Below are positions 1-64,000 of a stretch of 64,000 bases of DNA, in pieces. The position numbers and the translations under genes are program-made. Source of the stretch: Forficula auricularia (lineage: Eukaryota > Arthropoda > Insecta > Dermaptera > Forficulidae). The DNA is taken from NCBI GenBank assembly GCA_024734495.1, contig JALMQS010000841.1, positions 4,086,176-4,150,175 on the forward strand. The letters are read 5' to 3'. The notes beneath the pieces were generated by a model. That model did no database searches. It saw only the letters and a program-made list of their open reading frames with translations, and was not told the DNA's origin. Positions within the stretch are counted from its first letter, which is position 1; every line of letters starts with the position of its first letter.

Positions 1-162
1 TTTTCAAATTTTCAAATTAATTTCATGATTAGTTAGTATCAGGGCCGGATTTAAGCACAAGCTACCCAGGCTGCAGCCTAAGGGTCTGCTTTTTTAATAG
101 TAATAATTTAATAATTTAGCCCTCAGGAGATTCATTTTTATCGTGTTGCAAATTTATTTAAA

Positions 163-197
<35 letters not shown>

Positions 198-715
198 AAA
201 TATAAAGGCTACGAAGAAATTTAAAAGGCCAAAATAACGAAATTGGAACTGGAATTCATCCAGAAAACTTGTGATCACTCATACACTCTGGAATGTCTCA
301 GAACAGTGTCGAATAAATGATTAAATTTTTTATTTAATAATTAAATATTTGATCATTATTATTTGATAATTAAGTTGAATGATTGATCAAAATAATCATT
401 AAGATTTTTTTGAGATTTAATTGATTTAATATTTTTTTATTTGATCTCGAATAAAAAAATAGTTCTAATGAAAGTTGTGCAGATTTTTTTTTCTAGATTA
501 AGAATATGTACAGAAATATATATGTTTCCATTTAAAAAACAGAACTTGACTTCGAAATACCTTTGAAAGCTTGTTCTAGGTCGACAAACAATAGCGTAGT
601 TTAGTTTCCCCCTTGATATAAATAAACTTTTATTTGAAACTTCTTTTTCATATAATGCACTGTTTTTGAGTTATAAGACTGTATCAAGATAAAAAACTTA
701 CCCGGTATATATATA
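1..715. other. AT-rich stretch without gene
   Basis: I see no coding or RNA gene. It contains a (TA)n microsatellite at about 167-195, and another AT run leads into the repeat that starts near 700. Composition is strongly AT throughout. Confidence 0.6.
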
Positions 716-1090
716 TATAGTACTCTGGAGGCACCGAGCTATGCTCGGTAACTTCTTCCTTCAGTTAAAAGCTTTATTTTAATATTATTTTTAATTTAAA
801 TTTCAGATTAAAATGTCGATTTTTATTTGAGAGCCGTTTTCTATTTTCAATATATAATATTCGCACACTGTACCCCCCGCCCCACCCACCTCCACCCCGC
901 TCGACCACACCCCGAAATCCTCGCTCCTACCCCCCGGATCCCCCACCACTTCACCCCGCCTCCTGCACCTGTTTTGATTCAACCATATGATTCATTTTCA
1001 TTCATCCAATTGTTAATAAATAAAACCTATCAAAATGTGTTGTTTTTTCAGAAAATTGAGACCTGCTTATGCGAAATATATTTTTAAATA
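716..1090 (+). repeat. Family H repeat: hairpin head plus C-rich tract
   Basis: A hairpin sits at 733-749 (accgag pairing with ctcggt around 'ctatg'). It is followed by 'cttcagttaaaagc' and then, at 870-960, a very C-rich, G-poor tract. The hairpin head recurs at 29212 ('gagccatgcaccgta') and 34283 ('ccaccgagggatgcacggt'). The C-rich tract resembles the complement of the G-rich tract at 33420-33850. The open frame across 827-1087 is low-complexity proline-rich translation and I do not call it a gene. Confidence 0.5.
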
Positions 1091-1660
1091 AATTCTTGAT
1101 TATTTTTTATTTTATTAAATAAATAAAGTTCTTTATAAAAACAATTATAAAACGTTTATTAATATTTCTAACGTTTAGGGAGAACAAAATATGTTAAAAT
1201 CCACAATCACAATACTTCTTCAAGGCCTTTGAGAATAAAGGATTAACCCGACCCATTGTCTGTCTGGGTAGAAAAGTAAACAAAAGAGAAACCTTTTTTA
1301 AACCCTAAGAATGGGATTTGTCTACCTGAGAATAATTTTCTACTGCAATACTAAATGGTATACTACTTTCTCTATTAAACAATAACTTATTTGGGGATAA
1401 TCTATCAGTGGTGACCAAAACTGTATGGTAAAAAATAATAAATAATAGTAATTTACTAAATTATTATTATATTATTTTGTGCTGGCAGCCCTCGAAATTT
1501 TAATTAGATTTTGGCTAAAATTGAACATCAGAAATGAAGGTGGAGATTTTTAAAAATGTGAACCCTTTATCCGATTTTTACTACATTTTGCATGGAAACT
1601 CTTTAGAATCCTGTGAAACTATTGAGTAAATAATAAATTTGATTTTTTTACTCAATTTTA
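1091..1660. other. AT-rich stretch, nothing recognised
   Basis: Low-complexity AT-rich DNA with no recognisable gene or repeat family. It lies between the family H repeat and a GC-rich interspersed repeat. Confidence 0.5.
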
Positions 1661-1796
1661 ATATATAAGAGGGCGGACTCTGCCCTGCGGGTTGGGCATA
1701 GAATATACCCTCAGTACTCCCTGCTTGTCGTAAAAGGCGACTAATAGGGAAAGGGTGGATGGAACTCTTCAGCCTTGATCGGCTACCCATCTAGGG
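1661..1796 (+). repeat. GC-rich interspersed repeat (family J), partial
   Basis: Contains 'ctgccctgcgggttgggc', 'cttgtcgtaaaaggcgact' and 'aatagggaaaggg'. The same blocks occur inverted at 58905-59007, so this is an interspersed repeat and not a single-copy gene. I recognise the motif as recurrent in arthropod genomes but cannot assign it to a class. The complementary open frame at 1581-1790 is a shadow of the repeat. Confidence 0.6.
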
Positions 1797-2239
1797 AAAA
1801 CTCCTAATTATGGAAATTTTATAGTGTAGTGAAAATTTTAATTTGACGTAAAACCTGCATAATTATGTCTTCTATAGTTTTTCTAATTGACTTATAATTA
1901 AAAACAGTTGAGTTTTTTGATTTTCGAAAAATATTGTTTTTTCAAAATCTCAACATCACTGAAGAAATTTCCTCAATAAGCTTCAAAATAAATTTTAGGG
2001 AAATAATTAATACATAGCCATGTAACATACCATATATCAAGGGACAACCGGGCAACTTACTATCCGGTCTGTTGGCTTGTCCCTAGGTGATGCTCGCATC
2101 TTAAATTTGCACACTTTTTAAGTTGAGCTCCCGAAATTCAAAGATAATTGAGTTAAATTCAATAAGGGAATTTAGAAAATATTGGGGTATCAAATGGAAA
2201 ATAAAATAACTAATATCGTATTCTTGTGGTTTATAATTC
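1797..2239. other. AT-rich stretch, nothing recognised
   Basis: No gene seen. A short region at 2040-2100 is closer to balanced composition but has no recognisable feature. Confidence 0.4.
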
Positions 2240-2960
2240 TGTTCTTATTTCCGAAAGACTACACAATTGTAGCTGTAAGTTCTATCTCAACCAAAACATT
2301 ATGAGAAAAAACAGACCAAGTTTGAAAAGTATAGTGAAATTTAGTGTGTAGCCAAGTTAAATTCGTCAAAAATATTTAATTTGAGAGATCTACTATTTTC
2401 TCAACTTAATTATTCTTGGTGAATTTAACTTGCTTACACACTAAATTTCACTATATTTTTTCGAACTTTGTCTGTTTTTTCACAGAATGTTTTAGTTGAT
2501 ATTGCTCTTCTTTTTGTAAGCTATGAGGAAGACCAAAGGTTGTTCCGAAAGGGCTAGAATTTTTCATTTTTAACCACCCCCTTTGATTGGTTAGTTTTTG
2601 CATTTCTAGCCTTCAAGGGGCCCACAGAATATGTATACAAAATTTGGTTGAGTTTGGTCCAACGGGCTAGAATTTTCATTTTTTGACCGCCCCCCCCCAT
2701 TTTGAAGGGGTTAAAAGATAGAAAGTTTAGATTTTTGGAATTTTTCCTTTGTTTGTGTCGCAAACTCTACTAGCAGGCGAAATTTCATTATGCTGGAATG
2801 ATTGGAAGTACCTTATAGGTTTTGATGACTCTGTCAGTGAGTGAATGCCAAAATTAGAAATTTACTCAGGTCCATATCTCAGAATCTATTTAAGCTATAT
2901 TATTGAAATTGGTACTTTCTTAAAGATAGATTACATAATTATATATCTATAATTTCAGCT
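2240..2960 (+). repeat. Dispersed segment: small foldback plus A2 repeat
   Basis: An inverted repeat (about 2287-2370 against 2405-2502) reads through 'agtgaaatttagtgtgtag' and its complement. It is followed by an A2-type repeat with 'gtatacaaaatttggttgag' and a C run. The same order of blocks, including downstream 'tttttcctttgtttgtgtc' and 'ctcagaatctatttaagct', recurs at 26335-27062. The two are therefore diverged copies of one segment of about 720 bp. Confidence 0.75.
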
Positions 2961-3539
2961 TTGTATCTCAAACAGATTACGAGCTGAAGGGGAGTCGAAA
3001 TTGGCTCGAAATGGTCAAGATAATGATCGAACTTTGATACTCAAATTATTTATATGTTATATCAAATAGCTACTTTGGAAGATATAAGGTATACTGATGC
3101 CATAATTTAGTCATGCCGCAGCGGCTATATTCTTTATGGGTAAATGGAATTTCAGATGAGGTTCTGGACAAAAAACAAATAAAAAATACTTATATAACAT
3201 GACGATTTCAATTCGGATACTAGTACTTAGTTTTACCCGAAAATCCATTTAATTAAATGATGATGTTCGCATTAATATTTCTATACCTACGTTTGATCAA
3301 AAATTGCTGAAACTATTCATGGCATTTTCTAATTAAAATTTAAATGAATCCCATTAATTATACAGACAGTTTTTGTTATTAAACGCGTTGACAGGATTGT
3401 TTATAAATATTAGCGAGTTGTATTTTAATTTCATTTTTTCATGGTTCGGATGAAGCAAAGGTCGGTCCTTAATTTACGATATTCCCTCCTGATTTAATTG
3501 GGATCGAAATAAAATGATTAATTAGTCTCTGTCATCGAT
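2961..3539. other. AT-rich stretch, nothing recognised
   Basis: I see no gene or repeat family here. Confidence 0.4.
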
Positions 3540-3905
3540 CATTAAAAGTGAAGTCCTTTCGTCATTCTGGCATAGGGCCAAAGAGACTTATTCTTTCATA
3601 TAATTATAGAACATGAATAATTAGTATCAAGGCTTGTTCACCATATAAGTTCTGCTTGTCGCTCATTTCCGATGGAGACAAATATTTTGCGGTCCAAGCA
3701 GAAATGAAAGCATCGTTAATGCATGACGACGAGGAGCCCATTTGCCATTTGGGCTGCTTTGAATAAATAACCCCTGGAACTTGTTGGATATGGGACTTGG
3801 CATGTGCACTGCAATGCATATCTAATGGATGGAAGATTGTGCTTGGTCAACAGCCGACTCAGGAGACTGCTTCTCCCGTAAAATAACACACACACCAAGA
3901 TATTA
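3540..3905 (-). other. Non-repetitive, higher-GC stretch; possible exon (weak)
   Basis: This stretch has noticeably higher GC than its surroundings and does not resemble any repeat in the window. On the minus strand a frame stays open for about 80 codons across 3604-3850, starting M-H-C-S-A-H and including 'KQPKWQMGSSSS'. A possible splice acceptor (cag) is near 3865 and a possible donor (ATG|GTGAAC) is near 3643. I do not recognise the peptide. It could equally be a conserved non-coding element or chance. Confidence 0.2.
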
Positions 3906-3921
3906 GGTACCTATTAATTAC

Positions 3922-4577
3922 ACTGCTCGACAAAAATTTAACAAAAATTGCTCCTGGTAAACCTAACAATATATTCCAGTAGAGTTTTCTACGCTGACTA
4001 TTCTGCAATTTCCCGATTTTTTACAACACGTCAGAATTTTGAGATATTATCGGTCAAAATGACAAAAAAGGGCCATTTTGACGTATTTTCGAGTCCCATT
4101 AAATATTAAACAGCAATATTTGAAATCAAAATATTTCGTTGGCGTAATAGAAAACAGCTTCCTCTTTGATTTTCAAAATTCCTCTTGTTTTTAGCTCTCA
4201 ATTAGAACTCGAGTTAAAACTAAAAATCTAAGAAGTTATGTTTTTATCTATCTTTTTCATCCTTTATAATCACGTAGTTTTAGTTTTTTAGTTATATCTC
4301 GAGTTCTAATTAAGCTAAAAACAATTGGTAATTTGAAAATCAAAGAGGAAGCTGTTTTCTATTACGTCAACAAGTTATTGTGATTTCAAATATTGCTGTT
4401 TAATATTTAATGGGACTCGAAAATAGGTTAAAATGGCCTTTTCGTCATTTTGACCGATAATACTTCTCAAAACTGTGACGTGCTTTAAAAAATCTGGAAA
4501 TTCCAGGATAATCAGCGTAGAAAACTCTACTGGAATATATTGTTAGGTTTACGGGTTAAATTTTTTGTCGAACAATG
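3922..4577. mobile_element. Foldback MITE, about 300-bp arms (mariner-like ends)
   Basis: Arms at about 3923-4228 and 4277-4577 are inverted copies around a loop of about 50 bp. The outer ends read 'cactgctcgacaaaaa' and, inverted, 'cattgttcgacaaaaa', which resemble Tc1/mariner inverted termini. No transposase is encoded, so this is a non-autonomous element. A TA target duplication is not clean on the right side. Confidence 0.7.
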
Positions 4578-5049
4578 TTATTAGTGTTACTTATTATATC
4601 GGGATTATTTATTTATTATTATTATAATTTTTTAGTTTAACTTGGGTTTTCTGTTTGGCTGAATAAAATCTTGTAATCTATTTTGGGCCTCTTTTTGAAA
4701 TTTCGCACACGTATGTATATAAAATACGGTGACATTACAATTTCATCAGTTTTAATATACTTAATAAATTAATTATCGAATTTCATCAGGGATCTATATT
4801 ACAGAGAGATAGATACACATACTATCTGTTATATATATATATAGTCATATATATTATCGTAGAATTACACTATAATATTTACAACTATGCAGGTATATAT
4901 CGTATACTACTAAAGCGCATTTGTCTCTGCCTCTGTACCTACGTATCTATGAATATTTGTCCGCCCCCCAACAAAAACAGTCTTTCATTGTTACCAATTT
5001 AAATGAAATTAATTATATATATATATATTATATATTATATATATATATA
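4578..5049. other. AT-rich DNA with TA microsatellites
   Basis: Several TA and TATA runs (about 4830-4860 and 5010-5049). No gene seen. Confidence 0.5.
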
Positions 5050-5180
5050 AAATATATATAAAATTAAGGTTTTGTCTGTACATTGGGGTGGTGTGTGGGT
5101 GCTGGGTGGATTTCGTAGGGGGGTCCAGGGCGAGCCCCCCGGCTAGCAAGAGGGCCGCCGAAGGCGGGCCTTGCTGCTAG
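5050..5180 (+). mobile_element. Internally deleted family H2 element with CTAG hairpin end
   Basis: It starts with 'aaattaaggttttgtctgta', shared with 32917-32936. It ends with a hairpin (ccgcc gaa ggcgg, about 5155-5167) followed by 'gccttgctgctag' and then T. The same end occurs at 33851-33889. A 3' hairpin followed by CTAG and a T resembles a Helitron terminus, but the shared 5' start is not the expected TC. The assignment is therefore tentative. Confidence 0.5.
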
Positions 5181-5485
5181 TAAAATACTAATGATTAATA
5201 ATAAAATCTTATTATTTTAAACGAGCAATTCTTGTAAATATATACTCTTATTAAACGAGCAAAAATTGTATATTTATTTATTTATATATATGTATATTTA
5301 TTTGTTTGTATATTTGTATCTTGGTTCTATTTTGAAAACGACTCTACCGATTTTGATGAAATTCACGGGTTAGGGGTTTTTGGGGTCACAATTCGATCTG
5401 TCACGGTCTCATCTACGACAAAATTGTTTTTGATGGGTTTTATCGTGATCAAATTAATTATTCTCAGTGTAGACAAATCCCATTC

Positions 5486-5856
5486 TTAAGTGTTCAATAA
5501 CGGGTTCTTACTAGTTAAAACGCTTTTAACTGATTACTTTTGTGGCAACTAGAATTTACTGATGTTGGTTGAGTTTGATTCAAAGGTCTAGAATCTTCAT
5601 TTTTGACCTTCCGCCTCATTTTGGGTGTTTAATTTCAAAATTTTTAAACGAAAATGTCAAAAATTACGACCTCTACAACTTTGCTTCTAATGAGGATGTA
5701 AAATTTTGAAAATAAAGACCTAATATGAGGCGGAAGATCAAAAATGAAGATTCTAGAACTTTGAACCAAACTTAGCCAACATCAGTAGATTCTAGATGCC
5801 ACACAGGTATTCAGTGAAAGGCGTTAGTAACTCAGTAAGAACCCGTTCTTACTAAA
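5486..5856. repeat. Foldback repeat containing A2-like sequence
   Basis: Arms at about 5490-5640 and 5690-5855 are inverted. Both include 'cgggttcttact' near the outside and 'tctagaatcttcatttttga' or its complement within. The arms also contain the 'ggttgagtttg' block typical of family A, so this is probably two inverted A2 fragments. Confidence 0.65.
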
Positions 5857-6935
5857 AACGGGTTTTCACTGCAACAACTATATGGAGAGTGTCCTCTCCA
5901 TTGTAATTTTTCTGGGGGAAATTTTTCACAGGGGTGGTTTCCCATTGTCTTGCCCTGAATTATTATATATAATGAATTTAAGGAGGTCAAAACTAAGTAC
6001 ACTTATGATATAATGTTGAAAAATATTGTAATATTGTTGCTATCACTGAAAGTAGAGACAAATGGGAACCGAGTTATACTCACCCATCAATAACTATTCA
6101 ATACCCGGAAGAAGGAAAGAAAAAAGTCTCCGAAACGTCGGAAATTGAATAAAATTTAAATAATTTATGGACTTTCATTATAACCTACTTATTAAGGAGG
6201 TCGTTTCTCTGCCAATGTTAAGTAAAAAATATTTGATTGTAATTATAACTTACCGAGCAAATTTTTGAAAATATAAAAATTTTCTTAGTCATATGAAAAA
6301 TTAAGATCTTGTCACTTTCTCTTGAATTATACTACTATTAGTTGATTATATATATAAAGTTAAAAAAAATAAAAATTAGCTTTTTGAAACATGCAGGTTT
6401 CTTTTTTTGCAATAAAATATATCGTTGACCGACGAATTTACATAGATATTTAATTTAAAAAATCACATAAATGCTATGTTTGGATTTGAACATAAACAGT
6501 ATTAATACAACGCATTGCTAAAAAGTATACAAGATTTATTATTAGCTGATTTTAATAAATCAAACTAAAACTAACTTTTGTATTGAATTATTTTTTATTT
6601 TTTTAATTGTTTTTATTTCAAACTTTTTTACGGCTTTCATACTATTTATTTTTTAATTCAATTATTTTTCATTTGTTTTTTAACTTTTAACTAATTTTAT
6701 TAAATATTAGATACTACACTTCTTTTCTTTTTGGCTCAACTGGACCTCCTTAATTCAAAGGGAAAAAATAAAAATAAATTGAAAAAACAAAAACTGTTAA
6801 GTATAATGCAAATTATAGTTCAAATTTAGTAAATTATTATTTTATTTGTGACTAGCAATCCTCAAAATTTCAAGAAAAAATACTTTTCTAGTTTTCAATG
6901 CATTTTTTGAGGGTGTTATGATTATTTTTTTTTTT
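5857..6935. other. AT-rich DNA with one decayed hammerhead-like 3' half
   Basis: No gene. At 6128-6138 'ccgaaacgtcgg' is followed by 'attgaataaaatttaaat', resembling the 3' half (GAAAC-GUC, then a poly(A) signal) of the hammerhead-like elements described below. There is no clear CUGANGA box upstream. Confidence 0.4.
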
Positions 6936-8058
6936 ACTTTACCATACAGGCTATGGCCAAGTATTGTAATCGTGCATGAAAAAAAGTGGTTTTTTTCCTT
7001 CTTTTTTTCAAAATTTCACAAAAACAACTGAAACTATTTTGATTAAAAAAATTAAGCAAAACCATGGCATTTGGCTCTACAAAAAAGCCCTTATAAGTAA
7101 ACATCGAAAAAATTATATTTTTCGAGATAATAATAGTTTTGTCAAAATGTCTGTTAGTCTGTGCGTTACCAAATTATTGTGGACAAGCTAGCTCAAAAAC
7201 TAGTGTGAATATCGAAACCAAATTTCACACGTAGTTTTGATCCATTGAGATTAAGAGCTGGTGATTTGGTGCATATCGACCCAAAATTAAGGGGGGTGGA
7301 GGGGAGTTAAAAATTAAAAATCTAGGCCATTTGAGCAAACTCAACCAAATTTTGTTTACATAATCAGTAGGACTCCAGAAGTCTAAAAATGCAAAAACTA
7401 ACCGCCTAAAACGGGATGGGCGGGGGGGGGGGGGTGTAGAGTCAAAAAATGAAAATCTTGGCCATTTATCAAACTTAACCAAATTTTGTATATATAATCA
7501 GTGGGACCCAGAAGTCTAAAAATTCAAAAACTAACCGCCCAAAATGGGGGTGGGGGGGTCAAAAAATGAAAATTTTGGCCATTTACCAAACTCAACCAAA
7601 TTTTGTATACATAATCAGTGGGACACCAGAAGTATAAAAATGCAAAAACTAACCCAACCCCCCTTACATGATTATAAATAATTTTAGGGGCCAAGTTGTA
7701 TGGTAAAGTCAAGTGGATGGCCACATCAGAACACGTCATCTTATTTCGAATAAATGGGGTGTAGGGACAAAAATGAAAATCTTGGCCATTTACCAAACTC
7801 AACCAAATTTTGTATATATAATCAGTGGGCCCAGAAGTCTAAAATTCAAAAACTAACCGCCCAAAATGGGTGTGTAGGGACAAAAAATGAAAAACTTGGC
7901 CATTTACCAAACTCAACCAAATTTTGTATACATAATCAGTGGGACACCAGAACTATAAAAATGCAAAAACTAACGACCCACCCATGATTATAAATAATTT
8001 TAGGGGCCAGCTTGTATGTTAAAGTCAAGTGGATGGCCACATCAGAACACGTCAGCCC
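6936..8058 (-). mobile_element. Family A element, minus, with tandem internal repeat
   Basis: It begins 'actttaccatacagg' and reads through 'aatcgtgcatgaaaaaa', 'cagtctgtgcgttacc'-type sequence, repeated 'ctcaaccaaattttgtata' blocks and a G run. It ends at 'ggtaaagtcaagtggatgg ccacatcag' near 7744. A second partial 3' block repeats from about 7745 to 8058. The termini share 'actttaccataca' as an inverted repeat. No protein is encoded, so I treat it as a non-autonomous transposon of unknown superfamily. Other copies are at 23057, 24527, 27846, 30419, 37090, 38527, 41398 and 49237. Confidence 0.75.
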
Positions 8059-8104
8059 ATTTTTTTTTTTATTTTAAGTTTTGTTTAATATATTTTTATT
8101 TAAA

Positions 8105-8520
8105 TCTAACTATGGCTTTTGTAATGATGCAATGGGAAAGATGAGAGGCTGCTGGAGATTTGCCCTGAGCAGGTGGCAGGAGCAGTTAAGCAACACCAGC
8201 TGCTCGGTACCCCCTTATTCCTCTCGCCCAGTTTTTCGGCCAAGACTATACTTAAACCCAGATAAAATTTGGAATGCGTGGGTGGTTTGGAGCAATCAAT
8301 AGGCGGCTCGGCCAATGAGCGTTCTTTGAGGGCGGAGCCCCGCCTCAGTCCGCCCCCACAGTGTTCCAAGTAGGTCACTGGAAGCGACCCTGGAGGCTCC
8401 GCCACCCCCCAGGACCTCCGGTACGGCTGCTCCCGACCGATGACCGATTCTTCTCGTGCTACCAATCAATGGGTGAAAGGTCACGGGTGACGTTTATACC
8501 ATTGCAGTTAACCCCCACCC
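8105..8520. promoter_or_regulatory. GC-rich island with CCAAT and GC boxes, promoter-like
   Basis: This is the most GC-rich non-repetitive stretch in the left half of the window. It contains two NF-Y-type sites (GCCAATGAG, CCAAT at 8312-8316; ACCAATCA, CCAAT at 8462-8466) and a GC box (GGGCGG at 8330-8335), with many CpGs between. No TATA box is evident. Frames on both strands remain open here because of high GC, but none is recognisable. It could be a CpG-type promoter or first exon of a gene outside the recognisable part, or a GC-rich transposon piece. Confidence 0.35.
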
Positions 8521-8814
8521 CACCCTACCCGCAACCCCCATCATATACTTTCTTAAAAAATATTTTTTTCACATTTCCACTCAGTTGAATTTTATTTTTA
8601 TCTAACAAAAACTTTTCATGGAGTAAAAAAAAATATTTACTTTGCTTTTTGTGCTTGTATGTTTTTTTTTTTTTTTTTATAATTATTCGGCAATTGAAAA
8701 GTCTTTTTTTCTGTCAAAAAAAGTTAATTTTTCAGTTTTCTAATTAAATTACTCAGACGTAAACGAATTTATTCAATTAAAACATTAAAAGATATTTTTT
8801 ACTTTCATTTATCA

Positions 8815-9947
8815 TAGAAAAAAATACCGTCCAAATGAGAAAGTATGTATCTTACTACTAGTATTACTCCGTAGCTGAGAGGTGAATTGCGACCTAATAT
8901 CGTGTACACCTACTTCCACTTCCACTTTCAAAAAAAAAATAATGGGAGTGTGTATCCTACTACTACTATTACTCCGTACCAGTGAGATGAACCGAGACCT
9001 AATATCGTGTACACCTTTTTCTACTTGCACTTTCAAAAAAAAAAAATACCGTCATAATGGGAGTATGTATCCTACAACTACTATTACTCAGTAGCTGAGA
9101 GGTGAACCGAGACCTAATATCGTGTAAAAGTACTTCCACTTAACTTTAAAAAAAAATACCGTCCGAACGGGAGTCTGTATCCTACTACTACTATTACTCC
9201 GTAGCAGTGAGGTGAACCGAGACCTAATATCGTGTACACCTATTTCTACTTGCACTTTCAAAAAAAAAAAATACCGTCAAGCTGGAGTGTTGTATCCTAC
9301 TACTACTATTACTCAGTAGATGAAGAGGTGAACCGCGACCTAATATCGTGTACACCTACTTCCTCTTTCAAAAAAAATACCTATGGCGTCCAAATGGGAG
9401 TGTATCCTACGACTACTATTACTCCGTAGCTGAGAGGTGAACCACGGCCTAATAAAGTGTACACCTACTTCCACTTGCACTTTCAAAAAAAAAAAAATAC
9501 CGTCATAATGGGAGTGTGTATCTTACTACTAGTATTACTCCGTAGCAGTGAGGTGAACCGAGACCTAATATCGTGTACACCTATTTCTACTTGCACTTTC
9601 AAAAAAAAAAAAAATACCGTCAAACTGGGAGTGTGTATCCTACTACTACTATTACTCAGTAGATGAGAGGTGAACCGCGACCTAATATCGTGTACACCTA
9701 CTTCCTCTTTCAAAAAAAATACCGTCCAAATGGGAGTGTGTATCCTACGACTACTATTACTCCGTAGCTGAGAGGTGAACCGCGACCTAATAAAGTGTAC
9801 ACCTACTTCCACTTGCACTTTCAAAAAAAAAATACCGTCATAATGGGAGTATGTATCCTACTACTACTATTACTCAGTAGCTGAGAGGTGAACCGAGACC
9901 TAATATCGTGTACAACTACTTCCGTTTAACTTTAAAAAAATTATATA
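8815..9947 (+). repeat. Tandem array of family E units, about 8-9 copies
   Basis: Units of about 110-145 bp repeat 'gtgtatcctactactac', 'attactccgtagctgagag', 'gtgaaccgagacctaatat' and 'cgtgtacacctacttccac', followed by an A run and 'taccgtc'. The 'gtgaaccgcgacctaatatcgtgtacacc' block, here cut in pieces, is the left end of the family E MITE found dispersed elsewhere. The array therefore looks like amplification of one end of that MITE. Frames on both strands are repeat translation. Confidence 0.85.
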
Positions 9948-10926
9948 TAGAATTCGGTCCAATTCGGAGCTCTACGACTTATATACCAGGCATAGTCCGG
10001 CTTATTAATGTCTTCAGTGGTCTAGGTATATTTTTGAGCAGAGGAACATCACAAAGAAAGTCTTAATTGTATCAAAATACGTGTGATATCAAATTCGTTC
10101 TTGTTCGTCGGTGAAAAAGAAAAAATGAGGGATTTCGGAAATTTCTCATTATTGTAAGTTGGGTGGAAACGCCCAAAGAAAAAAGACCTCTCTGGCTCTT
10201 AAGATTCCTTTGGAGAAGCAGTGTCATCCGGGATTTGTCAGTCATCATTGCTTTCATCAACATCCAATTGCATATTTATACCAGTCCGTCTCCTAAAGAA
10301 AAACTCTATCAATTAAAAAAAAAAAATACCGTCCAAATGGGAGTATGTATTATCTTACTACTACTATTACTCCGTACCAGTGAGGTAAACCGAGACCTAA
10401 TATCGTCTACACCTACTTCCACTTCCACTTTCATTTCCAAGTAGAAGACTAGATGAAGGGGTCAAAATAATTCCACATAATTCCAAAGATGTGTACACCT
10501 AATTTCAATCGCGATTCACCCCTCGTCCGTAGATATATACATTATACATCCCTCGGGTGCACGAATAGTTGCTCTCCACTAGGTCCTGTATAACGGTGTA
10601 TTTTCGAAGTATAAATCCCGATGACTGATAAATCCAGGACGACACTGCTTCTCCAAAGGAATCTTAAGAGCCAGAGAGGTCTTTTTTTTTTGGGCGTTTC
10701 CACCCACCTTACAATAATGAGAAATTTCCGAAATCCCTCATTCTTTCTTTTTCACCGACGAACAAGAACGAATTTGATATCACAAGTATTTTGATACAAT
10801 TAAGACTTTCTTTTTGTGATGTTCCTCTGCTACTAAAATATACCTAGACCACTGAAGACATTAATAAGCCGGACTATGCCTGGTATATAAGTCGTAGAGC
10901 TCCGAATTGGACCGAATATTCTATAT
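9948..10926. mobile_element. Foldback element, about 300-bp arms, with family E in the loop
   Basis: Arms at about 9948-10250 and 10619-10926 are highly similar inverted copies. Both contain 'gagctctacgacttatata' or its complement and 'gacctctctggctcttaag' or its complement. The loop holds a family E copy (10375-10524). No protein-coding content is recognised. The arms include 'cactgaagacatt', but no GAAA box follows, so I do not call a ribozyme here. Confidence 0.8.
10375..10524 (+). mobile_element. Family E MITE copy
   Basis: It runs from 'tgaggtaaaccgagacctaa' to 'caatcgcgattcacccctcg', giving inverted ends close to CGAGGGGTGAACCGCGA. The internal blocks 'tccaagtagaagactag' and 'ataattccacataattcc' are shared with the copies at 30815, 39160 and 52180. 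Its left end merges with the tandem-array type sequence. Confidence 0.75.
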
Positions 10927-11039
10927 ATAATTATATATAATATAATTTTATATATGTCGAAATGCAGAAAAAATATTTTTAATTATGATCTAAAGATTGC
11001 TCTCAAAATTTTACTCTCAAAGAGATTCTTCATCATTCT

Positions 11040-11610
11040 TTGTCAATGGTGAAAAGTAGCAAAAAGGGGACCCTCTATTATCAGTTAGTGGATTTTAATA
11101 GACAAATAAAATTCCATTTACATTAAAATGATACTAGTATTTGAATAAGTATTTCATATAGAGATGAATTGATAGAATTTCATTGAAATAAGTTAAAATA
11201 AAATAATTTTTTACCCTTCATAAAATCAGAAAAGTAGGTAAGAGGTCCCCCTTATCAACACTTTATGGATATTGATAGAAAAATAAAATTTAATTTACTT
11301 GAAAATTTTACTATAATTTTAATTAGAATTTCATATAGTGATGAATGGATACAATTTCATTGAAATATCTTAAAAAAAATTAATTTTTCCACCCATCAAA
11401 AAAGCAGAAAAGTAGCAAAATATCCCCCTTATAATCAGATAATCGATTTTGATAGAAAAATAAAATTTAATTTACTTGAAAATTTTAATATTATTTTAAT
11501 TAGTATTTCATATAGTGATGAATGGAATATCTTAAAAAAAATAATTTTTTCACCCATCAAAAAAGCAGAAAAGTAGCAAAAGGTCCCCCCCTTATCATTA
11601 GATAACCTAA
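11040..11610 (+). repeat. Tandem array of about 165-180-bp units, about 3.5 copies
   Basis: Blocks 'cagaaaagtagcaaaa', 'tcccccttat', 'gatagaaaaataaaattta' and 'tttcatatagtgatgaatg' recur at about 11050, 11228, 11405 and 11568. The last unit is shorter. The array abuts a family C repeat on its right. No coding content. Confidence 0.75.
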
Positions 11611-11611
11611 A

Positions 11612-11955
11612 TGAGGAAATTTTGTGAACTTTCATTTGAATTAGAAAGAGTATTTACGAAAAGTTAATAGTTTTTGAGTTACAAGCAAAAAACCGCCAAA
11701 AAATGAGATTTTTTTTACCTTTTTTTTGCATTTTTGACAATGTTCCGTGAAGAAATTTTGTTGGCAAACCTCGGATTCGGATTCACCACACCCAAAAACA
11801 TAAAGGGTCGAAGAAATTACAACGACCCCAAAACTTTCCGCGTAAAAATACAATTTAACTGGACTATTTTTTTTAATAAAAAAAAAATCCCCACTACAAA
11901 TTTTGCCTAACCTACCCCCTTCCTCACCATGCAAATTTTCTTGCTACGCCACTGC
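11612..11955 (+). repeat. Family C repeat
   Basis: Shares blocks 'gaactttcatttgaatt', 'tatttacgaaaagtt', 'tttttgacaatgttccgt', 'ttcaccacacccaaaaaca' and 'aatttaactggactat' with copies at 36468-36990 and 59870-60370. An inverted partial copy lies at 59410-59575. The class is unknown and no consistent protein is conserved between copies. Confidence 0.75.
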
Positions 11956-12076
11956 ACACAACAGGAAAGCAAATCATAGTTGAAAATTATATTTCTTTAC
12001 GTTCAAGACATTTTTAAACACAATGAGCAAAAAAAATATATTTTAGAAGTGAATTTAATACTTACTCGGATAGAGA

Positions 12077-12315
12077 AACATTGAAATTTTTTTATTTATT
12101 TATTGTCACCGGGAACAAAGCCCATTTAGACAGCATAATAGTAAAGTGTTAGTAGGGTTAGTGAGGGAGCCGAGTTTTTAGCCGGCAGAAATTTTTATTT
12201 GCCAGCCAGGATCGAACCCCGGACTTTCGCTCCAACATCGTCATAATCGATCGATGCCGAAGCGAGGCCAGCGCGTTAGCCGGCTCGGCTAACTCGACTC
12301 CCCAACATTGAAATT
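12077..12315 (-). mobile_element. tRNA-derived SINE with 12-bp target duplication
   Basis: The element body is 12089-12303 on the minus strand. Reading the minus strand, an A box 'tagccgagccgg' lies near the head and a B box 'ggttcgatcc' follows about 70 nt downstream, the spacing of a tRNA-type RNA polymerase III promoter. The 3' end is an A/T-rich 'aataaataaataaaa' tail at low coordinates. The direct repeat 'aacattgaaatt' flanks it at 12077-12088 and 12304-12315, showing target-primed insertion. The SINE would need a partner LINE for mobility, and I cannot match its tail to a LINE here. Confidence 0.85.
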
Positions 12316-13011
12316 AAGAAATTAACTTTTGTTGGTATATTAACCAAAAGATATGCCTTTTATTTTTAATTTAACTATTTTCGATAAAGGATAAAGTTTT
12401 CATGCGGAGAGTTTGCTGTTTTAAGTATTATATGATGTCATGATATTAATATGACTTATACTAATTAATGGATTAATGATGTATCAATTTGAGTTTAGTC
12501 GATTTGCTCTTACCTTGGAAGAATAACCGCCTCGTCTACAGGTCTGCACTGGTCGATTTCCGCCACTCAAATGAATAAAATGCCGTTTTTAATTCCGATT
12601 ATCTTGAATGAATTTTTCTAGGTGGACTCGATACTCTAAAACAGAAAATATAAAAGAATTTTTTATTTAAAGAAAGGAAAATTATCAGTAATAGATAAAT
12701 GAAAATAAATTTAACACGAACCTTTAAATTTCAATTTTTTATCTACCTAACTGTAAATATTATAATTAAGTACATAGTATTGGACCAAAAAAATCTAAAT
12801 CAATTTTAATTAATAGATTAATTAATCCACGCTTTAAGCGTCTCGCAATTCACATTTTTCTTTGTCTTTTTGTTATTATTACTATATTTTTACATGATCA
12901 ATCTCAAGAACAAAATTTAAACCATTGAAATTACTTCAAGCCAGTGAACGTCCATCTTGTAATAAATACAGGGTTAGAATAATTGAGTGTTTAAGTTTTT
13001 AAGCCCCCAGA
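12316..13011. other. AT-rich stretch, nothing recognised
   Basis: No gene or repeat family recognised. Confidence 0.4.
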
Positions 13012-13160
13012 TTATATGAACAAAAATTGATTAATTTGGTCCAAGGGTCTAGTTTTTCATTTTTTGACCCTCCCCGCGCATTTTAGACGGTTAGTTTTTG
13101 CATTTTTAGTTTTCTGGGGGCCAACTGATTATAGTATACAAAATTGGGTTGAGTTTGCTT
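13012..13160 (+). repeat. A2 repeat fragment
   Basis: Carries 'ttggtccaagggtctag', 'ggttagtttttgcattttta' and 'gagtttgcttcag', the internal blocks of families A and A2 without their ends. Confidence 0.6.
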
Positions 13161-13285
13161 CAGACTGTCGAGGTTCTACTGTACATTTAATTCAACAAAT
13201 ATTAGCAACCATGAAAATAAAATAATAAATTAAATCCCTCTGTATTTTTAAAGCAAATTTGTATTTAAATTTTTATTTTTGAGCA

Positions 13286-14349
13286 AATTAAATTATGACG
13301 AGAAAGAGAGGAGAAGAGTCAATCGATTTGATTGGGGAATAATGGAATTAAAATAATTATCGGAAAAGAGGTTTTTTTATCTAATTAGATTTTTCCTCTT
13401 ATTAAAAACAAGGACTAAAGATAAATAAGGACACTCGATGGTGGAGAAGTTATCTCCGAAATCGAAGCAAAATACAATGTATACATTATTAATGTAAAAT
13501 AATTGGTTTAATAAAATTTATAAAAAAAAAAAAAAAAAAAAAAATTAAATTATGGAGGAATGAGAAAGGGGTGAGATGGGGAGGAGATGAATTACCAATC
13601 GACTTGATTGGGGAATAATGGAATTGAAATAATTATCGGAAAAGAGGTTTTTTTATCTAATTAGATTTTTCCTCTTACTAAAAACAAGGACTAAAGATGA
13701 TCAAGGACACTCGATGGTGGAGAAGTTATCTCGGAATCGAAGCAAAAGATACAATGTATACATTAATTAATGTAAAATAATTGGTTTAATAAAATTTATA
13801 AATAAAAAAAAAAAAAAAAAATTAAATTATGGAGGAATGAGAAAGGGGTGAGATGGGAGGAGATGAATTACCAATCGACTTGATTGGGGAATAATGGAAT
13901 TGAAATAATTATCGGAAAAGAGGTTTTTTATCTAATTAGATTTTTCCTCTTACTAAAAACAAGGACTAAAGATGATCAAGGACACTCGATGGTGGAGAAG
14001 TTATCTCCGGAATCGAAGCAAAAGATACAATGTATACATTAATTAATGTAAAATAATTGGTTTAATAAAATTTATAAAAAAAAAAAAAAAAAAAATTAAA
14101 TTATGGGGGATGGAGAGATTGAATGACCAATCGACTTGATTGGGGAATAATGGAATTGAAATAATTATCGGAAAAGAGGTTTTTTTATCTAATTAGATTT
14201 TTCCTCTTATTAAAAACAAGGACTGAAGATGAATAAGGACACTCGATGGTGGAGAAGTTATCTCCGGAATCGAAGCAAAAAATACAATGTATACATTAAT
14301 TAATGTAAAATAATTGGTTTAATAAAATTTATAAAAAAAAATTAAATTA
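13286..14349 (+). repeat. Tandem array, four units of about 256-276 bp
   Basis: Unit starts ('caatcgacttgattgggg') fall at about 13320, 13596, 13872 and 14128. Each unit contains 'cggaaaagaggttttttta', 'attagatttttcctctta', 'cactcgatggtggagaag' and 'ataattggtttaataaaa', and ends in an A run of about 8-22. Single diverged copies of the unit occur inverted at 44690-44890 and 34550-34680, and a weaker one at 15780-15900. The unit is therefore a dispersed repeat that was locally tandemised. The A run is reminiscent of a retroposed tail. Confidence 0.85.
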
Positions 14350-14652
14350 TCGTTAAAATATACACAATGAGGGAATTCGTGACAATTTTCTTCATAATTT
14401 TAAACCACTACAACTCTTCTCATACCGCCTTAAAGTGATTTATATAATATATATTTATATATTTATAAATTTACTACTAAGCCCATCTGTCTGATTCTTT
14501 GGAGAATCGAAACAGATGAATTTTTAGTTTTCGCTAACTTTCGCGTTCATCTAACATTAACATATAGGTACTATATGTTCAGCGAGGCTTCCGCGGATAC
14601 GTTCTATGTCATTAGAGGTTTTCGGGTTTCTCCGCGTGGGTTTGAGAGTTTT

Positions 14653-14696
14653 ACTCAACGTTTCGGCTCTCCTTTTGGAGCCATTTTCAAGAGAGG
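14653..14696 (-). ncRNA. Hammerhead-like motif, U3/A8 variant
   Basis: On the minus strand: box UUGAAAA (rc at 14684-14690), stem II GGCUCC with GGAGAGCC around an AAAA loop, then GAAAC-GUU. Positions 3 and 8 of the usual CUGANGA box are U and A, which still can pair. Stem I is about 3 bp (CUC with GAG). Activity is inferred only. Confidence 0.45.
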
Positions 14697-15063
14697 GGTG
14701 GGTGGTCTACGTGGTCTTAACCTTGTAGTCCAAGGTTCGTTTTGGAGGGTGTCTTCCGAGTGAATTTCTTCAGTCGGAAGGTTGGGTAGATTTGGATATT
14801 TAGGAAGTTTTGGGTGTTTTGTTGTTGAAGGTGTATTACTTACATTATGGTGGCTGACGTCTCGGCTGTTGCTGTCTTGAGAATGTTGGGCACTACACTC
14901 GATACGTTCACTGTCACTGTTTGTAGGCAAAACAACAAAACACCCAAAACTTCCTAAATATCCAAATCTACCCAACCTTCCGACTGAAGAAATTCACTCG
15001 GAAGACACCCTCCAAAACGAACCTTGGACTACAAGGTTAAGACCACGTAGACCACCCACCCCC

Positions 15064-15106
15064 TCTCTTGAAAATGGCTCCAAAAGGAGAGCCGAAACGT
15101 CGAGTA
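15064..15106 (+). ncRNA. Hammerhead-like motif, U3/A8 variant
   Basis: Box UUGAAAA at 15068-15074, an extra U, stem II 15076-15081 with 15086-15093, GAAA at 15094-15097, then C-GUC. Stem I CUC (15065-15067) pairs GAG (15102-15104). It mirrors the motif in the other arm, except that the triplet is GUC and not GUU. Confidence 0.45.
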
Positions 15107-15155
15107 AAACTCTCAAACCCGCGCGGAGAAACCCGAAAACCTCTAATGACTATAT

Positions 15156-15507
15156 ATATTTTAATTTATAATATAATAAAGATATTTACTAGGATATCTC
15201 TCATAGCATGATAAAAAATATTTTTTATTTTTGACTCAAAAAAATACGACTTCCCCAAAATAATCATTCGATATCTACAAATTTGAATGCCATATTTTAT
15301 TTTTCGTGAAAATAAATACATATAGCTTTGTAAATTTCAAGTTGGTAACCTATTTAATATATAAGCTACAATGCTCTGACAGATACTGTGGCATAGAGGG
15401 CACCAAAACGGAATCTTAAAAAGGGGTCAATATTAAGCCCGGTAAATTAGCTAGTTGGCAACTAAGCCAGTAGTGCCTCTTCAGTAGTGCCTCTTGAAGG
15501 ATGAGGA
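15156..15507. other. AT-rich stretch, nothing recognised
   Basis: No gene or repeat recognised up to the LINE tail. Confidence 0.4.
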
Positions 15508-15745
15508 TTTTTTTTTTAATCCAATCGAATGCAAGAAGGGGTGCACCAGTAAAGGTGCAGCTCCTATGGATGTCGAAAGACCTCTTGCATTACCGAAGAG
15601 AAGGGAAAGTTGATTAAGTGAGAGGGGTGTAGACGTAGGTGTCTTTGCACTCCGGTTTTGCAAACTAAACGACAGAACTGGCACCGAACGTGTCAAGTTC
15701 GTTTCTAAGATAGGGTTTTCTTAGAGTTCCGGGCGTTTAGAGATT
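15508..15745 (-). pseudogene. LINE 3' end (5'-truncated non-LTR retrotransposon)
   Basis: On the minus strand the sequence reads to a T run at 15508-15518, that is a poly(A) tail. The translated end includes 'SLNQLSLLFG' and 'SIGAAPLLVHPFLHSIGLKK', which also appears in the tail after the reverse transcriptase relic at 46260-46365 ('RSIGAASLLVHPFLHSIALKK'). The two are the same LINE family. Only the terminal part is present, consistent with 5' truncation during target-primed reverse transcription. Confidence 0.75.
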
Positions 15746-15779
15746 ATAATAATATATAATTATTATAATAAAAACTATC

Positions 15780-15900
15780 TGATTATTAACCGAAGAAGAT
15801 TTAGGACAATCAATGGTGGTAAATCTATCTCCAAAGTCGAAGGCAAAAATCAAATGTTTATTATATTATGAAATTCTTTATACCTATTATTCAATGAATT
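15780..15900 (+). repeat. Diverged copy of the 276-bp unit
   Basis: 'gacaatcaatggtggtaaa', 'ctatctccaaagtcgaagg' and the following AT block resemble the 13.3-14.3 kb unit ('cactcgatggtggagaag', 'tatctccggaatcgaagca'). Confidence 0.45.
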
Positions 15901-16139
15901 GTCAGATTAAAAAAAAATAATAATATTAATAAAAATTTTAAATTTTGACTATCACATCTTTTTAAAATGTAGTAAGTAATCATATAATTTTTCTTTCAAA
16001 CTTAATAAATATATCATAGATGCTTAATAGTAGATACTTAATAAATATATCACCATTAGGGCTCAGATTTTTGGGCACTAAAAATCTTTAAAATAGGCAG
16101 GCAACTAAGTAAGTACTAAAAATAACTAAAATAGGTACT

Positions 16140-16757
16140 TTTATTTTATTTTTATTTTATTTTTTTATTTATTCAATCTTTGAATTCAGCGCCCCAAAAA
16201 CATATATATACATGCAAAAAATTAGAACTACCCCAAAACTTCCCCATTTGAGGACAATTTGACTGGACTATCCGCACAAGATATTTCGACGTCTGGCTAT
16301 TGTTAACCCCAGGCAAAAGTGTCTGGCTTTTTGCAAGTATTATTAAAAACATGTAATTAAGACGCTATTAAAATCTCAACGTGAATCAAACACTTTTTTT
16401 CAAATAAAAAAATGCAACATTAGGGTTGTCTGGCTCAGTACTTACCCCCAGCTTACCCCTCCTCTAAAAGTGTCTGGCTTAGTTAATTTTTAATTTAAAA
16501 TCAACTTAATTGTCGAATAGTATTTGTTGGATTTTGAATCAAACACTTTTTGGCGAACATTTTTTAGAACTTTCTCCTATGCGCAGTAAAAAGAGAAAAT
16601 TTCGAAGTTTTTTCAGTTTGTCTTGAATATCTCTAAGACGGTTTATCAAATCAAAAAGATATTATTAAATAAATTAAATCTCTTTAAATTACCTAGAGAA
16701 TCATATAGAAATCAAGTTTCTAAGATGAGTGGATTTCATTTTATGAAAGAAAAACTG

Positions 16758-16793
<36 letters not shown>

Positions 16794-16795
16794 TA
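16140..16795 (+). repeat. Family C fragments and a (TA)n tract
   Basis: Pieces matching family C ('actaccccaaaactt' and 'caatttgactggactat' near 16230-16270; 'gaaatcaagtttcta' near 16710, also at 59691) lie among AT-rich DNA. A (TA)n tract occupies about 16760-16790. The segments are rearranged relative to the copy at 59640-60370. Confidence 0.5.
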
Positions 16796-16929
16796 TTGTC
16801 TAAAGAAACGTTAATTTATAAGAATTTTGCTGGCTTGGTGTGTACTGGATTTATTAATTTTTTATTGTTAGGATAAATAAACTGAATTTGCTTCTTTCCA
16901 GTAATTTATTTTGTTTTTCAAATGGTTAT

Positions 16930-16977
16930 TCTAAATATTTCGAGAGCGTTCTCAGCATCTCTTCCTCAGTGGAAACC
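16930..16977 (-). ncRNA. Hammerhead-like motif, left arm
   Basis: Minus strand: box CUGAGGA (rc 16963-16969), stem II GAGA-U-GC with GCUCUC, GAAA (rc 16938-16941), then UAUU. The 3' stem I strand reads UAGAA and not UGGAA, so one base pair is weakened compared with the right arm. Confidence 0.5.
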
Positions 16978-17026
16978 ACTCCCCCTGTACAAACTGATGG
17001 AGTCGGCACATTGGTGGGGGAGTGGT

Positions 17027-17072
17027 TTCCACTGAGGAAGAGATGCTGAGAACGCTCTCGAAATATTTGGAA
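17027..17072 (+). ncRNA. Hammerhead-like motif, best conserved copy
   Basis: Stem I UUCCA (17027-17031) pairs UGGAA (17068-17072). The box is CUGAGGA (17032-17038). Stem II GAGA(U)GC at 17040-17046 pairs GCUCUC at 17054-17059 around a 7-nt loop. GAAA is at 17060-17063, followed by U-AUU as the short stem III and an NUH-type cleavage triplet (AUU). Core positions C3-U4-G5-A6-N7-G8-A9 and G12-A13-A14 are all present. One extra A separates the box from stem II. AAAUAUUU is self-complementary, so a dimer could build stem III. Confidence 0.6.
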
Positions 17073-17171
17073 TAACCATTTGAAAAACAAAATAAATTAC
17101 TGGAAAGAAGCAAATTCAGTTTATTTATCCTAACAATAAAAAAAACGTTAATTAGAAATATAAGCATAAAA

Positions 17172-17700
17172 TCTGTTGGGTCACGGAAATAAAGATTATT
17201 ATTGGTAAAAGAGGCCCTCTTTTATCTGAAAGAATTGTTTAATATATTGAAAACGTGCATTCCACTTCAGAAGACGTTAATGGACAAAATTTCAAATAAG
17301 CGATTTCGGATGGGGTTAAATTTTCATCTTCTCCACTTCTATATCGACCTAAATTCCTGACTATTCTTTCCATCTTTGTACAACCGGGATTCCGCTTCAG
17401 GATATTGTCCATTTTTTGATTGAGATTAAAGGGAATAGAACCAGATGATTTTTTGATATTTTCTTGAAATCTTTGGAATATTTTTATGGACTCTATCAAA
17501 GAGAGATTTCTTGCTTCTAGTGCTGTAATTGTTACAGGTAGATTGTTAAAATTGCACTTTATTTATACTAAATCAGCCTCAAGAGTAGTGGAAGATAAAG
17601 CATTTTTAGCCTCCCTTATAGATAAAGCATCATCTTCATCATTATTTTCTGCAGTCCACAAGTACCTGTATAAGTATAATGCAAATTCCCATTAAGAAAA
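17172..17700 (-). pseudogene. hAT transposase C-terminal relic
   Basis: Minus-strand translation reads 'NNLPVTITALEARNLSL', then 'MIESIKIFQRFQENIKK', then 'LTPSEIAYLKFCPLTSSEVE', 'CTFSIY', stop, 'TILSDKRGPLLPII'. The run 'PLTSSEVECTFSIY' followed by 'ILSDKR' is the C-terminal dimerisation region typical of hAT-superfamily transposases (compare the general pattern P-[IV]-[TS]-S-x-[DE]-V-E-R-x-F-S). A stop codon replaces the residue between the two blocks, and the upstream part is broken by stops. The element is dead. It abuts palindromic element 2. Confidence 0.75.
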
Positions 17701-18720
17701 GGACAATAAATAATATTTTTAGGAGACAAAGAAATTTAAACTTACTTAATACTTTGCGAATTGTTCTAGCATTTGTTGAACTATTTGTTTCTTCAAGTTC
17801 GGAGAAGACTATTAAATATGGTCCACTCGGCTAATTTATGTCAAATTTTCCTGCTCGATTAATAATTTTTTCGGAGTATTTTCTTAATAATTCAAAAAAA
17901 TAGAAATTGACAATTTTAGTTAAAATAGGCACTAAAAAGGGCATTTATAGATGAAATAGGCACTAACACCCAGAATAGGTCAAAATATGCATTATAGGCA
18001 CTAACAAATGGCTCTTATTTTATCAAGAATTTCATGAAACGCATAGATATCATATTGACCTAAATTTTAAGCCATAAATAAAAAAAAGGCAAATAAGGGG
18101 AAATCCGAGCCCTAATCATCATATATGCTCTTGTCTCACTAAAAGGAGTCTTCTCAATGACAAAAAGATTTCGACGAAATGATTTTTTTCATTTTTTTTG
18201 AATTCAGTTAAAAAGAATTAAGTACAAACACTAAAAAAATAATTAGTTTTTATGCCCCTGTATCTTCTCACTCTCTACAAGGTTTAAATCTAGCTCTATC
18301 GTAAATATTCCTGGTATCTGTGAAGAGGGGCTTACAAGCTACAACCACTACAACCCGTTAAAAAACTCCTGTGTTTCACTATAAACTAACACTGCTTTCC
18401 CTCAATGTTATTAAAACATATATACATATATATATATATATAAAATTTCCTGTGTTTTAAAATAAAAGTCTTATTTAAAGAAATTATATATAAAAAGATT
18501 ATTTTTCTGGATAAATCCAAGTGTATGGCAAGAAAAAGCATAAAAAATATAAAAATTATATATAAAGAATATATAGATTATGTATATAATATATATACGC
18601 AATAATTTATATATATAAAATTTCCTGAGTTTTAAAATAAAAGTCTAATTTATAAGAAATTATATAAAAAAGATTAATTATTATCTGAAATCGGGATAAA
18701 ACCCAGTATCTAATAAGAAA
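17701..18720. other. AT-rich DNA, nothing recognised
   Basis: About 1 kb of AT-rich sequence with TA runs near 18420-18445 and 18585-18625. The upstream part (17700-18080) may be further decayed transposon flank; I see no motif. Confidence 0.4.
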
Positions 18721-18728
18721 GAGTATAA

Positions 18729-18890
18729 AACATTTTTTTTTATATAATAATATTGGTACACGAAGTAGTTACACCAAAAAGGTGCAACCTCTGTAGTTCG
18801 CTGTGGACCCATGTATCGTTAAAAAAAGAAATTTCAGATAATGGGTCGGAGTTGAAGGTATCTGTGGATGCCGGTCTTGACAGACTGAAG
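18729..18890 (-). pseudogene. Possible LINE 3' end
   Basis: On the minus strand the sequence ends in an A run (T run at 18730-18740) and translates to 'ISFFNDTWVHSELQRLHLFG' followed by 'VTTSCTN'. This resembles in layout, though not closely in residues, the LINE tail at 15508-15745. It may be a tail of a related family. Confidence 0.3.
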
Positions 18891-18947
18891 GTATATAATG
18901 TAGAAATTTAAGGTTCAAAAAATCCCGCAGACCTCGAAACGTCTGTG
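18880..18947 (+). ncRNA. Hammerhead-like motif, poor core
   Basis: ACAGAC (18880-18885) can pair GUCUGU (18941-18946) as stem I. Between them are UGAAGG, a long AT-rich insert, ACCU and CGAAAC. The A9 position is G and stem II is ill-defined, so I regard this as a relic at best. Confidence 0.2.
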
Positions 18948-19044
18948 ATTTTTAATTGCAGCTAGAGAGGAAAGTGAGTGCACCTGTATATATGTTTTAT
19001 ATATTCAAAAAATATCCCAAAATGATCGCAAATATTGATTATTC

Positions 19045-19200
19045 AAACGAAGTTCTTATAGTACAAAATAAATAATTTCATAAGAAGTATAAGAAACGAA
19101 GTTCTTATAGTACAAAATAAATAATTTCATAAGAACTATAAGAAACGAAGTTCTTATAGTACAAAATAAATAATTTCATAAGAACTTCGTTTGAATAATC
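19045..19200 (+). repeat. 49-bp minisatellite, three units
   Basis: 'aaacgaagttcttatag' starts at about 19045, 19094 and 19143, each followed by 'tacaaaataaataatttcat' and 'aagaa'. The corresponding place in copy 2 (48095-48135) holds one simple palindrome, so the repeats arose by expansion of the foldback centre. Confidence 0.8.
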
Positions 19201-19516
19201 AATATTTGCTGTCATTTTAGGAGATTTTTCTGAACACCATCAATAAACTTTTTATAAGTTACTTATAAATAGTCAACAAACTGTCATAAGCTTGATATTT
19301 TCATGGTTAGTTAAAATTAAATTCATTAAAAAGTAATTTTTCACGAAAAAACGGCTTTATTAAGAAAACTTGATGCTTTAGGTATATGGACATGATATAT
19401 CGTCTTAAAGCATTTTTTACAAAGAGAAACAAAGAGGTTGTCCTCTGCTTGATGCAAATAAACATACACACATATATATCGAGATGATATATCTGTATAT
19501 ATATATTATTTATTTG

Positions 19517-19560
19517 TTTGAGACTATAGTTTCGAAGACTTGGTCTTCATCATCAGTCTT
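19517..19560 (-). ncRNA. Hammerhead-like motif, left arm
   Basis: Minus strand: CUGAUGA, an extra U, stem II GAAGAC-CAA-GUCUUC, GAAAC, UAUA, GUC. All core bases are present. Stem I next to the core is only about 2 bp, which is weak. ACUAUAGU is self-complementary and could form stem III between two molecules. Confidence 0.6.
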
Positions 19561-19570
19561 TGTGAAGAAG

Positions 19571-19615
19571 AAAGACTGATGAAGAAGACCAAGTCTTCGA
19601 AACTATAGTCTCAAA
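19571..19615 (+). ncRNA. Hammerhead-like motif, right arm
   Basis: CUGAUGA at 19576-19582, an extra A, stem II 19584-19589 with 19593-19598, then GAAAC-UAUA-GUC at 19599-19610. Core positions match the hammerhead consensus and the triplet is GUC. As in the left arm, stem I pairing beside the core is short. Confidence 0.6.
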
Positions 19616-19810
19616 CAAATAAATAATATATATACAGATATATCATCTCGATATATATGTGTGTATGTTTATTTGCATCAAGCAGAGGACAACCTCTTTG
19701 TTTCTCTTTGTGAATCAACAACTCTGCTACTCTCGGCAAAACAAAAACTTTTCAATTAAAGCATTTTTCTTTGTATTTCAACTTATTGAGTAATATACAG
19801 GGGGTCTCAT

Positions 19811-21720
19811 TTGAAATAAACTGCAACGGATCGTTGCTAAACTTTATCCAAATTCATTTGAAATATTAATATGTTTGTTCCTTTATTATTAATCAGATAT
19901 CACTTGCAATTTGTAGTTCATATTGAAATTAATTCAAAAATAATTCTCATTTAAGAGTCGAGGAATAACCATTCTACATTGGATTTTTGACGTTTCGGTT
20001 TTTATTGGTAACCATTGCTGAAGACATAGAGGAATCGACTTAAAATCAAAAATAGCCATCGATTCTCATCTAATACTTGAGGAATAACAATTCTACATTA
20101 GGTTTTTGACGTTTCGATTATTATTGGTAACCATTGCTGAAGACATGGAGGAAACGACTTAAAATCAAAAATAACGATCGATTCTTATCTAATACTAGAG
20201 GAATAACCTTATTGAATTCCATTTTTGATGTTTTGACTATTAATGAAACCTCTACTGAAAATGTAGAAGAATCGACTTAAAATCAAAAAGACTAAATTCT
20301 TTTATGGCAAACAACTCAAGCTTGAGTTGTTTACCAAAAAAGAATTTAGTCTTTTTGATTTTAAGTCGATTCTTCTACATTTTCAGTAGAGGTTTCCATT
20401 AATAGTCAAAACATCAAAAATGGAATTCAATAAGGTTATTCCTCTAGTATTAGATAAGAATCGATCGTTATTTTTGATTTTAAGTCGATTCCTCCATGTC
20501 GTCAGCAATGGTTACCAATAATAATCGAAACGTCAAAAACCTAATGTAGAATTGTTATTCCTCAAGTATTAGATGAGAATCAATCGCTATTTTTGATTTT
20601 AAGTCGATTCATCTATGTCTTCAGCAATGGTTACCAATAAAAACCGAAACGTCAAAAATCCAATATAGAATGATTATTCCTCAAGTACTAGATGAGAATC
20701 AATCGCTATTTTTGGTTTAAAGTTGATTTCTCTATGTCTTCAGGAATGGTTACTAATAAAAACCGAAACGTCAAAAATCCAATATAGAATGGATATTTCT
20801 CAAGTATTAGATGAGAATCAATCGCTATTTTTTATTTTAAGTCGATTCCTCCATGTCTTCAGCAATGGTTACTAATAAAAACCGAAACGTCAAAAATCCA
20901 ATATAGAATGATTATTCCTCAAGTACTAGATGAGAATCAATCGCTATTTTTGGTTTAAAGTCGATTTCTCTATGTCTTCAGCAATGGTTACTAATAAAAA
21001 CCGAAACGTCAAAAATCCAATATAGAATGATTATTCCTCAAGTACTAGATGAGAATCAATCGCTATTTTTGGTTTAAAGTCGATTTCTCTATGTCTTCAA
21101 CAATGGTTACTAATAAAAACCGAAACGTCAAAAATCCAATATAGAATGATTATTCCTCAAGAACTAGATGAGAATCAATCGCTATTTTTGGTTTAAAATC
21201 GATTTCTCTATGTCTTCAGCAATGGTTACTAATAAAAACCGAAACGTCAAAAATCCAATATAGAATGATTATTCCTCAAGTACTAGATGAGAATCAATCG
21301 CTATTTTTGGTTTAAAATCGATTTCTCTGTCTTCAGCAAAGGTAACGGATAAGAAAACAACGCAGTTGCTATGGTTACTCATAAAAATTCCTCCCAAATT
21401 TTTAGCATTTCACAGAGAGAAGCCTATCCATTCTTACTTAAGTTAGGTTAAATGAGGTATATTAAAACGATCAAATGAATAAATTTAAAATTTTTTTAAA
21501 AGTACTATCTTACTTTAGAGTAAAGTACTTTAAAATATAATTTTACTAAAAACTTTATTTAACCTTTTTTGTGGTCCCCAAGGTACTTAATTAGGATATT
21601 AAATTTCATCAAAATTGGTTAAGTCATTTTCAAAATATTTAGAAAAAAATAAAAAGTACCGAAATAAAGTACTAATGTTTGTGGGCCGATATGTACCAAA
21701 AACTAATCAGCGCTTCATTT
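19811..21720 (+). repeat. Family G copy 1: palindrome plus tandem array
   Basis: It starts 'aaataaactgcaacggatcg'. A palindrome is centred at 20320/20321 (AAGCTT) with arms of about 370 bp, then a tandem array (20407-21340) and a unique tail to 'gggccgatatgtaccaaaaa'. The 'gacgtttcgg' and 'ccgaaacgtc' boxes are present in every unit. A second copy starts 2038 bp later, and an inverted third copy lacking most of the array is at 31645-32105. Confidence 0.8.
20407..21340 (+). repeat. Tandem array, about 119-bp period, about 7-8 units
   Basis: 'cgaaacgtc' recurs at about 20526, 20645, 20764, 20883, 21002, 21121 and 21240. Each unit includes 'ctagatgagaatcaatcgct', 'tatgtcttcagcaatggtta' and 'aaaaatccaatatagaatg'. 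The first units are shared with the right arm of the family G palindrome. Confidence 0.85.
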
Positions 21721-21848
21721 TGTTAAACTAATGGTAGGTTTTCAATTTCATTTCAATCGGTGCAACGGTGTGGAAAAAATCGTGGGCCAAAAAAGCGATA
21801 ACATCCATCATACATACATCCATCCATACATCCATACGCACGCACTAA

Positions 21849-22956
21849 ATGAAATAAACTGCAACGGATCGTTGCTAAACTTTATCCAAATTCATTTGAA
21901 ATATTAATATGTTTGTTCCTTTATTATTAATCAGATATCACTTGCAATTTGTAGTTCATATTGACATTAATTCAAAAATAATTCTCATTTAAGAGTCGAG
22001 GAATAACCATTCTACATTGGATTTTTGACGTTTCGGTTTTTATTGGTAACCATTGCTGAAGACATAGAGGAATCGACTTAAAATCAAAAATAGCCATTGA
22101 TTCTCATCTAATACTTGAGGAATAACAATTCTACATTAGGTTTTTGAAGTTTCGATTATTATTGGTAACCATTGCTGAAGACATGGAGGAAACGACTTAA
22201 AATCAAAAATAACGATCGATTCTTATCTAATACTAGAGGAATAACCTTATTGAATTCCATTTTTGATGTTTTGACTATTAATGGAAACCTCTACTGAAAA
22301 TGTAGAAGAATCGACTTAAAATCAAAAAGACTAAATTCTTTTTTGGTAAACAACTCAAGCTTGAGTTGTTTGCCATAAAAGAATTTAGTCTTTTTGATTT
22401 TAAGTCGATTCTTCTACATTTTCAGTAGAGGTTTCCATTAATAGTCAAAACATCAAAAATGGAATGCAATAAGGTTATTCCTCTAGTATTAGATAAGAAT
22501 CGATCGTTATTTTTTGATTTTAAGTCGATTCCTCCATGTCTTCAGCAATGGTTACCAATAATAATCGAAACGTCAAAAACTAATGTAGAATTGTTATTCC
22601 TCAAGTATTAGATGAGAATCAATGCTATTTTTGATTTTAAGTCGATTCCTCTATGTCTTTCAGCAATGGTTACCAATAAAAACCGAAACGTCAAAAATCC
22701 AATATAGAATGATTATTCCTCAAGTACTAGATGAGAATCAATCGCTATTTTTGGTTTAAAGTTGATTTCTCTATGTCTTCAGGAATGGTTACTAATAAAA
22801 ACCGAAACGTCAAAAATCCAATATAGAATGGATATTTCTCAAGTATTAGATGAGAATCAATCGCTATTTTTTAGTTTAAAGTCGATTCCTCCATGTCTTC
22901 AGCAATGGTTACTAATAAAAACCGAAACGTCAAAAATCCAATAGAGAATGATTATT
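21849..22956 (+). repeat. Family G copy 2, cut by assembly gap
   Basis: Direct duplicate of 19811-20950, starting with the same 'ctgcaacggatcgttgct' block 2038 bp downstream (19821 to 21859). The palindrome centre at 22359/22360 is the exact reverse complement of that in copy 1 over at least 55 bp. The copy runs into the N gap within its tandem units, so the array is probably longer than shown. Confidence 0.85.
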
Positions 22957-23056
22957 NNNNNNNNNNNNNNNNNNNNNNNNNNNNNNNNNNNNNNNNNNNN
23001 NNNNNNNNNNNNNNNNNNNNNNNNNNNNNNNNNNNNNNNNNNNNNNNNNNNNNNNN
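22957..23056. other. Assembly gap, 100 N
   Basis: One hundred N bases with a tandem array on the left and a family A internal block on the right. Its true size is unknown. Frames crossing it are artefacts. Confidence 0.99.
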
Positions 23057-23622
23057 GTGTATACAAAATTTGGTTGAGTTTGGTACAAGGGCCTATATTT
23101 TAACTTTTTGACCCTACACCCCTTCATTATGGGGGGTTAACTTTTACATTTTCAAACTTCTGGGGGTCCACTGATTATGTATACAAAATTTGGTTGAGTT
23201 TCGTCAAATGGCCTAGTTTTTTTATTTTTAACCCCCCTCCACCCCCTTAATTTTGGGCCGATATGCACCAAAATCTTATCAGCTCTTAATCTCAATGGAC
23301 CAAAACTACGTGTGAAATTTGGTTTCGATATTCCCACTAGTTTTTGTCCACAAAAATTTGGTAACGAACAGATTAACTAACAGACAACCGGACAGACAGA
23401 CTAACTGACATTTTGACAAAACAATTATTATCTCGAAAAATATAATTTTTTCGATTTTCATTTATTTGAGCTTTTTTGTAGAGCGAAATACCATTGTTTC
23501 GCTCAATTTTTTTTAATCAAAATAGTTTCAGTCGTTTTCGAGATATTTCGAAAAAAAGAAGGAAAAAACCACTTTTTTCAACCACGATTACAATACTTGA
23601 CCATACCCTGTATGGTAAAGTA
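23057..23622 (+). mobile_element. Family A element, left end lost in gap
   Basis: It runs from 'gtatacaaaatttggttgag' through 'gggccgatatgcaccaaaat', 'acagacaaccggacagacag' and 'cgaaatattttc'-type sequence to 'taccctgtatggtaaagt'. The right terminus is intact and the left is hidden by the gap. Confidence 0.75.
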
Positions 23623-24526
23623 AAAATAGATTTAGCAGGTTTACACTCTAAGCCGACGATATGATTTAGATATTTATTATTTAAAATTGTTAATTCATCA
23701 AAATTACAAACAGCGTAGCGAGTCTTGAAAAAATTACACTTTTTCCTCCAATTTCTAATTAAGTAACATCTTGAATTTATATAATTTTCATGTTTGATAG
23801 TTCAATACCCTCATTATGAATTGGGTAAGTAATCGGATGATTCAAGAAGCTGTTTAGTAAATATTTCCTTATTTAAATTTTGATGATGTTGGAGGAGAAG
23901 ATTTTTAATTGAGCCCACAAACCTCTTTCTGGAAAATGTTTCAATTTCCACTATAATTTTCATATACGAAGTCATTTCGTACACTAGTGTTAATTTTTAT
24001 CGCCCACATCTAATGAAATGAGATGCTGAAAACCATGAATTTTGAATAAGCCGAAAAATAATAAATATGTCACCTAAATAAATAATATAATAATAAATTT
24101 AAATAAGAATAGAACAAATTACTACCAGAAAATGCTTCATTAACATATAAATAAGTGGAAGTAATAAAAAAAATAGAATGGTAACTTATATATGTATATA
24201 TTTTATTTTAAAAAGAGTCATCAAAAAATCATTAAGAGAATTAGAAGAGGATCATTGACGAGGGCTGGATTTCCGTGGATCATAAATATTCATTACAATA
24301 TCTTTTTTTTTCTTTCTTCGATTGTATAATATCTAATAGAATTTTTTTATAGATTTATATTTCGAGTCTCAACTCATTTAGAATCAATCCAAGGAGAATC
24401 AAGTGGGTTGCGGAACGCTAGGCGTTCCCACCTCGGAATGAATTAAAAGATTAAGGGTCTCCCATAATTGTTTAGAAATTCAAGCTTTTCTCCAATTAAA
24501 GAATACCTATGAATAAAATTAAATTG
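23623..24526. other. AT-rich stretch, nothing recognised
   Basis: About 900 bp with no gene or known repeat seen. Confidence 0.4.
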
Positions 24527-25597
24527 CAATGTGGCCATCCACTAGACTTTACCATACAACCTGGCCCCTAAGTTATATTTAATGAAATTATTTATAATCA
24601 TGTAGGGGACGGGGGGTTAGTTTTTGCATTTTTAGACTCCTGGGGGCCCACTGATTATGTATACAAAATTTAGTTGAGTTTGGTACAAGAGCCTATATTT
24701 TCATTTTTTGATCCTACACCCCCCCCCCCACACACACACTTTGGGCGGTTAGTTTTTGCATTTTTAGATTACTGTGGGTCCACTCTGATTAGGTATACAA
24801 AATTTGGTTGAGTTTGGTAAAAGGGCCTAGATTTTCATTTTTTGACCCCCTCCGCCCCCCGTAATTTTGGGTCGATATGCACCAAAATCTAATCAGTTCG
24901 GGGTGGGCTCGGGTTCTGTGAGAGTTGAAGCCATCACACTCTCGTGGAAGGGAGTGTGGTGGCATAAACCGGTGCCTCCCCTTGTCGCCCTGGGAATTTC
25001 CCAGAGAACTTTATGCGATATGACCTTCAGGGCGATGAGGGGTTCTTTGATGGATTTTTATAGCTTCAACAGGAGAACTTATAGGGAAATCGCCATGCGC
25101 TAGAAATTGTATAAAGAAAATTTTTTTTGTAAATATATTATGTAAATATTCCTATAATTATGTTAATAGTCCTATAATTAAATTCACCCGACTATGTAAA
25201 TATTTCTTGTTAGTGAAGGCCCCCACCTGCGTGGCCCAATAAACGAAAAATCAATGTACCAAAACTAAGTGTGAAATTTGGATTCGATATTCACACTATT
25301 TTTTGTGCTAGCTCGTCCACAAAAATTTGGTAACGCAAAAACTAACTAACAGACTAACAACCAGACTAACAGACAGACTAACAGACATTTTGACAAAACA
25401 ATTATTATCTCAAAAAATATAATTTTTCCGATGTTCACTTATTAGAGGTTTTTTGTAGAGCGAAATGCCTTGGTTTCGCTCAATTTTTTTAATCAAAATA
25501 GTTTCAGCCGTTTTTGAGATATTTCGGAAAAACAAGGAAAAAACTACTTTTTTCATGGATGATTACAATACTTGACCATACTCTGTATGGTAAAGTA
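24527..25597 (+). mobile_element. Family A element interrupted by a LINE tail
   Basis: The left end 'gtggccatccactagact' and right end 'tactctgtatggtaaagt' are present. The element is split at 24896/25251 by the 3' end of a LINE. Without the insert, its length agrees with the other copies (about 0.7 kb). Confidence 0.8.
24897..25250 (+). pseudogene. Non-LTR retrotransposon 3' end nested in family A
   Basis: A frame across about 24897-25103 reads 'VEAITLSWKGVWWHKPVPPL', 'VALGISQRTLCDMTFRAMRG', 'SLMDFYSFNRRTYREIAMR', stop. The [IT]-x-S-W-K-G-V-W ... L-G-I-S ... F-N-R-R-T pattern resembles the C-terminal tail of ORF2 in several insect LINE clades. A 3' UTR of about 150 bp with 'tgtaaatat' repeats follows, ending 'aaacgaaaaa'. 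GC is higher than in the host repeat. About 9 bp of family A ('ctcttaatc') is missing at the junction, so no clean target duplication is seen. Confidence 0.6.
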
Positions 25598-25604
25598 AAA
25601 ATAC

Positions 25605-25842
25605 AAAATGATCAGCCGGTCCGATCCCGGAATTTTCCCTGTCCGGCGCGATGTTTTTTACAGAGCCACAAAAACAAATAAAGAAAAGATTAAATAAATG
25701 GAATTCCAAATTCATATAGACATTAGGTTTTACCTCGAATTCGGGGATCCCTGGCTAAGAGGAAATAAGAGGTTCGCTCTTTTAAAAAAACATCGCGCCG
25801 GATACGCGGAGATCCCGGGTTCGAACACAGGCTGATCCTTTT
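25605..25842. repeat. Foldback with tRNA-like arms
   Basis: The left end 'gatcagccggtccgatcccg' and right end 'cccgggttcgaacacaggct' are inverted relatives, both adjacent to 'ggcgcgatgttttt' or its complement. On the plus strand the right arm has a B box 'ggttcgaac'. It looks like two inverted copies of a tRNA-derived sequence, perhaps a SINE head. Confidence 0.5.
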
Positions 25843-26334
25843 GTCTTAGTATAACAAAAAAATCATTTTTTTATTCCTTAATTTAATAATAATTATTATT
25901 AACAATGACTTTATCCTTATATAAATAATAATTATTTCTGTATTAGGCGTTTAAGATTATTACTACATATCTCGTCTCTTAAGAAGGTATTAATCATAGC
26001 CTGTTATTATTAATTGCAACTGTATAAATATATCATAGATGAACTTGTCTCAAATAGAAGAAGCAGGTCAATATTAATAGCATAATCATCTTCTCTTCTT
26101 TCTATATAATAAATTAGAAAAATAATTAAATCAATAAATCAATTTCCACGCCCCTGTAACTTCCCTCAATAAGGTCCAAATTCGCCCCTTTTTTTAAATA
26201 TGGATTAAATTTGGAAATCGTTTTAAACTTTGCTCATCCATCAACATTCAGATCAAAATTTTAATTTTGTTTTTCTATCATTGAATTTTTTTGAGAATTA
26301 GCTACCACCGGCATCCAAACTTCAGTAAATATAA
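25843..26334. other. AT-rich stretch, nothing recognised
   Basis: No gene or repeat recognised. Confidence 0.4.
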
Positions 26335-27062
26335 TCTCAACCAAAACACTCTGTTAAAAAACAGGCAAGATCGAAAAAGTAGTGAAATCTAGTGTGTAGC
26401 CAAGTTAAATTCGACAAGAATAATTAAGTTGAGAGATCTACTATTTTCTCAACTTAATTTTTCTTGACGAATTTAACTTGTCTACACATTAGATTTCACT
26501 ACATTTTCGATCTCGGCCTGTTTTTTCACAAATGTTTTGGTTGAGATTTCTCTTCTTTTTGTAAGCTATGTTGGTCCAAAGGGCTAGAATTTTTATTTTT
26601 GACCCCCCTCCCCCATTTTGGGTGGTTAATTTTTGCATTTCTAGCCTTCTGAGGGCACACAGAATATGTATACAAAATTTATTTGAGTTTGGTCCAACTG
26701 GCTAGAATTTTTATTTTAGACGTCCCCCCCCCCCATTTTGGGTGGTTAGTTTTTGCATTTTTAGCCTTCTGGGAGCACAGAGAATATGTATACAAAATTT
26801 GTTCAAACAAATTGAGTTTGGTTCAACAGGTTAGAATTTTCATTTTTGACCTTCCCCCTATTTTGAAGGTGTTGAAAGATAGAAAGTTTGGAATTTTTCC
26901 TTTGTTTGTGTCCCAAACTCTACTAGCATGCAAAATTTCATGATGCTGGAATGATTGAAAATACCCTATAGGTTTTGATGACCTGTCAGTGAGTGAGCGC
27001 CAAAATAGCTATTTTACCAAGTCCATATCTCAGAATCTATTTAAGCTATATTATTGAAATTT
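26335..27062 (+). repeat. Second copy of the 2.2-3.0 kb segment
   Basis: Has the small foldback (about 26340-26430 against 26440-26545), two consecutive A2 blocks with C runs, then 'tttttcctttgtttgtgtc' and 'ctcagaatctatttaagct'. It differs from the first copy by an extra A2 block. Confidence 0.75.
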
Positions 27063-27845
27063 GGAACTCTCCTCAAATGGATTCTGAGCTGCTGGGGGGT
27101 CGAAATCGGCTCGAAATGGTTCCTGTAAATAGCGTACAGCGAGTAAGGCCAAACCAATGGTCGAACTTGGCCTGCGCACGCTATGCGCTTTGATAAATTA
27201 CACAACAATGATATTTTAACAAAACGTTTACTCTTTGAAATTGCCAGGTTATTTTGTGATCCAATAGATTTCCCCTCATATTACACTCTTTGGTGATATA
27301 AAGAAATCTTATAACAGTTAAAAGTCGGTACTTAAAGAATACCCAACCCAAATCGGTGTTAGGCAACTATTTTGGACCCCAGCCAGTATTTACATAATAA
27401 ACATGACCTATGCATGTCATTTCCTCTGTCTAGGACTACATTGATTGAATCATACATTTTATTTTCGAAATAATTCGATTAGTCCAAATCTAATAAAGCA
27501 CTCAATGCTTGTTTTCTTGAAAGATACTTTTCACACCATTAAAATTTCTTGGACACAGTTTTTTATCAAGTAATATTACAATTTGCACCAAAATTTGTTT
27601 TTTGACTATCTTACTTCCTGTTGTTTATGTTTATCATCATTTTTGGTACTTTGGGATAATTTGGATTCTTTAACTAAATTCATACTCACTTTTGTAAAAA
27701 AAATATCTTATATATATTGAACAATTTTTATTTTATGTTGTATCATTCGATCCATAATAAATTTGTAACGAGAATAGCAGCGAATTGAACAAAAATTAAA
27801 AACACAGAACACACTATACGACAAAACATAGTGAACTTGTTTTTA
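27063..27845. other. AT-rich stretch, nothing recognised
   Basis: No gene or known repeat recognised. Confidence 0.4.
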
Positions 27846-28534
27846 ATTTACCATACAGGGTATGGTCAAGTATTGTAATCGTGCATGAAAAAAGTGTTGT
27901 TTTTTTCCTTCTTTTTTGCGAAATATCTCAAAAACGGCTGAAACTATTTTGATTAAAAAAATTGAGCGAAACCATGGCATTTCGCTCTACAAAAAAAGCC
28001 TTAATAAGTAAACATCGAAAAAATTATATTTTTCGAGATAATAATTGTTTTGACAAAATGTCTGTTAGTCTGTGCGTTAGCAACGTTTTTGTGGACGAGC
28101 TAGCTCAAAAACTAGTATGAATATCGAAACCAAATTTCACACGTAGTTTTAGTCCATTTAGATTAAGAGCTGATTAGATTTTGGTGCATATCGACACAAA
28201 ATTAAGGGGGGGGCGGGGGCCGCGCCCGCCCTAAAAATTAAAAATCTAGGACATTTGAGCATACTCAACCAAATTTAGTATAGATAATCAGTGGACCCCA
28301 GAAGTCTAAAAATGCAAAAACTAACCGCCCAAAACGGAGAGGAGGGTGGGGGTCAAAAAATGAAATTTAGGCTCTTGCACCAAACTCAACCAAATTTTGT
28401 ATACATAATCAGTGGCTTCCATGAGTCTAAAAAGGCAGAAACTAATCCCCCCTACATGATTATAAATAATTTTAGGGGCCAGGTTGTATGGGAAAGTCAA
28501 GTGGATGTCCACATCAAAACATGTCAGCTTATTT
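27846..28534 (-). mobile_element. Family A element, minus
   Basis: Complete copy from 'ttaccatacagggtatggtc' to 'ggaaagtcaagtggatgtcc' and 'acatgtcagcttattt'. It carries a G run with a small GC-rich expansion at 28207-28230. Confidence 0.8.
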
Positions 28535-29211
28535 CATTGAAGGAAAGAACTAATTTAATTCCCATTATAAACTTTCGAATTAATATGGTTTATTTCAAAA
28601 AGTTCTAATACAAAAAAAATTACACAATTAGATTTGGATTGTATTTAGTTCTAAAACATCTGCAATTGAAGTGGACGTTTTTTTTTTTGTTTTTTTTTTA
28701 ATTTTTCACAAGTGAAAAGTTTTAATCGGAAATGACAAAGAAGAAAAGGAAAAAAACAATCTGTCTGTCAAATAAGAAGGAAAGGTTTTATGTTCTGAAA
28801 GACACCTGAATCTGACAAGAACAAATCAAAGGGATCAATATCATAAAGAAAAAGGCTTTTTTTTATACGAAAAATATTTTTTTATGGCATTAGCTATTTT
28901 GAAAATAAAAAAAAATATATGTTTTTGATTTCTTTGCAGTTGTGGATTTGACAGCCAGGCTTAAGGTTTTAAGGTTAGACAGCATGTGGTAAAATAAAAT
29001 AATTAATTAAAAAGATCTGAAGTGTTGGAGTTACCGTTAAATTTATATTACATATTTTAAGTATAAAATTTTGTCCGAAATCTCGGATGCTGTTGAAAAA
29101 GGGCTAATCTGCAATTTCCAGAATGGTTCTAAAACTGGAAACTTCGATTACAATTCATTTTTTTTTTTATAAATTTATGATTTTTTATGTAACGTTTAAT
29201 GGCAAATAATA
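28535..29211. other. AT-rich stretch, nothing recognised
   Basis: Includes a T-rich tract at 28679-28700. No gene seen. Confidence 0.4.
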
Positions 29212-29880
29212 GCTAATACATGGAGCACTGAGCCATGCACCGTACTTTTTTGCTTCAGTTAAAAGCGATATATTTTATTTTTAATTCAAAAAGGTCGATT
29301 TTTATTTGGATTCAGAATTAAATATGTCTGCTAAGAATCTAGGGGCGATAGAAGTGAAACTTTTTTCTATGGATATATTTACTTTATAATGGGTGGAGTT
29401 CCACAAATTTTAATCCTCCACCCGGATTCAGTTCGGAGGGTGATGAGAGTTAGCTGAAGAGTGTCTAGAGAGCATGTATAGGGTTGCTGGGGTGAATGAT
29501 GTTCGGAGGTGGGTCTAGGGGTGAAGGATTAGGTCAGTGGGATGAATGGGATTAGAGGAGGCTAGCCTCGCCGGCGGGTCTCTTGCTACACTCCTCTAAT
29601 TCCCGACCATCCTACTGACCCAATCCTTCAGTGGGATGGATGGGAATTAGAGGAGGGTAGCTAGCAAGAGACCCGCCGGCGAGACTAGCCTCCTCTAATC
29701 CCCATCCCACTGACCCTATTCTTCACCCTTAGACCCACCTCCTATCATCATTCACCCCGCCAACCATATACATGTCCTCTGGATACTCTCCTCTTCACCT
29801 AACCCTTATCACCCACAGAACCCCACAAATCCGGTTGGGGGATTAAAATTTGTGAACTTCCACCCTATTGGAAAAAATCA
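29212..29880. repeat. Family H head and GC-rich foldback
   Basis: 29212-29330 matches the family H head at 727-800. A GC-rich inverted repeat follows, with arms about 29400-29632 and 29640-29870 ('ccacaaattttaatcc' against 'ggattaaaatttgtg'). The inner arms contain 'ctagcaagagacccgccgg' or its complement, related to the 'ctagcaagagggccgcc' hairpin that ends the elements at 5180 and 33889. The foldback therefore appears to be two inverted H ends. Confidence 0.7.
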
Positions 29881-30418
29881 GATTAACCCATTTTGCTCAA
29901 CTCCATCGATATATTTATTTAGCCTTACGCCGACTTTTTCCCTGAAGAAGAATACAATTGAGGATATAAAACAAAATATATTACACCGAGATTTTGGGCA
30001 ATATTTTATTTCCGTCTATACCTAGAGAATGTAATTAAATAAAAAAAATTTATTCTAATCACAATGTTTCGATCACAACTTTTAAAAATATCCTAAATGA
30101 AAAATATGTGTTGAGGTAATTCTTTCGGGGTGAACCACTATCTAGAAATTTAAAAAATTGTTAAAATTTGGAATAGAAACTTGCATTACAATGCATTGTT
30201 TTGTCAAAAACTATTCAGCCACAAAACTTTAACCAATTTATCGTTGGTATGTATTTGCTTTTTTTGTAAATCGCTACCACAACTACCACTTAACAGATAA
30301 AATTACTTCAAAAAGTATTGGGTACGCAGTTGGCTTTAAAAAAGTACATAGAATAAAACCTCACTATATTCACTAGTACAATAAAACTATTCTACCATCA
30401 ATAACTTCCAATAATTTT
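29881..30418. other. AT-rich stretch, nothing recognised
   Basis: No gene or known repeat recognised. Confidence 0.4.
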
Positions 30419-30616
30419 TACTTTACCATTCATCAGGGTATGGTCCATTATTTTAATCGTGCATGAAAAAAGTGTTCTTTTTGCTTCTTTTTTTGAAATA
30501 TCTCAAAAACGGCTGAAACTATTTTAAAAAATTTGATCGAAACCATTGCATTTCGGTCTACAAAAAAGCCCTAATAAGTTAACATCGAAAAAATTATATT
30601 TTTCGAGATAATAACT

Positions 30617-30806
30617 GTTTTGTCAAAAGTTTTTAAGGAATTTGGTGTTGGTACTTGGTGAAACATTTTTTAAAATTATTGGATAAAAATACTTGGTAGG
30701 TTTCACATTAACTTAATGTGATGATAAAAATACTTGGTATGTTTCACATTAACTTAGTGTGAAGCCTACCAAGTGTTTTTATCCAATAATTTTAGTTTTG
30801 TCAAAA
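30617..30806. mobile_element. Small palindromic element with 12-bp target duplication
   Basis: The direct repeat 'gttttgtcaaaa' flanks a 166-bp insert (30617-30628 and 30795-30806). A unique tail of about 45 nt at left ('aaggaatttggtgttggtac' then 'ttggtgaaac') resembles the tail of palindromic element 6 at 42621-42662. The rest is an imperfect palindrome with 'aaatacttggtaggtttcac'. No hammerhead box remains, so this looks like a deleted relative. Confidence 0.7.
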
Positions 30807-30814
30807 TGTTTATT

Positions 30815-30985
30815 AGTCTGGTTCGAGCGGTGAACCGCGACCTAATATCGTGTACAACTACTTCCACTTCCACTTTCATTTCCAAGTAGAAGACAAGATC
30901 AGGGGCATTATCTAATGAATTCCAAAATAATTCCACATAATTCCAAAGATGGTGTACACCTAATTCCAATCGCGGTCTGGATCTG
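30815..30985 (+). mobile_element. Family E MITE with 8-bp target duplication
   Basis: It runs from 'gttcgagcggtgaaccgcga' to 'ccaatcgcggtctggatc'. It is flanked by 'ttagtctg' on both sides, an 8-bp duplication of family A sequence. Internal blocks are shared with 10375-10524. Confidence 0.7.
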
Positions 30986-31181
30986 TTAGTCTGTGCGTTA
31001 CCAAATTTTTGTGGACGAGTTAAAAAACTAGTGTGAATATCAAAACCAAATTTCACACGTAGTTTTGGTGCATTAAGATTAAGAGCTGATTAGATTTTGG
31101 TGTATATCGCCCCAAAATTAAGGGGGTGGAGGGGAGGGGGGCCAGGTTGTACGGTAAAGTCAAGTGGATGACCACATCAGA

Positions 31182-31644
31182 ACTAAAAGCGATCCGCATT
31201 TATAACCTACAAAAAATCGTCCATGTTGCTAAACCGTTGCCTAAGCTCAAGGCGCACCAATAGAAATCTTCCAGACATTTCCTTTAGAACGAAAACATGA
31301 AGCTGTGTGATAAGTTATTGACAACTTCTGACTATCACAATTGCATCTGACATCTTTGGAATTAGCTCATTTCCTTTGTGGCAAATCTGTCTGAAGAAAA
31401 TTGCTTTTTATTCAGTTTCGGACATTATTTTTTTACGCCCACTCAACTTCTAACATTTCCCAAGGTCTAAATAAAACGAACTACTCTTCTATATTAACCT
31501 CTACATTTCCAATTATGTGCCATTTATTTGGCTACGAAGTTTATAATTTATCTATGACCATATTACTTCTGTGGAAATATCTCCTGCATTACGTTTAACT
31601 TTCTAATCAGACGCAGAGGCTATTTTACACCCACCCAACTTCTT
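31182..31644. other. Unique stretch, nothing recognised
   Basis: Slightly less AT-rich than average. I found no recognisable gene or repeat. Confidence 0.4.
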
Positions 31645-32105
31645 ACTATACTCTATACAAGAATAAAGGATAGTTTGGTATATACCGGCCCACAAACATT
31701 AGTACTCTATTACACTACTTTTTTAGTTTTTTCTAAATATCTTGAAAATGACTTAACCAAATTTAATATTCTAATTAAGTACGTTGAGGACCACAAAAAA
31801 GTAAAAGTAAATTAGTAAAATTATATTTTATAGTACTTTACCCTATAGTAAGATAGTACTTTTTTAAATTCTTTAAAACTTATTCATTTGATCGGTTTAA
31901 TATAGCTCATCATAGTAACATCAAAAATGGAATGTAACGTTATTCCTCTAGTATTAGATAATAATTGTAATTTTTGTCTTTGAGTCAACAATGACTTCAA
32001 ATAGCAAGTGATATCTGATTAATAATAAAGAAATAAAGATATTAATATTTCAAATGAGTTGATAAAGTCTAGCAACGATCCGTTGTAGTTTATTTTTATT
32101 GTTTT
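31645..32105 (-). repeat. Family G copy 3, inverted, lacking most of the array
   Basis: Reads inverted from 'accggcccacaaacattagt' to 'ctagcaacgatccgttg', matching both ends of family G copy 1. Only a remnant of the palindrome unit ('aacatcaaaaatggaatg') remains between. Confidence 0.7.
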
Positions 32106-32911
32106 TATTAATTTATTAATAATTGACCAAAATTAAATATCGTAAATTAGGACGCGGTGGTATATTTTGTTTTATAAAAAGAGTCGACAAAGCTTCAATG
32201 TTTGGCAACTATTGATAAATAATCTAACAATAATAGCAAAAATTTTCAGAAACATGTTTAGATACTTTATACTTTGTATTTAAGTATGTATTAGGCTTAA
32301 AATAATCTATTTTCCAAATTGCACACACTTTAGCAAATCTAAGCCGCCCTAATTGGTTTGTAAATTTATACATCCTCTGAGTCATCGAAAGAGCAAGACA
32401 TACATTCAACCTTATTTTCAAGACTTCCTTTAATAAATTTCTATAAAGGATAATAAAGAAGAGTAATGGAACGTTTTTAATATTCCATTCCAATTTTCCT
32501 ACCCCTGACACCCCCCTCCCTCAAGTCTTTTCCACCCTTCAAGAAGAATTATATATTTTTTTCACATTTTGTGAAAATTAATTTATTAGTCCTAAATTGC
32601 ATTTTAATGAAGCTGAAGAAATTAAAAAAACGTATTATCCATCAAAAAAAATAAATTTTCATTTAAATCTAATTACAGTAGTTAAATGAAAATGATGAGA
32701 GTATGTTGAAGGAAATGAAAAGATGATGCTCGCCGTCTAGTTTTACATTCGAGACGATTTTTTATTTTTATTCATCTTCCAACAATTAGTACCATTTTTA
32801 TTCCCCACCCCCCCCTCCAACTGAATTCTTTTATTTTCTTTCAAGCTGCATTTAATCAAAATATTTTAATATAATTTTTTTCACTACTTATAATAAAAAA
32901 ATTAATAAATT
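32106..32911. other. AT-rich stretch, nothing recognised
   Basis: No gene recognised; a 95-codon open frame on the minus strand near 32224-32511 has no recognisable motif. Confidence 0.4.
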
Positions 32912-33889
32912 TTTAAAATTAAGGTTTTGTCTGTATATTGCTCCAAATTTCCACGTTTCAAGCAAAGTTATGAACGAAAACACCCTCAACAGAATTCCTG
33001 TCTGTCTATCTGTATGTCTGTATGTCTATCTGTATGTGGGTTCCTCGTAAAGTTGCTCACGATCCACGTAAAAACAGCTGAAGGGATTATTATGAAATTT
33101 CATATTTTCATCAGATGTCTTCTAACTTACGTTTTTAGCTATATAATGTTTTATATCAAAACAATATCAGATATTTTGACCCCAAAAGGGGGTTTGGGGG
33201 GCGCACGAATGAAAATTGTGAAATAACTCCTAAACTATTAACTCTACGGCAAATTTTATTATGAGTAAAGTTGTAGGGGGTGTGATTTCTGACAACTTTT
33301 GTTTAAAAATATTTCCCTTAAAAAAGGGGGGGGGGGGGGGGGGGTCAAAATATGAAAATTCTGCTCTTGGACCAAACTCACCAAATTTTGTATACATAAT
33401 CTGTAGGTCACTAGAAGGCTAGAAATGCAAAAACTGGGTGCGGAGGGTGGGTGCGGGGGTAGAATGGGGGTGGGGTGAAGAGTTAGGCGGAGTAGGGTGG
33501 GGTGTAGGGGTTGGTGCGGGGTGGAGTCCAGGGGCATAGCGGGGGTGGGGTCTAGGGGGCTAGGGGGGGTGTGGGGCGCAGGTTTGTAGGGCACGGGGTG
33601 GGGTCCGGGGTGGATGGGGTGCGGGGTCCGAGGTGAGTGGGGTGCGGGCGGGGGTTGGGAACGGGTGCATGGTGCGGGGGTGGGGGTGCTGGAGGGGTTT
33701 TGGGGTGAGGGGGGTTAGTGGGTTAGGGTGCGGAATGGAGTGTTGGGGTGGTGGGGTGTGGGTGCTGGGTGGGTTTTGGGGGGTGTGGTGGGTGGGAGTG
33801 GGGAGTGAGGGTGGGGTTCGAGGGCTGGGGTTCAGGGGGCGCGTCCCCTGACTAGCAAGAGGGCCGCCGAAGGCGGGCCTTGCAGCTAG
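32912..33889 (+). mobile_element. Family H2 element with G-rich body and CTAG hairpin end
   Basis: It starts with the same 'aaattaaggttttgtctgta' block as 5050-5180. It contains a family A2 fragment with a G run (33322-33430), then about 430 bp of extreme G-rich, C-poor sequence (33425-33850). It ends with a hairpin (ccgccgaaggcgg, about 33863-33875), 'gccttgcagctag' and T. The end is Helitron-like. The 5' region includes CTGT/ATGT repeats near 33000-33040. Frames in the G-rich part are low complexity. Confidence 0.6.
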
Positions 33890-34830
33890 TTTTTTTATAT
33901 AATATTATCTTTATAGTTTAAGGGAGTTGACCCCCTAAACGAATACAATCAGATTTTTTTAAACTTTGAAAATTGATAAATATTTATGAAAAAAAAATCC
34001 TTTAAAAATTTCATGAAATCTGAGCGCTATAATCAATTTATAAATTAACACATATCCTTATGGGACATTACTATATTTCGATTTATTGTGATCGAATTAT
34101 AAAAAAATTATATTTAATGACAATAAAAATCGGTTGAAATTTTAGGTACTCTCTCTTTAAGTATTGATGGAACAGTGTACAAAAATTCAAAGGGAATCGG
34201 CCGCTAGATTCCTCGATAAAAATTAATAAATTCAAGAATAATACAGGCTTAGTAGCTGGTTTAATTAATATGTTAAATACCTGGAGCCACCGAGGGATGC
34301 ACGGTAACTAAATTAAATAAAATACAAATATATATAGTAGACGATCCCTGGACCCTCCCCCCCCCCCGAAAACACGCACCTCGCCCCCATCACTGCACCC
34401 CTACTCCGCCCTACTCCGCACCAAGTTTTTACATTTCTAGCTTTCTAGTGGTCCACAGATTATGTGTATATAGGTATATAAATAAATTCCGTATATTTTT
34501 TTTTAATTAAATAAGAATTTATCGAGTTTTTTAATCAATTAAATAAATAATAATTTTATTGAAGCTATTTTTTACATGAAATAATGAATACATTGTATTT
34601 GAGGCTTAGATTTCGGAGATTACTTCCCCCTACCATCAACTGAACTTGATCTTCTAGCTTGCGATAATATTTTGAATAGGCGTTAAATAAATATGGGTGA
34701 ATTAAAAATAATTTCAAATCTAAAATTTTAAAACAAAAATACTAAAAATCTTGGGGGGGGGGGGGGGCAAAGTCCAGGGGGCCCAGCCCCTGGACAGTAA
34801 GATGACTGCCGAATGTTTGTTTCGAAATAA
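33890..34830. repeat. Mixed H, A2 and 276-unit fragments
   Basis: 34283-34315 matches the family H head. 34360-34460 is a C-rich tract ending in A2 sequence. 34550-34680 is a diverged inverted copy of the 276-bp unit ('catgaaataatgaatacatt', 'ttcggagattacttcc'). 34750-34815 has a G run and a degraded 'agtaagatgactgccgaatg' that resembles the H2 terminal hairpin. Confidence 0.5.
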
Positions 34831-36299
34831 ATATGTAAACTTATTTATATCATGCAGAAGACACCCTCTTAGATTTATTCCTTATAAATCAAAGCAAATA
34901 TAATATAACTATTCTAGCAGATCGATAACTTTCATTTATCATTCTTTATCAGCACGAAACGTTGAAAAAAACAATTGGGACATTTTCATCAATTTTCTAT
35001 TTTCAATTTGGAAATCTAAATCTGTCCACCTAAATTTTCAACAAGGAAAAAAGATTTTGTCTTTATTTCATTCCTAGAAAGACATCTTTATAATCGACTA
35101 ACTTCAAATACAAATTTGATTAGTATGGTCTGAAAGATTTTTAGCGACTATCCTTGGAGAAATTAGAAAATTACTAAAATTTTCCAGTGTTTTTCACAAT
35201 AGATTTTTACCATGAATGGACCATCCCAAAAAATTTTCCAAGATCATCAGTTTGACCACTAAACCTTAAACAAAATTTTTTATTTGTTAATTTACGATAT
35301 TTGAAAGGGTGCTTACCTTAATGTTTAAAAGGCGCTCAATGTCTATTCAGGAAGCTATTTCGTAGTCACTTTGAAAGGCGCTTAAGGATCATGATGTTTG
35401 GCAGCAGTGACATCAATATAACTATAAAAATAAAATAAAAACACTGTTAGAAGAAACCAAAGTTCTTCCGAATATTCAAAAAAAATAATAATACCTACTT
35501 ATAAAAACAGTGTATCTTTTAACAAAATCTTAAGACAAAAATTAGAGAATCATCATAAAATTATTGAATTTATTAAAGGTTGGTATCAAATGTAACATAA
35601 ATTGTCTTTAAGTAGACATTAATATAAATAAACACTTACTATAAAATTTTTAAGTCATTAATTCGTCAATTGACTAATAAATAAATAATTCAGCAGACGA
35701 GCATGACTTAAGTATTGAATCATTCAAAGAATTTAATTTGATTAATTTAGCAAGGAGTTAGGTACTTGGAAATGAGTCACAGACAAATAAACTTGTGTTA
35801 GACAATAATATTTACTTTGAATATCCATTTGTTTTCGTTTGAAATTTCAAAGAAATAAGATTGACGGTGGGTTTAGATTGCAAAGAGCTTTGAAGCGAAA
35901 TTATTTAATCTATTCACCATCAATTCATCAATTAAATCAATTAATTATTTAAAAAATAATTTATTTTACATATCTAAATGTTACTCTTACTTAATTATGT
36001 TTATCTATATTTATTTTCGAAAATCAGAGGCGCTAGTTAAAGTGTAAGTAAATGTATTCTTCTTAAGGGAGAATAGATGTTGTTCCTAATTCTCTATATC
36101 TTAAAGAGATGTCACACCAATCGTAATTTTTGCCAATAAAATGAGTGTAAGGAAATATGATTTTTCACTGGAAACAAAATTTTAAGAATCCCTGAACCTA
36201 AAATATTTATTTACAATATACACTTAAATGGGAGATAAATTTAACCTAATTTATCGAACCGAGAATTTACCACTGCTCGAATCCCCTATAAACTTAGTA
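34831..36299. other. Unique AT-rich stretch
   Basis: Nearly 1.5 kb without recognisable repeat or gene. 'cagcacgaaacgttg' at 34951 resembles a hammerhead 3' half, with no box upstream. Confidence 0.4.
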
Positions 36300-36467
36300 A
36301 ATTGGATATTGGATTGTATCTAACTGTCTGAGCTTTGGCTCGTGATCACGGCTTCTTTCCTTCTACTCTGTTCTTTTCGCGATGGAGGGGCCAGCCCATA
36401 CAGACCTTTAGGGGATGGACCTTCTGGTGTATCTCCTTCTCACATCAATATCATAAAAAAAAAAAAA
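36300..36467 (+). pseudogene. Poly(A)-tailed insertion, possible LINE 3' end
   Basis: A GC-richer segment with an open frame ('SFRDGGASPYRPLGDGPSGV', then 'SPSHIN') runs directly into an A run at about 36456-36467. The abrupt composition change and terminal A run suggest a retroposed 3' end, but I do not recognise the family. Confidence 0.35.
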
Positions 36468-36990
36468 ACGGGAGCTACATTTCGAAAAGTATTACAGAGG
36501 TTAAAATTTAGAGTGGTCTTTGTCGAAAACGTGCTCTTTCGTGTTCAAAATGGGAAAAAATCGAAAAAAGTGTGAGTTGTTGGGATTTGCCGAAACAGAA
36601 AAAATACGCCAATTTTCAACTAGCTCTTGAGCCCGAACGGTTGGTCGGAGAAAAAAACTTAAAATATTAAATTTGTAGGAAATTTTATGAACTTTCATTT
36701 TGAATAGAAAAGTTATTTACGAAAAGTTGATAGTTTTCGAGATATAAGCAAAAATCCGCCAAAAAAATGAGAATTTTTACATTTTTTTTTTTTATTTTTG
36801 ACAATGTTCCGTCACAAAATTTTGTTAGAAAATCTTAGAATCGTATTCAACACACCCAAAATCATAATGGGTCGATGAAATTCCAACTACCACAAAACTT
36901 TCCTGGTAAAAACATAATTTAACTGGACAATTTGTTTAATAAAAAAATTCCTACTAAATATTTTGCTTTGTGGATTGACCATCCGCGTAG
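36468..36990 (+). repeat. Family C repeat, long copy
   Basis: Contains 'gtggtctttgtcgaaaacg', 'aacggttggtcggagaaaaa', 'tatttacgaaaagttgatag', 'tttttgacaatgttccgtca' and 'aatttaactggacaatttg'. It shows the fuller 5' part shared with 59870-60370. Confidence 0.75.
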
Positions 36991-37089
36991 TTGGGTACCC
37001 ATATTTTATCAAATATTATATAATGCAAACTTTAAATAGAACAAGTACAGAGTTTTACTTTCTTTTTTCTAACTATTCAAAATAAGATG

Positions 37090-37790
37090 ACGTGTTATAA
37101 TGTGGCCATCCACTTGACTTTACCATACAACCTGGCCCCTCACTTATATTTAATATTTAATAAAATTATTTATAATCATGTAGGAGAGGGAGGTTAGTTT
37201 TTCCGTTTTTAGACTGCTGGCGCCCACTGATTATGTATACAAAATTTGGTTGAGTTTGGTACAAGGGCCTAGATTTTCATTTTTTGACCCCCCTCCATTT
37301 TGGACGGTTAGTTTTTGCATTTTTAGACTTCTTGGGTCATACTGATTATGTATACAAAATTTGGTTGAGTTTGCTCAAACGGCCTAGATTTTTAAGTAAT
37401 TTTTAACCCCCCTCCACCCCCCCTTAATTTTGGGTCGATATGCATCAAAATCTAATCACCTCTTAATCTCAATAGACAAAAACTCTCTGTGAAATTTGGT
37501 TTCGATATTCACACAGTTTTTGAGCTAGCTGGTCCCCAAAAATTTGGTAACGCACAGACTAACATACTAACTGACATTTTGACAAAACAATTATTACCTC
37601 GAAAATATAATTTTTTCGATGTTCACTTATTAGGGCTTTTTTGTAAAGCGAAATGCCATGGTTTTGTTCAATTTTTGTAATCAAAATAGTTTCAGCCATT
37701 TTTGAGATATTTCGAAAAAAAGAAGGACAAAAACCACTTTTTTCATGCACGAGTACAATACTTGGCCATACCCTGTATTGTAAAGTAAAA
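37090..37790 (+). mobile_element. Family A element, plus
   Basis: Complete from 'gtgttataatgtggccatcc' to 'taccctgtattgtaaagt'. The terminal inverted repeat is intact and C runs are present at the usual places. Confidence 0.8.
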
Positions 37791-38526
37791 ATATTTTAAC
37801 CTTTCTTTGAATTTTTTGAATTATTTAAATGGATTTTCATTCAAGCAGGAATTTTGATAGAATAAAATCCATTGGGCGAAAATATTATTTTTTTTTCAAT
37901 TCTCCGCACCGGAAGAGCGAAGCCCCTATATTCTATTTCTTGGAATGAATATGTATAGATTCAATATACCGAAGGACTTATTGAAAAAGGCGCAAAAAGA
38001 GGATAGAGATTGGCAAATCAATGATCAGCTCTATAATGGCTGCACCCTCCGGCTGGTTTCCCAGTGCCACCCACAACCCACCCAGACCCTCGCTCCTCCG
38101 AACTCCAAAGAGGAGGATGCCGTCGCTTTTATGTATTGATCGTGGAGTTGGCCGACCCGCAGCCAAAACAGCGAACCTGCAAACTGCAAATGCTAAACGG
38201 AAGCTGAAGAGGCTGCGGTCGGTCACTCGTTGCGGGGCTTATTGCCAAATAATTACTAATCTAATTTTAAATTACATTAGCCCCATTAATCGAGGAGTTT
38301 TTAATAGATCCCTCAATTTTAGGTCAGTTTACAAAGTACCTACTTCGCCCGATTATTTCAGCAATTAGAATAAAATGAAAATTCTTATTAATAACACTGG
38401 TCATCATTGGTTTTGTTGCAAAAATAATTTCGAGAAATTTTTATCCAACAATTTATGAAACAATGAATGATTTTGGAATATTGGCTCTAGTTTTTTTTCC
38501 TTCATTTTCTTATTACACTATAAATA
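37791..38526. other. Stretch with GC-rich core and overlapping open frames
   Basis: 37945-38240 is much richer in GC than its flanks and has open frames on both strands. Plus-strand frames read 'RFNIPKDLLKKAQKEDRDWQ' from 37945 and 'MAAPSGWFPSATHNPPRPSL' near 38037. I do not recognise either. It could be a host exon or promoter or a GC-rich transposon fragment. I cannot decide from sequence. Confidence 0.25.
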
Positions 38527-39090
38527 AGCTGACGTGTTCTGATGTGGCCATCCACTTGACTTTACCATACAACCTGGCCCCTAAAATTATTTATAATCAT
38601 GTAGTGGGGGGGGGGTTAGTTTTTGCATTTTTAGACTTCTGGGGGTCCACTGATTATGTATACAAAATTTGGTTGGGTTTGCTCAATTGCCCTAGATTTT
38701 TTATTTTTAACCGTCCACCCCCCTTAATTTTGGGTCGATATGCACCAAAATCTAATCAGCTCTTAATCTCAATGGACCAAAACTAAGTGTGAAATTTGGT
38801 TTCGATATTCAAACTAGTTTTTGAGCTAGTTCGTACACAAAAATTAACTAACGGACAACCAGACAGACTAACAGAGATTTTGACAAAACAATTATTATCT
38901 CAAAAAATATAATTTTTTCGATGTTCACTTATTTGAGCTTTTTTGTAGAGCGAAATGCCCTAATTTCGCTCAATTTTTTTAATCAAAATAGTTTCAGCAA
39001 TTTTTGAGATATTTCGAAAAAAAGAAGGAAAAAACCACTTTTTTCATGCACGATTACAATATTTGACCATACCCTTTATGGTAAAGTAAA
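38527..39090 (+). mobile_element. Family A element, plus, short variant
   Basis: Complete ends ('aagctgacgtgttctgatgt' and 'taccctttatggtaaagt'). It lacks the second 'gtatacaaaatttgg' block, making it about 560 bp. Confidence 0.8.
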
Positions 39091-39159
39091 AGCAGTAAAT
39101 ATGAAAAAGAAAAAGAATGTATTCAGTACTTTCCTGTATATATTCGTAAGTGTGTACTT

Positions 39160-39316
39160 GAAATTCGAGGAATTAAGTGTTCACCGTGTTTGGAATTATC
39201 CGGAATTATTTTGGAATTCATTAGATAATGCCCCTTCATCTATTATCTTATACTTGAAAATGAAAGTGGAAAAAGATGTACACGATATTAGGTCGCGGTT
39301 CACCTCTCGATGAAAT
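39160..39316 (-). mobile_element. Family E MITE
   Basis: Inverted orientation from about 'cgaggaattaagtgttcac' to 'gcggttcacctctcg'. The flanking octamers 'ttgaaatt' and 'atgaaatt' match at 7 of 8 positions, consistent with an 8-bp target duplication. Confidence 0.7.
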
Positions 39317-40642
39317 TATAGAAATCCGCAGAGATACACTGGGCAACAAATTTTTTTTTTTTTTTTGTTGAGCTGTGTAATTTTTTCGATTCTACTATTT
39401 AAATTAACTAAACCTAATCTAATATTTTTTAGGTACATATCAATAAAATTTATTTAATTAGTCGATTAAGATTTTAGTTGTGTTTCGCATAATATTTCAC
39501 ACTCTACAATGTGATTTTCCTAAAACAAAAATATTAATTAACCATGATGCAAATCGGTAATTGTTTGATGTTCCATTTCATGTTAGAAGAGCTCATACGC
39601 TCTGAGCTAAACCCAAGTGCCAATTTGATATTCAATCAATTGGCCTGACCCGGCATGACCCTAAAATTTTAAATCCTTCTAACATATAAAAGTATGCACA
39701 GCTAGAAAATTTCACTCGCGTTAGATCGAATGCAAAATTGTGTTGGCAAATAAATGTAATTTATTCATAATTTCAAATATATATAGCCATGTTTTGAATT
39801 ATCCCTTGATTTGGAATTATAAGTACTGCTAAATACTCTTGTAATATATATCAAAATGATTTAAGATCAAGCCATCTGACCAAATACCCGGATAGCAAGT
39901 TGATATTTGGGTTCAACCCTGAGGAGACCAGCTCTTCTGACATGAAATGAAACATGGAATAATTACCTTCATATACCATGGTTTTTTAAATGATTTTTCT
40001 AAAAATGATTTCATATTAATACCAAGTAGAAAATCTTCATACACGGTACTGAACAGTTCCCTTATTTATTCATACTAGGATATTTTATGGTAAAAATTTG
40101 AAAAAGATCTTGAGAAACACTTTCGAGAAAATTTATAAAAAAAAATATTTTTTGAAAATTGAAAAACTTGCCTGTTTATATTGATATAAGTATATTAACA
40201 TTCATTAATTTTTTTTTAGATTTTGTTTTTTAAAAGATAATATATACCTATCAAAAAAATTTCAAATTATTCATTATTCTGTTCCCCGGGTGGAAACTAT
40301 TGCCAAAACAAAAAAATTTACGGACACGCCTTAATAGATGAACGCTACAATGAAAAATGTTCCAAAAAATAAATCAATATGATATCTCGGAGGCTGCCTG
40401 CCTGGTGCATGATTGGCAGAGAATCAGCTCCACAAACATCGAACTAAGTTTTCCTCATTTCACTTAATTCAATATACTATTTATAAAAAGGCCAAATTTT
40501 TATCATAATAAACCCACTAAGACAAAATTTTCAAAATAACTTGTACTCCAAACGTCAAACCCCCCCCCCCAAATATCCTTGTGATTTTAAGTAAATGCAA
40601 ACTTATTCAAACTTTTGGGTGCGGTCATTGATTGAGACGTGG
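39317..40642. other. AT-rich stretch, nothing recognised
   Basis: Over 1.3 kb with no gene. A possible inverted relationship exists between about 39580-39660 ('agaagagctcatacgct') and 39890-39950 ('gaccagctcttctgacatg'), both next to 'gttgatatttgg' or its complement. Confidence 0.4.
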
Positions 40643-40972
40643 GATGAACCGCGACCTAATATGCTGTACACCTACTTCCACTTGTACTTCCAAATATTTC
40701 CAAGTACTTCCAAATATGTCCAAGTAATTACAAATATTTCCAAGTAATTCCAAATATTTCCAAGTACTTCCAAATATTTCCAAGCACTTTCAAATATTTC
40801 CAAGTAGTTCCAAAGATTCCCAAGTACTTCCAAATGTTTCCAAGTACTTTCAAATATTTCGAAGTACTTCCAAATATGTCCAAGTACTTCCAAATATTTC
40901 CAAGTACTTCCAAAATACTTCCAAAGAGGTGTACACATATTTCCAATCGCGGATCACCCCTCGGATTAAGAG
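40643..40972 (+). mobile_element. Family E MITE with internal minisatellite
   Basis: Ends 'gggatgaaccgcgacctaat' and 'aatcgcggatcacccctcg' are family E. The interior (about 40680-40920) is replaced by about 12 repeats of a 19-mer close to 'ttccaagtacttccaaata'. Open frames here (repeats of W-K-Y-L-E-V-L-G) are translations of the minisatellite. Confidence 0.8.
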
Positions 40973-41084
40973 ATGTTTTAAATTTTATTTTTCGTTGTTT
41001 TGTGGAAAATATAGTACTAATTAAAGGAATCGTAGGGAGTTGGACTTGACTTTTAATTAAATATAAAGTTTTTTATTTAAATAG

Positions 41085-41126
41085 GCCAAGCGTTTTGTTG
41101 CTGGTTCGCAACTTCGTCAGTGGCTC
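41085..41126 (-). ncRNA. Hammerhead-like motif, damaged
   Basis: Minus strand: CUGACGA (rc 41114-41120), an extra A, stem II GUUGC-GAACCA-GCAAC, then AAAACGCU in place of GAAACGUU. G12 is mutated and the cleavage triplet lost, so this copy should be inactive. Confidence 0.4.
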
Positions 41127-41344
41127 ATTTATTAAACTTATTAGTCTGGGGTTTTGACTAAGAGAAAAACCATTTTCAAAAAGTATCCCTCCAAATCACT
41201 CAAATTTATCAAATAATATAAAACATAAACCATTTAAAACAATGTAATTGTTTCCCGTTAAAATAATTAAAACAATCAAATTGAACAAAGAATTTCTTGT
41301 TTTTTTCTTAGTCAAAACCCCAGACAAATAAGTTTAATAAATGA

Positions 41345-41384
41345 GCCACTGAAGAAGTTGCGAAGCAGCAATGAAAGGTTTGGC
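41345..41384 (+). ncRNA. Hammerhead-like motif, intact core
   Basis: Stem I GCCA (41345-41348) pairs UGGC (41381-41384). CUGAAGA is at 41349-41355, then an extra A, and stem II GUUGC (41357-41361) with GCAAU (41368-41372). GAAA is at 41373-41376, followed by G-GUU. All core residues are present. Confidence 0.55.
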
Positions 41385-41397
41385 CTATTTAAATAAA

Positions 41398-41905
41398 TAA
41401 GATGGTGTGTTCTGATGTAGCCATCCAATTGACTTTATCTAACAACCTGGCCCCTCACTTATATTTAATATTGAATAAAATTATTTATAATTTTGTAGGG
41501 GGGGGGGTTAGTTTTTGCATTTTTAGACTTCTGGGGTTCCACTGATTGTGTATACAAAATTCGATTGAGTTTGCTCAAATGGCGTAGATTTTTAATTTTT
41601 ATTCTCCCCTCTACCCCCCTTAATTTTGAGTCGATATGCCCCAAAATCTAATCAGCTCTTGATCTCAATTGACCAAAACTAGGTCTGAAATTTGGTTTCG
41701 ATATTCATACTAGTTTTTGAGCTAGCTCGTCCACAAAAATTTGGTAACTCACAGACTAACTAACAGACTAACAGACAGAATAACAACCAGACTATGGTAA
41801 TTAACAGACATTTTGACAAAACAATTATTATCTCGAAAAATGTAATTTTTTCGATGTTCACCTATTAGGGCATTTTTGTAGAGCGAAATGCCATGGTTTC
41901 GATTA
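41398..41905 (+). mobile_element. Family A element, right-truncated
   Basis: Left end 'gtgttctgatgtagccatcc' present. The element proceeds to 'gaaatgccatggtttcg' and stops, lacking the last 100 bp or so including the right inverted end. Confidence 0.75.
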
Positions 41906-42269
41906 GAATCAACTTCTAATCTGAAACATACATGTATTCTAACTAGGATTATGTGCCACATTTCTTGTCATAGAAGTCTGCAGGAAAAGATAAACGAAGT
42001 ACCTATTTGTCCCTTCCTCCGGGATGGAGTAATAAATGTTCATTAATGTTGTGAACAGCGACAAATTCGTTTACTCTGAGTGTCGAGTATATTTAGGTAT
42101 ATAATCTACTTGGGAAAAATGATCCAAAAATATATAAATAAAAATTGATGTAATTATTTGTTTTCAAGCTTGGTTGGAAAATGTTCTGCGGGCGCCAATA
42201 GTTAACTGTTATAATATTCTTCCGGCTTTAAGAAGATGGATAGTGTCATTATGTAATTAATAAAGTAAA
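41906..42269. other. AT-rich stretch, nothing recognised
   Basis: No gene recognised. Confidence 0.4.
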
Positions 42270-42361
42270 TACAATTTTGAAAAACTTTAGAAACTTTTTA
42301 AAATTTAAAATATATAATACCAGAAAGGTTTCACAAAAATAAAAGATAAGATGCTTGTTTA

Positions 42362-42412
42362 GCACGACTCTATATATATTTCGGGGCATAAGCCCATCTT
42401 AAGGAGTTCACA
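42362..42412 (-). ncRNA. Hammerhead-like motif, one core change
   Basis: Minus strand: CUUAAGA (G5 replaced by U; rc 42397-42403), stem II GGGC-UUAU-GCCC, GAAA, UAUAUAUA, GAGU pairing ACUC as stem I. Loss of G5 should abolish activity. Confidence 0.4.
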
Positions 42413-42478
42413 GAGGAAACTGAATACAAAAATACATAAATGCTTTACAAGTATTTTTGTATTCAGTTTCCTCTGTGA

Positions 42479-42522
42479 ACTCCTGAAGATGGGCTTATAC
42501 CCCGAAATATATATAGATGAGT
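42479..42522 (+). ncRNA. Hammerhead-like motif, intact boxes
   Basis: Stem I ACUC (42479-42482) pairs GAGU (42519-42522). CUGAAGA is at 42483-42489, stem II GGG (42491-42493) pairs CCC, and GAAA is at 42504-42507, followed by UAUAUAUA. Bases before stem I read GAU and not an NUH triplet, so cleavage is doubtful here. Confidence 0.45.
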
Positions 42523-42825
42523 CGTGCTAAACAAGCATCTTATCTTTTATTTTTTGTGAAACCTACCTAGTACATTAAATTTTAACAAGTGTCTAAAATT
42601 TTTCAAAATTTTCTTTTTTTTATTTAAAATGTTTCACCAAGAACCCACACCATACTCCCTTAACATAAAAATAATTTTTATAAAAAAAAAAAAAAAAAAA
42701 ACTAGAGCCAATATTCCAAAATCATTCATAGTTTCATAAATTGTTGCCATAAAATTACTCGAAATTATTTATATCAAAGGCAACAAAACCACTGATGACC
42801 AGTGTTATTAATAAGAATTCTCATT

Positions 42826-45316
42826 TTTAACCGACTTCAAAAAAGGAGGAGGTTCTCAATACGACTATTTTTTTTTTGTGTGTGTCTATGTTACTTGAAA
42901 TCTTCGCCAATTATTAAACGATTTTGATGGGTTTTTTGCATTGGGTTCGGTCTACTTTCCGATTGGTCCCGATTTTTTTTCAATAGTATTGGACCTTTTT
43001 TGCTATGTTTGTTCAGTCATAACTTCTTTGTTTATGAACAGATTTTGATGATTCTTTTTATATTCGAAAGAAGATACCTTAGGGGTGTTCCCATATTAAT
43101 TTGGTCAAGTTCTGATGATATGATCAATGACGAATTAACGTAAATTTCCAATTCTTATGAGCAAATAATCGAAATTATAATAAATAAAATCTTTTATAAA
43201 AAAATCAATCTTAAAACGTGCATTTAAAACCCGCAAACGTTTCTAGAGAATTTCTATATTTATGAATTTAATTTTATTATCATTTTCTGATTCATTCACC
43301 TGACGCTTTCTCTTACGAGATACATGCAAGGTATTATATTAAGTCACTTTTAATAATATCACTAAAAAGAGAAAAATAAAAATAATTTTTATAAAAAAAA
43401 TAAAACCGACTTCAAATAAGTCGATTCCTTTATGTCTTCAGCAATGGTTACCAAAAAACTAAATGCAACAAATAAAATAATAAGAACTCAAAAATGAAAT
43501 GAAATGCACTAAAAGGTATAAAATAATTATCTAATTTAGTTACAACTAAACGACGAAATTTTTACATGAAATCACTTTTTGAAGTCGGTGCCAAACATAC
43601 ATTTTATGAATCGCACTCGACGGATCTTACTGGGTACGTTTGGCTGGTAAGCTCGTTATTATAGTTTGTTTAGCACCGACTTCAAAAATTGATTTCATGT
43701 AAAAATTTCGTCGTTTAGTTGTAACTAAATTAGACAATTATTTTATACTTTTAGTGCATTTTATTTGATTTTTGAGTTCTTATTATTTTTTTTGTTGTAT
43801 TTAATTTTTTTGAATTTGGTTTTATTTATTTATTTTTTTTTATAAAAATTATTTTTATTTTTCTCTTTTTAGTAATGTTTTTATGCATCTCGTAAGAGAA
43901 AGCGTCGGGTGAATGAATCAAAAAATGATAAAAAAAAATTCAATTCACAAATGAAAAAATCTCTCTAAACGTTTGCGGGTTTCAAATGAACGTTTTAAGA
44001 TTGTTTTTTTTTTTTATAAAAGATTTTATTTATTATAATTTCGATTATTTGGTCATAAGAATTTGAGATTTACGTTATTTCGTTATTGATCATATCATCA
44101 GAACTTGACCAAAATAATATGAGACCACCCCTAAAGTACCACCTTTCCAATAAAAAAAGAATCATCGAAATCGGACTACGTGTCAAAAAGTTCTCGCTAA
44201 ACATACATAAAATCAATAAATAGTTAGGTATCTTGACTATCTTGGAGCTATACTGATCCAAACGCAGAAAGAATCATTAAAATCGGCTCATAAACAAAAA
44301 AGTTATGCTCGAACATAGGTACATAACAAAAAAGGTCCAATACCAATGAAATTTATATGATACCAATGGAAACTATACTGAACCAAATGCAAAAAAAATC
44401 ATCAAAATCGGTTCATAATTGGCGAAGATATCAGTTAACATAGACACAAAAAAAAATCAGTCGTGAATGTCTTTTGTTTAATATGAATATTAGATAAGAT
44501 TAGATATGGATGGCAAATTATTTTAATATATCGCTATATCGATATTAGCTATAACTTATATATCGATACATAAATATATCGCAGCAAATATATCGATATA
44601 TACGATATATCCATATAATTTTATTAATTTGTCACTCAATTAATTTTGTTTGTATGTTATGGTAAAAAACTTTCAAATTAATTTTTTTTTTTTATAAATT
44701 TTATTAAACCAATTATTTTACATGAATTAATGTATACTTGTATTTGAGCTTCGACTCCGGAGATTACTTTTCCACCATCGACTGTCCTTGATCATCTTTT
44801 TAGTCCTTGTTTTTAATAAGAGGAAAAATCTAATTAAATAAAAAAAAAACCTCTTTTCCGATAATTATTCCAATTCCATATTCCACAATATTCAATCCAC
44901 CATCCTCCTCTCTTTCAAATTAATAATTTTGGAGCCATGATTATTCACATATTTGCAACATACGACTGCGGGAAACAAAAAAGATCTATTTTTTATTGGT
45001 TTAACTGGATACATCGAGCACAGAAACACACAAAAAATGTGCCAGTGTTCCCAGATGGAATCTGAAAGAAATAGTAGAAAATCTTTAAATGTGCCATTAG
45101 CAGTGAATGATAAACACATCAGAAGACTTATTAATAATTTCTCATGCTTTAAAATACCTATTAAAAAAAATGTTAGATAGTAAAATAAAAACCAACCTTT
45201 ACCTTAAAAAAGGTGATATAAATTATTCATAATTGGAGAAGAAATCAGGTAACATAGATATACAAAAAAATCAGTCGAATTGATAACCTCCTCCTTTTTT
45301 GAAGTCGGTTAAAAAT
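42826..45316. mobile_element. Family B foldback, about 790-bp arms, split by an insertion
   Basis: The left end is 'aaccgacttcaaaaaaggag', the right end 'cctcctccttttttgaagtc'. Arms about 42826-43617 and 43676-44463 are inverted around a short loop with 'accgacttcaaaaa'. Near the right end, about 44464-45229 interrupts the arm, after which the terminal 90 bp appears again (45230-45316). I recognise the end motif as a widespread arthropod repeat; the class is unassigned. No conserved protein. Confidence 0.75.
44690..44890 (-). repeat. Inverted copy of the 276-bp unit
   Basis: Reads inverted 'attaaaccaattattttaca', 'ctccggagattacttttcca' and 'ctcttttccgataattattc', matching the 13.3-14.3 kb unit. 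It is part of the sequence that interrupts the family B right arm. Confidence 0.8.
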
Positions 45317-45393
45317 ATAATTAATACTTTTAATAGATTAAAAATTCACAGTTCATTGGACAATGTTTTTTATTGAAGCTTTTATTCAATTTT

Positions 45394-45432
45394 TGTACAA
45401 CGTTTCGTCTTTCTCGAGACTTTTTCAAGCAC
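45394..45432 (-). ncRNA. Hammerhead-like motif, U3/A8 variant
   Basis: Minus strand: UUGAAAA (rc 45422-45428), an extra A, stem II GUCUC/GAAAGAC-type pairing, GAAAC-GUU, with GUGC and GUAC able to form stem I. Confidence 0.45.
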
Positions 45433-45589
45433 TCAATTGGTTAGAGCAACATTGGCTGAGATAACAATAAAAATAATTGAGACAGTAGAATTTTTTTGTT
45501 TTAGATTGATACAATCGTAGGTTATTAAAGAACCAACAGAATTGTTGAATTTCAAAAGGAACAAACCACAAATACAATATTCAATGAAA

Positions 45590-46382
45590 TAAAATAAGTC
45601 TCTAATTTCTAGGCGCGAAAATAAAGATTTTCCTGATATTCACTTCGATTCGAATACCCTGAAAATGTGTGACAGCCTATCCATGTTGGGCGTCTCTGTC
45701 GCATCTGACCCGTCTTGGAATGAACACATCTCCTCTGTGGCGAAATCTGCAGCAAGGAAGATTGGCTTCTTATTCAGGTCCAAGAGATTTTACAAACCCC
45801 CACAACTTCTCACAATCTACAAGGCCCAAATCCGCCCCTGTCTTGAATCATCTATAGAGAGGAGCCTCAAAATATTCTCTTGCTACCCTGGATGCAATTC
45901 AGAAACGAGCCGTCAGACTAATTGACGATTCTACCCTCACCGACTCCCTCGACTGGCTGGCTCATCGAAGAAATGTCTCTGCCCTTTCCCTTTTCTATAG
46001 ATACTATCACGGCAGGTGCTCTGATGAGATAAAATCAATAATTCCCCCCAAAGCATGCTTTGCACGTAGCACGCGTTTTGCCGACTCCCAACACTCTTTC
46101 GCGGTCAAATTAGAAAAGTGCCGGACCACTTCATTCGCGAATACATATATCCCCATGACTTCAAGGAACTGGAACTCTCTCCCAGCCTCCATCTTTCCCA
46201 GCACCTATGATCTTCAAACCTTCAAAACCGGGGAGCATAGACACCTACGACTACACCCTCTCACTTAATCAACTTTCCCTTCTCTTCGGTAATACAAGGG
46301 TCTTTCGAGATCCATAGGAGCTGCATCTTTACTGGTGCACCCCTTCTTGCATTCGATTGCATTAAAAAAAAAAAAAAAAAAG
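45590..46382 (+). pseudogene. CR1/Jockey-type LINE reverse transcriptase tail, broken
   Basis: Translation from about 45599 gives 'KDFPDIHFDSNTLKMCDSLS', 'MLGVSVASDPSWNEHISSVA' and 'RKIGFLFRSKRFYKPPQLLT', ending 'IYKAQIRPCLE'. This is the C-terminal part of a non-LTR reverse transcriptase (L-G-V ... W-x-x-H-I ... Y-K-x-x-I-R-P). A frameshift near 45850 moves to 'LATLDAIQKRAVRLIDDSTL' and later 'SRNWNSLPASIFPSTYDLQT'. It ends in an A run (about 46365-46382). The tail matches the LINE end at 15508-15745. The 5' part, including the catalytic FADD-type motif, is missing. Confidence 0.85.
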
Positions 46383-46463
46383 TCTAGATGGATTTGACAG
46401 ATGACAGATATAAAAAATTCTACTATGTCTCAATTATTTTTATTGTTATCTCTAACCAATTAG

Positions 46464-46501
46464 GTGCTTGAAAAAGTCTCGAGAGAGACGAAACGTTGTA
46501 C
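46464..46501 (+). ncRNA. Hammerhead-like motif, U3/A8 variant
   Basis: Stem I GUGC (46464-46467) pairs GUAC (46498-46501). UUGAAAA is at 46468-46474, then an extra A. Stem II GUCUC (46476-46480) pairs GAGAC (46485-46489) around GAGA. GAAA is at 46490-46493, then C-GUU. ACGU is self-complementary. Confidence 0.5.
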
Positions 46502-46679
46502 AAAAATTTAATAAGAGCTTCAATAAAAAACATTGTCCAATGAACTCTGAATTTTTAATCTACTAATTATAATGGACATTAATCAACATAATTTATCAAT
46601 ACTTTTAATTTTTAAAATCGACAATAATAATATTTTAATTTATTTTTTGATCAAACTTTTACTCAGATTGTATTTGAAA

Positions 46680-47000
46680 TTAGGTTTTGGATATAGGCGC
46701 CTCTAGTGGTAATGGTATCAACAACCCGGATCGGGAAAGACAATTAACAGGAAAGGAAGTGTGACGTCAGCATCCCGATGGCTCTATGCCAAGCAGAACA
46801 GACCCGGGTTACCAAGTTGGACTCTCCATAGCGATGGAATGGAATTACCTCTGGCTATGTGCTAAGCACTTGAGCCCACTGGACAAGCCGGAGCCCATGT
46901 ACATACAGTGTGTCCCCACGGGGGAGTTTCTTCTCCTTGGCTCTCTCACCCCCAAGAGAAATCCTTTGACCTATTTCAGCCAGCTTTCCCCCTAGGATTT
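46680..47000. other. GC-rich stretch with CRE-like site and open frame
   Basis: A TGACGTCA palindrome (cAMP-response-element type) lies at 46763-46770. 'cgcctctagtgg' near 46702 faintly resembles a CTCF core. A frame at 46786-46995 reads 'MPSRTDPGYQVGLSIAMEWN' and 'YLWLCAKHLSPLDKPEPMYI', with no family I recognise. It might be a host exon with promoter, or a GC-rich transposon piece. Confidence 0.25.
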
Positions 47001-47369
47001 GGCCCAATGTGCTTTTTCTTTGCGTTAAAAAGAATAGGAAAAGTCATTATATCTTGGGTCAATTTCCTTCAAACAAACAAAAAATAAAATACGAAATAGT
47101 GACCATAGATTTGAGAAAAATCTTCTTTTTATTTAGATATAAAAAATATGAGAAAAATAATTGTATCACTGATTGCAGAAAAAGTATAAGCAAGGCTGTA
47201 GGCAGAATTTTTTTTCTAGGGGGTGATGCTACGAGAGCAGAGTGGGAGAAATAATTTTAATTATAGGAAATTATAATTAAATAAAAAATTAATTTTTGTT
47301 TTTGTGGACTGTACACTTTTAATGGAATTTAATATAAATGGATGATACAATATGATTTATGAAGAAATT

Positions 47370-48375
47370 GAAAGATGAAGAAAAATGCTTTAAGACGATA
47401 TATCATGTCCCTATACCTAAAACAGTAATTCTCAACCACTGTGCCGCGAAATTCTTGAAGTGTTCCGCCAAATTTTAGAAATTCAAACAATAAAAATTAT
47501 TGTACTTTTATCTAATGAGTTATTATTTTTTCCAGTTCAGCCATTCAATTCACATAATTTAATGTAAATCTAAATAAATAAGCTTTAAAAATAGATACAT
47601 TTTATATATATCGGCTTAGCCATTTTTTAAACAAAGTACTTTGTTTTCGCGTTTAGGGGTTGGGTCGATTTTGCTGCACGCAAATGTTGTTCAGTTTGCT
47701 ATTTACTTGCTTGTTGTGTGGTTGAATTTATAAATTTATATATTTGCTATTCAGTATTGTGTTCTCAAACTTAAATAAAACATATTCAAAGGCATGATTC
47801 GTCTTTTTTAATAATAATTTTTTTTTGACAAAATTATTTTTATTTTAAAATTTTATTGTTAGTGTGCCGCCAAATTTTGAAATTGTTAAAAGTGTGTCGC
47901 AACAAAAAAAAGGTTGAGAATCACTGACCTAAAACATCAAGTTTTCATAATAAAGTCGGTTTTTCGTGAAAACTAACCATGGAAATATCAAGATTAGAGA
48001 GTTTGTTGGCTATTTATAAGTAACTCATAAACAGGTTATTGACGATGTTCAAAAAAATCTCCCAAAATGACCGCAAATATTGATTATTCAAACGAAGTTC
48101 TTATGAAATTATTTATTTTGTACTATAAGAACTTCGTTTGAATAATCAATATTTGCGATCATTTTGGGAGATTTTTTTGAAAATCGTCAATAAATTGTTT
48201 ATAAGTTACTTATAATTACTCAACAAACTGTTATAAGCTTGATATTGCCATGGTTAGTTAAAATTAAATTCATTGAAATGTAATTTTTCACGGCTTTATT
48301 AAGAAAACTTGATGTATCGTCTTAAAGCATTTTTCTTCGTCTTTCAATTTATTGAGTAATATAGGGGGGGTCTCA
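47370..48375. repeat. Family I foldback, copy 2
   Basis: Palindrome centred near 48112 with arms of about 230-270 bp ('gcaaatattgattattcaaa' on both sides). The left arm is interrupted by a hAT MITE (47423-47926). The right part ends 'ggtctcatttgaaa'. It is paralogous to 19010-19800. Confidence 0.8.
47415..47934. mobile_element. hAT MITE, 504 bp, 8-bp target duplication
   Basis: Ends 'cagtaattctcaacc' and, inverted, 'cagtgattctcaacc' are typical hAT terminal inverted repeats. The octamer 'acctaaaa' is duplicated at 47415-47422 and 47927-47934. Subterminal 'gtgccgc' repeats occur at both ends ('tgtgccgcgaaatt', 'gtgtgccgccaaatt'). The body is non-coding. Family I copy 1 provides the empty site. 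Confidence 0.9.
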
Positions 48376-49236
48376 TTTGAAAAAACGAACTTTTGACCCC
48401 TTTTATGAATAACGGAATAATATGGAGTCGATTTTTCGGCGTAAATTAAATACTTCGGATGTGTCTAAGCTACCCCCAAAATATCAACTTTTCATGAATT
48501 GAGAGCACTAAATTATTTAAGTTTAATTAGCACCATGTTTTGGACCATATTTAATACAAATTATTTTTTATCTCGAAAACCGATAGGATAGGTATAGGAC
48601 AATATTAACAAAAAGTATTTTAATAAAAGGGCGGTTTTAAAAACGTGTTAATATACGGGGTGTTCCATTAAAAAAAAATAAAGTTGTTACGACATTTCGA
48701 TGGATGCCGAAACGTCACAATGCTGAAAATATTTTAGATCGATAGAACAGGTAAGAAAATGTAATGTGCTAAATTTTCAGAAAAATCCGGCCTTCCGTTT
48801 TCTATAAACGTCTAACGTGCCATCGACCGTGAATCACTCTGGATATATAACACACAATATTAAAATAATACACACGACGTATAGTAGTTCAAAATGCTAA
48901 AAAAGAGGCAAAATATTACGAATCAGGGCACTTTATAGGGACAAAAGCATGGAACTAGAAAGAAAGATATAAAATAGTATTTCACAAAAATCAAGGTATA
49001 CATACCTATAGTTGAATTTGATGGCGACGAATTTCGAAAAAGAGTTTTCAAGAGATCCAACCGTCCACCCCCGGGGGGGGGGTAGTTAATTTTCGGGGGT
49101 GGGGGCGCTAGTTATCCACCGAAGAGTTAGAGGAATATAGATAATTATACCCCTAAATTTATATACATATCCGATGGGCCTTTAGCCAGATACTATTTAG
49201 TCAAATATCTAAAACATTTTCATAGTAAAATTTCAA
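48376..49236. other. AT-rich DNA with a possible MITE end
   Basis: 'acggggtgttccattaaaa' at 48656 resembles the end of a common insect MITE type, and 'ccgaaacgtcaca' follows at 48708. No second end was found. A G run lies at 49073-49081. Confidence 0.35.
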
Positions 49237-49838
49237 TGATAAATAAGCTGACATGTTCTGATGTGGCCATCCACTTGACTTTACCATACAACCTGGCCCC
49301 TCACTTATATTTAATATTTAATAAAATTATTTATAATCATCTAGGGGAGGGGGGGTTAGTTTTTACATTTTTAGACTCCTGGGTGCCCACTGATAATGTG
49401 TATACAAAATTTGGTTGAGTTTGCTCAAATGGCCTAGATTTTTAATTTTTAACCCCCCTCCACGCCCTTTAATTTTGGGTCAATATACACCAAAATCTAA
49501 TCAGCACTTAATCTTAATGCACCAAAACTACTTGTGAAATTTGGTTTTGATATTCACACTAGTTTTTGAGCTAGCTCGTCCACAAAAATTTGGTACCGCA
49601 CAGACTTACAGACAGACTAACAGACATTTTGACAAAAAAATTATTATCTCGTAAAATATCATTTTTTCGATGTTCACTTATTAGGGCTTTTTTGTAGACA
49701 GAAATGCCATGGTTTCGCCCAATTTTTTTAATCAAAATAGTTTCCGCCGTTTTTTAGATATTTCGAAAAAAATGGAAAAAACACTTTTTTCATGCACGAT
49801 TACAATACTTGGCCATACACTGTATAGTAAAGTAAAAG
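49237..49838 (+). mobile_element. Family A element, plus
   Basis: Complete from 'aataagctgacatgttctga' to 'tacactgtatagtaaagt'. Inverted ends slightly diverged. Confidence 0.8.
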
Positions 49839-50347
49839 CATAGAGTCTTACTATTGGCAAAAATTCCGATAGGTGTGATATCTTTTAGAAATAGAGAGAA
49901 TCAAAAATTACATGGCGAATTCACCCCTCCTGAAATCTACTGGCAGAAGGTTATAAGGGAAATAAAATTAACAATTTTTTCGCTCAATCAGTGAAAGTAC
50001 TTAGTATTGTTGATTTTTTGTTTTATTTTTCATTCAAGTTGTGTGTTTAACTTTTATTTGAAAACGGTTTAAATAAAAGTTATTTTTTGAATTGGAAAAA
50101 TTTAATTATTTCCATTTTGAAATAAAACGTAGGTACAATAAAATACAGAAAGAGAATATGATGAATTGCAATTCGTAATAAAATGAATAGAAAAATAGTT
50201 AAACTTCAATATATATAAAAAAAATTAATTGCTCACGTTGGCATCTACTAAATTGTTTTATATTACATTCTTTACTTTAGCTCACGTACTCTGGAAAAAT
50301 ACTGAATTAAAAAAAAAAATATCAGCCTGTTGCAAATATTTACCTTT
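49839..50347. other. AT-rich stretch, nothing recognised
   Basis: No gene recognised. Confidence 0.4.
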
Positions 50348-50583
50348 ATTCGAGGGGTGATGCGCGATTGGAAGTAGGTGTACACCTCTTTGGAAGTAGT
50401 TGGAAATATTTGGAAGTGCTTGGAAATATTTGAAAGTACTTGGGAATATTTGGAAGCCCTTGGAAATATTTGGAATTACTTGGAAATAATTGGAAGTACT
50501 TAGAAATATTTCCAAGTGCTTCCAAATATTTCCAAGTACTTGGAAATATTTGGAAGTACAAGTGGAAGTAGGTGTACAGCATA
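50348..50583 (-). mobile_element. Family E MITE with minisatellite, one end lost
   Basis: 'cgaggggtgatgcgcgattg' begins the element. The interior is the inverted 'tggaagtacttggaaatatt' minisatellite and it ends at 'taggtgtacagcatat' without the outer inverted end. A short stretch near 50505-50530 is itself inverted relative to the rest, which makes a local hairpin. Confidence 0.75.
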
Positions 50584-50780
50584 TAGAGCTTAAGTTTCGA
50601 ATTTCGTAGCTCTGAGATTTATGGTTGCGAAACGCAGGGGAGTACATTCTCGTGTACGTAAACATCAACTTTCGGTACTTTGATTTTAACCAAAATCTTT
50701 TGGTACTTCTTGTAGCCTCTAGATAGCTTCAAAGTTTCAAATTTCAAGCCTCTGTGACTTACCGAAGACGAGATATGAAC
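50584..50780 (+). repeat. Dispersed repeat shared with 52880-53000
   Basis: 'gagcttaagtttcgaattt', 'ctctgaga', 'tatggttgcgaaacgcaggg' occur here and at about 52890-52945. Class unknown. Confidence 0.6.
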
Positions 50781-50914
50781 GATTAAAATATTTATTTTAC
50801 GACATGACTAACTTACACCCCCTTCCTTTATTTCAATCTGATTAAAATTGATACTCGACTAAAACTCATGAGAGTTGATAAGTACACCAATTTTTAGATA
50901 AATCGTTAGAGCCG

Positions 50915-51250
50915 TTTCTATATATATATATATATACTAGCTGACGCCCGGGCCTTCGGCCCGGCGACACCTACCCCCTGGCGGGAACTGTTTCTTTTTA
51001 TGGTTAAAATTTATATAGATAATTGCTTACCTGTTAAAATTGATTTGATCAAAAATTTAAATATATTAAAAAAATAATAATAGTTTTGAAAATAAATTGA
51101 AAATTCAAATAATTATAGAATAGATATTAAAAACAAATGAATTATATATTACTTGTCAAAATTGTTCCCTTAACCAAAAATAATATTGACAGTTGAAAGA
51201 TTTCCAAAAAGCTATTATCGGCCATCTTGTTTGTTTGCTTTTACCCCCCC
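50915..51250. other. (TA)n, GC hairpin, then AT-rich DNA
   Basis: A (TA)n run ends at 50935, followed by 'actagctgacgcccgggcc' and a strong hairpin (cgggcc ttc ggcccg, about 50947-50962). This looks like one terminus of a repeat whose other end may lie in or beyond the gap. Confidence 0.45.
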
Positions 51251-51350
51251 NNNNNNNNNNNNNNNNNNNNNNNNNNNNNNNNNNNNNNNNNNNNNNNNNN
51301 NNNNNNNNNNNNNNNNNNNNNNNNNNNNNNNNNNNNNNNNNNNNNNNNNN
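51251..51350. other. Assembly gap, 100 N
   Basis: Flanked by C runs on both sides, so the gap probably hides a C-rich tract. Frames crossing it are artefacts. Confidence 0.99.
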
Positions 51351-52179
51351 CCCCCCAGAGAGGCGCTAGCGTTGTTTTCTCGAAAAAAAATATTTTTTAC
51401 ATGCCACAGGTGAGATATCTATAAAAACACTCGTGTATTTGAATGGAATGTTTTGTGAAAATTTCAAAGAAATCGGTGAAGAACTTTCGGAGATCCTTCA
51501 ACGTATCATTTAAGCGTAACAGTACATTTTTATTTATATAGATATACACGAATTGCTCATTTAATAATATAAGATTTTTTTGTTGAAATCATTCATCCTT
51601 TCATCAAAAATAAAATGCCATTTCTAGTCACGTCATTTAGTTTAAATTTTATTACAACTTTAAAAGCTTTATAAAATCTCATAAAATTATATCTAATATT
51701 TTATTTTACACAATACTTTTCCTTCTATTTTTGTATTATTTGAAGGAATAGTAAAAATTGTATATCATATGAAAAATGATTCGATTTGTGAATATCTAAT
51801 GATACACGAGATACAACAGCAGCATACAAGCCATGAGAAATGGGATCAGATGTTAAAAGGTGTTGAATGTGGAATAGTAATAAGAATTTTATGATGCAAA
51901 TATTATAGGCTTCGAAATTTGCGATGGAAAATTCTTTCCAACATTCTTTAATAAAGTCACGTCGAAATTTATATGATATGTCTATAGTAAAATGTTCATC
52001 GCGTATGTCACACCCATTCTGAGAATATTTCTATTTATTACTACAGCCCCAATACCAGAGTTCAATGCAGAAAATAAAATTTGAATATCATCATTATACC
52101 TAATATTTTAACAAAATGAAAGAGTTTACGAAAAAGAAATAATTTGAAAAAACTATATAAGATCGTATATATCTTTACA
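51351..52179. other. AT-rich stretch, nothing recognised
   Basis: No gene or repeat recognised. Confidence 0.4.
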
Positions 52180-52363
52180 AATAAGACCGAGGGGTGAATC
52201 GCGATTGGAATTATGTGTGCATGTCTTTGGAATTATATGAAATTATTTTGGAATTCATTAGATAATTACCCTTCATCTATTGTCTTCTACTTGGAATTGA
52301 ATGTGGAAGTGGAAGAAGGTGTACACGATATTAGGTCGCTGTTCACCCCTCGAATAAGAATAA
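52180..52363 (-). mobile_element. Family E MITE, clean copy with 8-bp target duplication
   Basis: Ends 'cgaggggtgaatcgcgatt' and 'cgctgttcacccctcg'. Flanking octamers 'aataagac' and 'aataagaa' match at 7 of 8. The interior matches 30815-30985 and 39160-39316. This is the best reference copy in the window. Confidence 0.8.
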
Positions 52364-53846
52364 CCTAAGTTTGTGGTCCGGGACTTATAGCTCAAATAGT
52401 TACAGCTTTCCCGGCTCTACCTAGTTTAATATATATATTTTTTTTAATTTAAAATTATTTATGAAGCTCATTATTGAGAACTTGGAAATTTTTAAAATGT
52501 TGCTAGGTTTTGCACTAAAAATTGCCAGGGGAAGGAGAAAAATATACCAGGGGAAGCAGAAAAATATACTGCGAAACGTAGCAACATTTTATAAATTTAA
52601 CTTTCAATTTATTTTAAGTCCAAGTTGAAAATAATCAGCCACATAAGAAATCAACTGGCGTGTTCACCACACGACTTTCACATTTTCGTAATTCGAAAAT
52701 TACAAAATCGGATTAAAAATTTTACACAACTAATAACTCATGACATTTGATAAATGCCCTAATCTTGAAAAAAATCGTTAAAGCTTTTTTTGAGAAAATC
52801 AAAAAAAAACAAAAATTCTTTCATGTAAATGTCCACTTCCGGTTTTCCAATTTCAACTAAAAACTTGCTGTACTCTTTCTAGCCTATATCGAGCTTAAGT
52901 TTCGAATTTCCTATCTCTGAGACTTATGGTTGCGAAACGCAGGGGGTGGGGGTACATACGTACGTACTGACCAATGGATTTTTGGCCTCTGGGGACCACA
53001 ATTTTCGGTTTTATGTCCTAAACCAGATTTTCAACTATTAAGGGCATCGATTCCTTCCACCTAGAAGTTACAAATGAAATTAACTTTTTTAATCTCTGAG
53101 ATACAAGCTCTCAAAGAGTCATGACCCAGACAGGCCATTGCAATACTTCCCCATTATATTCTATGAATATAAATGTGAAAGTAAAAAATTTCAACATGAA
53201 CGATAACAACACCAAATTATTTATGAAGTTGTATCTCCTTTCGGTAAATTGGTGACGCCACTGATTTTATATATCATTTAGGCTATATATTTTAATGTTT
53301 AAGTTGTAGGTAAGTATGTAAGAGCACAGTTTGTCATTCTGAAATAATAGCTCTTGTACTACTATAATCATTCTTCTCTTAAAATTGAGGTAGAAAATAA
53401 CCATTGGAAACTGTTTCAATTATTATGAATGTGATCACCCTCACCATACTATCAGATATCTTATATTTTGATTAAGTTTAAGATTAATGAGGGAAAAATA
53501 TAATTTTTTATGAAGATGGGGTTGAAGACTGGTTGAATCGATTAAAAATATCCATCCTTCGAGTTATATATTCAAATGAACAGCGCGTCAAATCAGATTT
53601 CCTAGATGAAATAAAGATAGAAGTTGGAATGAATATAAAATAAAAAATTATGATAATCAACTTTTAATGGATTTTTATCTTAGCAGCCTGAATAATGTTT
53701 TAGAACATAAAATTGTTAATATAATCAATAAAAATTAGCAAATAAATTGTTTCGGCGCAAAGAAATAAAGCTTAAGAAACAGTGATCAATTTGAATTTTG
53801 AATTAAAGTTGATCAGCTTCTCTGACTAAAACAAAGCTAAAACTCT
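52364..53846. other. Mostly unique AT-rich DNA
   Basis: Includes the dispersed repeat at 52890-53000 and an internal duplication 'agccagggga agga'-type near 52526-52560 ('ccaggggaaggagaaaaata' and 'ccaggggaagcagaaaaata'). No gene seen. Confidence 0.4.
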
Positions 53847-54036
53847 TAGGGCCGGTTGTATGTCGCAAAGTAAATATTTTTTACAACTAACAAAGGGTAG
53901 ATGGTAAATGGAGGGACTGGGATGGCCAATCAGATGACAGGCACTTTCACTGATTGGCCATCCCAGTCCCTCCATTTACCATCTACCCTTTGTTAGTTGT
54001 AAAAAGCATTTACTTTGCGACATACAACCGGCTCTA
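53847..54036. mobile_element. Near-perfect palindromic MITE with TA duplication
   Basis: Ends 'gggccggttgtatgtcgcaa' and, inverted, 'gagccggttgtatgtcgcaa'. The arms continue through 'ggtagatggtaaatggaggg' and 'actgggatggccaatcag' to a loop of about 20 bp. TA flanks on both sides (53847-53848 and 54035-54036). It is 186 bp and nearly all stem. TA targeting suggests a mariner- or ISL2EU-like mobiliser. Confidence 0.85.
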
Positions 54037-54776
54037 AGAGTATAGATCAGTGGTAAAGATGAGGAAAACTACAGTAAGCTAAATAAAATCCACGGTGGTC
54101 GAATTAAGGAACTTTATTTAATTTGATTTAAAATGTAAATTATGTTAAATTATTTAACTATACTCTATGTACTAGATTAAAAAAATGGAATAATTTTAAA
54201 AATGATTTAATTGGGTATTTATAGTAACAAAATTATAAAGGTATTGACAAATTGTAAAGAGAAATAGATTATTTTCAAAATAATCGAGTAATCTTTTGAA
54301 GTTCAATACGATCAAATTGTGAAAATAATAGTGAAATTCAAAAAATGATAAAAAATGGTCGACCGAAATTGACTATAAATAAAACGAAGCTAATCATCAT
54401 GAGCGGAATTGTAAATAATTCACCATAAATAAAGAACTTTTTCAATTTTTAAAACTATAAAAGCTTTTTAACTATATTTAGTAAAAAATTTTTGTTTAAT
54501 TAGTAAGGGCGTAATTTTGTAATTAATTTTTCAACTAGTTGTTATTTTCAAGCTTCTACTCCATTAGGTACACTCACACTTTTTTTTAAATAATTGCATA
54601 ATAAAACCTGTAGGCTAATTTTTGAATAATGCTTATTTTCCGTGTATATTTAACCTTGAAAATCAATAAAAGAAAACCAATATCATTTTATAAATGAAAT
54701 AAATTTAGATTCATTCTTAAAATAAGTAGTTATTGCTCTAATGTCTGAGACCTTATGGCTTCCATCCCCAGTGCAA
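54037..54776. other. AT-rich stretch, nothing recognised
   Basis: No gene recognised. Confidence 0.4.
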
Positions 54777-54814
54777 TCAATTCCATTGAGATGAACATAA
54801 GAAAGCTGCTAGTG

Positions 54815-54910
54815 GTACAGTGTCTAGAGCACTATCAGTCATCCATCTATAGACTAACCACGGTCTATGTTGTTTAATTTCAGTGATCATGGAGGAACCA
54901 GTATTTTCAA
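54815..54910 (-). repeat. 5S rRNA-like sequence (SINE3-type head or pseudogene)
   Basis: Minus strand reads 'gatcactgaaattaaacaac', 'ccgtggttagtctatagatg', 'gatgactgatagtgctc'. This lines up with the internal control region of 5S rRNA (GATCACCGAAATTAAGCAAC ... GGTTAGTACTTAGATGGGTG). It is too diverged, and lacks the 5S ends, to be a functional gene. It could be the head of a 5S-derived SINE or a decayed 5S pseudogene. The open frame across it is incidental. Confidence 0.6.
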
Positions 54911-55359
54911 CATGCCAAGGCCGTTGACGTACCTGTAGTATCGAAATTGAAATACTGTCCAAAATAAAACGAGGTGATTCTAATAAAAGAAAAGGCTTTG
55001 AGAAAAAAGGTGGAATGTATTTCCGTTGACTATTGACCTTGGAAATATCTTTAGATTTCCTTAGCAAAGAGAGACAGCGCTAGGTAGTGTAAGATTAATA
55101 GTTAATATTATGTTCATTCTTTAGATTTTGAAGTTTAGATACATGAGAAAGGCTTAGTTACTCAGTTAGGTATATTTTACATACCACCCTCATTTTTTCA
55201 GTCAATTATTCGTCAAATGTTTTTGTTTCCCTTTGTATAGCAACCTAAGAATTATGTTATTAAACAGCTGTTTTGGTTCTATTTGCCTCTTTTTCTGAGA
55301 ATTATAATAAAAAATTTTCAAGTATTTGGGTACAGGATAAACCACGTGAATAATAACGA
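54911..55359. other. AT-rich stretch, nothing recognised
   Basis: No further feature recognised beyond the 5S-like block. Confidence 0.4.
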
Positions 55360-56075
55360 AAAATAAAACCGACTTAAAAAAAATTAAATGCAACAAATAA
55401 AATACACTAAAAGGTATAAAATAATTATTACCTAATTTAGTTATAACTAATTTACGAAACATTAAGATGAAATTACTTTTTGAAGTCGGTGCCAAACAAA
55501 CTATACCTATAAGCGAGCGTACCAACCAAACGTACTAAGTAAGATCCGTAGAGTGCGATTCATAAAAGGTATATGCTTGGCACCGACTTCAAAAAGTAAT
55601 TTCATATTAATATTTCGTAGTTTAGTTGTAACTAAATAAGATAATAATTATTTTATACCTTTTAGTGTATTTTATTTGTTGCATTTAATTTTTTTGAAGT
55701 CGGTTTTATTTTTTTCTTAAAAATTATTTTTATTTTTCTCTTTTTAGTGATGTTATTAATAGTGATCATATCATCAGAACTTGACCAAATTAATATGGCA
55801 CCATCCCTAAGTTACCCCCTTTCCAATAAAAAAAGAATCATCGAAATCGGTTAATAAACAAAGAAGTTAGGCCTGAACAAACCTAACAAAAAAGGTCTAA
55901 TACCTATGAAAAAAAATGCGACCAATCGGAAGGTAGAATGAACACAAAACAATTTTTTTTTCAAAATCGGTTCACAATTGGCATAGATATGAGGTAACAT
56001 AGACACAAAAAAAAAAAAAAAAAAAAAATCAGTCGAATAGAGAACCTCCTCCTTTTTTGAAGTCGGTTAAAAATA
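55360..56075. mobile_element. Family B element, left-truncated
   Basis: Inner palindrome arms about 55368-55495 and 55570-55715 around 'gtgcgattcataaaagg', then a right arm to 'aacctcctccttttttgaag'. The outer left arm is missing, so this is half of the 42826-45316 structure. Confidence 0.75.
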
Positions 56076-57289
56076 TAGTTTTAACTATAGCTGATTGTGC
56101 ATCATCTAATTTTAATTGTCTACATTGAGAAGGCAGCTACATTGATAAGTGATAGAATCAAACAATTATCAGAGTTTTGAATCGGATAATTAAATTAGCA
56201 GGTCAAGCTTCGAAGAGAAGTATTCCTATAGAAAAGCATTGAGATATGCAAGACCCGTACATCTTGCAAATCTGGAATTTTCGGCTTCACTCAGTAATCT
56301 CTTACATTGCAATATTATCATCTTGAAAGGGTATCAAAAAGTCTAGGGAAGTATTCCCGTGAGATATACAAGATGAGTATATCTTGCAAAGCTGGAATTT
56401 TCGGCTTCACTCTAAAGAACTACGTCTACACTCGGTAATCTCTGATATCGCAATGGCGAAAAGTGAACATGATACCAGAATCCGAGCCTCTAGTGGAGAG
56501 GAATATCCGCTTATGTGATTCTACTATAATTTTTTTAATTATAAATGAATTCGCTAAAAGTAATTTATACGCCATCATTATTTCTAAGCTATTTGATATA
56601 TTTAAGGTGTGGTGAAAAAAATACGATATTTGGAGACTAAGTTCCAAGTAACCGTGCGAGAAACTAAGTGTTAATAAGAAATACACAAAGTTTTCCATAT
56701 CTAGAGAAGGAAAATTTAACTCCAGCCTCTATATCTCAAAATATGGATCAATATTCGGGGAAAGTGTTTTGTTGTTTTCGCCAAACAGGGATGAAGCAGC
56801 CAGAGCTAGAAGGGAATCGGGTTTAGTGCCAGGAATGTTTTCCATTAAATCTTTTCTTCTCTCAAAACTTCAGAGGAAATTGATTAAGTTATTTGTCGAA
56901 AAGGCGGGATGAAATAATTATTAATACACCCTCAATTTTAATGAAAAAATAATAGCAGAAATTATTATTTACTTTAGAAATTGAAAATTAAAAATCATTA
57001 AAATTTAAACATTCAAATTTCAAAAAGTAGGCGGTACCTACTGTTTTTGAGATATATATATATATATTTTTATTAAATAAATTAAGTAATATAGGAAATG
57101 ATTAGGATGATGGATGATTTTATTATGTTTGGCTCGAAGGGCTAGTAGGAAAGAGATTTGCCGGGCTTGGATGGGAGAAAATCTTCAGAGATGATAATCT
57201 CTATTGGCGGCTTTAGAGCCAGTTGAAAATCTATTTTAAATAAGAATTCGCACTAGGCAGTTGAAAATATGCTTTTAACAAAATAACGG
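56076..57289. other. Unique stretch with a short local duplication
   Basis: 'cttgcaaatctggaattttc' (56263) and 'cttgcaaagctggaattttc' (56383), each followed by 'ggcttcactc', are direct repeats about 120 bp apart. No gene recognised. Confidence 0.4.
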
Positions 57290-57640
57290 CACATGGCCCG
57301 CATTTATTGCTTCTTCGTTACAGAACATGTATACAAATTACTTCTTCGACACAAGCCGTTTCGTTTCAAATCGTTCCAAGGTTATCAGTCACCCCGGAGA
57401 AGTGCTCATTCAAACAGAGTTTCAACCAGTGACAACTCACACATAACAACTGAATGATAACAACTGAATTCGCTTCGAGGAGCTGGCTTCTTTTATAACC
57501 TAATTAGCAATTAAGCTGATTGGTTAATTCTTCCCGCGTTTGTAGGTGACGTAAGCATAATTTTTTATAAAAGGGGCGTGTCCCCGCTGCTCGCCTGTCA
57601 TTTCATCGAAAGATTCCGACGGGCAAACGTCTTTTTCAAG
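57290..57640 (-). mobile_element. Probable solo LTR
   Basis: On the minus strand: TATA box 'ggttataaaa' (rc 57491-57500), a TCAGTT initiator about 30 nt downstream (rc 57462-57467), then about 160 nt to an AATAAA signal (rc 57303-57308). Upstream lie CCAAT-type 'accaatcag' and 'gcttacgtca' elements and GC-rich sequence. This order is that of a retroviral-type LTR. Exact TG/CA boundaries and target duplication were not established, and no internal gag/pol is present. Confidence 0.55.
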
Positions 57641-58189
57641 GCGAAAATGAATCATTATTTTCAAAAGCATTTACATTGAAAGAGCGGAGAATGAAATCCC
57701 ACAGTAATATCTACAAATTTCTTATGAGAATAAACCCTGAGTTAATTTATACAAACTAAAAATTGTATATTTCGAAAAGTGTATAGGTAAATTTATTTTT
57801 TAAGACTAAAATGAATCTTATATATTTTTTAAGACCTTAAGTAACAATTTCTACCATGATTCTTTTACTTTAAATTTCAAAATGTTCTATGTTAGTAGAG
57901 AGAGATTTTCAATGCAGAGATATTATTAACTTTAGGGGAAAGCCAAGAGCAGCCATAGAATAATTTCCCAAGACGTTACTTTGAAGATAACAATCTCCTA
58001 AATAATTGGAATTGCTAAAACTCAAAGCTGAATAGGTATCGCATTATCGCGCTATGAGAGATAACAAGATCAAAACTTGGAGATGCGCTGATGAAGTTTA
58101 GTTCAAGTTTATATAGGTACTTTGAACCGCGAAAGTTTTCATTTAATTATAAAGAATTAAGAGATGAAATATCATTAAGTCAAATTTGT
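57641..58189. other. AT-rich stretch, nothing recognised
   Basis: No gene recognised. Confidence 0.4.
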
Positions 58190-58410
58190 GAGTTTCTATG
58201 ACTTCTAGAGGCTGGAACTTCCTCAATACCTGCCTTTTTATCCAGTGCTATTGTCGTACCTTCAACAATCCTTAAAGATCCAAGTGCACAAACACCTTCC
58301 TCTCCAGCCTATTGAACACTTGCTTCATAAATGCAAGATTCTATCTAGGGATATTATAGGTGATATACCTTCTGAATGCATGGCTATTTTTAAAAATAAA
58401 TAAATAATCT
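58190..58410 (+). pseudogene. Possible LINE C-terminal relic
   Basis: Frames read 'RGWNFLNTCLFIQ' and, after a shift, 'SYLQQSLKIQVHKHLPLQPI'. These resemble the 'R-x-W-N-S-L-P ... L-Q-x-F-K-x-x-V-x-x-H-L' tail of CR1-type reverse transcriptases seen intact at 46150-46250. Several frame breaks; weak. Confidence 0.3.
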
Positions 58411-58729
58411 CTCGTGCCCTAGAACAAAACAAGGAATGATAGAATTTAATTTTTGAAATTTTATATGGTAGGTTTTACGATCACATCTGCTGAATTATTG
58501 ATCAAGAATCTTTTCTTATTCATGTTTAGAAATATCAGGTGAAAAGTCCTATCTTTCTGGATGACGAAACTCACGATAATTCAAGAACAGAAAATCGTAG
58601 AAATTTTACTTCGGTACCTATAGTAATGTTAGTGTTTTTTTAACGGAGAACTAATCGATTTTTTGGCTTTTCTAAATTCAGAATAATAATAATAATAATG
58701 ACCTTTTGTGACCTGGCGGAAAATTTTAT

Positions 58730-59007
58730 AGTACAGCTCCCAAGGAAGAAAGGCTAGCCAGTTCCGATACCCCTCTTTTGTTAGAACTGACGAGGTCCAG
58801 AGGGAAGGTGAACAACACGCCAGAATGTAGAAGCTCCCGTAGGAGGGTCAAGTTTGCCTAAAGGGACTTCACTACTAATTTGTTTAGGGTTTTATACCCT
58901 CGACGGGTAGCCAATCAATGCTGAAGAGACCACCCTTTCCCTATTAGTCGCCTCTTACGACAAGCAGAGAGTACTGCTGGTCTATTCGAGGCCCAACCCG
59001 CAGGGCA
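58730..59007 (-). repeat. Family J repeat, longer copy
   Basis: Inverted blocks 'cctattagtcgcctcttacg', 'acaagcagagagtactgc' and 'gcccaacccgcagggcag' match 1661-1796. The upstream part ('ggtccagagggaaggtgaac' to 'ctcccgtaggagggtcaagt') extends the family. Confidence 0.65.
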
Positions 59008-59409
59008 GAAATTTCAAAATTTTCAGATGATAAATGAATAAAATAAAAAAAAATCTGATCATTAAATGGAAACTCCCAGATCGGTTGTTTCTGTTCTGTT
59101 GCTGAAAACCGACAGTATAAAGTTCGTGTTAATATGTGAACGTGCCAAGTTACAGCTTTCCTTCTCAAGCCGTATGCCAAAAAAATGACAAAAACCAAAA
59201 ATTTTACAAATCATGACTAGTCTTGATAAAAATTTTCACTTTTTTATCCAAATTTATAAAACAAACCAACAATATTTAAAAAAAAATGTCGTATTATTTG
59301 GAATTTTTTTTAAACACCCATGGAGCTAACTAGATTAGTTACATAATTTAAAAAAAAATGCCGAAAGTGTAAGCTTATGCTCTGATATGAATTCCTATGG
59401 TATGTGGTT
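59008..59409. other. AT-rich stretch, nothing recognised
   Basis: No gene recognised. Confidence 0.4.
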
Positions 59410-59575
59410 TTTTACAAAATTTCGTGACAGAACATTGTCAAAAATGAAAAAAAAAGGTAAAACAAAAATCTCATTTTGGGGTTTTTTTTTCTTATAATTT
59501 GAAAACTATCAACTTTTCGTAAATAATCTTCCTTTTCAAAATGAAATTTCATAAAATTTCCTACAAAGTATATGA
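59410..59575 (-). repeat. Family C fragment, inverted
   Basis: 'gacagaacattgtcaaaaat' and 'gaaaactatcaacttttcgt' are the complements of family C core blocks. It lies about 450 bp from a plus-strand copy. Confidence 0.65.
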
Positions 59576-59639
59576 TCCGAATCCTCAAAAGTGTCATGGA
59601 AAACGATGGATATCTATAAATCTAGGAGTTTTATAAAAA

Positions 59640-60370
59640 AGTGCCCCAAGTAAACGTTTAAGTCAACAAAATTTCCTAGAGAATGAGATAGAAATCAAGT
59701 TTCTAGGATAAGTGGTTTTCATTTTATAAAAACTGCGATTTTTTGCAAAAAATTACAGTTTTTCAAAACTTCAACCTCATTGCGGCACACCATTATCCAA
59801 TTAAGATAAAACTTTGTTTAAGTTGTATAAAATTTAATCTAGTTTAAAAATATATAGAGTAGTCTTTGTCGAAAATGTGGTCTTTCATATGTAGCCAAAA
59901 TGTGAAAAAATCGAAAAGAGTGCGAGTTTTTGGAATTTGCGGAAACAAAAAAATACGCCAATTTTCAACTAGCGATTGAGCCAGAAAGGTTGGTCGGAGA
60001 AAAATCCTAAATGATGAAATTTGTACGAAATTTAATGAACTTTCATTTTGAATAGAAAGGTTATTTACGAAAAGTTGATAGTTTTCGACTTATAATCAAA
60101 AAAACGCCAAAAAATGAGATTTTACAACTTTTTTGGGATTTTTGACAATGTTTTGTCACAAAATTTTATTAACAAACCTCAGATTTGGATTTAGTACACC
60201 AAAAAACATAAAGGGTCGAAGAAATTCCAACTACCCCAAAACTTTTCGGGTAAAAACACAATTTAACTGGACTATTTGTTTTAATAAAAAAAAATTCCCA
60301 CTAAATTTTTTGCTTTGTGGATTAACCCCCCTCCCCCCCCCCCCAATGAAAATTTTCTGCCTACCCCACT
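59640..60370 (+). repeat. Family C repeat, longest copy
   Basis: 'gatagaaatcaagtttctag' near 59690, then 'gagtagtctttgtcgaaaat', 'aaaggttggtcggagaaaaa', 'tttttgacaatgttttgtca', 'aatttaactggactatttg' and a C run at 60333-60343. The order agrees with 36468-36990 and 11612-11955. Confidence 0.75.
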
Positions 60371-61285
60371 GTTTATAGGTACAACTTGAAAAACAAACAT
60401 TCAAATAGGAAAAGTTAAATTAACTGTATAATTAAAGTTTTGAGCATCTTTTTGAAAATAGTTGGTAATTTCTTCAAAAAATATATATATATATAATTAA
60501 TAATATTTCTACTAAAATCTTAGAATTTGTCCGAAAAAGATTGATTTAATTCTTTCTATGTTAAATTAACTGCTAAATTTTATTTTTGGTTGGATGAAAT
60601 CGTTTTAAAACAGAAGAGCGATGTGTAAGAAAGGAATTCTTTGTCATCTTTTGTTATCTTTTTTAATTGAATAAACTTTGCTTGCTGCTAAAAGGAAAAG
60701 TTTTTGTATTTTGTCTAAATCTCTATAAATAGGCTTAATTCAAAAGTTATACTTGTTTTATGCACTTCATTGTCACTTGAATTAACTCAAGAGTACTTCT
60801 ACGACTCGGTATTTATAAATGAATGAGCTTTTAAAGTCCTTTCAGACGAAATAATTTAGAAAACAATGTCTTTTATTCATATAGGTAATAAATTTAACTT
60901 TTTCATTATTTCCTCTTTGCCTATATGCTCCAAATTGTGTGTGAACAAAATTATAATAAAAATGCGGTTCTTAACAATGCGATGGGCGAATTACCATTAC
61001 AGAATACATTTTGGACGATCTTATTATCTTATTTGTTGTATCTAATAAATTTACCATAAAGAAAATTCGTGTAATCACATATAGTATTGTTTTAGGCTTC
61101 ACAGGTATGAAAATACCTTGTTCAATTGCTAAGGAATTGCTAGACCAAAGCTGGAAAATTACAGAAGGTACACGTGGATGAAGGTCTTCATTGACTGAAG
61201 GTTGTAGAATGTAAGAAAGACGGAGACGAGAAGAAACTTCTAGCTTCTAGAAGTCATAGGGATAAATGAGCTGGCATTTGTTTGA
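60371..61285. other. Unique AT-rich DNA
   Basis: A small TA microsatellite at 60480-60495. No gene recognised. Confidence 0.4.
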
Positions 61286-61512
61286 CTGTAACATCTGTGA
61301 ATAAGTGTGTAAGTCCCTTTTATCAAACTTTACAGGGGACCAATTTAAAAGTTTAGACAGCAAAAAATCTTTAAAATAATTCAGAATTTCTACTATCCCT
61401 CCTACGGTCTAGACACTTATTCACAATGTGCCCAACATCAGGGCATTCCTTTCTGTGGAGTTACTCAATTTTTCACAAAAATCGACTTACACACTTATTC
61501 ACAGTTACAATT
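61286..61512. mobile_element. Small MITE
   Basis: Inverted ends 'tgtgaataagtgtgtaagtc' and its complement near 61484-61505 ('gacttacacacttattcaca'), with an additional internal 'gacacttattcacaatgt' at 61414. Non-coding, about 225 bp. Confidence 0.65.
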
Positions 61513-61957
61513 ATTCAATTTGACAGCGATTGGGTGTTGAGCGTTTCATAGAAGTGATGCTTTAGGGAGTATTATTGATTTTAATTCGTTGGAATATATA
61601 ACACAGAGAAAGCGCAAAAACGGTTCTAGATGGACCAGGTAAGTTAAATAAAGCTGAATATTTTATTGGTTTTAATGGTCTCCGATGAATTTAATCAAGG
61701 GTGGAAAGAGAGTGCGTGCACTCAGCTTAATAACCTACTATTAATGAAAAAGCTGCCAATCCCTGTCCTAGATTAAACTACGGTCTGTACAGTTAAGGTG
61801 AAACTTAATAAAATCGCAGATGTTAACGAATTGACAAGAATTAGTCAAAACGTATTACAAGATAAATATGTATTTTGAATCAATCCTAGACATATAATAG
61901 GTAGATAATATCCCTTATTTTGAGTATTTTCTAATTTTTACGCTCCCAGGGGCTCAT
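61513..61957. other. AT-rich stretch, nothing recognised
   Basis: No gene recognised. Confidence 0.4.
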
Positions 61958-62492
61958 ATTGTTCGAAATAAATAAAAAAAAATATCTCCCAAGTTTCAAC
62001 CCCCTATCTCAATTTTAACCTGTGCCTCAGAGCGATGTAAGTTTCCCATCTAAATAAAATGGGGTTTTTGGCATTGAACGATCAATTTTTTATTCGGACC
62101 AAAGCAATAGTTTAAAAAATTTGAAACTCTGTAGACTTTATCTTTATAATAGTACCTAGCTACCCTTCAGAATTTTTACAGATTTGTAGCTATTATAATT
62201 TTGGAGTCTATAACTTACTAACACTAAGATATGGCAGTATTTTATCTAGCTGTAACTCAAAAATTATAAAAACTAAAAATCTGAAAAAACTCTGAAGGAT
62301 ACCTACTATTATAAGGGTAAAGTCTACTAAATTTTTTGAAATATTACTTTGGCCCGAATAAAAAATTAATCGTTCAATGCCAAAAACCCCATGTTATTTA
62401 GATGGGAAACTTGCATCGCTGTGAGGGTCAGGTTAAAATTGAGATAGAGACTTGAAACTTGGAAGATTTTTTTTTTTATTTATTTCGAACCA
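61958..62492. mobile_element. Foldback element, about 230-bp arms
   Basis: Arms at about 61960-62190 and 62260-62490. Outer blocks 'gttcgaaataaataaaaaaa' and its complement, inner 'tttttggcattgaacgatca' and 'tcgttcaatgccaaaaaccc'. Non-coding. Confidence 0.8.
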
Positions 62493-62549
62493 TAGCGTAA
62501 ATATTCGAAAATACGCAAAATAAGGACCACCCTAGTAGATATATATGAC

Positions 62550-62925
62550 GTGGTCCCTTGGTGAAACAGGTCATATCGGGTAATGCCAATATATTTCAGA
62601 AAAATATTCCTGAAATATAACAATAATATTACAGTGATATTATCGTAATAATGCGGGAATGCCACTCTGTAATATTTCGGCACTATTACATATTAACTAA
62701 CATATTATTGTAATATTGCAGAAATTCCTTGGCATTAACTGTAATATACGAGTATATATGTTAGTTAATATGTTATAGTGTCGTAATATTCCAGAGTATT
62801 ATTCCCTCATTATTACAATAATATGATTGTAATATTATTGTTATAGTATTTCAGGAATATTTTTCTGAAATATATTAGCATTACACGATATGATGTGTTT
62901 TACCAAGTGACCTCGACACATACAT
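62550..62925. mobile_element. Foldback element rich in TAATATT
   Basis: Arms at about 62555-62705 and 62755-62920 ('ggtaatgccaatatatttca' against 'tgaaatatattagcattaca'). Very AT-rich, with many short inner palindromes. It directly follows the previous foldback. Confidence 0.75.
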
Positions 62926-63205
62926 AGACCAGATAATTTTGATTAATAAATTAAATGAATTTTCATAATTTATTTTATCCCAGATAGCACACTGGCTCTT
63001 GAAGATGGCTTATTTAGCTCTTATTGTCTTTAAGATATCTATGTACAAGATATTTAGTTGCTTAGAAGACATTTACTGGAGCGAGCATACTATCAGGAAT
63101 GGTTCTCGAATAATATAATAATGAACAACCTTTTTTACATTATAAGAACAAATTGAAAATTTATTTTTGCCGAGATTAGCAGAATTTTTATAAATTGAAG
63201 GAGAC

Positions 63206-63367
63206 AATAAAGGAGTGTGTCTTGTGCTGGAATTATAAATTTTTAATTTATTAATAAGGAGACTATAGTTTCGAGAGCTTTGCCCTCTTTATCAGTCTAT
63301 TACAAATGATTCACAGGAATTAATGTGTGTAAATTTATAATTCCAGCATAAGATACACTCTTTTATT
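63206..63367. mobile_element. Hammerhead-containing foldback element 8
   Basis: Short arms 63206-63246 and 63327-63367 ('tgtgtcttgtgctggaatta' against 'taattccagcataagatac') enclose a single hammerhead-like motif in the loop. Unlike the other elements the motif is present once. No clear target duplication. Confidence 0.6.
63258..63300 (-). ncRNA. Hammerhead-like motif with G8 to A change
   Basis: Minus strand: CUGAUAA (rc 63289-63295), an extra A, stem II GAGGGC-AAA-GCUCUC, GAAAC-UAUA-GUC (rc 63261-63272). The 3' half is identical to element 3. C3 opposite A8 is a mismatch, so activity is doubtful. Stem I may extend as UAAUA with UAUUA beyond a small internal loop. Confidence 0.45.
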
Positions 63368-63479
63368 GTATTTCAATTATTGTTGGCTTTGAGGTCTTTG
63401 CTCAAATAAATTTTTCATCGTTAGAACTGTTTTTGAAAAATTAAAAAAAAAACAATTAAAGTATTGGAATAAAATAGTC

Positions 63480-63715
63480 TAGTCCGACAGGGGGCGCTGA
63501 GGTCGTCAGTGTGCTTGTTTTTTGACTGGACTGTACATGGAGTCTATATAAGCCTGACCGACACGTGTTTGGCTCAGTTAACCTATAATCGGAGTGGGTG
63601 CTCAACTGCTCATACTTGAGAACGATCGCACAATAGATCGATCGAAACGTTGTAATTTTATTGTATTATTTGTTCGTGTTCAATAAATAATTATAACTAA
63701 TTATGTGTGATTTAA
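63480..63715 (+). mobile_element. Promoter-bearing retroelement terminal repeat
   Basis: Order on the plus strand: 'cagggggcgctgagg' (63488; CTCF-like core), TATA box TATATAAG (63545-63552), initiator-like TCAGT (63574-63578), hammerhead-like motif (63612-63655), AATAAA (63682-63687). This is a compact transcription unit like an LTR or a Penelope-type pLTR. Element boundaries were not found and the window ends soon after. Confidence 0.55.
63612..63655 (+). ncRNA. Hammerhead-like motif, U3/A8 variant, downstream of a TATA box
   Basis: Stem I UAC (63613-63615) pairs GUA (63652-63654). UUGAGAA is at 63616-63622, then an extra C. Stem II GAUCG (63624-63628) pairs CGAUC (63639-63643). GAAA is at 63644-63647, then C-GUU. 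The same U3/A8 variant as in elements 1 and 5. Confidence 0.45.
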
Positions 63716-64000
63716 ATAATAAATATGTATAGACAAGAAAGTGACTTTCATTCAATTTCAAGCATATTACCCAGATGCAGGCCTAATCTCTTTAAATAAA
63801 TGTCCCAATTTTCTTTTTAAGCCCTTATAAATTTACGCCGTATTTATAATTTCCTCCAATGGGTTGAATGTAAAGGTATTAAGTTGGATGCCAATTGAAA
63901 GGAGCCATTCAACAGACGATCCGAGATATGCGGGTCCAGGTTGATGTAACTAAATTGGAAACATAACATCCATTCTAGTAGGCAGCTTAGGAGACATCTC
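63716..64000. other. AT-rich end of window, nothing recognised
   Basis: No gene recognised. Confidence 0.4.

Follow-up and report, generated by a model that had tools for sequence, protein, structure and literature searches.

The window, i.e., the whole stretch of 64,000 nucleotides of Forficula auricularia DNA that was analyzed, contains six palindromes (A, B, C, D, F, and G) that carry a hammerhead-like motif in both arms, as described in an earlier note on this DNA, and all of these motifs face outward. We consider it likely that A, B, C, and G, and probably also D, F, and a further element termed H, are insertions made by Penelope-like machinery, each consisting of two pseudo-LTRs (pLTRs) placed head to head without a coding region. 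The Penelope-type origin put forward in the note is well supported, with Penelope presumably being the agent. The presence of several Penelope-like lineages is supported as well, since the arms fall into eight groups that differ in sequence and yet have a common core (C and H additionally have one block in common), whereas the designation "retrozyme-like" is not, as the motifs are inverted and any one transcript comprises one motif and its antisense. A Pfam scan of 60 of the 65 listed open reading frames (ORFs) yielded no match of any kind above the cutoff, and hence no Penelope reverse transcriptase (RT), GIY-YIG, or transposase domain. The elements are therefore classed as Penelope-like derivatives rather than as a full element, and plain DNA transposons with transposase, the outcome named in the note as contrary to its proposal, did not emerge from these 60 ORFs.

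The motif was compared across 14 arms. Standard base pairs were found in 83.8% of the 154 pair cells, compared to 31.2 to 45.2% in slid registers, the arms having been selected in part by stem II pairing and by the U3-A8 change (through the pattern UUGANAA used in the note); both sides were changed in 54 of the 154 cells. The hammerhead pairs covary across the arms, and this includes the core pair C3-G8, which reads CG in eight arms, UA in five, and neither in one, with both sides changed in five. U3-A8 replaces C3-G8 in three sequence groups, the arms of A and G reading UUGANAA, and in H, C3 faces A8, so that its core pair is nonstandard. Despite these and the following deviations, the arms possess the core CUGANGA ... 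GAAA with a G-C-closed stem II. The closing pair 10.1-11.1 of stem II is GC in 13 of the 14 arms and GU in one, G5 is changed to U in the left arm of F, and G12 is changed to A in the left arm of D. In each of the 14 motifs, A9 is separated from stem II by a single additional nucleotide that did not form part of the earlier description (A in eight, U in five, and C in one); for a viroid hammerhead, an excerpt of PMC3705267 describes an extra A as natural, U as better, and C or G as harmful. In 12 of the 14 arms, the box following GAA, i.e., the stem III box, is self-complementary; it measures 8 nt in C and H. Self-complementarity of this kind would suit cleavage in a dimer. Pairing amounted to 73.8% of the cells in stem I and 71.4% in stem III, and stem I, as judged by eye, measures just 2 bp in C and H.

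An exact search pattern (CTGANGA followed by 0 to 2 nt, a stem of at least 4 bp, and GAAA) gave five matches in the 64 kb and none in each of six dinucleotide shuffles. With one mismatch permitted, nine matches compared with 2 to 8 in the shuffles, and with two mismatches 54 compared with 22 to 43; by itself, the loose pattern discriminates weakly. The word CGAAACGTY occurred 23 times in the window versus 0.46 times on average over 100 shuffles; of the 23 occurrences, 14 are located inside a 119-bp repeat array. The 119-bp arrays (19943-22956) lack CUGANGA, although CGAAACGTC and a hairpin similar to stem II are present, and were not counted as hammerheads; their model matches (E about 0.04 to 0.35) were no better than a match at 52468 (E 0.04).

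Searches with Rfam yielded no hammerhead in the window (E up to 5) or in three arms (E up to 10), a result that is uninformative because phage hammerhead-like control loci, picked by pattern and by eye, were blank too (L013 and L007 at E up to 10; L002, L007, L013, and L014 at the gathering threshold). The matches obtained for the window and the three arms were all subthreshold and mainly concerned microRNA precursors. A generic hammerhead pattern had identified 14 loci in viral contigs (L001 to L014); by eye, the contexts and ORFs of L001 to L008 and L010 to L014 were phage-like DNA in which no Penelope relative was recognized. The pattern of elements C and H had no match in viral contigs, and element A had none in phage records. 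In unconstrained structure predictions, the right arms of B, D, and G folded into stem I, an open core of 8 + 8 nt, and stem II, with z-scores against shuffles of -2.1, -2.0, and -2.6, respectively. The default folds of C and H featured a helix that invades the core, and the hammerhead stem I was absent from the minimum-energy folds of A, F, and I (a solo motif described below). Transcripts of the whole elements A, B, C, D, and F were predicted to be 69 to 90% paired. Judged by their sequence, the motifs may act as ribozymes.

The ends of the elements are most clearly seen in C (19405-19768), a palindrome whose inverted arms (19418-19714) carry hammerheads at 19521-19562 (minus strand) and 19570-19611 (plus strand). 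A 41-nt tail is attached to the right arm only (19715-19755, plus), and a 13-bp target duplication, TTAAAGCATTTTT, frames the element (19405-19417 and 19756-19768). An empty site is present in the window near 48322; relative to it, the inserted sequence comprises the tail and one 13-bp repeat, so that the tail belongs to the insertion. The empty site proves Penelope-type ends, i.e., a one-sided tail together with a target-site duplication, for this element. The palindrome B (16806-17153) has inverted arms at 16858-16985 and 17016-17142 (within 16858-17142), hammerheads at 16929-16975 (minus) and 17026-17072 (plus), a 41-nt tail confined to the left arm (16817-16857, minus), and the 11-bp target duplication AAACGTTAATT (16806-16816 and 17143-17153). 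In the palindrome G (45323-46609), the inverted arms (45335-46566; hammerheads at 45394-45434, minus, and 46462-46502, plus) are followed by a 31-nt tail restricted to the right arm (46567-46597, plus), and the 12-bp duplication AATACTTTTAAT is found at 45323-45334 and 46598-46609. A poly(A)-tailed insert, by eye the 3' end of a LINE, lies between the arms of G at about 45602-46383. The palindrome A (14570-15155) comprises a left arm (14608-14826, minus; hammerhead at 14652-14696, minus), a right arm (14931-15148, plus; hammerhead at 15062-15106, plus), a 31-nt tail on the left arm only (14577-14607, minus), and the 7-bp direct repeat ACTATAT (14570-14576 and 15149-15155). In its right arm, a short basic frame opens with an ATG composed of A9, the extra U, and G10.1.

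To gauge the chance level of such repeats, shared words were counted at 400 random end pairs: words of at least 10 bp occurred in 2 of the 400 (lengths, 19 and 20) and words of at least 7 bp in 66. The case for Penelope-type ends is strong for B and G and weaker for A and H, whose 7-bp repeats mean little alone given the 66 random pairs. One-sided tails and direct repeats, which the note mentions for several elements, were recovered for A, B, C, G, and H, with weak repeats in A and H, but not for D and F. Element D has inverted arms at 41069-41400 with hammerheads at 41084-41126 (minus) and 41343-41385 (plus) and lacks a valid tail or duplication; the tail formerly assigned to it, with an 8-bp repeat, was rejected as part of a neighboring repeat, its sequence being the start of another repeat that recurs at six further sites of the window and, in part, at one more. 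For F, the inverted arms were placed at 42259-42624 instead of the former 42270-42665, with the motif confirmed in both (42370-42409, minus, with G5 mutated; 42477-42516, plus) and no flush duplication at its ends. The single-motif relative reported at 63.2 kb, element H, indeed has one hammerhead (63260-63301, minus), yet it is itself a partial palindrome (63183-63415) with a possible 30-nt tail (63379-63408) and the weak 7-bp repeat AATTTTT. A second solo motif, I (63610-63656, plus), brings the single copies to two, near 63.3 and 63.6 kb. A TATA-like box, TATATAAG, was noticed by eye at 63545, about 70 nt upstream of motif I.

Foldback or MITE-type DNA transposons, families of which are common in animals, would offer a different origin, in which long terminal inverted repeats were moved by a transposase and the hammerhead letters are coincidental. 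The window does contain many further palindromes without the motif. Among 14 of these, J has a 10-bp repeat and a 29-nt tail, K an 8-bp repeat, and two others 7-bp repeats; as J illustrates, a tail plus repeat is not exclusive to the hammerhead elements. K (53842-54041), with its 8-bp repeat and 34-nt "tail," was taken as a chance case (words of at least 8 bp occurred in 20 of the 400 random pairs), and its ends resemble those of a MITE. This origin is nevertheless improbable for the hammerhead elements: their ends are asymmetric, with a tail on one arm and repeats of 11, 13, and 12 bp in B, C, and G; the empty site places the tail of C within the insertion; the hammerhead pairs covary across differing sequences; and the scanned ORFs contain no transposase domain, though no RT either.

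For Penelope-like elements, by contrast, excerpts of PMC3846280, PMC7761336, and PMC11167929 describe terminal repeats in inverted orientation, a one-sided tail of roughly 30 to 40 nt, target duplications that vary in length, and a minimal hammerhead. Specifically, pLTRs can be inverted, and in rotifer Penelope one of them bears a 31-bp tail, with duplications of 8 to 10 bp (PMC3846280); a Penelope protein cleaves the two strands and extends each of them, its RT starts at two sites bracketing the tail, and the ORF of the element studied begins at stem II (PMC11167929). We tentatively read the palindromes as fossils of two-sided target-primed reverse transcription, in which asymmetric start sites gave one tailed and one untailed arm. 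Each arm would begin internally with a 5' part and extend outward, by way of a minimal hammerhead without a stable stem III, to the start site of reverse transcription. A GIY-YIG/RT protein would make a staggered cut in both strands of an AT-rich target, giving rise to the duplication, and both cut ends would serve as primers, each for one of two adjacent reverse-transcription start sites on the element RNA, of which one yields the tail and the other none; the two outward-ending cDNAs would then be joined centrally. The hammerhead would have its function in the parental RNA, where the stem III box would suit dimer cleavage, and in the palindromic setting it is probably a passenger, since a transcript running through both arms would fold back and pair the motif with its own antisense.

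Penelope inverted pairs could also stem from self-priming or a template jump of a single cDNA, a route that we regard as possible rather than probable. Self-priming was proposed for rotifer Penelope on the basis of palindromic junctions in a 2013 model with an antisense template (PMC3846280, excerpt), and the arm identity of 96 to 99% in A, B, and C is what a single copying event would produce. On its own, however, this route would not lead one to expect a tail at just one outer end, and a purified Penelope protein extends both strands of the target (PMC11167929, excerpt); arm identity in D, F, and G, moreover, is just 86 to 91% (with gaps included in the aligned length), for which age could account. 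Far less credible is a retrozyme-like circular-RNA element, in which a hammerhead-excised unit would circularize and be reinserted by Penelope machinery. The motifs are type I-like, the arms are noncoding, and Penelope was proposed as the mobilizer of animal retrozymes (PMC7229834, excerpt), but the stem III box is of a minimal, noncanonical kind, and the two motifs are oppositely oriented, so that no single transcript offers a pair of same-sense ribozymes from between which a unit could be excised.

The insertion of Penelope-like elements and the role of their minimal hammerheads are stated as open questions in excerpts of PMC11167929 and PMC7761336. Head-to-head pairs that lack an ORF and show tails, duplications, and, in one case, an empty site provide a natural readout of both insertion ends, and a comparison of arms across genome copies could distinguish two-sided priming from self-priming. 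If two-sided priming holds, the locus records, in several sequence groups, an integration step otherwise described in vitro. The U3-A8 pair in three sequence groups represents a testable variant of the ribozyme core.

Compared with known systems (the papers again being represented by excerpts), the motifs share with the CChMVd viroid hammerhead the extra A, here also U, between A9 and G10.1 (PMC3705267), but that ribozyme serves viroid replication, and here stem III is a self-complementary box only. Animal retrozymes consist of tandem repeats with canonical type I hammerheads and form circular RNAs of about 170 to 400 nt (PMC7229834); the non-LTR retrozymes among them are likewise noncoding with a type I-like hammerhead, whereas the present elements are inverted instead of tandem, and their motif is minimal. 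Solo pLTR pairs of Adineta vaga flank non-Penelope DNA and have target duplications (PMC3846280), resembling G, although by eye the insert of G is a later LINE insertion and not captured DNA. The pLTRs of Penelope/Poseidon-type elements differ in that here no ORF or RT was seen between the arms, and agree in their inverted arrangement, the tail of about 31 nt on one arm, variable target duplications, a minimal hammerhead near the ORF start, and an ORF running from stem II, as in element A. Most features of the set are already known for Penelope-type elements, whose mode of insertion it may help to show.

The window is rich in A+T (68%) and contains about two dozen palindromes, seven of which carry hammerhead-like motifs. 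Inverted arms with such a motif in both, as claimed in the earlier note, were found in six elements, namely A (14570-15155), B (16806-17153), C (19405-19768), D (41069-41400), F (42259-42624), and G (45323-46609); in all six the minus-strand motif lies on the left and the plus-strand motif on the right, resulting in outward-facing pairs. The partial palindrome H (63183-63415) has a single motif, and motif I (63610-63656) is a lone copy. Motif I is preceded about 70 nt upstream by a TATA-like box (63545), and the region 63480-63700 resembles a promoter-bearing pseudo-LTR.

For assessment of motif significance, the window was scanned with a descriptor (CUGANGA, 0 to 2 nt, a stem of at least 4 bp, GAAA) and compared with six dinucleotide shuffles. 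Exact matches numbered five, all within B, C, and D, whereas the six shuffles gave zero. Since the tolerant scans came closer to the shuffle counts (9 matches versus 2 to 8 with one mismatch, 54 versus 22 to 43 with two), the strict descriptor alone discriminates. In an alignment of the 14 arms, standard pairs occupied 83.8% of the 154 hammerhead pair cells, versus 31.2 to 45.2% when the register was slid by up to 3. Both-side changes were seen in 54 cells, whereas shuffling the columns gave 18.7 on average; two of the five covariation measures (both-side-changed pairs and further pair types) were no higher than in shuffles. Since paired arms within an element depend on each other, the effective sample is 8 groups instead of 14 arms. 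Pairing in stem II, itself one criterion for choosing the arms, reached 92.9%, its first pair being GC in 13 of 14 arms and GU in the other. At the core pair C3-G8, eight arms have CG and five have UA (groups A, G, and I; a change already contained in the earlier pattern UUGANAA), and in one (H) the pair is broken.

Unconstrained folding of one arm per group, with z scores against shuffles, predicted stem I, an open 8+8-nt core, and stem II for the arms of B, D, and G (z of -2.1, -2.0, and -2.6, respectively). The F arm is predicted to form stem II within an open core with a different outer helix (-0.9), the A arm to have a partly closed core (-1.7), the C and H arms to have cores invaded by a helix (-2.6 and -1.8), and motif I to fold without stem I (-0.3). 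The covariance-model support envisaged in the earlier note was not obtained, as Rfam detected no hammerhead in the window or in three arms; this null result carries no weight, because hammerhead-like phage loci, picked by pattern and eye as controls, were equally blank (two without a match at an E value of ≤10, four with none at the gathering threshold). One of these control loci, L007, is nevertheless predicted to fold as a textbook three-stem hammerhead, with an energy no better than shuffles (z of -1.0). The viral contigs of loci L001 to L014 show the hammerhead-like pattern CUGANGAW...GAAACGUY, with three model matches in L008. A covariance model built from the 14 arms recovers its own members at E values of 1.3e-8 to 9.9e-5, which is not evidence. 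It gave one new weak copy (E value of 0.003), a decayed solo motif at 6100-6144 that ends in GAAACGTCGG and has U4 changed to G, as well as weak matches elsewhere and in two near-identical palindromic arrays of approximately 119-bp units (19943-22956; CGAAACGTC outward-facing, 14 copies). These units possess a stem II-like hairpin and lack CUGANGA; a run of 100 N (22957-23056) follows directly.

The end structure of C is settled decisively by an empty site near 48120-48420, where the host sequence recurs without the insertion: comparison of the two copies defines the insertion as two arms, a 41-nt tail, and one 13-bp duplicate. The same anatomy is strongly indicated for B (11-bp repeat, 41-nt tail) and G (12-bp repeat, 31-nt tail). 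The ends of A (7-bp repeat, 31-nt tail) and H (7-bp repeat, 30-nt tail) are weak alone, as repeats of at least 7 bp occurred in 66 of 400 random end pairs, and the end test found no tail plus repeat for F. The one-sided tail previously ascribed to D was rejected; its sequence belongs to an adjoining repeat starting at about AATAAG.TGACGTGTTCTGATGTGGCCATCC (41401-41460), also present near 7666, 8000, 28455 (minus strand), 37083, 38520, and 49236. Fourteen palindromes without the motif served as controls, the two arrays and low-complexity palindromes (e.g., at 131, 5013, 50.4 kb, and 59.7 kb) being omitted. Control J (29372-29917) has the anatomy of the hammerhead elements, with the 10-bp repeat GATATATTTA and a one-sided 29-nt tail; it is possibly related to them, with a motif that has been lost or differs. 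Control K (53842-54041) showed an 8-bp repeat and a 34-nt tail, two further controls 7-bp repeats with tails of 15 and 34 nt, and the remaining 10 repeats of at most 6 bp. The tail anatomy is thus not tied to the hammerhead.

With respect to coding content, the window has 160 stop-to-stop ORFs of at least 60 aa and none of at least 200 aa. Pfam analysis of 60 of the 65 listed ORFs yielded no match at the curated cut-off, and no reverse transcriptase, endonuclease, or transposase was seen among these 60. A polyA-tailed insert within G (45602-46383), judged on visual inspection to be a non-LTR retrotransposon 3' end, has two overlapping ORFs of 110 and 136 aa; the sole Pfam match here was to ALKBH8_N, below threshold. 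On the minus strand, 54814-54928 resembles 5S rRNA (28.9 bits, below the cut-off of 38) and is possibly a 5S-derived SINE.

Both outer ends of each element represent the same arm end, the presumed start of reverse transcription, and a tail is present on exactly one end in all five repeat-flanked elements (A, B, C, G, and H, two of them weak), a count that is biased because two-tailed insertions would appear merely as longer arms. The simplest account of a single-end tail would be two-sided priming, in which both target strands prime; a published alternative is self-priming on an antisense template (PMC3846280). Two-sided priming has an in vitro precedent in the Penelope protein for which PMC11167929 describes cutting and extension of both strands, with starts at two adjacent sites. 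Granted a Penelope origin, two-sided priming is rated at slightly below even odds.

Every single ingredient of these elements is already known. The literature covered by the search gave no account of ORF-less head-to-head hammerhead pairs of several sequence groups in one locus, and a first report is not claimed. In all 14 motifs, A9 is separated from stem II by one additional nucleotide (A in eight, U in five, C in motif I). An additional nucleotide at this place is shared by the plus-strand hammerhead of the viroid CChMVd (chrysanthemum chlorotic mottle viroid), where, according to a review (PMC3705267), the extra A is natural, its replacement by U speeds the cleavage rate, and C or G is detrimental. 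Twelve of the 14 motifs, all but the two D arms, have a self-complementary box between A15.1 and the cleavage position, both included (ACGU, AUAU or longer, ACUAUAGU). This fits the minimal Penelope hammerheads outlined in PMC7761336 and PMC6155905, which are without helix III and possibly cleave as dimers. In the right arm of A the letters following G8 are ATG, opening MAPKGEPKRRVKLSNPRGETRKPLM; in the left arm this frame is interrupted by a stop, and arm coordinates put the left-arm ATG at distances of 77 nt (to the arm end) and 108 nt (to the tail end). In Anolis Poseidon, too, the ORF begins at stem II, C3 and G8 lying ahead of the start codon (PMC11167929); in that element the commonest reverse-transcription start lies within the ORF at 111 to 118 nt, and its tail corresponds to the stretch between two such start sites.
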